Below are positions 1 to 64,000 of a stretch of 64,000 bases of DNA, piece by piece. Source of the DNA: Bolinopsis microptera (taxonomy: Eukaryota; Ctenophora; Tentaculata; Lobata; Bolinopsidae); assembly GCF_026151205.1 (NCBI RefSeq), contig NC_087077.1, forward strand, positions 20,853,510 through 20,917,509, read 5' to 3'. The notes under the pieces were generated by a model that was given only the letters and a program-made list of their open reading frames with translations, ran no database searches and was not told where the DNA came from. Each line of letters starts with the position of its first letter. Position 1 is the stretch's first letter. The translations under genes and the position numbers were made by a program.

Positions 1-771
1 AAAGAGGAAATTTTTGAAAAATTTTACCCAAAATTTTCGAAAATTTTTTTGGATAAAGAAAATTAATTGGGAAATTTTGAAGAAAATTTTTTTGATTGTA
101 TAAAAAACAAAAAGGAACACCTGTCAGTTTTGGAACGCAGTGAAATACTGATTTAGAATGCGATTGCGTTGTGAAGTTTTCCAAAATTTTCTAGTACTTG
201 ATTTCTTTCAAACCCCCCCTTTTTGCTTCCTACAAATTTCTTGAATGCCAAAAGTCTCTAAAAACCCTTTTGCAAAAAATTTTCCTGGGGCTGCCCTCCC
301 AACCCCCCTAAGGCTTCGCTACGCTCGCCGACACCCCCCCCAAAGAAAAATCCCCGGCTACGTCCCTGCCGTGAATTGGGCCCCAAGAATTTTAAGAAAA
401 AAAAAAGCATTGGGGGGAAATAAAAACTTTCTGGATGTGGGGTCCTGCGCGCCCAAAACGCCCACGTTTTTAACTAGCCTGCACAAATTATTTTTCAGAA
501 ATTCCCAAATTTAAAAAATTGTTTCCGCGGGGGCTGAACGACCAAGTAAATTGTTAATTTCATTTCACCATGAAAGGGACTATCCCATTAGGCAAAAATT
601 TTTTAGAACTGGTTATAAGTTATATTTATTTACTATTTTTGACAAAACCGTTCAGGGGGCATAAAGTTTTTAAAAAAAAAAACAACGGTTTCTCATTTTC
701 AAATTCGGTATGGAATTAAAATGGGCGGGGGGGGCTGGCCGTCACCCGCAAAATCGCATGCCTTTAAACAG

Positions 772-960
772 CTAAGATGGGAACCCCGGGTTTTTCTTGT
801 AGGGGGGGGGGGGACTAAAACTCTGGGGAGGGGACAAAAACCTTGGGGGGCTATATAAACCTGGGGACTCTAAAACAAAAAGGGACCTATAACTCTGGGG
901 GGGGCTATATAAACCTGGGGGAGGGGGGCCTATTAACTTATTAAGTTTATAAGACCCATT
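772..960. repeat. Degenerate short tandem repeat with G-tracts
   Basis: About five imperfect copies of a roughly 21-bp unit containing CTATATAAACCTGGGG. The cleaner inverted counterpart, with AGAGTTTATATAGTCCCC units, is at 32720-32890. It lies in what corresponds to a NUP155 intron. Confidence 0.7.
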
Positions 961-1003
961 TTTTTTTTGTTGCATAGTTAAATTTTACCACGGTACTTTA
1001 AAA

Positions 1004-3228
1004 GGGAATTTCAGATTGTATGTCACAGAAAGACAGTAAGATTTAAAGAGCATCTCCCGACACATTTGGTTTTTTACCACCTACTCAGAGACCCACCTCA
1101 CAACGGCCCGAGGGAGAGTCGGGGTCGGGAAAGGCCCTAACCTTGCTTTTTTGAGGGAAAGTAGAGGGGTGTTTAAACGAAAATTGAGATGAAAATTTTG
1201 TAATTAAAATAAATGGGGGCAACCAACAACCAGACCATCCCCTTTAAACCCGCTCACAAAAAACAATTTGCCGGGAGGTACGCGAACACTTCCCCCAACA
1301 TAGTGTGCCCCGCACGTCAAACCTTTTTTACGCACGATCCTCCTACCTCCCAGGGGGACCTTTTTCCTAAAATCTCTCCACCCGTAACCATCCTTCACTT
1401 TCGGAGAGTACAAAAGGTAGGACCAGAGGCACGTAACTTTTAAAAGTGCCCCGAAAAGAAGGAAATCACAGCACTGATCCGCGTGCAATCCTGGGGGACA
1501 GACACCTGATCCGTCCCCGCGCTGCACGTCCTTTTTTCAATTTAGGAGGCGACCAACACTGCGCAGTGGCACTTTCAGCAGCACAACTGTGGGGGGAAAA
1601 CCCCAACACCCCTACTGGGCCCTAAAAAAATACCATGCTCAACACTATCACAATAGAGGGTAAGGAATTTTACTATTTTAACATTAAACAAGCCTGTGGT
1701 AACTTAACGAAGTTCAGATATTTTTTTCTATTCTAGTTTAAATTATTGAAATCTGTAGTTACTCCTTCAGCCGACACAGTCACTGGGGGGGCTATAAGCC
1801 TAACGAAGTGGGTACAGTGTAAGCACGCCGATTTTTCTTTACTTTGCGAGACACTGGGTCCCCTTTTACGGCAAACTGGTGGAAGAACCAGTCTCCGATA
1901 ACCCTGTTTAAAGGAAGGAATCGTCTGTGTGTGTTGTGTGTTTGTTTTTGGGGGGTGTGTCTGTGTGCTGATGGTTTTTTTTGGGGGAAAAATGTGATCC
2001 AGGAAGCTAAAAATTTTCAGTAAACATTGTATAATACAAACATTGCGGTTTGTAGCGTAGTTGCACAATAACTCGTCCAGGGGTTTACATTGAATTTTGC
2101 GTGGTTCACAGAGCAACTGTCCGCCCAAGACTTCCTTTAGATAGCTCCGCAAACCCCCCTTTCCCAACACCCACTGACTCACCTCACGCGCCGGGCCCCC
2201 AAAGTGGCAGTCAGGTACCTGTCCATTTACCCGGCCACCATGTGGTTATTACCTGAATATATAATACGAAACCTAAATCACGGGCCGCTGTTTGAACGAA
2301 ACTGTTTTTACCCTTTTTAATTTCTGGAACAGTACGGCATTTTCTGATAAACCAGAACTGCAATTCTCTAAATCATACCCGACTTATTCTTGAATTTTCA
2401 GGCTGAAGCACTGGAACGAAACTCAGTGTTGCTAACTGAGACTACTGGTTCAGTACAGTGTCGAAGCGTTAGAGTTGTGGATAGGTACTTTGCGAATACC
2501 AGTTTCATCTTGTTGCGGAAAGACTTCCAATGGTAAATTTCAGTTACTTTTTCTGGACTGTAATATGAATTTAGTTTTCATTGACCATTTAATCGCTGCA
2601 TCATCACAATTATTATGTAATGACTTAAAACCATTCCTGTCTAGTCGACGGAGTTGTAGAAAGTTTTTTGCGCGCGATCTCCGCGCCATATTGTATTGTG
2701 TAAAAGCACATTTGTAAGCATTTAAAACGTACTGCTAAATTTTATTTATAAATTTTGTTTCGCCGCAATTTATGAATTTATCACTGCACTTCTTATATCG
2801 ATAGTTAAAACTTTTAGCTATCGATAGTTAAAACTTTTAGCTATATCAGGGGTTTATCAATAAATATTACATGCAACTTTGATACATTCACCAGTCTGTA
2901 ATCTGTATGATAATATTTCAAATAATCATATCGGAATGAATGACTAATCTCCTTGTACAGCGATCAGACTAGTAGTCTGCTGAAGGGTACAGAGCAGTAC
3001 TACCACTTATTTTTTGTCTCATCATAAAAATAATATATAATACACAATTCTAAAACCAGGGTTACAACTTTCTGACGCTCAAAATCTCAGAATATCAAGA
3101 AGGACCCTCTGCAGAAACGACGTTCAGAAGATTTAGTTGTAAGTGGTAAGCAGATAACTGTAGCTCTTATCACGCTCGATATGGAGAGATTTTCGGGACT
3201 CCAACTTGACAGATGCCCTCAGTGCCAG
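1004..3228 (+). pseudogene. NUP155: Broken copy of NUP155 exons 8-13
   Basis: Six blocks match the clean minus-strand exons of the right arm in the same order, at about 1004-1164, 1277-1663, 1763-1906, 2060-2212, 2402-2534 and 3091-3228. Every block has frame-breaking indels. For example, the 2402 block has an extra T after GTTGC and altered bases after GAGTTGTGG, and the 3091 block has extra A and G residues. None can be translated through as it stands. The order and strand are right to continue into the clean exons at 9323-11062, which is how a complete plus-strand NUP155 would run. It may be a decayed duplicate, or a second haplotype read at low accuracy; the sequence alone does not decide. 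Confidence 0.8.
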
Positions 3229-3556
3229 GTTGGTCTTTAAGGGGCCGGGGGGAGGGGGTCTTTAATAACTATGTCCTGTATTTATAGTTATGATGAGAGG
3301 TTCTTCGTAAATCCGACCTTCCACATGTGCTCCTGTCACATTGTATTTAACTACATAGTTGCTGGATTTAGTTATTTAATTCAGTTATATTTGAAAATGG
3401 AATTGGTTCCGTATGTTTTTACTATCTTCGTAACCGATTAATAATAAATAAGATCAGTAAGACGAGAGAAATACAACCAATCTAATGTTAGAGGTTATCC
3501 GAAGTCTTTTTAACAGTCCTCCTAAGTAAACTGATTGGTGGACCGAATCCTCGTCA

Positions 3557-4145
3557 TAGGAGCCTATTATTAGCCCTCACCCTACCCCTTCGGTAGGGGG
3601 CTGGTGGTTATTGAGTGGTCCTAGGAGCCTATTATTAGCCCTCACCCTACCCCTTCGGTAGGGGGCTGGTGGTTATTGAGTGGTCCTAGGAGCCCTTTAT
3701 TAGCCCTTACCCCTACCCCTTCGGTAGGGGGCTGGGTGGTTATTGAGTGGTCCTAGGAGCCTATATTAGCCCTCACCCTACCCCTTCGGTAGGGGGGCTG
3801 GTGGATATGAGTGGTCCCTAGGAGCCTATTATTAGCCCTTACCCTACCCCTTCGGTAGGGGGCTGGTGGTTATTGACTAGGAGCCTATTATTAGCCCTCA
3901 CCCTACCCCTTCGGTAGGGGGCTGGTGGTTATTGACTAGGAGCCTATTATTAGCCCTCACCCTACCCCTTCTGTAGGGGGCTGGTGGGTATTGAGTGGTT
4001 AGGAGCCTATTATTAGCCCTTACCCTACCCCTTCGGTAGGGGGGCTGGGGTTATTGAAGTGGGGTCCTAGGAGTCTATTATTAGCCCTTACCCTACCCCT
4101 TCGGTTAGGGGGGCTGGTGGTTATTGAGTGGTTGGGGTTCGGTCT
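3557..4145. repeat. 63-bp minisatellite, left block (about 9 units)
   Basis: Tandem units of about 60-64 bp containing TAGCCCTCACCCTACCCC followed by TTCGGTAGGGGGCTGG. This is the reverse orientation of the large array at 15.55-27.88 kb. Units vary in length through indels. It ends in the marker GGTTCGGTCTGCTAACTG, which also occurs, inverted, at 20560-20594, 26984-27018 and 27575-27610. Confidence 0.9.
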
Positions 4146-4153
4146 GCTAACTG

Positions 4154-4524
4154 GGGGGGGGGGGGGGGGGTACCAATGGCATAAAATGGCATAAATGGCA
4201 TACGTTTTATGGCATAATATAAATGGCATAATATTATGGCATAATATAAATGGAAATTTTTATTGGCCAATTCTCCATTTATGCATGAATTTAGGTCTTC
4301 ATATTTGACTTTAAAATTCGCAAATTATTATTAGTACTTGAATAAGAGACATGTTTCATGCTTTATAAACGCTTGGAATGATTGTTAAAGATTCATATGA
4401 CAAATAAAGAAAATAGAAATGTATTATATCAAAAATGGCATAAATGGCATACGTTTTATGGCATAAATGGAAATTTTTATTGGCCAATTCTCCATTATGC
4501 CATTTATGCCATTGGTACCCCCCC
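4154..4524. mobile_element. G-tract TIR element E1 (371 bp, non-autonomous)
   Basis: It starts with a run of 17 G and TACCAATGGCATAA and ends with TTATGCCATTGGTA and a C run, forming terminal inverted repeats. It is flanked by the direct repeat GCTAACTG at 4146-4153 and 4525-4532. The uninterrupted target occurs, inverted, in the minisatellite marker at 20560-20594, 26984-27018 and 27575-27610, so the insertion is well supported. The arms consist of 9-10 bp repeats of the type ATGGCATAA. A block around a TTTTTATTGGCCAATTCT core lies in the same orientation near both ends (about 4185-4275 and 4445-4505). There is no coding capacity. The superfamily is not recognised. Confidence 0.85.
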
Positions 4525-4796
4525 GCTAACTGCTTACCTTCTCTGTGAAACTTAGGAAGTTGGATTGAAGACTGCAGATATTCCCTTAAAGTTGACATAC
4601 AATATATTTAAAAATTCAATGAAATTTTAAAATGTTTTTTTTTTGAAACGTGATCTCTTTGCTTAGGTTAATTTGTACGGTGAAAGTCACAAATCTTCAT
4701 AATACACATTTGGTGATGAAATTCTTTAAAAGCCTGTTTACACAAATTCTCAATACAGTATCTATATGTATTAGCGAAAAAGTTAGCAAATAAATC

Positions 4797-4797
<1 letters not shown>
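4525..4797. other. Unannotated spacer between two transposons
   Basis: AT-rich sequence holding the second target-site copies of E1 (4525-4532) and the first of E2 (4792-4797). Nothing else was recognised. Confidence 0.5.
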
Positions 4798-4828
<31 letters not shown>

Positions 4829-5768
4829 ACCATATTAAAGTATATTAAAGTATATCCCCGGGTCAAAATCGGAAAAAATCCTACATTTTAATATATTTTA
4901 TATACCTACAATTAGAAGATTTATATTCTTCGTTAAGATTTACATGATGAACTATATTTTTCACTCAGATTCGCAAGATAAGCCTGTTTTAGGAATAGTA
5001 CATGAATTTCCATCCAGATTGGTCAAAAATTGGCTGAGCTATGAGCTTTAAAAAATATACCCATATTTGGGCATACGCTTTTGCCCAAATTCGCTTTTGC
5101 CCAAATTCGATAAAATTTCAATATGTTTTAATGAGACTAACTCTATGTGAAAGATATAACTCAGTGTTTGTTGAATATAGTGGATACTAAGTAAAAAGAC
5201 CTCCATGAACAAAATTGGGAAAATTGTACATAATTAATTGACAATATAACTTTATGTTATTTGCTTAAACTGTTTAGGATGCAACCTAATGTCATGATCT
5301 TTTTGAACTTATTAGCAATTAGACTGTTAGCTCGCTTCATAAGCATGTCATCTTCGTTCCAAAACTTTTTATGTCCTATGCATACAATCCTTGATAGTTG
5401 TCTTGATCTAGTATCTTTGTTTCACACAATAGAGCATAAGTTTTGTGGTTTATCCACTGGGCTTAGAGTTTGTGTTTAAGCTACCAAATTTTATTATTAT
5501 TATTTATAATATCTCGGTTCGGAATACTAGCCAAAATGACTTCATTAAAATTGAAATAACTCCATCAGTTTTCAATATTTTTTCAAGAACTTTTTGGAAT
5601 CGATTAAGAATTGCATTTCAAGCTTATTTTGGGCAACAATTTTTGATGTAGACCTCCGAGGAGATAAATATATATTAAAGTGTATTGTAGGTATATTAAA
5701 GTATATTAAAGTATATCCCCGGGTCAAAATCGGGAAAAATCCTACATTTTAATATACTTTAATATGGT

Positions 5769-5809
<41 letters not shown>
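4798..5809. mobile_element. G-tract TIR element E2 (about 1.0 kb, non-autonomous)
   Basis: A G run of about 28 followed by GCAACCATATTAAAGTATAT starts the element. The inverted form of the same sequence plus a C run of about 39 ends it. The direct repeat AAATCT flanks it at 4792-4797 and 5810-5815. The arms are decamer repeats of the type TATATTAAAG. A module containing CCCCGGGTCAAAATCGG is present in the same orientation at about 4855-4900 and 5715-5757. The interior has no convincing gene, only short AT-rich open frames. It has the same plan as E1 and E3 but different arm sequences. Confidence 0.8.
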
Positions 5810-5811
<2 letters not shown>

Positions 5812-5857
5812 ATCTACAAGTCTCTATCAATCTCCGCGGCTGATATCAGCTAAATTT

Positions 5858-7300
5858 CTATTGTTCAAGTTGTTCACCTGTCATTTCCCTCTTGATGCCG
5901 TATATTACACCGGTTGTAACCAATAGTGCGGTTTGCATCATAATTACAACTAAACCCGAACTTTCGTGATATGCATATTGAACAGCCACAGAAGCAATTA
6001 TACTGGCTAAGCTGTAGCAACTGTTCATTATCGAAGATGTAAATGATCTGACGGATGTTGGAAAATATTCGGAAGCAAGGACGAAGTTTAACCAGCCCAT
6101 TACGGCTAGTGTACCTCTGGTTATAAGGAGGACCGTCAACTTCAAAGCGGAAGGTATGCAGAAGTAAAGTGGGATGAAAACAAAAACTGGAATAAGGCTG
6201 GAGATAAAAAACAATTTTCTTCTCCCTATCTTATCAACGAGAAGCAGTCCTATGGCTACAGCAATTGGGTCAGCTAGTCCGATGACCCCAAGATCAAATA
6301 AAACAGAATTATCAAATGAGCAGGACTGGGAAGACTGTTTCTGTGTGATTTTCACCGTATGGCAAGGACCTTCGTCCATAAAGAGAGGAGCTGCATAAAT
6401 AAGACCCATATAAACTGACTGTCCCGTTAATGTTATGATCACAAGCTTCCAAAAATCTGATAGATACCCTGTTGTCCTCAAAATTTGATAACTTTGGTAA
6501 AAGGTTGTTATTTCCAGTTCCTCAGAATTCTTGTCCTGGGTAATTTCAACCTCCCCCAGTTCTTTAGTGCAGTTCAAGTTGGCTAGTGTTTTCAAAGTTT
6601 CTTGAGCATTTTCCAATTTACCTATCCGGACATCATGCCTGGGAGACTCTCTGATTATTAAGAGAAGGACTAAGATTGGTTAACAGAGAAGTGCAATGAT
6701 GATCAAATAACCCCGCCACCCATATGGTCCAAGCGTAAGATAAGCCAATGCACCGCTAAGTGCTGTCCCAATACCCCAACCAATTCCAACTGATGACATG
6801 CTGAGTGACCTGTATTTTATCGTTGGTATTTCTGCTGAATAGGTTGCCGCAGGACCAGCTCCAATGCCCTCACTTGCCCCAACAATGGCCCTGCAGATAA
6901 GTAACTGCCAAAGATTCCCAGCGAGCCCTGACAAGAGTCCTGCTGAAAGCATGGAGATGGTTGTGATGATTAATAGTTTCCTTCTTCCAAATCTATCGCC
7001 TAAATGAGATAGAAGGAAGCCGAATATTGTACAAGTAACCATACTGATAATTTGAAGTGCTGAAGTCCAGAAAGTTGACAGGCCCCACTCGCATTTCAAA
7101 ATCAAGCTTACTACTGACATTACAGCAACTTCGGCTCCTTCCATAAGCAAGAAGCAATATGGCCCTAAGCCGTACAAAACCGAACCAAATCCACATCCCA
7201 ATCGTTCTATAGCCTCTCCTATGGTAAGTGACTCTCTTGAAGACGGTTTCCCTTCAATTGCAGCTGTCAGCAGAGTTTTTTCGTCATTTTCCGATTCCAT
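5858..7300 (-). pseudogene. MFS transporter, SVOP/SV2-like, with one in-frame stop
   Basis: One continuous frame of 480 codons without introns, from ATG at 7298-7300 to the stop at 5858, interrupted only by TAA at 6680-6682 (codon 207). Both sides of the stop are in the same frame and read as one protein. The N-terminal half has the MFS loop signature GDRFGRRK at residues 101-108. Just after the stop comes LLLIIRESPRH, resembling the P-E-S-P-R segment of the SV2/SVOP/SLC22 group. The C-terminal half carries the second-half signature DKIGRRK and several hydrophobic segments. Members are plasma-membrane or vesicle transporters of small organic ions; the substrate cannot be predicted. It sits antisense in what would be a NUP155 intron. 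The stop may be a real inactivating mutation or a base error. The absence of introns suggests a retrocopy or an intronless family member. Confidence 0.75.
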
Positions 7301-9322
7301 TTTTTTCTGGGATAAAAGGGTTTACGATAACATAGTTACTGATCTAGGAATTTATTGATATTCGCCATAAAAAATAGTAATTTCAATTTTCCTCGCTAGT
7401 TTTTGAGATGGGGCGCTAGCAGGCTCGGTTGATTGCAGTGCCCAGCATCTTCCTTGGGATCTTCTAGGTGTTTACCTGCCTTAACTTCAATAATCAGGGT
7501 TCTGGCAATTATTTCTGTCCTGAACCAGCTGATGATCATAATGATCATCAGCTGGTTAGTTAATTACAAGTTACAATCGACAGGGAACTCAGAATTCAAA
7601 CCTGACGTTTCTATTTAGGACTAATTCCCTCATATATTTAGCAGCGCCCAAGATGGCCGAATAAAGAGCAAGTTCTAGCAGAAGTCAAAGTATAGACTAC
7701 TTATTGAAGTTCGTTACCTCGATACTTCTTAGCTGACAATTTGTTTGCCTATAATATCGTGGTATGTTTTATTTGCCATCCCAGAGGAATAGAACCACGG
7801 CAATTAAAAATATATAATCAACAAAACTAACGAGCAGTTAAAACTTTATTATTCAAATAGTCACTCTCACTCACTCACACTCGCTGAGCAACGACACTTG
7901 CTCCACTTCTTTCAATGTGGACAATGAGTTGTGTGTGTATACTATGTGTTATATAATCTTATATACAGCTCATGTTATACAGCTCATGAAGGGGTGTCGA
8001 GTTCAGCTGGGCAAGCAAATAAAGGACGGGGTCTATATCGTCTTCTGAACTAAAGGTCTCAAAGTAGACGACTATACGGCAACTCATATCAAACTGGGCA
8101 GTCGCTACGACAAAATTTACTGGGCAAGTTTAACCGTGAAGACATGTTCTGCAACAAGTCCAAGAAACTCCATAATAAGCAGTGTGCTGGATCTTTGCAA
8201 CTCTGGTCAAGCAGATATACAGTTCTTATGCAGAGGCAGTATATAAGTGCGGTGGGTGCGGAATCGCATTATTGACATAATACACCTATACCTGCCGTCA
8301 TTCGTTCTACCGGTTAAAATCAAAGTTTTTCATGACATAACATTAAAACTATCGGAAATCGTCCCTGGAGCAGAAGTGAATGTTAGCAAACTAGAGCAGC
8401 TCTATGTAGAGGGATAGGCGATAGCCGCTGAACCCTTGTGTCTCAACATTCCCTCTTGTTTCCTTTGTTTCCAAAAAATATACATTATTTGAATATTATC
8501 TTTAAATGCACATACAATGTTTGTAAAAACAACAAATTCTCATCGTTAATGTGGAGATACAATGTTTGGAAAATTGTTTGCTGAATTTTGCTTTGAAACT
8601 GTACTTAAGATGTGTGGAATTGAACGTAGATTCGTGATATGTAAAAATCTCAATTTTGAAAAAATTGGACATGCGATGTTAGGTAATGTGAGCAGCGATA
8701 ATTGTATATATGTACGTATATTCTTTAACTTTAGTCTCAAGTTACAGTTTAGTTAAAATGCTCTAGAGTATTGAAGTTTCTTGAGCAAATATTAAAGAGT
8801 AGAGTATTAGATCACGGTGTTTTTTTCCTCCAAATTTGCCGCACATAAAATAATTGAGGCAGGTTCGCACTATTTGCATAATTTTACCGCACCTATATGT
8901 TGCCTCTGTAACTACCAGTAGTAACCAGGGTAACCAGGAGTCGGTTAGCTCGACCGTCATTAAGCTTGTTGTCGGAATCCTATTTAGACGTTTTATTGCC
9001 GGAAACGACAATTTTAAGAATTTTACCTGTACAGATGTACAGATAAGATAACCTAGCTCTAGCACAAACCAATATACTCAAACCCACGGATAACATACGT
9101 GGACATGCACAGACATCATGGATCACCTCCCTAATTCGATTCAACGGTTTTTATACATAATTTGTATTCCAAGGAATAGGTTGTTTTTAGCAAGACTGGT
9201 GATATTTACAGATATTTTGATATACTATTTCACCTAATTACTCATCTGATTACTATCAATTGTTCAGTATTTGCTGGTAAGTAAGTAATAAGTATCTGAC
9301 CTCTTAACTATTTAAATTTCAG
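7301..9322. other. Non-coding stretch (putative NUP155 intron)
   Basis: No supported gene. Only short open frames without family resemblance occur. The one notable structure is the perfect hairpin at 7523-7557. The stretch ends at the acceptor TTTAAATTTCAG before 9323. Confidence 0.5.
7523..7557. repeat. Perfect 17-bp-arm palindrome with 1-nt spacer
   Basis: AACCAGCTGATGATCAT, one A, then its exact reverse complement. It lies 220 bp upstream of the transporter start. Its function is unknown. Confidence 0.9.
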
Positions 9323-11062
9323 GTTACGAGAGATCTGTCCTAATCTGTACGGAGCAGCTGACCTGAAAACTACAAAAGCGAACGAACTTTTACAAAGCGC
9401 AAAACATCAGACCAACAAAACGGAACAAACAACTATGCTTCATAAGAGTCTTGAACTTTTCAAGTAAAGCAACCATAATTCATCAATATTACAATAAATT
9501 TATTCTTTCTGATGAGACAAATTGTAGCCTGAACAGCATGCCAGATGATATTATTTGTTTTAAATATTTTTCCTAAATGATTGGTCCCCCCAAATAACCC
9601 ACTTATTTGTTCAGGCAGGTGACAGTTAACCCACGTACTTGTTCAGGCAGGTGACAGTTAACCCACTTATTTGTTCAGGCAGGTGACAGTAAACCCACTT
9701 ATTTGTTCAGGCAGGTGACAGTTAACATAGACCTGGGTGGTATTTGCAACCAATACGCCAGTGTGGGTTTCTATGAGGGTATCGTGGAGCTGTGTCTGGC
9801 AACAGCAGCTGAGCAGGATAACCAGAACTTAGCTGTTCATCTTACCCATACTGGTCAGTCAGTCAGTCAGTCAGTCAGTCAGTCAGTCAGTCAGTCAGTC
9901 AGTCAGTCAGTCAGTCAGTCAGTCAGTCAGTCAGTCAGTCAGTCAGTCAGTCAGCCAGCCAGCCAGTCAGTCAGTCAGTCAGTCAGTCAGTCAGTCAGTC
10001 AGTCAGTCAGTCAGTCAGTCAGTCAATCAGTCAGTCAGTCAGTCAGTCAGTCAGTCAGTCAGTCAGTCAGTCAGTCAGCCAGCCAGCCAGCCAGTCAGTC
10101 AGTCAGTCGATCAGTCAGTCAGTCAGTCATCTAGTCAGTCAGTCGATCAGTCAGTCAGTCAGTTTTATTACAGGTGAAGATGCAGGAGAACAGTTGTTGG
10201 TGGCTAGAAGGCACTGCTACACTTGTATTACAAACACACTAAACAATCTGCTAGCAATGTCCCAGGGCGCTAGTGGTATTCACAACAACACAGGTCAGAA
10301 TACAAAACATAACCCCTTGCTAAACTCGGTGTTGAAGAATTATATTATGTTACTAGATAACTAACATTTTAACCAGACGACTCAGTATCTTCAACCGTTG
10401 GGGTCGTGAAATGAACCCTATCAGTTGTAATCAGATTCCTAAATTCGCAAACGTCAGGCGTCAAGGTAAGCAGCGCGGCAGAAGCAGAGAAGCAGTTGAC
10501 GACCATGCTGGACTTCTGTTACCGGAGCAATGACGAGGTATTCCACGTCTTTCTGTACGAGTGGCTGATTGGAAACGGGCTTGTTAACCGGCTCCTTGCC
10601 ATTAAGAGCAGTTACTTGGAACCGTATCTGAGGAGAGCTGCTAAACAGCCTGATAACCTACAGATTCTGTAAGTGGTATACTTAGTTTCTAAACCATTGA
10701 CGGAGGGGGGGGGGGGGGGGGCACTGACGATAGCTGCAGTTTATTTAGTTATATCGTTCATCCAAACTTGAGACTCTTGGAAGAGCAATTGTCGTTGGTT
10801 TTCGGGGATCCTGATTTATCAAGTAATCAGAGTTTCATCGTTCAGTACAAATTCTGTACATGACATGATTATGACATGTTGCAGGGATATAATGTGGAAG
10901 TATTACGAGAAAGAGAAGAACTACAGTGCAGCTGCCAGGATCCTAGCTAAACTAGCAGACCGGGACCGGGACACTGATAACTTTACCCTGTGGGACCGTA
11001 TTGACTACATATCACGTGCCATACTGTGTGCTAAAGCGTGTAGTACTTCGCTCAATAACGAG
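9323..11062 (+). CDS. NUP155: NUP155, middle/C-terminal exons (five exons)
   Basis: Nup155 is a scaffold nucleoporin of the nuclear-pore inner ring; these exons encode part of its alpha-solenoid. The exons are 9323-9463, 9711-9853, 10174-10293, 10458-10668 and 10885-11062, all with AG/GT borders and matching phases. Translated signatures fit the family: ADLKTTKANELLQ, NIDLGGICNQY then GFYEGIVELCL, LYEWLIGNGLVNRLL, SSYLEPYLRRAAK, and IMWKYYEKEKNYSAAARIL then DYISRAILCAKA. The first exon begins with the G that completes the codon left split at 28198 on the other strand. The donor at 11063 (GTGAGA) is good, but no following exon was recognised before the minisatellite, so roughly 300 C-terminal residues are missing. 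The exons are clean, unlike the left-arm copies upstream. Confidence 0.9.
9601..9728 (+). repeat. 32-bp tandem repeat duplicating a splice acceptor
   Basis: Three full copies (9601-9632, 9633-9664, 9665-9696) and a partial fourth of a unit containing ACTTATTTGTTCAGGCAGG. Each copy includes the 3' splice site TTGTTCAG and the start of the next NUP155 exon. Only the last copy (exon from 9711) continues in frame; use of an earlier one meets a stop. Confidence 0.85.
9854..10165 (+). repeat. GTCA microsatellite filling an intron
   Basis: About 77 units of GTCA with a few GCCA, GATC and AATC variants make up nearly all of the 320-bp NUP155 intron 9854-10173. The 5' splice site is the first GTCA unit, and only the last dozen or so bases (TTTTATTACAG) are ordinary intron. 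Confidence 0.95.
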
Positions 11063-13450
11063 GTGAGAACCAACAAAACGTAAAATGAGTTTTGTGCAAG
11101 GATTTTGTTTTATTGGGTCTTTTTGTGGTGTACCAGCCGCGGCTTTACTGAGGTTAGCGTCAAAATTAAGCAAAGCTTATACTAAAAACTTTGAAAAATT
11201 CATTCTTTGCCGTTCTTACTAAACAGGTATCCGCCTCACACCACGTGGATGACGGGCACACCCACGTGTAGGGACGTCACACCACGTGGAGTGACGTCAC
11301 AAGCCGACGTGGATGCTGAAAAAGACTACAAAGTTCAGACCTCCCCCGGCCCGTTCTTACTAACAGGTAGCCTCATTGTCCTCTGGCTCACTGTTACACA
11401 GTATCTAGCCTTCTACTTCCCACGACCATTCTAATTAAACCAATATTTCCCTGCTCAGCAACGTCTAGTCTATAACCCCCCACTTTACTAATCATACAAG
11501 TACTCCCGCAAAATGAAGGGTATTAATTTGTCCAGTGTGGTGCATCCCCGCTTTCTTTCTAGTTTCAAACTGGATGAAGACAGAACCCATTTCGGAATAA
11601 CTGTTCTAGAATCTAATCACTTTTTTCTAAAATATGCAAATAGTTTTAATCTTGCTAAGTCCGGTCCGCCGCTTGTTATTCGCGAGGTACCAGGTTTCGT
11701 TCCCAGCTGAGCTACCACCATGGGTGAGCGTCATGACTAAGGATTCGGAGTGGTCCACGCAGCCGAATTTTAGAGAATCGGGGTGTGAGGGTTACATAGG
11801 AGCTGCCCATTGCATAAAAGGTCTCGGGGCGAAGAAATGTATAATGAATCCATCGGCTTCCTGTTTATGGGCTGGTTACATTCGTGTAACAATGTTGGCT
11901 GTTGGAATGTCCGAAGTAAAATAAGGGTTAGATTTACTAGTTACTGAAACAGCTAAAAAGAGTAATGTTCCTCAAAGGCAAGACTTTCCATTATCCAGCT
12001 AAGGAGAGATATCCTCAGAAAAGGTGCTACTGTTCATATGCGTCCCGAAACGCTGTAAGAAATGAAAACAGGACGTCTAGAAGGTGTAATTACAATCCCT
12101 AACCATATTATTAGATTAATATATACCTGCCAGATGAAGATTTGATAGTGCGGGAGGGAAGTTTTTTACGTCAGCAAATACCCACCCTCTACAAACGCAC
12201 ACGGCACATTCGGGGAGAACCATCCCGTGAAACCCTATCTTTCTTGAGGAGAGCGCAGAGATTTACCTTTATACAGCACCCCAGTCAACAAGTGTACTTC
12301 ACTCGATTTGTCAACATATAGTGGAATTTACAAGTGTACTTAACACATTTAACATATTTTAACAGATTTTAAAACATATTTAACATATTTTAACATATTT
12401 AAACATATTTTAAAACATATTTTAAACAATTTAACAATTTTAACCATATTTTACCATTCCAAGCTCGATGTACTCTCTGGTTTAAATTCTTCCTTTCAGG
12501 TTACTGCTCCAAAGGCCACTAGAAAGACCGCCAAGTTGCAAGACAAACCGGGAAATTACAAACACAGAGAGATGCAGTGCCTCGTCGCCCTCTCGGAAAC
12601 GGGGACATTTCTCCATCGTAGAAGCTGCTGGTAGCCTGAGTTGTCCTAAAATAAGAGTTGCTATTAGTATATAAAGGGGAGCAATACACTGGAATCTTTG
12701 AACACACATGATGATGAAGTTGAACAAGCTCACGAATTACGAAATAGTCAATTTATATTTAGTATACACTACTAAGAATCTAAAAAAAATCTTGTCAGAG
12801 TGAGTTATCGGGATCCCCCTGGCCATACGCTGAATCAGTAAAACTGCACAGTTTCCCTCACAAACACACGAGTATGGACGTCACACCACGTGGAGTGACT
12901 CCACTAAAAAAGACGTAGTCGAGTCTTTTTTTTTTTAATACTTTACCACAGTTTTTGGTGTGAGTGACGGGAGGTGCCCAGTAAATAGAAGGGTATGCAT
13001 TTTGATTTTTGTCCTTTACGATGGATAGACCGTTCGCTTACGTCCTTTTTTTTTTATTTCTTCAATATTTATAGCATAAATGACAGATGTACGATCTTAG
13101 CTAATATCTAGTAGTAGTAGTATAGTAGTTTGCATGTTTTAATCAGATTTATTTTGTGTATTAGCTGTTGTTATATTTATGTTAACTAACTGCCGGTTTA
13201 ATGTTTATGAATGCTGCTTTTATTTGTAAAATTTAAATTAAAGTAGTTTCCAGAAATTTTGACGATGTTTATTTCCCCTTTATCATTATACAATTGTCAT
13301 CAGTCCACCCACTTAAACTGGCAGTTCCTCAAAAAGCAATGATAATAATAGTTACCCTTAAGAATCAAATCATTTCATTGGCCTACTTAATTACTATACC
13401 TGGAGACGAAGGCTCAGTGTGGAGATAGATGACAGACTGAGCACGCCACA
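11063..13450. other. Non-coding stretch after the last recognised NUP155 exon
   Basis: I searched both strands for the remaining Nup155 C-terminal exons and found none I could support. The segment GACGTCACACCACGTGGAGT occurs twice (about 11273 and 12877), each with CRE-like and E-box-like hexamers. An AT-rich run of AACATATTTTAA repeats spans 12345-12450. Confidence 0.5.
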
Positions 13451-13451
13451 G

Positions 13452-13705
13452 TAATGCCGTATGGCACATAATGCCGTAATATGGCACAGTAACGGCACAG
13501 TAATGCCGTAATATGCACAGAAATGGCCGGAATGGCACAGTGAGCCGTATTATGGCACATTCTTGGTCGTAAGGCACAGTAAATGCCGTACTAGGGCACA
13601 GGAAACGGCACAGTAATGCCGTAATGGCAACAGTAACGGCACAGTAATTGCCGTAAAATGGCACAGTAATGCCGTAATATGGCACAGAATCCGTAATGGC
13701 CGACT
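13452..13705. repeat. Imperfect repeat of about 21 bp with internal dyad (GGCACAGTAATGCCGTAATAT)
   Basis: Some twelve ragged copies built from GGCACAGTAAT and GCCGTAATAT half-units, which are partly complementary to each other. No terminal G-tract or target duplication was seen. It could be a decayed relative of the decamer-armed elements, but this is not shown. Confidence 0.6.
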
Positions 13706-15545
13706 ATGCCCCTTTTCTATCTGCAACGGGCCCTAAAGTTGTTTGATTTGAATCGGTCAGCAAATAATACAGAACTTATATAAAAGTTGGCGACAAAGAA
13801 TGGTGTTCGGCTGGCAAGTGGAATAACAAAAAGCTCAGGCTGGTTAGGACAGGCAACAATAAACAGACTTAACTGTACTAAGACTATGTGAGATTCTGAT
13901 AAGGGAAACCAGTAACATCCATGTTGGAAAACTTGGCTCTTACTCTGCCCATAAGTTGTTAAACGTATTTAACTTATTAGCTGACCTTGTTCCATGTTTT
14001 AAAAACAAAAGTTTTGACTCTGTAACACTAACACAGAACTAGCTTCGCTAGTCCTATATTCGCTCGCTTCTTCTCACTTGCATATTCAGGGAGCTTGAAA
14101 AGAGCGCCGCGCACAGGTATCGGCGACCAGGGAAACCATGCAGGACGCAAAGGATCGGAGAGGAATAACTAAAGAGTTTGTTAGCTTTCATTTTACATTC
14201 TCGCCGTATATTGTAAACTTTCTAGCTTGAAAAAGTACGTATTCATATTGTATATTACAACCCAATGTAACAAAACGAATGATAAATAGGGCCCGTCGGG
14301 GATATCATGGCTCGCTTAGAGGTTCCACATCCAGGATCTGGTAGTCCCTCATAATTCGCGGCCTCTATTATCGTCATCCCGAACACCTCTTTAAGAATTA
14401 AGGGATTGGCATGTGAAAATTTGCAGCCTTCCCGAAACTTGATAGGGTTAACGAAGTGTCGTTTACGTACACCTCAAGATCGGTACAGGGGCTGACCAGC
14501 CAGAACCCCATTGATGGTCTGAGGTCACGTGGGATTAATGACCCTGAGGTCACGTGACTACAGACGTCACCAGACCTTGTTTCACTGTTTCCCGCTCATT
14601 TGGACACGGTTGAGCTTGCATGCTTGTGAAATGTGTGTAATGTACAGCCTGTACTGTATTTATCTCCGATAAATGCCTAAAATATGTACAACAACGGATG
14701 TCAAAAAACTTCAAAAAAAAACGATATTTTCACTGGGGTGCGAGTCACAAAATATATTCTAGACATCTTTTTTAGATATCAATGTTTTATATTTGCAGTG
14801 CTAAGTTAGGTGTCATATATCGTTTAACTAGGTATTCAATTTGATCGCTCAATGTCCCCTAAGATGTGATCCTGATTCGAGCGTGCTAAATCACTCTACA
14901 CAGTCGATCTTCGAGATTATTCTAAAAGGGCCTCCGATGGTTGTAACCAACTTCAATCGAAGTATATGTCGGACGCCTGATTCCGAATCGACCCCCATAA
15001 CATAAGGTTAAAATGCTCTCCTGAAGAGATATTGGCGAAAAAAACTGTATCGATCACGTGATAAGACCGTATAAGTGCAGTTAGCCTAATTTCTCGTTAG
15101 GTTATGAGTTTCAGCAAATGTTTTTGTTTAACGATTGGTTTAGGGTTAGTGTTGGATCAGATTAGAGGGTTAGGAGTTTCGAAAAGTCGTCAGAACCACT
15201 AGAGAACGGGTTAAAAAAGTCACGGTGACAGTCGAGTGTAGAGTGATTAATCATCATCCAAGCGATTCAAATATTGATCCTTGCTAAAATTGTGCATTGT
15301 GGGTCTGTTAAAGGTCATTGCGTATGACCATGTGTAATGGTGTTATTCCACGTGCAATTTTAAAATCGGGATTTAAGTTCGTTTCATGGAAATTTTTATA
15401 AATCGGTAAAATGGAGTACGCATGAATTTGACAAAAGTCCCGTACTTTTGGTTATACATCGTGCAACACAAATTGGGTTCATGAACATGTATATAAAATT
15501 TGCCCCCTTTTCCCCCTACGAAGGGGTTGGGTGAGGGTAATTGGG
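13706..15545. other. Featureless stretch
   Basis: No gene, RNA or transposon ends recognised. Two short copies of GAGGTCACGTG occur near 14520-14570. Confidence 0.45.
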
Positions 15546-16806
15546 CCCCAACCACCAAAAACCCCCCCCAGCCCCCTACCGAAGGGGTAGGGTGAGGCTA
15601 ATAATAGGCTCCCAACCACTCAATAACCACCAGCCCCCCTACCGAAGGGTAGGGTGAGGGCTAATAATAGGCTCCCAACCACTCAATAACCACCAGCCCC
15701 CTACCGAAGGGGTAGGGTGAGGGCTAATAATAGGCTCCCAACCACTCAATAACCACCAGCCCCTACCGAAGGGGTAGGGTGAGGGCTAATATAGGCTCCC
15801 AACCACTCAATAACCACCAGCCCCCTACCGAAGGGGTAGGGTGAGGGCTAATAATAGGCTCCCAACCACTCAATAACCACCAGCCCCCTACCGAAGGGGT
15901 AGGGTGAGGGCTAATAATAGGCTCCCAACCACTCAATAACCACCAGCCCCCTACCGAAGAGGTAGGGTAAGGGCTAATAATAGGCTCCCAACCACTCAAT
16001 AACCACCAGACCCCTACCGAAGGGGTAGGGTGAGGGCTAATAATAGGCTCCCAACCACTCAATAACCACCAGCCCCCTACCGAAGAGGTAGGGTAAGGGC
16101 TAATAATAGGCTCCCAACCACTCAATAACCACCAGACCCCTACCGAAGGGGTAGGGTGAGGGCTAATAATAGGCTCCACTCAATAACCACCAGCCCCCTA
16201 CCGAAGGGGTAGGGTGAGGGCTAATAATAGGCTCCCAACCACTCAATAACCACCAGACCCCTACCGAAGGGGTAGGGTGAGGGCTAATAATAGGCTCCCA
16301 ACCACTCAATAACCACCAGCCCCCTACCGAAGAGGTAGGGTGAGGGCTAATAATAGGCTCCCAACCACTCAATAACCACCAGCCCCCTACCGAAGAGGTA
16401 GGGTGAGGGCTAATAATAGGCTCCCAACCACTCAATAACCACCAGACCCCCTACCGAAGGGGTAGGGTGAGGGCTAATAATAGGCTCCCAACCACTCAAT
16501 AACCACCAGCCCCCTACCGAAGGGGTAGGGTGAGGGCTAATAATAGGCTCCCAACCACTCAATAACCACCAGACCCCTACCGAAGGGGTAGGGTGAGGGC
16601 TAATAATAGGCTCCCAACCACTCAATAACCACCAGCCCCCTACCGAAGAGGTAGGGTGAGGGCCAATAATAGGCTCCCAACCACTCAATAACCACCAGCC
16701 CCCTACCGAAGGGGTAGGGTGAGGGCTAATAATAGGCTCCCAACCACTCAATAACCACCAGCCCCCTACCGAAGGGGTAGGGTGAGGGCTAATAATAGGC
16801 TCCCAG
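15546..16806. repeat. 63-bp minisatellite, block 1
   Basis: About 20 tandem units containing CTCAATAACCACCAGCCCCC, TACCGAAGGGGTAGGG and TGAGGGCTAATAATAGG. Each unit has the inverted pair CCCTACC/GGTAGGG around GAAGG. The G-rich strand has three G runs per unit. Because 63 is divisible by 3, one minus-strand frame is open for long distances. The block is interrupted at 16807 by a LINE. Confidence 0.95.
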
Positions 16807-18946
16807 TAGGACATTCTCTTCCCCAATCTAGTCGATGTGATTTTGATATGGAGCTGGAGGACTCCTCGCCCTCCGAAATTGCTGAAATCATACATGATCT
16901 TAAGAACAAATCGACTTCAGATATGAATATACAGCCTCTTAAAAAGGTTTGCAATGTGCTGTCTCCAGTAGTTAATCACCTGATCTCACACTCCCTTCAC
17001 GAAGGAGTATTCCCCGAAAAGCTCAAACTTGCTAAGGTTATCCCACTCCATAAAGGAGGATCGCGCAGCGAAATTACAAACTACAGACCAATCTCACTTT
17101 TGTCCTGCTTCTCAAAGATATTCGAAAAAATAATGCATGCACGTTTAGTAAAGCACCTAAAATCACGTAATATTCTATATGCATCGCAATTTGGTTTTAG
17201 ATCGGGTCACAGTTGTGAACATGCGTTGCTTGAAGCTCAGTTTAACATACATAAAGCTCTAGAAAGGAAGCAAGTGTCAGCATTACTGCTTCTTGACTTC
17301 TCCAAGGCGTTTGACCTAGTAGACAGTGAGATACTGCTACATAAGCTGGAGCACTATGGTGTAAGAGGCCTTAGCTTATCCTGGTTTGAGTCTTATCTAA
17401 CTAACCGGAAACAGTATGTTCACGTCAACGGTTGCAGTTCAGAAAAAATGGGATTGGAACATGGAGTTCCTCAAGGGTCCATTCTTGGTCCTATATTGTT
17501 CATTATTTACATAAACGACCTTGCAAATGTAAGCGATATAGCCCATTATATTTTCTTCGCTGATGATGCAAACATCATCGTTTCTGCCGACACGTACACT
17601 GAACTGAACATGCGTGCAAACAGAGTATTAAATACTGTACAGACATGGGTTAAAAACAACGGTCTTAAACTTAATGTAGGAAAAACTAAATACATGATAT
17701 TCACTAACAGATTACCAGAGGATATAAATATTAGTATAGAAGGACAGCGACTAGTGAAAAGTGAACATGAACGATTTTTAGGTGTCATTATTGACTCAAA
17801 ACTTAGCTGGAGCCAGCACATTAAACAGTTAAAGACTAAAATATCCAGAAATGCAGGCGTAATGATGAAACTTAAAAGTTCCATTCCGAATAAAGCTCAA
17901 AAAATGCTATACAATAGTTTAATTCAATCTCACCTGTATTACTGCGCTACTGTTTGGGGTACTAAATCTTTAAATTCCATTCAGTCTTTATTCTCTGCTC
18001 AAAAGAAAGCTATTCGCGCCACTGATTCAGAATATCATAACTATTTTTACGACAAAGAAAAACGTAAACTACCATCTCACACAAAATCCATCTTCAACAA
18101 AATAGGAATTTTGGCTCTTCCTAATCTCATTGCTAAAAGCTGTCTAACTTTGATGCACAAGGTTTATATGGGAGTAGCACCATCGAGTATCTGTAGTATA
18201 TTTGAAAAATCACCGCTTAGACAAACGGAAAGGAGAAATCCAAAGTATTTTGAAATTAAGTTCAACAGATTACGGATCACCGATTATAGCATCTCTAACG
18301 TAGGACCACGATTATATAACAACACGATAAACGAAATAAACAAAATCCTTCCCTTCAACGTACCTAAGTTACAAGATAAGTTTATTAATGCATACAAGGA
18401 CAACATTGTACGTTACTTACTGGACAAACAAAAACTTGACCTAGAAAACCTTTCGTGGACGGAAAAGAACTTTGTCCTTTACAACTTTTAAACAAAATAT
18501 TAGCAAAATATAACAGCTGTAAGAATCCTAAACGTTAGTGCAGTCAAATAAATGAACTGCGATAATGCATTTGACAGTCAGTCACTGCAATTTATTCTGC
18601 AACTTATTTTTCAATTTTCACTGCCACACTTAGGCTTATCTTGCCTACACATTTAAAAAAAAACGAAATTCCTTGCGCACCGCGTACTAAAATTACTTGG
18701 ATTTCTACCGCTTTGATAAATGACTACATGAAGATGGGGAGTTAATATTTTTGATTTATATAATATAGATTATTCATTCTTTAGTGTAGATTAACTTTAT
18801 TTTTATATATTTTACCAAGTGTGAAGGATCAACCATACGTTATTGATATTTTTGAAATATTTAATGATACATTGATATAATAATAAATGATTGTAATATT
18901 TTTATTGAGGCACATGCCACCCCATCGCGGGTTTACTACTACTACT
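16807..18946 (+). mobile_element. 5'-truncated non-LTR retrotransposon (Jockey/CR1-type RT), copy 1
   Basis: An open frame to 18491 encodes a reverse transcriptase; its first eight or so codons belong to the flanking minisatellite. Motifs include NYRPISLLSCFSKIFEK, LLLDFSKAFDLVDS, GVPQGSILGPILFIIYINDL and the catalytic FFADD. The endonuclease and ORF1 are absent, so the copy is 5'-truncated within ORF2. About 450 bp of 3'UTR ends in a short TAC repeat (18935-18945) at the minisatellite border. The RT frame has no stop from entry to end. No clear target duplication was found; a few bases of the 63-bp unit are missing at the junction. Confidence 0.9.
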
Positions 18947-21900
18947 CAATAACCACCAGCCCCCTACCGAAGGGGTAGGGTGAGGGCTAATAATAGGCTC
19001 CCAACCACTCAATAACCACCAGCCCCCTACCGAAGGGGTAGGGTGAGGGCTAATAATAGGCTCCCAACCACTCAATAACCACCAGACCCCTACCGAAGGG
19101 GTAGGGTGAGGGCTAATAATAGGCTCCCAACCACTCAATAACCACCAGCCCCCTACCGAAGGGGTAGGGTGAGGGCTAATAATAGGCTCCCAACCACTCA
19201 ATAACCACCAGCCCCCTACCGAAGGGGTAGGGTGAGGGCTAATAATAGGCTCCCAACCACTCAATAACCACCAGCCCCCTACCGAAGGGGTAGGGTAAGG
19301 GCTAATAATAGGCTCCTAATAACCACCAGCCCCCTACCGAAGGGGTAGGGTGAGGGCTAATAATAGGCTCCCAACCACTCAATAACCACCAGCCCCCTAC
19401 CGAAGGGGTAGGGTGAGGGCTAATAATAGGCTCCACTCAATAACCACCAGCCCCCTACCGAAGGGGTAGGGTGAGGGCTAATAATAGGCTCCACTCAATA
19501 ACCACCAGCCCCCTACCGAAGGGGTAGGGTGAGGGCTAATAATAGGCTCCCAACCACTCAATAACCACCAGCCCCCTACCGAAGGGGTAGGGTGAGGGCT
19601 AATAATAGGCTCCCAACCACTCAATAACCACCAGCCCCCTACCGAAGGGGTAGGGTGAGGGCTAATAATAGGCTCCCAACCACTCAATAACCACCAGACC
19701 CCTACCGAAGGGGTAGGGTGAGGGCTAATAATAGGCTCCCAACCACTCAATAACCACCAGCCCCCTACCGAAGGGGTAGGGTGAGGGCTAATAATAGGCT
19801 CCCAACCACTCAATAACCACCAGCCCCCTACCGAAGGGGTAGGGTGAGGGCTAATAATAGGCTCCCAACCACTCAATAACCACCAGCCCCCTACCGAAGG
19901 GGTAGGGTGAGGGCTAATAATAGGCTCCCAACCACTCAATAACCACCAGCCCCCTACCGAAGGGGTAGGGTGAGGGCTAATAATAGGCTCCCAACCACTC
20001 AATAACCACCAGCCCCCTACCGAAGGGGTAGGGTGAGGGCTAATAATAGGCTCCCAACCACTCAATAACCACCAGCCCCCTACCGAAGGGGTAGGGTAAG
20101 GGCTAATAATAGGCTCCCAACCACTCAATAACCACCAGCCCCCTACCGAAGAGGTAGGGTGAGGGCTAATAATAGGCTCCCAACCACTCAATAACCACCA
20201 GCCCCCTACCGAAGGGGTAGGGTGAGGGCTAATAATAGGCTCCCAACCACTCAATAACCACCAGCCCCCTACCGAAGGGGTAGGGTGAGGGCTAATAATA
20301 GGCTCCCAACCACTCAATAACCACCAGCCCCCTACCGAAGGGGTAGGGTGAGGGCTAATAATAGGCTCCCAACCACTCAATAACCACCAGCCCCCTACCG
20401 AAGGGGTAGGGTAAGGGCTAATAATAGGCTCCTAGGACCCCACTCAATAACCACCAGCCCCCTACCGAAGGGGTAGGGTGAGGGCTAATAATAGGCTCCC
20501 AACCACTCAATAACCACCAGCCCCCTACCGAAGGGGTAGGGTAAGGGCTAATAATAGGCTCCTAGGACGAGCAGTTAGCAGACCGAACCCCAACCACTCA
20601 ATAACCACCAGCCCCCTACCGAAGGGGTAGGGTGAGGGCTAATAATAGGCTCCCAACCACTCAATAACCACCAGCCCCCTACCGAAGGGGTAGGGTGAGG
20701 GCTAATAATAGGCTCCCAACCACTCAATAACCACCAGCCCCCTACCGAAGGGGTAGGGTGAGGGCTAATAATAGGCTCCCAACCACTCAATAACCACCAG
20801 CCCCCTACCGAAGGGGTAGGGTGAGGGCTAATAATAGGCTCCCAACCACTCAATAACCACCAGCCCCCTACCGAAGGGGTAGGGTGAGGGCTAATAATAG
20901 GCTCCCAACCACTCAATAACCACCAGCCCCCTACCGAAGGGGTAGGGTGAGGGCTAATAATAGGCTCCCAACCACTCAATAACCACCAGCCCCCTACCGA
21001 AGGGGTAGGGTGAGGGCTAATAATAGGCTCCCAACCACTCAATAACCACCAGCCCCCTACCGAAGGGGTAGGGTGAGGGCTAATAATAGGCTCCCAACCA
21101 CTCAATAACCACCAGCCCCCTACCGAAGGGGTAGGGTGAGGGCTAATAATAGGCTCCCAACCACTCAATAACCACCAGCCCCCTACCGAAGGGGTAGGGT
21201 GAGGGCTAATAATAGGCTCCTAATAACCACCAGCCCCCTACCGAAGGGGTAGGGTGAGGGCTAATAATAGGCTCCCAACCACTCAATAACCACCAGCCCC
21301 CTACCGAAGGGGTAGGGTGAGGGCTAATAATAGGCTCCCAACCACTCAATAACCACCAGCCCCCTACCGAAGGGGTAGGGTGAGGGCTAATAATAGGCTC
21401 CCAACCACTCAATAACCACCAGCCCCCTACCGAAGGGGTAGGGTGAGGGCTAATAATAGGCTCCCAACCACTCAATAACCACCAGCCCCCTACCGAAGGG
21501 GTAGGGTGAGGGCTAATAATAGGCTCCCAACCACTCAATAACCACCAGCCCCCTACCGAAGGGGTAGGGTGAGGGCTAATAATAGGCTCCCAACCACTCA
21601 ATAACCACCAGCCCCCTACCGAAGGGGTAGGGTGAGGGCTAATAATAGGCTCCCAACCACTCAATAACCACCAGCCCCCTACCGAAGGGGTAGGGTGAGG
21701 GCTAATAATAGGCTCCCAACCACTCAATAACCACCAGACCCCTACCGAAGGGGTAGGGTGAGGGCTAATAATAGGCTCCCAACCACTCAATAACCACCAG
21801 CCCCCTACCGAAGGGGTAGGGTAAGGGCTAATAATAGGCTCCCAACCACTCAATAACCACCAGCCCCCTACCGAAGGGGTAGGGTGAGGGCTAATAATAG

Positions 21901-23230
21901 GCTCCTAGGACCCCACTCAATAACCACCAGCCCCCTACCGAAGGGGTAGGGTGAGGGCTAATAATAGGCTCCCAACCACTCAATAACCACCAGCCCCCTA
22001 CCGAAGGGGTAGGGTGAGGGCTAATAATAGGCTCCCAACCACTCAATAACCACCAGCCCCCTACCGAAGGGGTAGGGTGAGGGCTAATAATAGGCTCCCA
22101 ACCACTCAATAACCACCAGCCCCCTACCGAAGGGGTAGGGTGAGGGCTAATAATAGGCTCCCAACCACTCAATAACCACCAGCCCCCTACCGAAGGGGTA
22201 GGGTGAGGGCTAATAATAGGCTCCCAACCACTCAATAACCACCAGCCCCCTACCGAAGGGGTAGGGTGAGGGCTAATAATAGGCTCCCAACCACTCAATA
22301 ACCACCAGCCCCCTACCGAAGGGGTAGGGTGAGGGCTAATAATAGGCTCCCAACCACTCAATAACCACCAGCCCCCTACCGAAGAGGTAGGGTAAGGGCT
22401 AATAATAGGCTCCCAACCACTCAATAACCACCAGACCCCTACCGAAGGGGTAGGGTGAGGGCTAATAATAGGCTCCCAACCACTCAATAACCACCAGCCC
22501 CCTACCGAAGAGGTAGGGTAAGGGCTAATAATAGGCTCCCAACCACTCAATAACCACCAGACCCCTACCGAAGGGGTAGGGTGAGGGCTAATAATAGGCT
22601 CCACTCAATAACCACCAGCCCCCTACCGAAGGGGTAGGGTGAGGGCTAATAATAGGCTCCCAACCACTCAATAACCACCAGACCCCTACCGAAGGGGTAG
22701 GGTGAGGGCTAATAATAGGCTCCCAACCACTCAATAACCACCAGCCCCCTACCGAAGAGGTAGGGTGAGGGCTAATAATAGGCTCCCAACCACTCAATAA
22801 CCACCAGCCCCCTACCGAAGAGGTAGGGTGAGGGCTAATAATAGGCTCCCAACCACTCAATAACCACCAGACCCCTACCGAAGGGGTAGGGTGAGGGCTA
22901 ATAATAGGCTCCCAACCACTCAATAACCACCAGCCCCCTACCGAAGGGGTAGGGTGAGGGCTAATAATAGGCTCCCAACCACTCAATAACCACCAGACCC
23001 CTACCGAAGGGGTAGGGTGAGGGCTAATAATAGGCTCCCAACCACTCAATAACCACCAGCCCCCTACCGAAGAGGTAGGGTGAGGGCCAATAATAGGCTC
23101 CCAACCACTCAATAACCACCAGCCCCCTACCGAAGGGGTAGGGTGAGGGCTAATAATAGGCTCCCAACCACTCAATAACCACCAGCCCCCTACCGAAGGG
23201 GTAGGGTGAGGGCTAATAATAGGCTCCCAG
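18947..23230. repeat. 63-bp minisatellite, block 2 with higher-order markers
   Basis: Around 65 units. Shortened variant units (GGCTCCTAATAACC, GGCTCCACTCAATAACC, GGCTCCTAGGACCCC) and the marker GAGCAGTTAGCAGACCGAAC at 20560-20594 occur at reproducible spacing and recur 6,424 bp later, showing a higher-order organisation. Confidence 0.95.
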
Positions 23231-25370
23231 TAGGACATTCTCTTCCCCAATCTAGTCGATGTGATTTTGATATGGAGCTGGAGGACTCCTCGCCCTCCGA
23301 AATTGCTGAAATCATACATGATCTTAAGAACAAATCGACTTCAGATATGAATATACAGCCTCTTAAAAAGGTTTGCAATGTGCTGTCTCCAGTAGTTAAT
23401 CACCTGATCTCACACTCCCTTCACGAAGGAGTATTCCCCGAAAAGCTCAAACTTGCTAAGGTTATCCCACTCCATAAAGGAGGATCGCGCAGCGAAATTA
23501 CAAACTACAGACCAATCTCACTTTTGTCCTGCTTCTCAAAGATATTCGAAAAAATAATGCATGCACGTTTAGTAAAGCACCTAAAATCACGTAATATTCT
23601 ATATGCATCGCAATTTGGTTTTAGATCGGGTCACAGTTGTGAACATGCGTTGCTTGAAGCTCAGTTTAACATACATAAAGCTCTAGAAAGGAAGCAAGTG
23701 TCAGCATTACTGCTTCTTGACTTCTCCAAGGCGTTTGACCTAGTAGACAGTGAGATACTGCTACATAAGCTGGAGCACTATGGTGTAAGAGGCCTTAGCT
23801 TATCCTGGTTTGAGTCTTATCTAACTAACCGGAAACAGTATGTTCACGTCAACGGTTGCAGTTCAGAAAAAATGGGATTGGAACATGGAGTTCCTCAAGG
23901 GTCCATTCTTGGTCCTATATTGTTCATTATTTACATAAACGACCTTGCAAATGTAAGCGATATAGCCCATTATATTTTCTTCGCTGATGATGCAAACATC
24001 ATCGTTTCTGCCGACACGTACACTGAACTGAACATGCGTGCAAACAGAGTATTAAATACTGTACAGACATGGGTTAAAAACAACGGTCTTAAACTTAATG
24101 TAGGAAAAACTAAATACATGATATTCACTAACAGATTACCAGAGGATATAAATATTAGTATAGAAGGACAGCGACTAGTGAAAAGTGAACATGAACGATT
24201 TTTAGGTGTCATTATTGACTCAAAACTTAGCTGGAGCCAGCACATTAAACAGTTAAAGACTAAAATATCCAGAAATGCAGGCGTAATGATGAAACTTAAA
24301 AGTTCCATTCCGAATAAAGCTCAAAAAATGCTATACAATAGTTTAATTCAATCTCACCTGTATTACTGCGCTACTGTTTGGGGTACTAAATCTTTAAATT
24401 CCATTCAGTCTTTATTCTCTGCTCAAAAGAAAGCTATTCGCGCCACTGATTCAGAATATCATAACTATTTTTACGACAAAGAAAAACGTAAACTACCATC
24501 TCACACAAAATCCATCTTCAACAAAATAGGAATTTTGGCTCTTCCTAATCTCATTGCTAAAAGCTGTCTAACTTTGATGCACAAGGTTTATATGGGAGTA
24601 GCACCATCGAGTATCTGTAGTATATTTGAAAAATCACCGCTTAGACAAACGGAAAGGAGAAATCCAAAGTATTTTGAAATTAAGTTCAACAGATTACGGA
24701 TCACCGATTATAGCATCTCTAACGTAGGACCACGATTATATAACAACACGATAAACGAAATAAACAAAATCCTTCCCTTCAACGTACCTAAGTTACAAGA
24801 TAAGTTTATTAATGCATACAAGGACAACATTGTACGTTACTTACTGGACAAACAAAAACTTGACCTAGAAAACCTTTCGTGGACGGAAAAGAACTTTGTC
24901 CTTTACAACTTTTAAACAAAATATTAGCAAAATATAACAGCTGTAAGAATCCTAAACGTTAGTGCAGTCAAATAAATGAACTGCGATAATGCATTTGACA
25001 GTCAGTCACTGCAATTTATTCTGCAACTTATTTTTCAATTTTCACTGCCACACTTAGGCTTATCTTGCCTACACATTTAAAAAAAAACGAAATTCCTTGC
25101 GCACCGCGTACTAAAATTACTTGGATTTCTACCGCTTTGATAAATGACTACATGAAGATGGGGAGTTAATATTTTTGATTTATATAATATAGATTATTCA
25201 TTCTTTAGTGTAGATTAACTTTATTTTTATATATTTTACCAAGTGTGAAGGATCAACCATACGTTATTGATATTTTTGAAATATTTAATGATACATTGAT
25301 ATAATAATAAATGATTGTAATATTTTTATTGAGGCACATGCCACCCCATCGCGGGTTTACTACTACTACT
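23231..25370 (+). mobile_element. 5'-truncated non-LTR retrotransposon, copy 2
   Basis: Duplicate of the element at 16807-18946, with the same truncation point, the same 569-codon frame (23206-24915 including flanking codons) and the same TAC tail. It arose by duplication of the whole segment, not by a second insertion, because both minisatellite borders are also the same. Confidence 0.9.
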
Positions 25371-27883
25371 CAATAACCACCAGCCCCCTACCGAAGGGGT
25401 AGGGTGAGGGCTAATAATAGGCTCCCAACCACTCAATAACCACCAGCCCCCTACCGAAGGGGTAGGGTGAGGGCTAATAATAGGCTCCCAACCACTCAAT
25501 AACCACCAGACCCCTACCGAAGGGGTAGGGTGAGGGCTAATAATAGGCTCCCAACCACTCAATAACCACCAGCCCCCTACCGAAGGGGTAGGGTGAGGGC
25601 TAATAATAGGCTCCCAACCACTCAATAACCACCAGCCCCCTACCGAAGGGGTAGGGTGAGGGCTAATAATAGGCTCCCAACCACTCAATAACCACCAGCC
25701 CCCTACCGAAGGGGTAGGGTAAGGGCTAATAATAGGCTCCTAATAACCACCAGCCCCCTACCGAAGGGGTAGGGTGAGGGCTAATAATAGGCTCCCAACC
25801 ACTCAATAACCACCAGCCCCCTACCGAAGGGGTAGGGTGAGGGCTAATAATAGGCTCCACTCAATAACCACCAGCCCCCTACCGAAGGGGTAGGGTGAGG
25901 GCTAATAATAGGCTCCACTCAATAACCACCAGCCCCCTACCGAAGGGGTAGGGTGAGGGCTAATAATAGGCTCCCAACCACTCAATAACCACCAGACCCC
26001 TACCGAAGGGGTAGGGTGAGGGCTAATAATAGGCTCCCAACCACTCAATAACCACCAGCCCCCTACCGAAGGGGTAGGGTGAGGGCTAATAATAGGCTCC
26101 CAACCACTCAATAACCACCAGACCCCTACCGAAGGGGTAGGGTGAGGGCTAATAATAGGCTCCCAACCACTCAATAACCACCAGCCCCCTACCGAAGGGG
26201 TAGGGTGAGGGCTAATAATAGGCTCCCAACCACTCAATAACCACCAGCCCCCTACCGAAGGGGTAGGGTGAGGGCTAATAATAGGCTCCCAACCACTCAA
26301 TAACCACCAGCCCCCTACCGAAGGGGTAGGGTGAGGGCTAATAATAGGCTCCCAACCACTCAATAACCACCAGCCCCCTACCGAAGGGGTAGGGTGAGGG
26401 CTAATAATAGGCTCCCAACCACTCAATAACCACCAGCCCCCTACCGAAGGGGTAGGGTGAGGGCTAATAATAGGCTCCCAACCACTCAATAACCACCAGC
26501 CCCCTACCGAAGGGGTAGGGTAAGGGCTAATAATAGGCTCCCAACCACTCAATAACCACCAGCCCCCTACCGAAGAGGTAGGGTGAGGGCTAATAATAGG
26601 CTCCCAACCACTCAATAACCACCAGCCCCCTACCGAAGGGGTAGGGTGAGGGCTAATAATAGGCTCCCAACCACTCAATAACCACCAGCCCCCTACCGAA
26701 GGGGTAGGGTGAGGGCTAATAATAGGCTCCCAACCACTCAATAACCACCAGCCCCCTACCGAAGGGGTAGGGTGAGGGCTAATAATAGGCTCCCAACCAC
26801 TCAATAACCACCAGCCCCCTACCGAAGGGGTAGGGTAAGGGCTAATAATAGGCTCCTAGGACCCCACTCAATAACCACCAGCCCCCTACCGAAGGGGTAG
26901 GGTGAGGGCTAATAATAGGCTCCCAACCACTCAATAACCACCAGCCCCCTACCGAAGGGGTAGGGTAAGGGCTAATAATAGGCTCCTAGGACGAGCAGTT
27001 AGCAGACCGAACCCCAACCACTCAATAACCACCAGCCCCCTACCGAAGGGGTAGGGTGAGGGCTAATAATAGGCTCCCAACCACTCAATAACCACCAGCC
27101 CCCTACCGAAGGGGTAGGGTGAGGGCTAATAATAGGCTCCCAACCACTCAATAACCACCAGCCCCCTACCGAAGGGGTAGGGTGAGGGCTAATAATAGGC
27201 TCCCAACCACTCAATAACCACCAGCCCCCTACCGAAGGGGTAGGGTGAGGGCTAATAATAGGCTCCTAATAACCACCAGCCCCCTACCGAAGGGGTAGGG
27301 TGAGGGCTAATAATAGGCTCCCAACCACTCAATAACCACCAGCCCCCTACCGAAGGGGTAGGGTGAGGGCTAATAATAGGCTCCCAACCACTCAATAACC
27401 ACCAGCCCCCTACCGAAGGGGTAGGGTGAGGGCTAATAATAGGCTCCCAACCACTCAATAACCACCAGCCCCCTACCGAAGGGGTAGGGTAAGGGCTAAT
27501 AATAGGCTCCTAGGACCCCACTCAATAACCACCAGCCCCCTACCGAAGGGGTAGGGTAAGGGCTAATAATAGGCTCCTAGGACGAGCAGTTAGCAGACCG
27601 AACCCCAACCACTCAATAACCACCAGCCCCCTACCGAAGGGGTAGGGTAAGGGCTAATAATAGGCTCCTAGGACCCCACTCAATAACCACCAGCCCCCTA
27701 CCGAAGGGGTAGGGTGAGGGCTAATAATAGGCTCCTAGGACCCCACTCAATAACCACCAGCCCCCTACCGAAGGGGTAGGGTGAGGGCTAATAATAGGCT
27801 CCTAGGACCCCACTCAATAACCACCAGCCCTCTACCGAAGGGGTAGGGTGAGGGCTAATAATAGGCTCCTATGACGAGGATTC
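25371..27883. repeat. 63-bp minisatellite, block 3
   Basis: About 40 units, with markers at 26984-27018 and 27575-27610 and several GGCTCCTAGGACCCC short junctions towards the right end. It ends at GGCTCCTATGACGAGG, where the unique right arm of the inverted repeat begins. Confidence 0.95.
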
Positions 27884-28197
27884 AGTCCGCCAATCAGTTT
27901 ACTTAGGAGGACGGTTAAAAAGACTTCGGATAACCTCTTACATTAGATTGGTTGTATTTCTCTCGTCTTACTGATCTTATTTATTATTAATCGGTTACGA
28001 AGATAGTAAAACATACGGAACCAATTCCATTTTCAAATATAACTAAATTAAATAACTAAATCCAGCAACTATGTAGTTAAATACAATGTGACAGGAGCAC
28101 ATGTGAAGGTCGGATTTACGAAGAACCTCTCATCATAACTATAAAATACAGGATATAGTTATTAAAGACCCCCTCCCCCGGCCCCTTAAAGACCAAC

Positions 28198-31100
28198 CTG
28201 GCACTGAGGGCATCTGTCAAGTTGGAGTCTCCGAAATATCTCTCCATAAGAGCGTTGATAAGAGCTACTGTTATCTGCTTACCACTTACAACTAAATCTC
28301 TGAACGTCGTTCTGCAGAGGTCTTCTTTGATATTCTGAGATTTTGAGCGTCAGAAAGTTGTAACCTTGTTTTAGAATTGTGTATTATTGGGGGGGGTGTC
28401 ATGTCCGTCTATGTCCGCCTATGTCCTGTCCTTTTTGGATTCTATGAGACAACGGACGTGTTTTTTGGGACATTGGCGGACACGGACGGACATTGGCGGA
28501 CTTGGACGGACATTGGCGGACTCTGACGGACATTGGCGGACTCGGACGGACATTGGCGGACCCGGACGGACATTGGCGGACTTGGATGGACATTGGTGGA
28601 CATTAGCGGACATTGGTGGACATTAGCGGACAAACATTTTGAGGACTGAAGAGTACTGAAGAGTACTGAAGAGTACTGAGGAGGATGGCTAAGAAGGATG
28701 GCTGAGGAGGATGGCTAAGGAGGATGACTGAGGAGGATGACTGAGGAGGATGACTGAGAGGGAGGAGAAGGATCAGGAAGACCCAGGAGGAGGAGGACCC
28801 AGAAGGAGGACCTAGGAGTAAGGAGGAGGAGGAGGAGAACTGAGGAGGATGACTCAGGAGGAGGAGGACTGAGGAGGAGGACTGAGAAGGAGGAGGACTG
28901 AGGAGGATGGCTGAGGAGGATGGCTGAGGAGGATGGCTGAGAGGGAGGAGGAGGAGGAAGAGGACTGAGGAGGAGGAGGAGAAGGACTGAGGAGGAGAAG
29001 GAGGACCCAGGAGGAGGAGGACCCAGGAGGAGGACCCAGGAAAAGGCCCCAGGAGGAGGAGGAGGACTGGGGAGGAGGAGAACTGTTGAGGACTGATGAG
29101 GAGGACTGAGGACGAGGAGGAGGAGTAGGAGGAGGACTGAGGAGGGGAGGAGGAAGAGGACTGGGGAGGATCAGGAAGACCCAGGAGGACCCAGGAGGAG
29201 GAGGAGGAGGAGGAGGAGGACCCAGGAGGAGGAGGAGGACTGAGGAGGACTGAGGAGGACCCAGGAGGACTGAGGAGGAGGACTGACGATGACTGAGAAG
29301 GAGGAGGACTGAGGAGTACTGAGGAGGATGGCTGAGGAGGATGGCTGGGGAGGATGGCTGAGGAGGATGACTGAGGAGGATGACTGAGAGGGAGGAGGAG
29401 GAGGACTCAGGAGGAGGACTCAGAAGGAAGAGGAGGACTCAGGAGGAGGACTCAGGAGGAGGACTCAGGAGGAGGACTTAGGAGAAATGAGAAGGAGGAC
29501 TGAGGAGAACTGAGGAGGAGGAGGAGGAGGAGGACTGAATAGGAGGAGGAGAAGGAGGGGGACTGGAAGAGGACCGGGGAGGAGGAGGACTGATGAGAAG
29601 GATGAGGAGGAGGACCCAGGAGGAGGAGGACTGAGGACCGAGGATGAAGAGGAGGAGGAGGACCCAGGAGGAGGAGGACTGAGGAGGAGGACTGAGGAGG
29701 ATGGCTGAGGAGGATGACTGAGAGGGAAGAGGAGGAGGAGGAGGAGGAGGAGGACTCAAGAGGAGGAGGAGGACTGAGAAGGAGGAGGAGGAGGACTGAA
29801 TTGGAGGAGGAGGAGGGGACTGGGGGAGGACTGAGGAGGAGGATGGAGGACTGAGGAGAAGGATGAGGAGGAGGACTGAGGAGGACTGAGGACTGAGGAG
29901 GAAGAGGAGGAGGATGAAGAGGAGGAGGAGAACCCAGGAGGAGGACCCAGGAGGAGGACTCAGGAGGAGGAGGAGGACTCAATGAAACAAGAAATTTCAA
30001 TGAAACAAGAAATTTAATTTTAGCACATTTTACAGAATAAAAAGATGTAAAACAATTCATAAAATATAATGCCCATTGGGGGGGGGGAGGAGAAGGACTG
30101 TTGAGGACTGATGAGGAGGACTGAGGACGAGGAGGAGGAGTAGGAGGAGGACTGAGGAGGGGAGGAGGAAGAGGACTGAGGAAGATCAGGAAGACCCAGG
30201 GGGAGGAGAAGGAAGAGTAGGAGGAGGAAGCATCTAAATGTTATTTCCATTTTTGTCCGTTTTTGTCCATTTTTTTCCGTTTTTGTCCGCTCTATTTTTT
30301 GTCCGTTTTGAAAATATAGGGTACCGAACGGACAAAAAACATGATCCCCCTATAACAGCAAAAATTGAACATTTTATTTAGCAATTTAGGTGTCCATTAA
30401 TGTCCGCCTATGTCCGCCTATGTCCGCCTATGTCCGCCTATGTCCGTCTATGTCCGCCTATGTCCGCCTATGTCCGCCTATGTCCGTCTATGTCCGCCTA
30501 TGTCCTGTCCTTTTTGGATTCTATGAGACAAGCGGACATAGACGGACGTGACACCCCCCCCATTATTATATTATTTTATGATGAGACAAAAAATAAGTGG
30601 TAGTTACTGCTCTGTACCCTTCAGCAGACTACTAGTCTGATCGCTGTACAAGGAGATTAGTCATTCATTCCGATATGATTATTTGAAATATTATCACCAG
30701 ACTGGTGAATGTATCAAAGTTGCATGTAAAATTTACTGATAAACCCCTGATATATATATATAGCTAAAAGTTTTAACTATCGATATAAGAAGTGCAGTGA
30801 TAAATTCATAAATTGCGCGAAACAAAATTTATAAATAAAATTTAGCAGTACGTTTAAATGCTTACAAATGTGCTTTACACAATACAATATGGCGCGGAGA
30901 TCGCGCGCAAAAAACTTTCTACAACTCCGTCGACTAGACAGGAATGGTTTAAGTCATTACATAATAATTGTGATGATGCAGCGATTAAATGGTCAATGAA
31001 ACTAAATTCATATTACAGTCCAGAAAAAGTAACTGAAATTTACCATTGGAAGTCTTTCCGCAACAAGATGAAACTGGTATTCGCAAAGTTCTCTCCACAA

Positions 31101-31639
31101 CTCTAACGCTTCGACACTGTACTGAACCAGTAGTCTCAGTTGCAACACTGAGTTTCGTTCCAGTGCTTCAGCCTGAAAATTCAAAGATAAGTCGGGTATG
31201 ATTTAGAGAATTGCAGTTCTGCGTTTAATCAGAAAATGCCGATACTGTTCCAGTAATGGCTAGGGTAAAAAACAGTTTTCGTTCAAACAGCGGTCCGTGA
31301 TTTAGAGTTTCAGTATTTATATAGTCAGGCTAATAACACATGGTGGCCGGGTAAATGACAGGTACCTGTACTCTGCCACCGTTGGGCCCGGCGCGATGAG
31401 GTGAGTCAGTGGGTAGTTCGGAGAGGGATAGCGGAGCATACTCGTCAAGGAATGTCTTGAGGCCGGACAGTTGCTCTGTGAACCACGCTAAATCATCACA
31501 TGTGAACCTGGACGAGTTATCTGTGCAACTATCGAACATATGAAACCGCAAACTGATTAGTAACTTATACCATGTCTTACTGCAAATTATAGACCGTTCC
31601 TGAGATCACATTATTCCCAACTAAACCATCACGCACACA

Positions 31640-31678
<39 letters not shown>

Positions 31679-34600
31679 TGTATATCCTTACCTGCTAACA
31701 AGGAGTTTATCAGGAGACTGGTTCTCTTCCACCAGTTTGCCGTCCCAAAGGGGAGCCAGTAGTCTCGCAAAGTAAAGACAAATACCGGCGTGCTTACCAC
31801 TGTACACCACTTCGTTAGGCATTATAGCCCCACCCAGTGACTGTGTCGGCTGAAGGAGTAACATACAGATTTCAATAATTTAAAACTAGAACTAGATAAA
31901 AATATCTAGAACTTCGATTAAGTTACCACAGGCTTGTTTAATGTTAAAATAGTAAAATTCCTTACATCTCTATTGTGACTAGTGTTGAGCATGGTATTAT
32001 TGTTAGGGCCCAGTAGAGAGTAGTTGCTGGTTTGGCCCACAGTTGTGCTGCTGAAAGTGCCACTGCGCAGTGTTGGCTCGCCTCCAAACTTGAAGAAGGA
32101 CCGTGCAGCGCTGGACGCGATCAGGTGATCTGTCCCCACAGGATTGCACGTCAGGATCAGTGCTGTAGCACATCCTTCTTTCTCTGAGTGCAGCTTGTAA
32201 AAGTTAGCGATAGCCTCTGTGTCCATACCATTGCTACTCTCCAGCAAGTGAAGGAGCTGGTCTACGGGTCGGAGAGAGGTTAGGATGAAGGTGCCCTGGG
32301 AGGTAAGGAGGATCGTGCGCTGAACAGGTTTGACGTGCTGGCACACTATAGTTGGGGGAAGTGTTCGCGTACCTGCCGGCAAATTGTATTTTGTGAGCAG
32401 GTTAAAGATGGATCTGGTTGCTTGGATTGTCCCATTTATTTAAATATACAAAATTTTCATCTCAAGTTTCGCTAGACACACCTGCTACTTTAGCCTCAAA
32501 TAAGCAAGGTTCAGGAGCCTCTTCCAGAGCCCAGACTCTCCCCTCGATGGCAGTTGTGATGGTGGTCTCTTGAAGTGAGGTGGTAATACCAAATGTGTCA
32601 GGGGAGATGCTCCATACTACATCTATACTGTCGTTCTGTGACATACACATCTGCACATTCCCTGTTAAGTATCCGTGGTAAAATCTTAACTATGCAACAC
32701 AAATAACTGGAGTCTCTATAAACTTAATAAGTTAATAGAGTCCCCCTACCCCCCAGAGTTTATATAGTCCCCCCCAGAGTTCATAGAGTCCCCGTTTAGT
32801 TTATAGAGTCCCCCAGAGTTTATATAGTCCCCCCAGAGTTTATATAGTCCCCTCCCCCCAGAGTTTATATAGTCCCCCCCCCCCCCATACAAGTACAACC
32901 TGGGTCCCCAGTCTTAGCTGTTTATAGGCATGCAAATATAGCGGAGCGACAGGCCGAGCGCCGCCCAGTTAATTCCATACCGAATTTGAAAATCGAGTAA
33001 CCGTATGTATGTTTATTGTTTAAACTTTATGCAACCTGACACGGATCTGTGCAAAATAGTAATACTAATACTAACAATAATAACAGTATGCTATCAATTA
33101 GTGCCTAATGGGATACGTACATATCATGGTGAAATGAAATTAACAATTTACTTGGTCAGTTCAGCGCCGCGCGACAACAATTATTTAATTCAGAATTTCT
33201 CGCAAAATAACTTTGTGCAGGCTAGTTAAGAACGTGGGCGACATATTGGCGCGCAGGCACCCCACATCCAGAAAGTTTTATATTTCCTCCCAAATGCGTT
33301 TTTTTCTAAATTCTGTGGCCAATTCACGAGCAGGGACGTAGCCAGGATTTTTCTTTGGGGGGGGCTGTCGGCGAGCGTAGCGAAGCCCCTTAGCGGGGGC
33401 TAGGGAGGCGCAGCCCCCAGGAAATTTTTTGCAAAATAGGGTGTTTTAGACGACATTTGGCATTCAAGAAATTTGTAGGACAGCAATAAACTGGGATTGA
33501 AAAGAATCAAGTACTCACGTAAATTTGGTAACTTCACAACAGCAATCTGCATTCTCCAATCAGAATATTTCACTGCGTTCCAAAACTGACAGGATGTTCC
33601 TCTTTGATTTTTATACAATCGAAAAATTTTCTTCAAAAATTTCCTCAATTAATTTGTCTTTATTCCAAAAAAATATTTCGAAATTTAGGAGTAACTTCTC
33701 AAAAATTTCCTCTTTTTCCTCCCGTTTTTTCCTCCCAAAAAAAATGTTCTCCCAGGCTGCCTGTCAAGATGGCGTGTTTCTGGATGTGGGGCAGGCACGC
33801 ACGGTCGCACCTCGTTCGCTAACCCTTGTCCTTGACTCTTTTGTGCCTTTGGCACTTTGAGCCATGGATCTGGAAAAAATCAAGTTTAACAGTTAACACT
33901 GTTAACGATTACCTCTAGCTAGATTAGCAAGATGAACATTGAGTGGTCGCTGGGGCGGGCCATTAGGAGCGAAGCCAGGTGGCATTCTGATGTGAGCCAG
34001 GGACAGGGAGCTGTACCGTCCCCCCAGAGATGCTGCGTTTATACTGAAGTAGAGACGTACTCCTGAGCTTGTCACTCCTGAGATGACCATTTTTAGTGAT
34101 TCGAGCACGATTATTCTCTCTCGAATGATTGTTAAAATAAGTTTCAGGAGTCAGGACTGATTAATATCATAATTAATTTCTGAAGAAAAACAATCTGTAT
34201 GATTCAAACTGTATGATGTCATGCACATGAGTTAAACAGGAAATTGTTTAATAAAATGATTACCTAGCAGTGCAAGTGAAGCAGATTCTGATTTCTTTAT
34301 AGGACAAATAGAGACGAGAGGTTTGAAGTTGGAACTATCAAGACCGTGAGGGTTGTTAGCAGCTCGTATTGCTTCAGACAGGATGGTGTCTTGTGAAATG
34401 CTACAAACACTACCGATACCTGGAGTTGTAAAAATCAAGTAAGAGATCTATTAACGATTCATGATAATCAGAACTACAATGTCAAACGCGGTGAAACCCA
34501 GGCATTCAACTTGAAACCTTGCTTACATCTTTTGTATGGGTTAAAGTAAGCAACTGAGGTACTACCTTGTCCATCTTCAGCTAGGTCGTAGACGTAGATA

Positions 34601-36552
34601 GAACCGTTATCAGATCTAGTGTACAGTAGTTGACGTGTGGTGTCGTATTCTATCTGCACTATTGGGTCATTCTCACCGAACCTTAGGGCTGTGGAGTGAA
34701 AGTTAGATATATGATTACAAGGAGACTCATGGATGTTGGAGGAAATTCAGGTGATTTCAGTAAAATCGAACAATGATCGTTTCACAAACTCTTTGGGAAA
34801 TCTGTAAATCAGTTGATATGATCTATACTAGCTTTCTTAATTTAAATAATTTCAAGTTCACTTTTTACTCATCTGGAAAACATGATCTAATTTTAGTATA
34901 TCCCATCCAAAATCAGTACAAGTGTTTATAAACAAGATGGCAAGGAAAATTGTAATTAATTACAAAACAAACAAATTTGTAACCTGATGGAACTAGGAAT
35001 GAGAAGTAAGAGGAGCTTTGGTTTACGAGTTTGCACCTCTTTCCAAACCAGGATAGATAAGACTGGTATTGCAATTCGTAGAGATGCCCGTTAGCCCCAG
35101 CTAGGAAGATTCTGCCTTCAGGTGTTCCTTTCACCTTAAAATGGGAATAAATTTAAATCGTGATAAGTCTGAGACTTTTCTCATATTCAGCTGGCAGAAG
35201 CCTCTTTGAATCTTATTATATTGCTGTGTAAATTGTATTCTAATTCTAATGTTCATCTCCTCGCTTAACAATTTTCATTCTCATCCTAAAATACCAACTA
35301 TTTTAATTTAACCTTTAAAGTTGATACTGAATAGTTACACTGAAGAAACATCTCCTACCTGTACCATGTTGACTCCATCAGAAGAAAGAGAAAACAAAGG
35401 GTTAGGCTGAAGGTGCATGAGGGCATACTGATCATCACCCTCACTCTCAAACGTTACCCCCAGCACCACTACCTCGCTGGCGGTGCACACTACCAATAGA
35501 AACTTTATGTGAGGTTGGAATACACCGGGTTTGGGCACGACAAGTCCTACACTCAGCACTACCTCTGCTAGCCCCTCGTAGTACGCTAGATCTCCACCTG
35601 TCTCATAGTTCCAGAAATAAATCTCTGTGTCGATCGTTACCCATCCTCTCTCTGAAATATTATCATAATTAATTTAAGGAATTGAGAGGCCTACAACACA
35701 CAGTCTTATTCACAGAGAATTTCAATACAAAATTAAATTATCTCAATGACAATCTGCAAAACATTTTCCCATTTAAGACTTACAATAAACTATTCAATTA
35801 TTTTATAAAACATCTGCATTATATATACATGATCTGAGCACTAATTCTATTTAAAATTAGCATCTTATATCCTCATAACTTACGAATGGTAGGAAGAAGG
35901 CCCATGAAACAGTTGCACTGGACATGAGCAAACTGCTCAGACAGCTCCATCGGTAAAGGGACATGTCTTACTGGTCCTATCAGTGGAACTGATGCTAGCC
36001 CTTGTGCACTTAGAGACGGGTAGTCTCCATCTGTCATACCAGTCTGAAGAAATTGTTATTATTAAATCTTAAATAGCTAATAATTTAACCATTAGTCTGA
36101 AGAAAAGATAATTAAACTGTCACCACAGTCTACACCGCCCATATTCGAGTATCACTAATCACTATAAAATAGCATATTAACATTGTACATACCATTTTAT
36201 AGTGATTAGTGATACATATACACATGTATATAAATTGAACAGCCCAATGATGATCATAACAAATACAAGATAGACTGAAACATTATCCTAGCTTCTGTTT
36301 TAAACAGTTAGAACTGTAGTACATCAGATTCTAATGTATTAAGCACTCAACACATGAGATCAATTCTGGACCTATCTTTACAAATGTGGCAACAATACTA
36401 ACCAATGTACCACCAGCATGTCGAGCATTCCTTAGCAGCGCATCAAGTTCTGAATACAGACGATCTGATTGAAGGGCAGTGTCAATGTTCTTAGCTGCAT
36501 TTTCTAGCGACTCTGTTGATATCGGTTTGTTGGCAGAAGAGCTAGCTGTCAT
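28198..36552 (-). CDS. NUP155: NUP155, N-terminal half (thirteen exons)
   Basis: The start ATG is at 36550-36552. Exons in order of reading: 36403-36552, 35884-36043, 35359-35651, 34984-35134, 34566-34688, 34264-34419, 33913-34077, 32482-32661, 31966-32372, 31692-31849, 31366-31552, 31044-31172, 28198-28334. All have GT-AG borders and the phases agree throughout, giving about 832 residues without a stop. This covers the beta-propeller and the start of the alpha-solenoid. Family-typical pieces include HVPLPMELSEQF, AHVQCNCFMGLLPTI, GRIFLAGANGHLYELQYQ, LLYTRSDNGSIYVYDL, GVRLYFS, AHIRMPPGFAPNG, LRPVDQLLHLL, VVYSGKHAGICLYFARLL and TTFRDLVVSGKQITVALI. The last exon ends on a split codon (AG). The next family segment is not downstream on this strand; it starts at 9323 on the plus strand. 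Confidence 0.93.
28470..28640. repeat. 20-bp tandem repeat (GGACGGACATTGGCGGACTC)
   Basis: About eight units within E3, made of two GGAC-type decamers and related to the inverted arm sequence of that element. Confidence 0.85.
28645..30235. repeat. GGA-rich polypurine tract
   Basis: Nearly pure purine strand of GGAGGAGGACTGA-like units, about 1.35 kb, then an AT-rich break at about 29980-30075 and a further 160 bp. It may form triplex or other non-B DNA. Open frames in it are serine/proline-rich by composition only and are not genes. Confidence 0.9.
30395..30505. repeat. Decamer tandem repeat TGTCCGCCTA
   Basis: About eleven units forming the right arm of E3, with TGTCCGTCTA variants. Confidence 0.95.
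31632..31675. repeat. CA dinucleotide microsatellite in a NUP155 intron
   Basis: About 20 CA units with two G interruptions, between exons 31692-31849 and 31366-31552. Confidence 0.95.
32700..32895. repeat. Tandem repeat of about 21 bp (AGAGTTTATATAGTCCCCCC)
   Basis: Seven or so units with variable C-tract length in the intron before exon 32482-32661. It is the inverted counterpart of 772-960. It begins with a small dyad around CTTAATAAG. Confidence 0.85.
33330..33420. mobile_element. hAT-like terminus (CAGGGACGTAGCCAGG)
   Basis: The sequence CAGGGACGTAGCCAGGATTT followed by a G-tract resembles the ends of many non-autonomous hAT elements. It is present, inverted, at about 330-390 in the left arm. 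I could not find a matching second terminus, so this is only a possible element end. Confidence 0.35.
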
Positions 36553-37470
36553 TCCTAGGGGAAGTAACGATCATTATGATGTATTTATTATTACAATTTT
36601 TTTTATTATGATGTATTTATTGGATTGTTAAAGTATTATTATGTTTCTAGATAATGAATTTAAAGGAAATGTCTGGATATAAAGAATCTAGAATTTGTAA
36701 TATTTATAGCTCAAATTGTTGGCCCTGGTGAAATCATGAATGAAATTAATAACAAATCTACTGTACTGCTTAGAAAATGATTTTGAATATCAAAAAGTAT
36801 ATTCGAGGTCATCAAGACATTCTTTGCCTCATTTTCATCCATGGTATAACATAATGGCCATTCTCAGGACCCAACAGAAACCCATGGCGTGTGGCTAGAC
36901 CCAAGCGCATTCTACTTCCACGTTTTAGAAGTGCTGAAGAAAGGCACCATAGAAATTTGCAAATTAAGGTTGTGACCTTTTGAATCATGGTTAAGTTCCA
37001 ACTTGGATTACAAACGGTTTTGGGACCGGTAAATTTGCCCTGAACTTTGGCAAGTAACCGCAATCCTAAATTCCCTTACTTCTGCTTCATGGCGTACTAA
37101 GAAGTTATCATATAAATAAAGCAGTCTTATATTGAGGAGTCAAAGGTGAACACCTTCACTCGGTAATAGGTTTAAATCCCGATGGGGTCTTACATGAGAC
37201 CTCCAGATACTTTTTTCTGGCTGCTAAATTAAATTGAAGCTTAGATAGAAAATCCAGTCCATACTGATTACTGAATGATAAGTTGGTTTCTATGAATCTA
37301 CATCAACACTGATCCTGAAACTTTCAGTATACAAAATATTGAAGTAAGGTGTTCCTTTTATTTAATATGATGTATTCTTGTGTAAATTTGTATTGATCCT
37401 GTTTGACAAGGAAAAATGCTCTTACCAGGAAAGGAATTACTCAACGTTTCAATGTTACAACACCGTATTC
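36553..37470. other. Upstream region of NUP155; possible SINE-like piece
   Basis: This should contain the NUP155 promoter, but no motif stands out. At 37165-37185, GGTTTAAATCCCGATGGGG resembles a tRNA T-arm (pol III B box), hinting at a tRNA-derived SINE in 36780-37220. No A box or tail was established. Confidence 0.3.
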
Positions 37471-37473
37471 ATG

Positions 37474-37530
37474 ATCTCAAATCATTTATTATATATATAG
37501 TAGTGTTGAAAATATTAAAACTTTAATATG
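37474..37530 (-). mobile_element. Fragment of the LINE A/B 5' end
   Basis: TATAGTAGTGTTGAAAATAT and flanking bases match the sequence just upstream of ORF1 in LINE A (48086-48128) and LINE B (60787-60828). Confidence 0.55.
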
Positions 37531-38554
37531 ATGATGATGAAAATCTTAAAATAACTGGCTACAATAAGCACCATTAATTTAACCTCAAATATGCATATGC
37601 ACTTCATACAACCAGTGGCGTAACGTTCCATGTTGGTACCCCCCATTAACTGTTAAGTCCTTAAATATTTTTTGTAATTTTTTATAATTTGTAAAATTGA
37701 TAATGAGGAAACGTTATATTAACAAAAATCAAAGAACTCTCTAGCATCAAGTTAATTTATTGCTCTAGCCAGAGCCCTCGCGATTACATTGTATCTGCAC
37801 GTCATGACAACGTGACCCCATTGACAATTCAAAACAATTTACAATTTAAATCGATTAAATCATAAATATGTTTTCAAATTTTGAATGCTGATAATTCCAA
37901 ATGGGTGCCTTTTAAATAAAAATGTATACATATATATACACAAAAAGGTCCAAATCTGATTGCACCCGGCCGCGCCGCGCATCCAATAATGCTACTTGCA
38001 ACTTACCTGGGGACCCCAGGCTATTATGTTCATAAACATGATAAATAAATAGTAAATAGACATAAATCGATTAAAGATTCGGCTGCATGATTACTACACA
38101 TTGTAAACCTCTCTGATCGTGCACGCCAAGTGTGCAACCCGGCACACATTGTCTGCGACGCGTCAATTATTAACTTATACAAATACGTAAAATGAGCAAG
38201 CAACAGACTTGCAAGCTAGGCCAGGTATGGCCTCAGATTTAAATTTAAATTTAAATTGATTTATTTATTTATTGCCATTACAATGAATATTTATATCATA
38301 ATAGATATCCGATAATAAACTTATTAGAACTTATTAGAACTCCTACAGCCTAATATAAGATGTTCGACTAACAAATAAAAAGAACTAGCAGGTTCATGGT
38401 CCCTCGAGCGCGCATTCATAGACCATACCGATCCAGAGATAATTCATCATATTATAAACTCTTCATCATCTATTCTACATTGCATCAAAGTTTTCTCCTG
38501 ACATACTGGTTTTAGTATCTTGATGGCAACCTGTGTCACTCTCACCGACCTCAC
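37531..38554. other. AT-rich intergenic stretch
   Basis: No gene recognised. CAGTGGCGTAACG at about 37613 resembles an hAT-type end, without a located partner. The palindromic TTTAAATTTAAATTTAAATT lies near 38240. Confidence 0.4.
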
Positions 38555-39945
38555 TAAAAGTAAAGTAAAGTAAAAATTATGACATAACATCATCATTAAT
38601 GTCTACAAAGTATCATCTCACTACATGGAAAAATAACTATTTCTCCATCAAATTTAAAAGTAATAATTTATCAAATATTAATCATGAATAAAAACAACAT
38701 TACAAATTTTTTATTTATTCATACTTCCCAGTGGAGTAAAGATTTATATAACGTTTCTTTGCTACATAAGGATGAAACCACAGATAATCATTGTGTTTTT
38801 CCTTATTACTGATATAACTGGTACCTTCAATTCTTGTTAAAACTTCTTTCGAAACATTCCAAAAATGAAAGTCATTTACAATACATTTAGAAATCATATT
38901 CTTTTTAAAACTTTACAATCCAATTTTAAAACTCAAACTGTCAAGCAATTCTTCACCTCCGAAGGAGCTTGTTCCAATAAGGAACAACCCGCTCTGGAAG
39001 AAAAGAACACTGAAGATTCAATTCTTGACCTTTGTCACACTCTTACTACATATTCTGGTGTTTGACGTTTGCAGCTAGATTGGACTCTGATATTATGTAT
39101 TAGCAAATTTGTATAGTGTATAATTTTTTAGTGTTTATCATACACTGCAACTTGGTAGCGCGGCTGACACAAAACAAAATGTTGGCCTGGCTTATGCATA
39201 ACCTAGTAAATAACACGCACTCCGATAAAAGCTATTTGGAGAAACTCCGCAAAATGTTCATTATAGTCAACGGGCACAAAGAAGCATTACTAGCAATTGT
39301 GTCCTTTACCCTCCTACATAATTTGAACATTTGTGGCTTACTCATTGAACAACATCTGAATTAATATGTATTTAGTAGTAAAAGATTCAGAAAGTTATCT
39401 TTTCATGTACGGTGTACACTGAAGTTAGTAAATGCAAAACAAACTTTTTCGATCAGCTGCGCGCCGGTTAACCAGTGTTGTACTAGGTAAAAATTGTGTA
39501 TATTTTGTACATTTTTGAGTGTAAATTAATTTATTAATTTATCACAAATTATTTTATTATATTAAAACTTGACGGATGTTACTCGTATAAATTTCTTCGA
39601 AGTAGCGCGCGCCGGGCCAGATCATTAACAATGGTCAATATTAAAACCACTTATGTGAAAAGGTTATTTTGACTTTAAATATTTGAACTAAATATGAATT
39701 GATTGTGGGTATAAAATAAAATTTGTTTTACTAAAATTTGTTTTATACTATTTATTGGATGAAACCAAATTAAGACCTGACCTGCTTGGTCTAAACAAGT
39801 TTAAACCATTATCGCGATCGTCGCTGTGAGAAGCCTTATTAAGTGCGCGGCGCGGCACAGTAACGCATCGCGCTACAAGTCAAACCATTAATAACCTTAA
39901 AAGCTTCAATAAGGTTCCCACGTATATTTACCGCTTTCATGCTGA
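38555..39945 (-). mobile_element. LINE fragment C (3' part), interrupted
   Basis: From an AAAGT tail (38555-38573) through a 60-codon frame (38715-38897) that matches the extreme C-terminus of LINE A/B ORF2 (HNDYLWFHPYVAKKRYINLY) to about 39056. The homology then resumes at about 39755-39790 and 39885-39945. The gap is a roughly 0.69-kb insertion. The coding part is degenerate and 5'-truncated. Confidence 0.75.
39179..39364 (+). CDS. Small open frame of unknown status (61 aa)
   Basis: ATG at 39179; the frame includes SDKSYLEKLRKMFIIVNGHK and a hydrophobic segment AIVSFTLLHNLNICGLL. It lies in the insertion that splits LINE fragment C. Composition is protein-like but I recognise no family. 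It may be chance or a transposon remnant. Confidence 0.2.
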   Translation: MLAWLMHNLVNNTHSDKSYLEKLRKMFIIVNGHKEALLAIVSFTLLHNLNICGLLIEQHLN

Positions 39946-40303
39946 TTGGTCAATGGTCACTGGTCAAAAATGTAGTAAAAACTGTAAAATTTGGTCAAGG
40001 AGACGGCAGAAAAGCTTTTTTAAATCTTCCAAAACATATTTTTATGTTTTGATGATTTTTTGACCATTGATTGACGATATCAATCCGTTGAGATCGTTGC
40101 TCTGCGAAGCAGAGCAACGATCGTCGATGCAAAGCAAGAATGCTAGTTCGCGCGGCGCGTCGAAGCGGCGAAGTCCTCCAATTTTGACCATTGTTAATGG
40201 TTTGGCCCGGCGCGCTACTTCGTAGCACTTGCCATCAGGCCATTTCGAGAAGAAAGCGGCGCGCGCTACTTCGAAGAAATTTAGACGAGTAACATCCGTC
40301 AAT
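39569..40303. repeat. Inverted repeat pair, possible TIR element
   Basis: TTGACGGATGTTACTCG with AAATTTCTTCGAAGTAGCGC and GCGCCGGGCC at 39569-39620, and the reverse complement at about 40170-40303, the latter with about 40 extra bases. Part of LINE fragment C lies between the arms. No target duplication is clear. Confidence 0.6.
40092..40122. repeat. Perfect 14-bp hairpin with 3-nt loop
   Basis: GATCGTTGCTCTGC, GAA, GCAGAGCAACGATC. No T-tract or gene context supports a terminator role. Confidence 0.9.
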
Positions 40304-41105
40304 GATTTTTTTGTTTATCGAAGCTTTATTTTGGAGCAACAGCTTATAGCAAAAGTCTTTAAATGCAACAAAACTACACATCTTGCAAAAATTTGGACAA
40401 AATTTTGACTCAAAGGTAACCCCAAAAATGCAAAATGGCAGACTTTGGGGTAAAAAATCCAGGTTAGGATTTGGGTTAAAGACACCAGTTATTAAAGACA
40501 ACAGTTATTTCGATAAGGGGGGACAGAGGGCCCAAGTTGCGATATAAACCAGACAATATTGAAGATTTAGATTTAAATATTGAGCCCTTTGGCTAGAAAA
40601 TACTTTCTTAGATATTTTGGACAGTTTTTAATATTGGTAATGTTAATGAATTGTACTTGATTGATATGTAATATTTAGGCCCGTGGCCAGTTTTCAAAAA
40701 ATTTGGGTTAAAATAAAGAATTTTTGTCAACTCTGAAAAAATCTCCAAAATGATAAAGATCTTGAATTGAATGAAGTCAATCTTGCTAATCGATCTTGGA
40801 ACCTTCTCAACAACGAATTGTTGAAATGTCAAACACTAAATTAAAATGATTGCTGTACTCAATAAATTACTCAATAAAGTAATTATCGCTTTTGTATCCT
40901 TGTATCCTTGTATCCTTGTATCCTTGTATCCTTGTATCCTTTTATCCTTGTATCCTTGCTGTATGTAACTTTTCAGATTACACTGCTAGTTTTTTTACTC
41001 GTTTATGTATATTGTATCATACAGGGTGGGCCAAAAGTCAGTACTCATACGTTGGGTCTTATACCTCTGCTGTGTTTTATATTTGAGAGTTGTTGCTTTG
41101 CAGAT
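40304..41105. other. Non-coding stretch with octamer repeat
   Basis: Nothing coding recognised. About eight units of GTATCCTT lie at 40893-40958. Confidence 0.55.
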
Positions 41106-42003
41106 GGCATAAGTAAGTAAGTAAGTAAGTAAAGATTATGACATAACATCATCACAAGTGATCTACAAAATATCATTGCACTAAATAGTAAAACAAAATT
41201 TTTTAAGTAAAACAAAATTTTTATTTACCACAAAACAATCAATACATATTTAATATTATTATACATTTACAAATAAATCTAAATTTAAATTCAGCTATAC
41301 ACAATACACAGCCCGCCGCGCAGACAGCCACACATTGCTGAGAGATTCTCAGGTGCAGATGTAAGCGCCGCGCGCGCGAGGTTTGTTATCTTACAATTAC
41401 ATGTCACGATATATTATTAATTATCAGAGAATTTTAGGAGCAAAATAATAATTGCATATTGGGCAAATTTCGGTCGTTAACGCAGTATAGGGCGTGGACA
41501 CTGCAATGCTAATAACGGAAAATTTTGAGGCACGAGTTTCATTCAGCTACCCAATTTATATGTGACATGTACTTGTATTAAATTCAGATAAATATTAGTA
41601 ACAATCGACGCCAACATTGTGCAACTGTAAACTGCAAAAGGTTAACGTCGATTATCACTAAATCACATCTCGCAAGTTACTAATTCTTTGCACTATATAT
41701 GTTACGTCACTATAGCATATGTCATTCATATTGTACGTTATTGGTTATATAAGATAAAAATAAACATTTTATAATTGTTTCAATGTTCAACACTGCTAAA
41801 AAACAAATACCTACTTGCCCATCGATTAAGGAGTCGCCAAAACAAGGCTCAAAGTTAATTTACCTTCACACCTCGTTTTGGAGACTGGAGGATGTCAATA
41901 AAAAAATAATTTAAATAAATATATTTTTCCATCAACATTAATAATTTATCAAATTCAATTTTATTAATTAATAAAATCTAATACATTATCTATAAATAAT
42001 TCA

Positions 42004-43540
42004 TTAATACTTCCCAGTGGAATAAAGATTTATAAAACGCTTCTTTGCCACAAAAGGATGAAACCAAAGATATTCATTATGTGTCTCCTTATTGCTTAAA
42101 TAACTGGGTCCTTCAATTTTCCCTAAAACTTCACTCGAAATATTCCAAAAATAAAAATCATTTACACTGTTTTTAGAAATCATTTCTTTCTTAAATCCTT
42201 CCAATCTAACTTTAAAGCTTAAAACTGTCGAGCAGTTCTTGACATCCGAAGGGAGTTTGTTCCAGTAAGGAATGACTCGCTCCGGAAGAAAAGAAGACTG
42301 GAGATTCTTAACTTTAGTTACACTCTTATTACACCTATTAGTTGAAACTAGATTAAGACCAGATCTGCTCATTCTGAACAAACCCGATCCATATTCAGTC
42401 AAACCACTAGTTACTTTAAAAGCTTCGATAAGGTCCCCACGTATTCGCCGCTCTGCCAGCGTTGTCAAATTGAGGATATCCAGTCTGCGGCTGTATGGAA
42501 GAGTACCCACCTCATCAATAAGACGGGTAAACCGCCTCTGGACGCTCTCCAGCTCCAAAACAGTCCCCCAACTTCCATGAGCCGCAACTGGATTCCACAA
42601 TTGGACACAATACTCAAGATGAGGTCTTATCAAAGCTTTATAAATAGCTATCATTACAACCTTTTCTCTAATAACTAAATTTCTTACAATCCAGCAGATC
42701 ATACGATTTGCTTTAGAAATACATGCTTTTATCTGTTCATTCCAAAGCAAGGAGCTATGGGTAATAACCCCCAAATCTTTTTCCTGTGCAGATACTTCTA
42801 GTTCTACTCCATTTACAATATAATTCGAGTTAGGATTATTATTCAGATTAATATGGACTACTTTACACTTGGCAGGATTGAAGTTTAAGTGCCAAATACT
42901 CTCCCAAATTTCGAGTTCTAAAATATCATCAGATACACTTCTATGGTTAGCTGCATTACAAACTAGCTTGAGATCATCTGCAAATAATTTAATCTTATTT
43001 TTAACATTGTCAGGTAAATCGTTTATATAAAGAATAAATAGCAAAGGACCCAATACTGACCCCTGGGGAACACCAGATAACACGTGTTTCACCTCAGACC
43101 ATTGTCCTTCTACACAAACCCTCATGGTTCTGTCTGTCAGAAAGTCTTTTATAACATCTAAAACTTTTCCCTTGACCCCAAACCCCTCCAATTTAGATAG
43201 AAGTCTAAAGTGAGGGACTGTGTCAAAAGCTTTACTAAAATCAAAATACAAAAGATCGACAGGAGCACCTTCGTCTAAAATATCAAGAATATTATCAAAT
43301 GTCTCTAAGAGATTAGAAAGACAAGATTTACCCTTCACAAATCCATGCTGATGCTTTGAAATTCGTTCTTCTAAAAATGTTAATAAATGTGCCCTCACCA
43401 ACTTTTCATACACTTTGCACAAAATACAAGTTAATGAGACAGGTCTATAATTTAAGGGATCAGATTTAACACCCTTTTTGAACAATGCTACAACAGATGC
43501 TGTCTTCCAAATGTCAGGCAGGACTCCTGTTTCTGAACAC
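42004..43540 (-). CDS. LINE A ORF2, RT and C-terminal part
   Basis: Reverse transcriptase of a non-LTR element, active in target-primed reverse transcription. Motifs: LNYRPVSLTCILCKVYEKLV, YFDFSKAFDTVPH, GVPQGSVLGPLLFILYINDL and the catalytic FADD in KLFADDLKLVC. The frame is open from the insertion border near 43540 to the stop at 42004. Where LINE B has TGA, this copy has TGC (Cys). It continues the frame of 45584-47081 across the inserted transposon. Confidence 0.9.
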
Positions 43541-43544
43541 TTAA

Positions 43545-45579
43545 AGGACCAGTTAACTGAAAAAAAAGTTATCCTCATATTCTGACAGATTGTGACAAAT
43601 AGCAAACTAAGCAACGAGTCGAAATTCCTAAATCTCTAACTGCTCTCTAACGCGTGTAAATAGCGTTTGTATTATTTTGGCGATGACGTCATAAAGTCCC
43701 TCACGCGCGCAGAAGAGCTCGTGAGACTGTATTTTACAGGTAGAAAATGGACATAATACAATCTTTTCCCCCAAATAACTCGAAAAGTAAGTAATTTAGG
43801 GTACATGTTGCTTCATAAGTTGTATATAAACATGGCCATTCTGCACGATTTGCACACATTTAAAAACCTTTAGGGCCTTCATAGCCCAAGTTACCAGATA
43901 CCCATAGTTTTGCATGATTTCTGGAACCGAAAATCAGTTTTTCGCCAATAACTGAAAAAGTAAGCACTTTAAGGCATATGTTTGTTCGTAAGTCATATAT
44001 TAATATGCTCATTTCGGTTCTTTTGCACCCTATCTAAAGACTCTATCACGATCCTATCGAAAATGGGCTCAGCACCACGCCCAAAATGGTTTTTGGCAAA
44101 TTTCTCGAAAAGTAAGGATTTTAGGCCATGTGTTGCTCAATAACTCCTATATAAACATGCATATGTGGCTTCGTTTAAGCCTATTTTGAAGTCTTTACGA
44201 CCTTCAGAAGCAAGGGGTCGGTTACGTTATTGGGTCAATATGGGCGTGGCCCTCCTGGGTTTTCTCCACGGTCAAAAAAATGTCTCGAAAATCGTTTATT
44301 CATACCTTCAGGAAGGTCTGTGCAAAGTTTCGTGAGTATTTGAACATTTGCAGGTTCATTTCCATAAATTTCCATAAATGACTCGAGTACACAACTTAAG
44401 AGTTAACTTTAGAGAAACTCATAAGTCATTTATCTCAAATTAAGCTGTTAGTGTCCATGATCAACCTGTGGCGACAATGTTTTACGTGAAATGTAAAAAT
44501 CAGGAGTAATATCAAAGGTGTGTTTTTAGATTAAAGTGCTAGCTCATAGTTTTAGAATTGTATAGATTATAACGTTGGTCGTTTAGCCATCTAACAATCG
44601 ATCGTGCCGTAATATATGGCCAGAGAATAATAGGGTCTTGGAATTTCTATAATTGTTCAGTGGGTCGATTGACTGAACACGTTTGCACTTGGTATTTAAA
44701 CTTACCAGTAGTTTATTTATGTTATGTACCGATGATAATGCAATTAGGATAACAACTAGGTAAGCCGTAAGTCTAATTCAAAAAACACTGCACACCGTAC
44801 ACTCCGAACAGTATTACTATTTGGTAAACCCGATACCGGGTATTTTGGCGGGAATTCTGTTCCCACGGCACTGTTCTGATAGAAGCTACTTCTACTAATG
44901 GTCCCAGAGGAACGGCCGTAAAGTAGCCAGACTTCTTGTCTCCTGTACTGGCTGACACATGCGGATTATAGTTATAAATTTCGCTATGCTATAAATATAA
45001 TTGCTCTCGGAATTGAACAAACTCCTACTTATCTAGATCGTTTCTAAATTCGTTAGAGTTTCATGGACTGGGGAAAAATAATCGGTACAGTCTCCCTAGC
45101 TGCTTGTGTAATTAAGCAATGAAAACAATCTAAAATTATCACATATGACATAAGTTGTAATAGCAGAAACTTTCTAATCGTACATTCACCCGCCACTGTT
45201 CAAGAACCTATATCACTGCAACTGTTTAAAATCATGACGTGAGCACTGTACATCCAATCAGCTATTCCTTTAGTTAGAATGATAGCCAAAACTATAAGGA
45301 TTTTGGAGAACTAGGGTAATAGTCATAATTCTAAAATTTGAGTGAGTTACACGTGTTTTATTGACGATGATAAACATTTGTAATGTAAATTACGCTATGC
45401 AAGCGCGCACTGAGGGACTTTATGACGTCACGAGGCCACAGCTTATTATTGCAATAACACGCGTTACACGTACGCTAGAGAGTTGGTTCTTTCGACGATA
45501 CGATTCTTTACCAGTTTGTCACAGCTGATTTAAATCTTAGCCAAATTGGAGACTACAAATTTTTCAGTTAACTGGTCCT
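43545..45579. mobile_element. TTAA-flanked TIR element (Kolobok/T2-like or piggyBac-like, non-autonomous)
   Basis: TTAA at 43541-43544 and 45580-45583 flank ends reading AGGACCAGTTAACTGAAAAA, inverted at the other side. Weaker inverted similarity continues inward for more than 150 bp (GATGACGTCATAAAGTCCCT near 43680 against its complement near 45415). LINE B supplies the empty site (about 58286), so the insertion and TTAA duplication are confirmed within this window. TTAA targets are typical of piggyBac and Kolobok; the TTAAAGG start recalls T2/Kolobok MITEs. No transposase frame was seen. Confidence 0.85.
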
Positions 45580-47081
45580 TTAACAAATAATTCAGTTACA
45601 GCTTCAACAAACTTTTCATCGTATGCTAAGGATTTCAACAACTTTGGATGAACGCCATCCGGACCAGAACTCTTAAAAACATTAAGCTTTAAAAGCTGCT
45701 TCTTGATATCAGAACTGCTAATTTCCATATCATCAATAACCTCTCTGTTATAACTCTCATTTTGGGGAAGAGGGCCAGGTGGTTCACGCACAAACACAGA
45801 ACTAAAGGCACTAGCAAGTACCTCAGCAGACTCAGATGAACTATCTGTGCGTGTACCATCTCCTCTATCTAAAGAAACAACACTTGATTTGACTTGACGT
45901 TTATTGCGCAAATACGAGTAAAAAGATTTGCAATTCTGTTTTAAATTAGATGTAATCTTCTTTTCATAATTTACTTTAGCTTTAATTTCTGCCACCTCAA
46001 AAATATGCTGCTTGCTATTTGCACAGCTAAAGTTAATATCCGAAGGATTAATATCAAATTCAGCCCATGCTTTATCTTTGTTCTTCCTCATTCTTTTAAG
46101 TGAAGTTGTACTCCATGGCAACTTGACAGGTCTGTTGTCGAGATAAACCGAAGCAGCTGGGACAGCTGCAGCAACAGACTCCAATTTACCATGTAATTCA
46201 ACCCACATATCTTGAACATTATTTGTACAACTATAATCCCATTCAATATTATTCTTACTAAAGTTAAATAACTCTTCTGAGGAAATCTTACCCCAAATAG
46301 GCTTTAAAATCTTTTGTTTGGGACTTTTGTTAGTATTGGGCGAAACAACCAGTTCGACAAGTATCCCAACATGATCACTTTTGCCAAGCGGAGAAACGAT
46401 CTTACAACCGTTGACAAGAGCATCATTTGTATACAAAACCTGATCAAGAAGACTCTCCTGGAGAGTATCTTTCACAAGCCGTCTTCTGGTTGTTTCGTTA
46501 GTAAAGTACCACGTCAAACCACTGTCATTAAATAAATCAATATACTTTTGTTGAATCATTAAAACCTGATTCTTACTAGGAATACCACTATTTACACTAC
46601 CAGTTTCCCAAGATACATTAGGTAGGTTAAAATCTCCTATGATAATGGTTTCAAAAACATTCTTTTCACTAGATATGTTCTTGATGCAAGATAATAACAT
46701 ATTGTTCTGTTTTAAATTCAAAGAAGTAGACCTATAAATACAACAAATACTAATCAATCCACCAGAGGTATTGACATTAATAGCTAAAGAGTCTGGTGCT
46801 TTTAAAAATGAGCTCACTAATGAAGCATTACAACTGTTTTTAATATAAATGATAGAACCTCCACCTCCACTTATGTTGCTAGTGGAGTTATCGATTTTAA
46901 AATCTCTGTCTTTTCTAAACATACTAAAACCTTCAATAAAAATTTCAGCATCTAAAATATCACTATTAAAATGAGTTTCTGTAATGCAGATTACATGAAT
47001 GGATTTATAAACTGATAGAATACATTTTAGTTCATCAATTTTATTAAATAGTCCATTAGCATTAGTATAAAATATATTCAT
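45580..47081 (-). CDS. LINE A ORF2, endonuclease part
   Basis: AP-like endonuclease domain: starts MNIFYTNANGLFNKIDEL (ATG 47079-47081), with ITETHFN, the GDFNLPNVSW catalytic segment and SDHVGILVEL. A linker leads to FKSSGPDGVHPKLLKSL at the start of the RT region. The frame runs into the inserted TTAA element after residues LFVK. ORF1 ends 30 bp upstream. Confidence 0.88.
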
Positions 47082-47110
47082 GGGCTGACTACATTCTTTG
47101 TTACTGCTAT

Positions 47111-48067
47111 TTACTTCTTCTCCACCTTCTTCTCTGTCTTTTCCTTCTCTGCTTCTTCCCGCCTCTTCTTCCTCTCTTCTCTGGCTAAAAAACGGATCTC
47201 TCGGTCTGCTCTGCAAAGATCCAGATTTATCCAGTATGATGACTCTTTCCAGCCCTTGCCATGGTTGGAATAATAGTTAACTGACTCCTCGTCAGCTGTC
47301 TGGATGATCAATGGCCGACAGGAGTCTGGCTTACCTGGATCCACTTTACCTGCACGATGGCAACTGATAAAGTCACTTTTTTCAATCTTTAGTGTCTCCT
47401 TGCAGAACTTCGAGTCCTCTTCCTGGCGTAGCTTGGAGTTAGTTTTCTTGCTCTCTGGTACATTCAAAACACACAGATTGAGCTTTCTTAAATTTCGCTC
47501 ATATGCATCAGTGTGCATCTTTGACTGAACTTTACTAACAACACTTTGAGAAGCTTGCTGTAGGCTCATTTCTTCAATAACTTTCTTCTGACTATTTGCA
47601 GTAACATCTGCCCAGGTTTGGAAAGCCTGGTTCACAATTTTTGTTATTTCTTTTGGTTTTTCAGATGAATCATTAGAAGAACTGGTATGACTCACAGAAT
47701 CTTCGACAATTCCTCTAATACACGGAGTAAGGGCACCAAGTTCTTCTCTAATAACATTCCGTAGGGTCTTGGTTTCTTCACTGTCTGGATTTGTGGACTG
47801 GCTTCTTGTGCCCTTGATGTGGGGAGAGATAAAGCAATTTTGGCAGCGCCAGTTAGTCAAGTGGTTACCTTCTTCCTGCGTTAATCCAGTAAGCCCAACA
47901 CAGCAGTAGTGCCAGTACATGTCGCAAGTTGCACATGCCAAAGAAAACTCCTCCGCAATATATCTTCTACATTCACAGCTACGATCTTCTTCTTCTTCAA
48001 TTTCTCCATTATCTGCTGTCATATCGACCTTCACTGGACTTTTCTTGACATCTCTTGATCGTGTCAT
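47111..48067 (-). CDS. LINE A ORF1 with PHD-like zinc finger
   Basis: 318 codons. The N-terminal Cys/His array CECRRYIAEEFSLACATCDM followed by WHYCCVGLTGL and WRCQNCF fits a PHD-type finger, seen in ORF1 of several CR1-group LINEs. A charged middle region leads to an RRM-like segment (LRKLNLCVLNVPESK) and a very basic/acidic KRREEAEKEKTEKK tail. It probably binds nucleic acid in the retrotransposon RNP. Confidence 0.85.
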   Translation of the reverse strand: MTRSRDVKKSPVKVDMTADNGEIEEEEDRSCECRRYIAEEFSLACATCDMYWHYCCVGLTGLTQEEGNHLTNWRCQNCFISPHIKGTRSQSTNPDSEETKTLRNVIREELGALTPCIRGIVEDSVSHTSSSNDSSEKPKEITKIVNQAFQTWADVTANSQKKVIEEMSLQQASQSVVSKVQSKMHTDAYERNLRKLNLCVLNVPESKKTNSKLRQEEDSKFCKETLKIEKSDFISCHRAGKVDPGKPDSCRPLIIQTADEESVNYYSNHGKGWKESSYWINLDLCRADREIRFLAREERKKRREEAEKEKTEKKVEKK

Positions 48068-48128
48068 ATCTCCGCGTTAAGGGGCCTCAAATTATTTGTT
48101 ATATAGTAGTGTTGAAAGTATTAAAACT

Positions 48129-49220
48129 GTACCTACTTGTTTGAGGATTTCCGAGTGTGCGTGCTGTAGATGAGTGTGCGTGCTGTTCGTACTTTAAAGT
48201 TTTCCAAATTGTTGCTATATTTGATTTAAATAAAAATTTGTTGTTTTCTTCAAAAAATTGTTGTTTTCTTAACATGCTTATAATGATTCAGCGTGGACAT
48301 CAAGCGATTATGACATAATGCAGCTGTCATTTGAAAACAATCCCCTTCAACAAATTAAATCAGTAGTCTGTCACTATTAATGCACCACACCGCTACCTCC
48401 ACTCCTTCTAATAGTTATACAATAAATTCTACAATCCTAATTTTGTATCGCGATGGAGACTGGTGTCCATACAAAACTTTTACTAGGTTGCCGTTTGGTG
48501 TGAGCAATAGCGAACAGCACGCACACTCCTCTGCCCCGTCAACCTATATCTAATCTATTTGAGTGACAACCATACTGCACATTGAATTATGATTCCTAAA
48601 TTAAATATCAAATTATTATTATTATTATAAAACAGGATCTTACCGACAAAAATGATTCTTAAAAATACCTTAATGCGGTAAACTGTACCCTTGAAAAAGA
48701 TTTTCCCAACATCTGTTGCATGCAGCTATATCTCTAATTTCGTTCAATTCCTGCAAGTTGTCCATTTGCAAATTTCTACTACTTAAATCACTTCTTAAAA
48801 CCGATAACAAGTTCATTCTAGGCCTCCCCAATCTACCAATGAATAAATTATCTGATTCAATTGCAAAAGAGAGAGCCGTTGAACTTGTTTATTCTGTAAT
48901 AAAATTGAATTTTCGTTTAGCTGAAATTTTTGTTTAACCGATCTGAGAAGCTACAACTCTCACTTAATTCAAATGGTCAAACACAATTCAATAAAATTTG
49001 GCTCAAACCAACTATCAAACAAATGCGAAAATGAACCTTAATTCTTTAAAAATGAACACGAATTTTTTCTATTAGACAAATTTCTCAAACCAGTGGTGGT
49101 AGTAAGTCATACCAAAAACAATTATTTCAATTGGGCACTCAGTAACTGAGCTATTAAGGCCAACGTATGGGTATTGACTTTTGGCCCTCCCTGGCCCGGC
49201 CCTGTATATAATGCATATCT
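48129..49220. other. Intergenic stretch
   Basis: No gene recognised. GAGTGTGCGTGCTGT occurs twice near 48151-48186, and a related inverted form lies near 48512. Confidence 0.5.
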
Positions 49221-49225
49221 TACTT

Positions 49226-49740
49226 ATAATTCAGAGAATTCTTTATGCTGTCTGTCTGTCTGTACGAAAGATTGTTAAAACGGCATTTTGATCGGTTTTG
49301 ATGTAATTATGTTGTGTTTAGTGCAACCAACATTTTAATCGGCTGTATCTTCGGTTGTGATGGATGTTTTTTAATGCGATAAAAACTGACTACAAAATAA
49401 TACTATTAGCTTCCTCCCTGTGACCACGGTTTTTCTAGTCTTACTTAAAATTCAGAGAATTCTTTTTGTACACTGTACACTGTACGACCGCCCACGTGCA
49501 CATTAGGTAACAAGCAAAAGTTGCTAAGTAACCATGGTAACGGGGGTTATTAATATTAAGATTGTGCAAAGATTGGCGAACGGCATTTTTATCAGTTTTG
49601 TTGATATTACGTTGTGTTTATTGCGAGCAACATTTTAATCAGCTGTATCTTCGGTGGGGATGAATACTGTTTGACACGATTAAAACTGACTGCCAAAGAA
49701 TACTATTAGGTTCCTCCCTGTGACCACGGGTTTTCTAGTT
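49226..49740. repeat. Two-copy direct repeat of about 210-300 bp
   Basis: Both copies begin TTCAGAGAATTCTTT (49231 and 49451) and end CCTCCCTGTGACCACGG plus TTTTCTAGT (about 49438 and 49738). Between are matching segments such as CATTTTAATC and GCTGTATCTTCGGT. The right copy has about 80 bp extra. Possibly a dispersed repeat in tandem; not classified. Confidence 0.75.
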
Positions 49741-50022
49741 ATATACATAAAATATAACATATATTTACTTTTACTTAAATCTTTGTTTTGCTATGCACAC
49801 ATGGTTTTTTGAACGTACTAATCTAGAAGACTTTACACTACAGAATTTTTCATCATGGCCGGATAGAGATGAGTCTGAACTCGTAAACCTGCCCATTTTT
49901 GATAACTACCATGTCAACTCCTTTGCAGGTTGGAAATCAATATGTTGTGTTCATGTATAAATTCAGATCGTTCAGCTATAAAATATTTAATTTGATTTAT
50001 ATCATCTTGCTTTCGCAATAAG

Positions 50023-53000
50023 GAAAAATTTGGCTGTATCACACGACTTACAGTGGAACAACATAATTCAGAGTACCCCAACTGGATCGAAGTTAGAGAA
50101 TGCACCAAAAGGAGAACTTATCAAGCTGCTTAAGAGACAGCAGCTTCTTTTAAAGAAATCAAACACTGAAAATGGAGTTGCACAATCCGCACTGAAGTCA
50201 ACTATTTCATCACTTGAAAGTGAACTTGAATCAAATCAATCATCCGTAAGTAACCATACATGAGATCTGCTTCAGGTATCATGTATGTTCCCGGTTAAAA
50301 ATAGGTCTTTTCAATGTCAACCCATTGGTTTGAAATGTTTATCAACGAATAACTTGAAAAAACCTGGTAGAAAGTATGTTGAGGCTGCTTCAGTGCTTTA
50401 ATATATTATGCTACCCGTTATACAAACTTAAAGTAAAGTTTCTGCAAAGTTGAACTTCAATCTTTAATTTCAGTTAGTACAACTTAGACAAGAAAACGAT
50501 GACATCTATTCTTCAAACAAGATGCTCACTTCTGAATTTGAGGTTAATTTTATTACTTTTTTGCTGAAATCTTTGAAGATGTCGACTTTTAAAATCATAT
50601 TCTTATTTATAACTATGCAATCTGATTCTAACATGGAAACTATCCTTACATTTTTAAGCCATGGTCCTTTACCTTATATCATTACAATACATGGCAGCCC
50701 CGCTGACTTTGTTATACAGGTACTAAAAAGTGAAGTAGATAATTATAAATCGTCAATAAGCGACTTGGAAAGCTCAGTAAAACAACTGAAGAATGACAAG
50801 GAAGACTGCCTTACCGAACTTGACGTCCTTAGAGATAATAAAGAGGTAGGTATTGGTTGAATTGTCCCACTTGGAGATATTTCACCTTTCAGGCTGTCAT
50901 ACTAACGATACAAAAGTATAAGATTTACCATGAACATTGAACATGATTTACTATCAAATTACCCATTAATGGTCAATGTATTTTAATTAACAGATTATTT
51001 TTGAGCTAACCTCTCATTTTCTCAGCAGCTGAAAGGACTGTTAACAATGATGCAGGAGTCTGATAGCCAGCTTAAAGGAGAAATTACAAGACTGACTTCA
51101 CAGGTTGAGAGTGAGGTAGCAGATAGGGTGTCAGAACGGGAAGCGTGGAAAGAGAACATCAGGATCCTCCAGGAACAGATTGAGGGTGATTAGAAGATCT
51201 TACTTTTAATTAAATACAGTGGCCAGTGCGCTCACTGATAATCGATTGTAGGAATGCTCTAGAGCCGTTATTAATAATAATTAACATAATTAACATAATT
51301 AACATTATTCTCAACAATATAACCTCCTACAACAGAGATTGTAGGAATGCTCTAGAGCCGTTATAATTAATTAATTAACATTATTCTCAACAATATAACC
51401 TCCTACAACAGAGAGCAACGCTAAACTAGCTGAAGCAGAGAAAAGTGTGTCCCTCCAAAAACAATTGTACTCCGCAAAAAGTGACATAGCCTCTCTGAAG
51501 AATGAGGGAGACTCCCTTAAAAACTTGATAAAGGAGTACAATGAACAGTTTGCTCTAGAGACCAGCACCATTTCACAAGTTCTTGGTGCTCTTAATAATT
51601 CCAGTACTGCTACATGGTAACTACTAACTATTGAATGATATGACGTGTCTCGCCAATGAAAATCTAAATACAATTTTAACTGGTCAAATTTAAATCGGGC
51701 ACTGTGCGCGTGTGATTACGTTCATATTTATTATGAACTATAATGTTTATAAATATAATAGTTCATTGATAAAATAGATTTTAGTTGTCGGATTATTTCA
51801 ACTTTCGACAATTAACGTACATTTTATCGGGTAGTTAGTTCGAAGTATTGCTGTAGATAATAAACTCCAGATGATTCTCAATGGTACTTTTCAGTTCTCA
51901 AGATGATTTATTGGTGGAGATGAATGATTTGAGAAGTTACATCGAAAGGCTTGAATATAAGGTAATCAATAATTCTAGGAGTTAAATCTGATTATATTTA
52001 CATTCGGTAATTAAAATAAAATGTCTCTTACACAACAGATAGCCAAGGAAAGTTTAAAATATTGCAACCACCAGGACGCCGAGAGCCAACGGAAAATAGA
52101 GGAGCTTATTCAACAAGGTTCACAGTCGGATCAGAACAATAACGACAATGAGTGTGACAATGTTCAGCCTTCTGTAGAAAGCGCACAAGATCACGAACGT
52201 CAGGTAGGTTTCAGCTCAACTTGATTATGTATTAATTTATTGCTGTCGATTTTCAGTTTTGTTAGGGAATGTTCCATTGATTTTCAGGTATTTGCTCAGA
52301 ATTTTGAACGATGTAAATTTAGAATGAGACAAATGAAAATGATCAATACATATTATTAAATAAATTCCAATCAAAGATTTCCTTTCTAACCCTATCCAAA
52401 ATTAGCTGGAAGAAGAGTTGAACTCTAGTAAATTACAAGTCTGCGAGATGGATGAAAAGATGAAGAACCTGGAGGAAGAAAAAAGAAAGATAAAGCTGCA
52501 TCTTGACGAGTTCATCTCAGAGAACGCTAACTACAAAGATCAGGTAGGACAAGCACCGCTAAGTCCTGTCAAATTCCCGCACGCTCAATGTTAAATGTTG
52601 CTATAGTTGGGACTTTCCTCGTTCAGGATTGCTTTTCGATTCCTTTTCCACGTCAAAGCTATTTTGGAGCTGAAAATCAGGGCTTAAAACATACATGTTA
52701 CACAGATAGACAAATTAGAGCACAAAGAACATCGACTGACAGAGACTATGACCGCAGTGATGGTAAGAAACCAGTTAACAAACCCGCTACTCATAAACCC
52801 GCCACTCATAAACCCGCCACTCATAAACCCGCTACTCATAAACCCGCCACTCATAAACCTGCCACTCATAAATCCGCCACTCATAAACCCGCCACTCATA
52901 AACCAGGCACTCATTAACCCGCTACTCATAAACCCGCCACTCATAAACCTGCCACTCATAAACCCGCCACTCATAAACCTGCCACTCATAAACCCGCTAC

Positions 53001-56000
53001 TCATAAACCCGCTACTCATAAACCCGCCACTCATAAACCTGCCACTCATAAACCCGCCACTCATAAATCCGCCACTCATAAACCCGCCTATCATAAACCC
53101 GCCACTCATAAACCCGCTACTCATAAACCCGCCACTCATAAACCCGCCTAACATAAACCCGCCCCTCATAAACCCGCCACTCATAAACCCGCCATTAAAA
53201 AAAACCCGCCATTTAAAAACCGCCACTCATTAACCCGTCACTCATAAACCCGCCCCTCATAAACCCGCACTTAAAAACCCGCCACTTATAAACCCGTTAC
53301 TCATAAACCCGCACTCATTAACCCGCACTTAAAAACCCGCCACTCATAAACCCGCCACTCATAAACCCGCTACTCATAATAAGTTAGCGGACGATAGTTC
53401 AGTGGTTCGTTATACTGTCGACCAGTGTGATGTATACCCCACTTCTTGTTATATTATATCATATTGTGGTATTAGTAATAAGTATAATAGTTTAACTGTT
53501 TGAATAATATTTAAACACATGATCACATTGCACGTACCCCGAGAGGGCCAAAGTTAGTGTCAGGTGTCTAAACATCGTCAAATTATCGTCAAATTATTAT
53601 AGACAATTTTCGAGTCCACAGTGTAAAATTATCATAGCACAATCAGTGGTACGACTCGAAGCTATTTAATGTTTAAAATAATTGTCAAAAGCATCCGCTT
53701 ACTCGTTAAGTGTTTAGCATTTTTAAGCATGACGCTATTTACTATTAGAATATTTTGAAATGGGTGTTAACTGTTGAAATAAGTAAACAGGCTTTGTTTT
53801 ATAAACTTTATGAAAATCTATGTAAAGAGTAATACTGTTACTATGGAGCTATGGTTACTGCCCATATTAACATGATATGTAGCAATATAATTTCCTCGAT
53901 ATAACTTGTTTTTGGAAAAATAAGATAACAAATATAACCAGTATCGTAAAGATTCCTCAATTAAGCTTGACTACCCTCCAGCAAAACACGGAGGAGGAGA
54001 TGCAGGGACAGTACTCAGCAATGAAGTGTGCTGTACTGGAAAAGGAGGATATTATAAAGGAGCTAAACAGTGAGGTATTCACGTTGAACAGCGAGCTGGA
54101 AACTCTCCGACACACCTTGTTAAAGTTGTCTGAAAAGAATGAGATGTTAGAGGGGAACCTTCAGGCAAATCAGGTTATTTTCCGTTCAAGATATTTTTTG
54201 TGTTGTGGTGCTCACTTTACCAATATCATAAAAATGTCATGTCGCATGGACGTCTAATGGGTCCCGCCTTAATGTTTCTGTTTTGATGTTAAAAGTTATA
54301 TTTAACTTCTGAGATTGGTTTGATCTCTTCACCTGGGCACCTTACAGCAGTTCTAGTGCAGTTCTAGTGCAGTTCTAACTTCTAGTGCAGTGATTGGATT
54401 GAGATCGCATCTTCTGTTCTCCAAATCCCCGATATTAATACAATATCTGATATATGCCAGTGGTAGTGTAGAGTTTAATATAGCACACAAGAGGGGGATT
54501 ATTTAAAACAGTGAAAAGTTTGTTTAGCAGGAGCTTTCAAAATACATATGTAAAACCTCTTCATTTCTTTCGGATTAAGATGGCATTTTACAACACACCA
54601 ACTTAACCTGGGTAAAGTATGATAACCCATTTATTCTTCACAGGAGGCATTGGACATATCGTCGAGAGAAATAGAGAAAGAGCAAGAAGAAAGCGAAACT
54701 CTTTTAAATGAGCAAGCGGAGGAGTTCAGATCAGAGTTGGAGAAAGTGAAAAAAGAGATGGGAACGTTAGAGGCGGAGAGGGATACACTAAGTAGCCAAG
54801 TCTTTGTTCTGGAAGAGCAGGTAACTGGCTTAAATCCTCGTGGTTTTGTTTTATCACTATACTAGATATGGCTTATCAAAATTTGGGTATACAAATAGGT
54901 GACTTATTGACTATGACATGAAGATCGCTATAATTTCTGTATCAGGTGAATCAAGTGACAAGCGATTTGGAGTCGGAACGTTCCAGGATTGAGACTCTGG
55001 AACATTCGGCGAAAGAGGCAGCTAAGATCATATCGTCAAAAGAAAACGAGATATCTCAACTCATAGAGCAACTCAATAGGGCTGAGGAGTTCAGTAATAG
55101 GTGAATTTATAATTTAAATTAGATTAGTTTATCGTAGATAGTACTGTTGAATCTGGCCTAATTTATCTTCGTTAACCTGATGTTTCCATGGTTCCCTACC
55201 CGTCTGTAACAATACAATATCTGATTCCAGGCTAAAGGAGGACACTCAAGGATCCCACCATCTGATGGACATGGAACTAGCTGACTATCAGAGAGCTGCT
55301 GACACTTTACAAGACAAACTTACTGCCGTACGTTTTACTCCATGTTTAATTTTTGATAGGAACAATCTCATATGTGTTTCCTTGCTCCGCCACTTTTCAG
55401 GATGAAGATAATTCATAACTCTGATCATATTTGTTTGTTCGTATTTCTCGCCACAACATGAGTTTTAAAAAATTTTGATTTAAATATTTATTTTTGGTTT
55501 TCTATCACTACTTCATGTTTACTTCAATCTTGTAGAGTAAAGCAGAAGTGGCTCAGCTAGAAGCTGAATTGGCAAAGAAAGAAGAGTCTGTCAACAGAGC
55601 CTGTAATGAACTGAAAGAATCTGAGAAACAGAGATCAAATCTCGACGAAATGATCACAAAATTGAAAGGTTCGTGATAAAGCCATAATATGGGGTGCCCA
55701 CACATCATTTCGATGTTCACCTCCCAGTAACTTGTACCATTTTCCCAGCGCCTTACCAATAATTTTTGTCTAAGGTACAATTTGATATAAAAAGGCCTAA
55801 TTTTCATATTGACTGATGTTACGTATTACGCGCGCCGCGCGCGCATGCTACTCGATATTCTGTTGATTCGAACGAACATAATTAATTATTTATCACTTAC
55901 TTAATTCTGATATAATTACCATTATCACCGAATATGGTCACTACTAAAGAACGGAGTAAAAAACTTACAATCAATAACATGATTTTTAAATTTCAAGTGC

Positions 56001-56239
56001 TATTAATGAAAGCAAAGAAGGAGGCAGCAGATTGCAAAAAAGCTGAAGATGACTTAAAATCGGACTACGAAGAAACCAGGCAGACTTTGGAGCAAACAAT
56101 CCAGAATCTGGAGGACGCGAAATTAGAGCTTGCAGAAGTTCAGTGTGAACTGAATAACATGAGGGAATGTTCCAGAAAGAAGTCTGAAGAAAAGAGTGCA
56201 ATGTTAAAGAACATGGAGGCAAGGTTTACAGCGTTACAG
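50023..56239 (+). CDS. GCC2: GCC2 (GCC185-like golgin), partial: fourteen exons
   Basis: GCC2 is a long coiled-coil tether at the trans-Golgi. Exons: 50023-50245, 50474-50542, 50720-50845, 51029-51185, 51412-51616, 51895-51961, 52039-52203, 52406-52543, 53982-54173, 54644-54820, 54946-55100, 55231-55327, 55536-55668, 55998-56239; borders are AG/GT and phases agree. Family matches: N-terminal GSKLENAPKGELIKLLKRQQ, and near the end MDMELADYQRAADTLQDKL and VLLMKAKKEAADCKKAEDDL, in the order found in vertebrate GCC2. The rest is heptad-rich, charged coiled coil. The initiator exon was not found (the first exon here starts at an acceptor), and the C-terminal GRIP domain is not in the window; LINE B begins 330 bp after the last exon, inside the next intron. 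Overall identity is moderate outside the anchor segments. Confidence 0.8.
51244..51413 (+). repeat. Tandem duplication of a splice-acceptor region in GCC2
   Basis: Two copies (51244-51336, 51337-51413) of a 77-93 bp unit starting GATTGTAGGAATGCTCTAGA and ending CCTCCTACAACAG. The exon is used after the second copy (51412); the first copy offers the same acceptor but leads to stops. Confidence 0.85.
52777..53390. repeat. 15-bp minisatellite AAACCCGCCACTCAT in a GCC2 intron
   Basis: About 40 units, mostly CCGCC or CCGCT variants, becoming irregular after 53190. The length is a multiple of three, so long open frames exist on both strands; these are not genes. It lies between exons 52406-52543 and 53982-54173. 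Confidence 0.95.
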
Positions 56240-56572
56240 GTATGAGTAAAACAACACCATTATAATCTGTTATTTACAAGATAATTTGTTTACCGCTTAA
56301 AAGGGTTTAACCTCGTTTTTACTGGCTTATTAATCAAGGATCTTCTAATATTCCCGTCTGTACGACTTCCGCCCCGAGGTTTGAGAGTTGGAACACCAAG
56401 GTACCCATCTAATTAGGAAATAATGTGCCTCGGGTACAAATTCTAATCAACATTTTGCGCAATTGTTTTTCGCATAGTTTTTAAGTCTCCAGACTTCAGA
56501 GCTATGTGGCCACTGATCACACCCTATTTTGCTCAAACGTGAGTAGCAATTTGTAGTGTTGTAATTAGTAGT
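56240..56572. other. Intron start after the last GCC2 exon
   Basis: Donor GTATGAG at 56240, then unremarkable sequence up to the AAGT tail of LINE B. Confidence 0.5.
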
Positions 56573-56748
56573 AAGTAAGTAAGTAAGTAAATATTATGAC
56601 ATTACATCATCACAAGTGTCTAAAAAAATATCATTGCTCTAAATAGAAAAATAATTCAAATAGATATATTCTTCCATCAACATTAATAATTTATTAAATT
56701 CAATTTTATAAATTAATAAAATCTAATGCATTATATATAAATAATTAA

Positions 56749-59700
56749 TTAAAACTTCCCAGTGGAATAAAGATTTATAAAACGTTTCTTTGCCACAAAA
56801 GGATGAAACCAAAGATATTCATTATGTGTCTCCTTATTGCTTAAATAACTGGGTCCTTCAATTTTCCCTAAAACTTCGTTCGAAACATTCCAAAAATAAA
56901 AATCATTTACACTGTTTTTAGAAATCATTTCTTTCTTAAATCCTTCCAACCTAACTTTAAAGCTTAAAACTGTCGAGCAGTTCTTGACATCTGAAGGGAG
57001 TTTGTTCCAGTAAGGAATGACTCGCTCCGGAAGAAAAGAAGACTGGAGATTCTTGACTTTAGTTACACTCTTACTACACCTATTGGTTGAAACTAGATTA
57101 AGACCAGATCTGCTCATTCTGAACAAACCCGATCCATATTCAGTCAAACCACTAGTTACTTTAAAAGCTTCAATAAGGTCCCCACGTATTCGCCGCTCTG
57201 CCAGCGTTGTCAAATTGAGGATATCCAATCTACGGCTGTATGGAAGAGTACCCACCTCATCAATAAGACGGGTAAACCGCCTCTGGACGCTCTCGAGCTC
57301 CAAAACAGTCCCCCAACTTCCATGAGCCGCAACTGGATTCCACAATTGGACACAATACTCAAGATGAGGTCTTATCAAAGCTTTATAAATAGCTATCATT
57401 ACAACTTTTTCTCTAATAACTAAGTTCCTCACAATCCAGCAGATCATACGATTTGCTTTAGAAATACATGCTTTTATCTGTTCATTCCAAAGCAAGGAGC
57501 TATGGGTAATAACCCCCAAATCTTTTTCCTGTGCAGATACTTCTAGTTCTACTCCATTTACAATATAATTCGAGTTAGGATTATTATTCAGATTAATATG
57601 GACTACTTTACACTTGGCAGGATTGAAGTTTAAGTGCCAAATACTCTCCCAAATTTCGAGTTCTAAAATATCATCAGATACACTTTTATGGTTAGCTGCA
57701 TTACAAACTAACTTGAGATCATCTGCAAATAATTTAATCTTATTTTTAACATTGTCAGGTAAATCGTTTATATAAAGAATAAATAACAAAGGACCTAATA
57801 CTGACCCCTGGGGAACACCAGATAATACGTGTTTCACCTCAGACCATTGTCCTCCTACACAAACCCTCATGGTTCTGTCTGTCAGAAAGTCTTTTATAAC
57901 ATCTAAAACTTTTCCCTTGACCCCAAACCCCTCCAATTTAGATAGAAGTCTAAAGTGGGGGACTGTATCGAAAGCCTTACTAAAATCAAAATACAAAAGA
58001 TCAACAGGAGCACCTTCGTCTAAAATATCAAGAATATTATCAAATGTCTCTAAGAGATTAGATAGACAAGATTTACCCTTCACAAATCCATGCTGATGCT
58101 TTGAAATTCGTTCTTCTAAAAATGTTAATAAATGTGCCCTCACCAACTTTTCATACACTTTTCACAAAATACAAGTTAATGAGACAGGTCTATAATTTAA
58201 GGGATCAGATTTAACACCCTTTTTAAACAATGCTACAACAGATGCTGTCTTCCAAATGTCAGGCAGGACTCCTGTTTCTGAACATTTAACAAATAATTTA
58301 GTAACAGCTTCAACAAACATTTCATCGTATGCTAAGGATTTCAACAACTTTGGATGAACGCCATCCGGACCAGAACTCTTAAAAACATTAAGCTTTAAAA
58401 GCTGCTTCTTGATATCAGAACTGCTAATTTCCATATCATCAATCACCTCTTTGTTATAACTCTCATTTTGGGGAAGAGGGCCAGGTGGTTCACGCACAAA
58501 CACAGAACTAAAGGCACTAGCAAGTACCTCAGCTGACTCAGATGAACTATCTGTGCGTGTACCATCTCCTCTATCCAAAGAAACAACACTTGATTTCACT
58601 TGACGTTTATTACGCAAATACGAGTAAAAAGATTTACAATTCTGTTTTAAATTAGCTGTAATCTTCTTTTCATAATTTACTTTAGCTTTAATCTCTGCCA
58701 CCTCAAAATTATGCTGCTTGCTATTTGCACAGCTCAAGTTAATATAAGAAGGATTAATATCAAATTCAGCCCATGCTCTGTCCTTGTTCTTCCTCATTCT
58801 TTTAAGTGCAGTTGTACTCCATGGCAACTTGACAGGTCTGTTGTCGAGATAAACCGAAGCAGCTGGGACAGCTGCAGCAACAGACTCCAATTTACTATGT
58901 AGTTCAACCCACATATCTTGAACATTATTTTTACAACTATAATCCCAGTCAATATTATTCATACTAAAGTTAAGTAACTCTTCTGAGGAAATCTTACCCC
59001 AAATAGGCTTTAAAATCTTTTGTTTGGGACTTTTGTTAGTATTGGGTGAAACAACCAGTTCGACAAGTATCCCAACATGATCACTTTTGCCAAGCGGAGA
59101 AACGATCTTACAACCGTTGACAAGAGCATCATTTGTATACAAAACCTGATCAAGAAGACTCTCCTGGAGAGTATCTTTCACAAGCCGTCTTCTGGTTGTT
59201 TCGTTAGTAAAGTACCACGTCAAACCACTGTCATTAAATAAATCAATATACTTTTGTTGAATCATTAAAACCTGATTCTTACTAGAAATACCACTATTTA
59301 CACTACCAGTTTCCCATGATACATTAGGTAGGTTAAAATCTCCTATGATAATGGTTTCAAAAACATTCTTTTCACTAGATATGTTCTTGATGCAAGATAA
59401 TAACATATTGTTCTGTTCTAAATTCAAAGAAGTAGACCTATAAATACAGCAAATACTAATCAATCCACCGGAGGTATTGACATTAATAGCTAAAGAGTCT
59501 GGTGCTCTTAAAAATGAGCTCACTAATGACGCATTACAACTGTTTTTAATATAAATAATAGAACCTCCACCTCCACTTATGTTGCTAGTGGAGTTATCGA
59601 TTTTAAAATCTCTGTCTTTTCTAAACATACTAAAACCTTCAATAAAAATTTCAGCATCTAAAATATCACTATTAAAATGAGTTTCTGTAATGCAGATTAC

Positions 59701-59787
59701 ATGAATAGATTTATAAACTGATAGAATACATTTTAGTTCATCAATTTTATTAAATAGTCCATTAGCATTAGTATAAAAAATATTCAT
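56749..59787 (-). pseudogene. LINE B ORF2 (endonuclease plus RT) with one TGA
   Basis: ATG at 59785-59787. The endonuclease (GDFNLPNVSW, SDHVGILVEL) and RT (YFDFSKAFDTVPH, GVPQGSVLGPLLF, FADD) are in one frame of about 1,012 codons, interrupted only by TGA at 58162-58164 between TCIL and KVYEKLV. LINE A has TGC there, so this is a single-base nonsense change. Everything else needed for retrotransposition appears present, so the copy is young. Confidence 0.88.
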
Positions 59788-59816
59788 GGGCTGACTACAT
59801 TCTTTGTTACTGCTAT

Positions 59817-60788
59817 TTACTTCTTCTCCGCCTTCTTCTCTGTCTTTTTCTTCTCTGCTTCTTCCCGCCTCTTCTTCCTCTCTTCTCTGGCTAAAAAACG
59901 GATCTCTCGGTCTGCTCTGCAGAGATCCAGATTTATCCAGTATGATGACTCTTTCCAGCCCTTGCCATGGTTGGAATAATAGTTAACTGACTCCTGGTCA
60001 GCTGTCTGGATGATCAATGGCCGACAGGAGTCTGGCTTGTCTGAATCCACTTTACCTGCACGATGGCAACTGATAAAGTCACTTTTTTCAATCTTTAATG
60101 TCTCCTTGCAGAAATTCGAGTCCTCTTCCTGACGTAGCTTGGAGTTAGCTTTCTTGCTCTCTGGTACATTCAAAACACACAGATTGAGCTTCCTTAAATT
60201 CCGCTCATATGCATCAGTGTGCATCTTTGTCTGAACTTTACTGACAACACTTTGTGAAGCTTGCTGTATGCTCATTTCTTCAATAACTTTCTTTTGACTA
60301 TTTGCAGTCACATCTGCCCAGGATTTGAAAGCCTGGTTCACTATTTTTGTGATTTCTTTTGGTTTTTCAGATGAATCATTAGAAGAACTGGTATGACTCA
60401 CAGAATCTTCAACAATTCCTCTGATACACGGAGTTAGGGCCTCAAGTTCTTCTCTAATAACATTTCTCAGGGTCTTGGTTTCTTCGCTGTCTGGATTTGT
60501 GGACTGGCTCCTTGTGCCCTTGATGTGGGGGGAGATAAAGCAATTTTGGCAGCGCCAGTTAGTCAAGCGGTCACCTTCTTCCTGCGTTAATCCTGTAAGC
60601 CCAACACAGCAGTAGTGCCAGTACATTTCGCAAGTTGCACATGCCAAAGAAAACTCCTCCTCAATATATTTTCTACATTCACAGCTGCGATCTTCTTCGT
60701 CGTCAATTTCACCATTATCTGTTGTCCCACCGATCTTTTCTGGACTTCTCTTGACATTTCTGGATCGTGTACTCTTTCCGCGTGTCAT
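59817..60788 (-). CDS. LINE B ORF1 with PHD-like zinc finger
   Basis: 323 codons, ATG at 60786-60788. Same order as LINE A ORF1: PHD-like Cys/His array (CECRKYIEEEFSLACATCEM), charged linker, RRM-like LRKLNLCVLNVPESK, basic C-terminus. No interruptions. ORF2 starts 30 bp after its stop. Confidence 0.87.
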   Translation of the reverse strand: MTRGKSTRSRNVKRSPEKIGGTTDNGEIDDEEDRSCECRKYIEEEFSLACATCEMYWHYCCVGLTGLTQEEGDRLTNWRCQNCFISPHIKGTRSQSTNPDSEETKTLRNVIREELEALTPCIRGIVEDSVSHTSSSNDSSEKPKEITKIVNQAFKSWADVTANSQKKVIEEMSIQQASQSVVSKVQTKMHTDAYERNLRKLNLCVLNVPESKKANSKLRQEEDSNFCKETLKIEKSDFISCHRAGKVDSDKPDSCRPLIIQTADQESVNYYSNHGKGWKESSYWINLDLCRADREIRFLAREERKKRREEAEKKKTEKKAEKK

Positions 60789-60828
60789 ACCTCAAATTAT
60801 TTGTTATATAGTAGTGTTGAAAGTATTA

Positions 60829-61689
60829 AAAAATTAAAAGTATAACTCCACTTTTGACCTATTTGGCGGCCACTTATTAATTTCATAATCGCACCGGGTT
60901 TTTTTTCAGGGAGTGCGATTACAAAACTAATTGCACTGTTTTGAGTGACCGAAAACTTATTAGGTACGATTACCAAACTTGTTGCCGTGTTGGGTGGTAC
61001 AATAACATCTGATAATTGCTTGGAAATGTATTATAATGCATTTGATTGGCACTGTTTTATGCATATCATGAAACGTTTTTAGTTATATGAAACATAACCA
61101 CACTTATTACAAGATATGTCAGCTTTTTTACTAAGACTATAGAGGCATGTGTAACTTAATCCGTCACTAATTAAACCATATAATATAAGCTACAGTAATA
61201 AGCAGGGTTAAACTTGTGTGGTTAACGTAAGTGGTATGTATACCGTATAGCCCAATGACTAATGTCTGGGATCTTGTACAATTCATCAGTGGCCAGCTTT
61301 ATAAAGCTGAGCTTTTATTTTGGACAAAATAATTGTCCGCTTATAGTCTGGAAAGCAGCTGTGATAGGGTATGGGCAGGAGGAGCACTATGCGATCCCCA
61401 AGACGAAAGAACTGACCCCTTTTACAGAAAGAAACTTGTTGTTTTTAAATAATTTTATTTAACGATACTTATTTCATTATGTACCGATTTACAATGCGGC
61501 AAATATTACAGCTGCTCAAACAAATCAGATTCTTTAGATAAATAATACCGGGCTAATCATTAGTCCAAAATGGGAGCACGGGATGGCTAAACGAAAAACA
61601 AATAAATAAATACAAATAATGATTTTAGCATCTTAAAATTTTAACAGGTCTTTATAAAATATAAATATAAGAATATACGATTATCAAAG
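60829..61689. other. Intergenic stretch
   Basis: No supported gene; one 66-codon frame at 61262-61462 has no recognisable content. Confidence 0.45.
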
Positions 61690-63126
61690 ATGTATTTTCT
61701 AAGATTATTATTTCCGTTTTCTCTTTTAAATTTCGCAGCAATGCTCCTTTACCTCCGGATAATAATTCTGATGATATACTGCACTACGTGTCTTTTCAGT
61801 TCTCTATCAACAGCATTAAGTAGAAGTACAGGTCCTACTGAACCTACTCCTGCTCCTAAACCGGCTACTCCTGCTCCTATAACGTCTCCTCAAATAACAT
61901 ATAAGTCTTTTCAAATAACATATAACTATAAGGTCCCTACAACAGAGCCTCGTCCTATTTCTACAACACTAACACTAGGAACAGAAACGCCAACTGAAGA
62001 ACTAACTAATGAAACAGTTAACCCTGACGTTCCTAAAAGTGTGCTGCTAAATCTTATTGCGAGCTGTAACAGTATCTTGGCAATTTTTGAAGACATATCT
62101 TGAACAGCATCATCGTATTTTACTACAAAAACAACAGAACCAATCTCCCATCTGTCCTATACTTCCGGAACGGACTTTGTGATATTATCAGTTCAATCGG
62201 ATTCTTGCTTCAAGTCCCTTCAGTTGTTTCTATTCTGAACAAAAGTACCCCGATAAGCCTGCCTTTTCTCAGTTACTCGATAACAACAGTTTCTGTTAGG
62301 ATGAGTGTCTTCATGAACTGTGTACTGGGTGTGGTCAGATGTATCAACATTCTCGACCCTTTCTACCGGGTAAACAGAAAGATAGTCACCCTCTCTACCT
62401 CCGTCTACTTAGTTGTCTGGACTGCAATAGCTACCCTTGATGTCTGGCTGTACTCAACAAAAGTTGGACTAAAGAATAAAGTCTATTTGATTAAGTCGAT
62501 GATTCTGAAAGCCGAACCAGGATTTTTCATTGCAAGTCTCACTGGACCAAAAGGAGCAAAGTCAACCTCACTTTCCCAAGGAGAAATTGTCTTGGTACAG
62601 TTCCTTACACCCATAGCTATTCCAGCTCTGCTTTGTTTCGTACTCATGATAGTCCAGATAGTTCATCTGAATAAAATGCAAATTGTGGGTAGACCTGAAC
62701 AAAATCCAGACGCCACAAATAAAGAGGTTTCAGGAAAAATGAAGAACAAAAAAAGAGTATTTAAGCAAAGTAGCAATGAAAAGGCAGCCACCACGATCCT
62801 GATTGTGACCACGATCTATGTACTGACCTCAATCATCTCTGTTGCTGCGTTGAAGTGCGTGGCTAGTGGTCTACAGAGACCATCTTGGAGGAGGAGACGA
62901 AAAGATGAAGAAACTCTCCTGGGTAGAGTTGGGTGTCATCTACTTCTCTACTTCTACTCTTCCTCTACTCTGCTCTACTCTGACGCCTCTAACTCTACTC
63001 ACCAGAAGTGATGTCATGCAGCTCTATCTACGAAATGCACTGAGGAAAATATCTGCGTCATGCAAAGTTTCGAGCAACAGAACTGAACTGGTTGAACTTC
63101 AAGGAATTGCCAAATGTAAACATTAA
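61690..63126 (+). pseudogene. Rhodopsin-class GPCR-like gene with two frame breaks
   Basis: It starts at ATG 61690 with a hydrophobic leader, followed by a Thr/Pro-rich extracellular stretch (TEPTPAPKPATPAP). The frame changes near 62095 within the first membrane segment: LLNLIASCNSILAIFED joins NSIIVFYYKNNRTNLP only after a one-base shift. Then come further membrane segments. The end of helix 3 reads VLGVVRCINILDPF (Arg kept, Asp and Tyr of DRY changed), and helix 6 lies in AATTILIVTTIYVLTSIISV. A second shift near 62865 is needed to read a plausible helix 7 (IYFSTSTLPLLCSTLTPLTL) ending at 63126. There is no classical NPxxY. Intronless. Either a young pseudogene, a gene with tiny unnoticed introns, or indel errors. 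Ligand unknown. Confidence 0.6.
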
Positions 63127-64000
63127 AGAAAATATTAACTGCTCTGTGTGAGCTGAATTAGACACGTGGATACTGGTGGGGAGGTGAGACACATGATAGT
63201 GATTCTGATTTCGATTGGTTGCAAAAACAAGCTGATTGACTAATGGTTGTTTAATTTTAGAAAAAGACATTTAGAATCTGATACTAAAGATCATGATCAT
63301 GATCAGCATTGTACGACCGATGCTGTTAAATACGTAGCGTTTTCAGAAAACGTACGCTTACGCAAACGTATTTGTCGCTAAAAAGTCACGTACTTTAATT
63401 TCAGTGAAGGTGGCCATGATCATGGCCCATGATATGCAGTTGCTCTCATAAATTCAAAACGCGAAATTCACCGGGAGTTATTAGAAGTTAAAATTACGTG
63501 GTTTTTAATATGCCTCAAAAAATTGAATCTGTTAGCGCCAGATAGAGGAAAGCCTTGACGATTTGACGTATTTCTCTCAGAAATAAAATACGCCGTATTT
63601 TGAGCCCTTTGTTTGACGTATTTAACAGCCATTTGTACAACATTGCTGTATCGGTTTTGAAATCAACCTGCTCAATGTTATACTTTAGTTTAAATATGAA
63701 TCAATTATATATAATGGTCGCACTTGATGTATTATTAATATCTATCCAATGTTTCAAATCGACTGTAAAGTGTAAAACCATCTATTTCTGCGAGGAATTC
63801 ATTCTCGCGATTTTTTTACGACTAAAAATCCGCGAAAATGTCGAGAATCCGCAAAAATTAGTAGTGCCCGCAAAATATCTGGTTTTACAGAAAGTTCAGA
63901 GCCCACTGATTTAAAAATAACTACAACTACTGCATGTTATTTTGAATACTGTAAATTAGAACAGCTCATCAGTAGCTAACTTATTTAAAAGTTTGGGACT
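63127..64000. other. Unannotated end of window
   Basis: AT-rich, with short palindromes such as ATCATGATCATGAT near 63290. The GRIP-domain exon of GCC2 was looked for and not seen. Confidence 0.4.

Follow-up and report, generated by a model that had tools for sequence, protein, structure and literature searches.

The window, a 64,000-nucleotide stretch of the Bolinopsis microptera genome, carries three insertions on the plus strand that share one layout and belong to three families of non-autonomous DNA transposons, not one. E1 (4153..4524) runs from 18 Gs (4153-4170) to seven Cs (4518-4524) within an 8-bp target duplication; E2 (4798..5809) from 29 Gs (4798-4826) to 39 Cs (5771-5809) within a 6-bp duplication; and E3 (28389..30561) from eight Gs (28389-28396) to eight Cs (30554-30561), also within a 6-bp duplication and around a purine-rich minisatellite interior. 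The inner 14 bp of the two ends match as inverted repeats at 14/14 positions in E1 and E2 and 13/14 in E3. A preliminary description had assigned all three to one architecture of G/C tips, short inverted ends, target duplications and self-complementary modules in the same orientation, and each of these components was observed: the layout is real and unusual. The limits given there stand for E2 and E3, but E1 starts at 4153, not 4154.

Results

The plan was scanned in the window and 68 further loci. Genome searches with E1, E2 and E3 returned 41, 40 and 40 long matches, respectively (40 candidates scored per search), and searching by plan, as had been suggested, led to two further families, E4 and E5. 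The E3, E4 and E5 tip patterns occur 737, 288 and 94 times in the genome, and each reversed-pattern control gave 0. Among the listed tips, facing pairs numbered 40 for E5 (94/94 tips), 38 for E4 (100 of 288 listed) and 43 for E3 (100 of 737 listed).

The E1 duplication, GCTAACTG, lies at 4146..4153 and 4525..4532; the last G of its left copy is the first of the run, making it strictly 7 bp and 8 bp when that G is counted. E2 is flanked by AAATCT (4792..4797 and 5810..5815) and E3 by ATTATT (28383..28388 and 30562..30567). Within the proposed range of 6–8 bp, the actual lengths are 8, 6 and 6 bp. In a survey of 46 copies (E1, 8; E2, 25; E3, 5; E4, 4; E5, 4), the inverted ends sit inside duplications whose modal length is 6 or 8 bp according to family, with exceptions. 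Strict 6-bp duplications were found in 16/25 E2 and 4/5 E3 copies, and 8-bp duplications in all four E4 copies. E1 has 8 bp in 3/8 copies and 7 bp in 4/8, and E5 has 8 bp in 1/4 and 7 bp in 2/4, the 7-bp cases reaching 8 bp when a single base of the run is granted; in the other copies of E1 and E5, 8-bp repeats were spotted by eye and then located. Run bases blur these lengths: if one or two are allowed, 8 of the 16 strict 6-bp cases of E2 become 7–8 bp and two of the three strict 8-bp cases of E1 become 9 bp. Among the E2 exceptions, one copy stays at 5 bp, one at 4 and two at 7, and one has none. E3 prefers NNTATW targets, a preference that visual inspection of the 8-bp duplications listed (19) did not reveal, and all 30 of its left flanks examined differ from one another. 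Because E1, E4 and E5 make mostly 8-bp duplications and E2 and E3 mostly 6-bp ones, at least two transposases likely move the five families; the same division separates E1 from E2 and E3 and speaks against the single family first proposed for them.

Each element carries modules near both ends, all on the plus strand. Self-alignment and folding placed a self-complementary module of E1 at 4183..4284 (the fold being that of another E1 copy) and a second, in the same orientation, at 4432..4500; likewise, E2 has a left module with TATATTAAAG arms at 4832..4904 and a right one oriented as the left at 5693..5764. In E3, alignment delimits a left segment common to both modules (28401..28457) and its equally oriented right counterpart (30480..30537), which overlaps the end of a TATGTCCGCC array (30400-30505). 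When the ends of two elements from each of the five families were aligned, direct matches outscored inverted ones in 10/10 elements, as the preliminary description had held (direct 87–178, inverted 42–88, maximum for shuffled direct 37). The E3 scores lie closer together (direct 109 and 104, inverted 88 and 76), since its decamer arrays also match inverted. The loop-bearing segments are 87–99% identical in direct orientation over 58–109 columns, and for nine modules, folds computed with RNA parameters had z-scores of −2.5 to −6.3 against dinucleotide shuffles.

Arm repeats of 9–10 bp, also part of that description, are borne out in E2–E5, where a lag of 10 ranks first, or second behind 20, in 8/8 arms, with the signal below the shuffled 99% level in the E2 left arm and only at that level in the E4 left arm. 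Periodicity is weak in the two E1 arms, whose top lags of 14 and 9 lie at about the shuffled 99% level, so "decamer" applies loosely to E1. The suggestion that arm satellites are replaced or renewed found no support: E1 and E4 share arms, yet differ in loop and interior.

E1 and E2 spread recently. The seven other E1 copies read measure 328–338 bp, and mean pairwise identity is 99.3% for E1 (7 copies) and 98.7% for E2 (9 trimmable copies out of 29 loci). A 271-bp stretch of E2 (5235..5505, plus strand) falls in a gap of the listed matches to other E2 copies, which break at query 437/709; it is flanked by ATAAT on both sides and is thus probably a nested insertion.

Modules also occur singly. 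Four insertions (L080, L089, L090 and L093) consist of one module bounded by both tips and flanked by an 8-bp duplication. The two tip sequences were found together on a module at 11 places for E1/E4 (control, 0), and of the eight fetched, L089, L090 and L093 are the solos just named. In two others, L087 and L092, the E1 interior is attached to a whole module with its inner G-run (23 and 9 interior bases in view, respectively); L088 fits this inner-tip pattern with 4 interior bases in view, and L086 and L091 have no runs at either end. Counted by tip sequences only, with flanks and runs unread, E2 has 10 such places and E3 three (controls, 0); E5 has one module with both tips, 103 bp between tip positions. 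At ordinary E1 loci the interior abuts the repeats directly, without an inner tip, in 8/8 cases. E1b copies keep an inner tip beside the interior (their left ends lie outside the sequence read), and E1b alone showed one. The module thus looks like a minimal element by itself; for a solo module within a duplication, deletion in place predicts the same pattern equally well.

The search proposed earlier for an autonomous partner with the same tips yielded none among the eight long copies read (three E3, two E5 and three E4). Four of these (L077–L079 and L083) have expanded or duplicated interiors, L081 and L084 contain nested reverse-transcriptase ORFs (Pfam RVT_1), L082 a nested piggyBac-type transposase (Pfam DDE_Tnp_1_7), and L085 two ORFs with no Pfam match. 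Of the 50 interior ORFs listed, 26 were given to Pfam and 0/26 matched; the loci read contained no coding copy. MULE domains match at 88 places in the genome, and neither these nor the 150 listed hAT domain matches fall inside any of the 121 listed facing pairs. Outside pairs, MULE or hAT matches lie within 10 kb of one E5 tip (8.0 kb), of one unpaired E4 tip (7.8 kb) and of three E3 pairs (nearest 2.0 kb); we take these as chance.

Three other superfamilies were rejected. hAT elements make 8-bp duplications of the form nTnnnnAn, which 3 of 19 duplications show against 1.7 expected by chance. Dada elements insert in specific small RNA genes, and Dada-U1/U6 have no terminal inverted repeats; E2 and E3 have inverted tips, and the 30 E3 left flanks are all different. 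The 6-bp duplications of E2 and E3 agree with those of IS3EU/GingerRoot in the available part of the source (PMC10045372), where termini are TA..TA or TG..CA, unlike the G-run..C-run termini here.

Discussion

We favor, at a probability of roughly 60%, the reading that E1–E5 are non-autonomous, composite-like DNA transposons of the form module-interior-module, moved in trans by cut-and-paste transposases. The unit would be a self-complementary module of about 85–145 bp including tips, ordered as G-run, short tandem repeats of ~10 bp, asymmetric loop, complementary repeats and C-run; a full element would consist of a non-coding interior between two direct modules, with the transposase acting on the two outermost tips. 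The repeats may be bound by the transposase about once per helical turn, and the G/C tip may be the site of cutting, prone to slippage and drifting in length once the element has inserted. Full elements would have begun as module-interior-module composites, amplified copies then losing their inner tips, and solo modules would arise by recombination between direct modules or by a module moving alone. In this best explanation the 6-bp families E2 and E3 would be served by a transposase other than the MULE/foldback type; for the 8-bp families E1, E4 and E5 one of that type is the likeliest candidate, though this is a guess. The tips raise the question of how a transposase cuts within a homopolymer, and their drifting run length may serve as an insertion marker. 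No element with homopolymer G/C tips appeared in the titles and abstract beginnings of the open-licence literature.

It is unlikely, in our judgment, that these are instead ordinary foldback or MULE MITEs with palindromic tandem-repeat ends, whose direct loops are a by-product of flips without any composite history. Animal MULEs do combine 8–9 bp duplications, 9–15 bp subterminal repeats and heterogeneous interiors in the available part of the Aedes account (PMC5225508), and MULE domains are present in this genome. Random flips, however, would make every one of the four lineages (taking E1 and E4 together) direct only once in 16, the direct identity of the loop segments and the inner tip kept in E1b point the other way, and duplications of 8–9 bp do not explain E2 and E3, for which we rejected this assignment.

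That the five families together make up a single new superfamily whose duplication length varies is quite improbable. One plan does run through them, and several discrete duplication lengths are reported for the superfamily IS481EU in the part of the source available (PMC10045372); yet each family is mostly 6 or mostly 8 bp, and the NNTATW preference of E3 is not apparent by eye among the listed 8-bp duplications.

Membership of E1–E5 in KolobokP is very improbable, for all the resemblance in plan. According to the available portion of its description (PMC9587614), KolobokP has direct terminal repeats, each with its own inverted tips, around an interior, an arrangement its authors call unlike other DNA transposons, and it shares with the present elements solo repeats within target duplications and purine..pyrimidine termini. 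Its duplications are 3–5 bp, against 6 or 8 bp here, and its repeats about 450 or 660 bp, against a shared module of 58–109 columns. As far as the same portion goes, the modules here differ further in their self-complementarity, their short tandem arms and their G/C-run tips, and in having lost the inner tips in 8/8 ordinary E1 loci; the host table names no ctenophore, and the loci read here yielded no coding copy.

That G/C tips exist at all is unlikely to be an artefact, because copy after copy has them inside its duplication. A sequencing or assembly origin is barely credible: the published assembly is described, in the part of the source available, as PacBio reads assembled with wtdbg and polished with short reads (PMC10232365), such assemblies can misjudge homopolymer length and E2 runs vary widely across copies (8–39), but in all five families the tips recur within duplications at loci independent of one another, the E1b inner tip also has a run, and 8 is the clear modal length of the left G-run of E3 (13/30).

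Comparison with known systems

The preliminary claim that the elements fit no superfamily proves half right, parts of the plan being already present in KolobokP and in foldback MULEs. E2 and E3 fit none of the superfamilies compared, whereas E1, E4 and E5 share with the foldback MULE Muta1, as far as its description is available (PMC5225508), the duplication length and short tandem repeats of variable copy number near the ends, the latter weakly in E1. Non-autonomous Muta1-type copies likewise have heterogeneous interiors. Direct modules, homopolymer G/C tips, solo modules and the lack of a linked MULE gene set the present elements apart from that account. Tetris (PMC4079207), Tm1 (PMC3169594) and Galileo (PMC3573991, PMC4168063) resemble them in having complex inverted ends that contain tandem repeats, and in non-autonomous copies with a variable middle; repeat units and duplications are ~220 bp and 8–10 bp in Tetris and 14 bp and 9 bp in Tm1, and the available parts of these descriptions do not mention direct hairpin modules or G/C-run tips.

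The best reading of these likenesses would be a composite-like plan as in KolobokP combined with tandem-repeat ends of the foldback/MULE type. KolobokP logic would then recur with 6- and 8-bp duplications in a comb-jelly genome, and since solo modules and inner-tip composites occur side by side there, a single genome could suffice to trace how composite ends arose. Far more tentatively, and with considerable doubt, composite DNA transposons could have been invented a second time among eukaryotes, independently, with at least two unrelated transposase lineages of a comb jelly converging on ends that are whole mini-transposons, built as hairpin modules with tandem arms and G/C-run tips and set in direct orientation. 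If so, DNA transposons would pass through a cycle resembling that of LTR elements, with full elements, solo modules and inner-tip composites.

Results

Three insertions in the window share one layout, as the preliminary description had held; only small corrections to their coordinates were needed. E1 (4153–4524, with the start corrected to 4153), E2 (4798–5809) and E3 (28389–30561) are non-autonomous transposons, each from a repeated family, with G and C tip runs enclosed by target duplications and with matching inner ends. Near both ends of each element lies a module, a self-complementary segment of short tandem arms and a loop. Direct alignment of the two modules beat inverted alignment in all 10 elements compared, which comprised two each from E1–E3 and from two further families, E4 and E5. 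The E3 modules scored 109 and 104 in direct versus 88 and 76 in inverted alignment, the latter being high because the E3 repeat arrays match in both orientations. Self-folding of nine modules gave z values of −2.5 to −6.3 (RNA parameters). The proposed decamer period holds for E2–E5, in which lag 10 ranked first, or second to lag 20, in all eight arms (without exceeding the shuffled 99% level in two), but is loose for E1, whose top lags were 14 and 9. Within E2, a 271-bp stretch (5235–5505) has ATAAT at each side and an ATT-rich tail at its end, and is passed over in the matches listed for other E2 copies. The E3 interior (window 28641–29977, and loci L077–L079) consists of long purine-strand, GAGGAGGACTGA-like minisatellites, which grow to several kb in some copies (L077–L079).

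Genome-wide searches covered 264.65 Mb in 232 contigs (C1–C13 of 15–26 Mb each); the window occupies 20853510–20917509 of C6. Including the window copy, they returned 41 long matches for E1 (40 scored of 448 first-look candidates), 40 for E2 (40 of 1388) and 40 for the E3 left arm (40 of 966). Mean copy identity was 99.3% for E1 (seven copies) and 98.7% for E2 (nine copies), indicating recent spread. The preliminary description had advised searching by plan, and a scan for a G-run and a C-run with matching inner ends, covering the window and 68 loci, yielded two further families laid out like E1–E3: E4 (L002 1151–2826), with an E1 copy nested inside, and E5 (L004), with an E1 copy nested in its left tip. 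Tip and repeat CCAATGGCATAAA are common to E1 and E4; loop and interior differ. Tip patterns matched 737 places for E3, 288 for E4 and 94 for E5, with none for each reversed-pattern control. Facing pairs, two tips pointing at each other, numbered 40 from the 94 E5 tips, and 38 and 43 from the 100 tips listed for E4 and E3, respectively; the remaining listed tips had no partner at the exactness of the pattern used. One E5 copy (L082) holds a nested 678-aa open piggyBac-type transposase (1049–3082; DDE_Tnp_1_7, E 4.7e-80), apparently inserted at TTAA of the repeat array. Inside an E4 copy, two open frames (L085 1772–3133, minus strand) look reverse transcriptase-like by eye and had no match in Pfam.

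Target duplications were scored in 46 copies, run bases not counted. The 25 E2 copies gave 6 bp in 16, 5 bp in five, 7 bp in two, 4 bp in one and none in one; granting one run base turned four of the five 5-bp cases into 6. E3 showed 6 bp in four of five copies, the fifth rising from 5 to 6 bp with a run base, and E4 showed 8 bp in four of four. Among eight E1 copies, three had 8 bp and four had 7 bp (8 with a run base); the one scored by script as having none is flanked on both sides by ATCTTAAG, its run being A-interrupted. The four E5 copies comprised one of 8 bp, two of 7 bp (8 with a run base) and one whose duplication is hidden by a nested E1, with ATTTGAAA at both sides. Run bases likewise lengthen eight of the 16 6-bp E2 cases to 7–8 and two of the three 8-bp E1 cases to 9; the modes of 6 and 8 are therefore secure, and individual values are not. 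Insertion of E3 favours NNTATW targets, the left flanks having T in 23, A in 24, T in 22 and A/T in 29 of 30.

Tip runs vary among E2 copies (G 8–37, C 10–39), with G- and C-run lengths uncorrelated (r = 0.02, 25 copies); E3 left G-runs have a mode of 8 (13 of 30) and a maximum of 28. Run length probably drifts through replication slippage after insertion. Runs of at least 12 in the window comprise four of G, two of C and none of A or T. A lone G17 run lies at 10705–10721; the scan found no matching C-run element within 6 kb downstream.

Ordinary modules lack G/C tips at their inner ends, so single-module elements (solos) are predicted. E5 has one facing pair 103 bp apart (L080), with both runs present and CGCCGATT at each side, counting one run C. 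A search for E1/E4 tip sequences 60–90 bp apart, runs not being part of the pattern, found 11 places (control 0), of which eight were read. Three are solos with 8-bp duplications: L089 (TAACGTTA), L093 (AGTGGAAC) and L090 (AATACACC, its G-run A-interrupted). Two are right ends of the subfamily E1b (L087, L092), with 23 and 9 bases of E1 interior in view; here an inner G-run, a complete module and an outer C-run come after the interior, which ends in ATATCAAAC. L088 also holds an E1b module, but only four bases are visible ahead of the run. The remaining places, L086 and L091, lie 3 kb from each other and are identical in sequence; they carry an E1b module with both ends lacking runs. In ordinary E1, the interior joins the repeats directly in eight of eight loci. 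Two-tip modules, counted by tip sequence, occur at 10 places for E2 and three for E3 (controls 0), and may be solos or composites.

The window contains other repeats. Satellite arrays of 63–65 bp occupy 3553–4132, 15512–16805, 18944–23229 and 25368–27577 (TRF, 90–96% matches). A ~5.9-kb stretch, comprising a satellite array and a reverse-transcriptase-like ORF, is present twice at 98.7% identity; reverse-transcriptase-like 578-aa frames lie at 16755–18491 and 23179–24915. A 734-bp element (39569–40302) has 46-bp inverted ends (98%) and a second inverted pair within; no duplication longer than 2 bp was found at its ends. A unit resembling a non-LTR retrotransposon is present in two related copies (42004–48076 and 56749–60791), which carry long ORFs that look endonuclease/reverse transcriptase-like by eye, with another ORF upstream.

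Discussion

These elements are mobile and have defined ends and directly oriented modules; single modules occur with tips and duplications, and some elements bear an inner tip. Duplication length is set by the transposase, and the differing modes thus make two kinds of transposase likely, one behind the 6-bp and one behind the 8-bp families.

For E1, E4 and E5, our best guess is a MULE, because foldback MULEs are described with 8–9 bp duplications and 9–15 bp subterminal repeats (in an excerpt of PMC5225508). MULE domains occur at 88 places in the genome and hAT domains at at least 150; none of these 88 and of the 150 hAT matches listed lies inside the 121 listed facing pairs, for which only the E5 tips are complete. 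hAT duplications follow a characteristic motif. It appears in three of 19 duplications of the 8-bp families versus 1.7 expected by chance, and hAT was rejected. For E2 and E3, IS3EU/GingerRoot agrees in its 6-bp duplications but not in its TA..TA or TG..CA termini (as outlined in PMC10045372), and Dada is set apart by its insertion into RNA genes (as outlined in PMC3706591).

We infer that the transposase would bind repeats about one helical turn apart, with the G/C tips as its cutting sites. Full elements would be composites in which two modules flank an interior, and amplified copies may have lost the inner tip, which would keep the right module from leaving alone. Solos could be deletions in place or independent movers.

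The plan of these elements is real and unusual. Its nearest architecture is that of KolobokP, whose terminal repeats, as described in part of PMC9587614, are directly oriented, carry inverted tips of their own and also occur solo, and whose termini are purine..pyrimidine; however, its repeats measure ~450 or 660 bp and its duplications 3–5 bp. The suggestion that the elements fit no known superfamily therefore stands insofar as they appear to be members of neither KolobokP nor the foldback group, and yields insofar as their architecture is close to the former and their ends are foldback-type. By analogy, we would class them as composites that operate in the manner of KolobokP and have ends of the foldback type.
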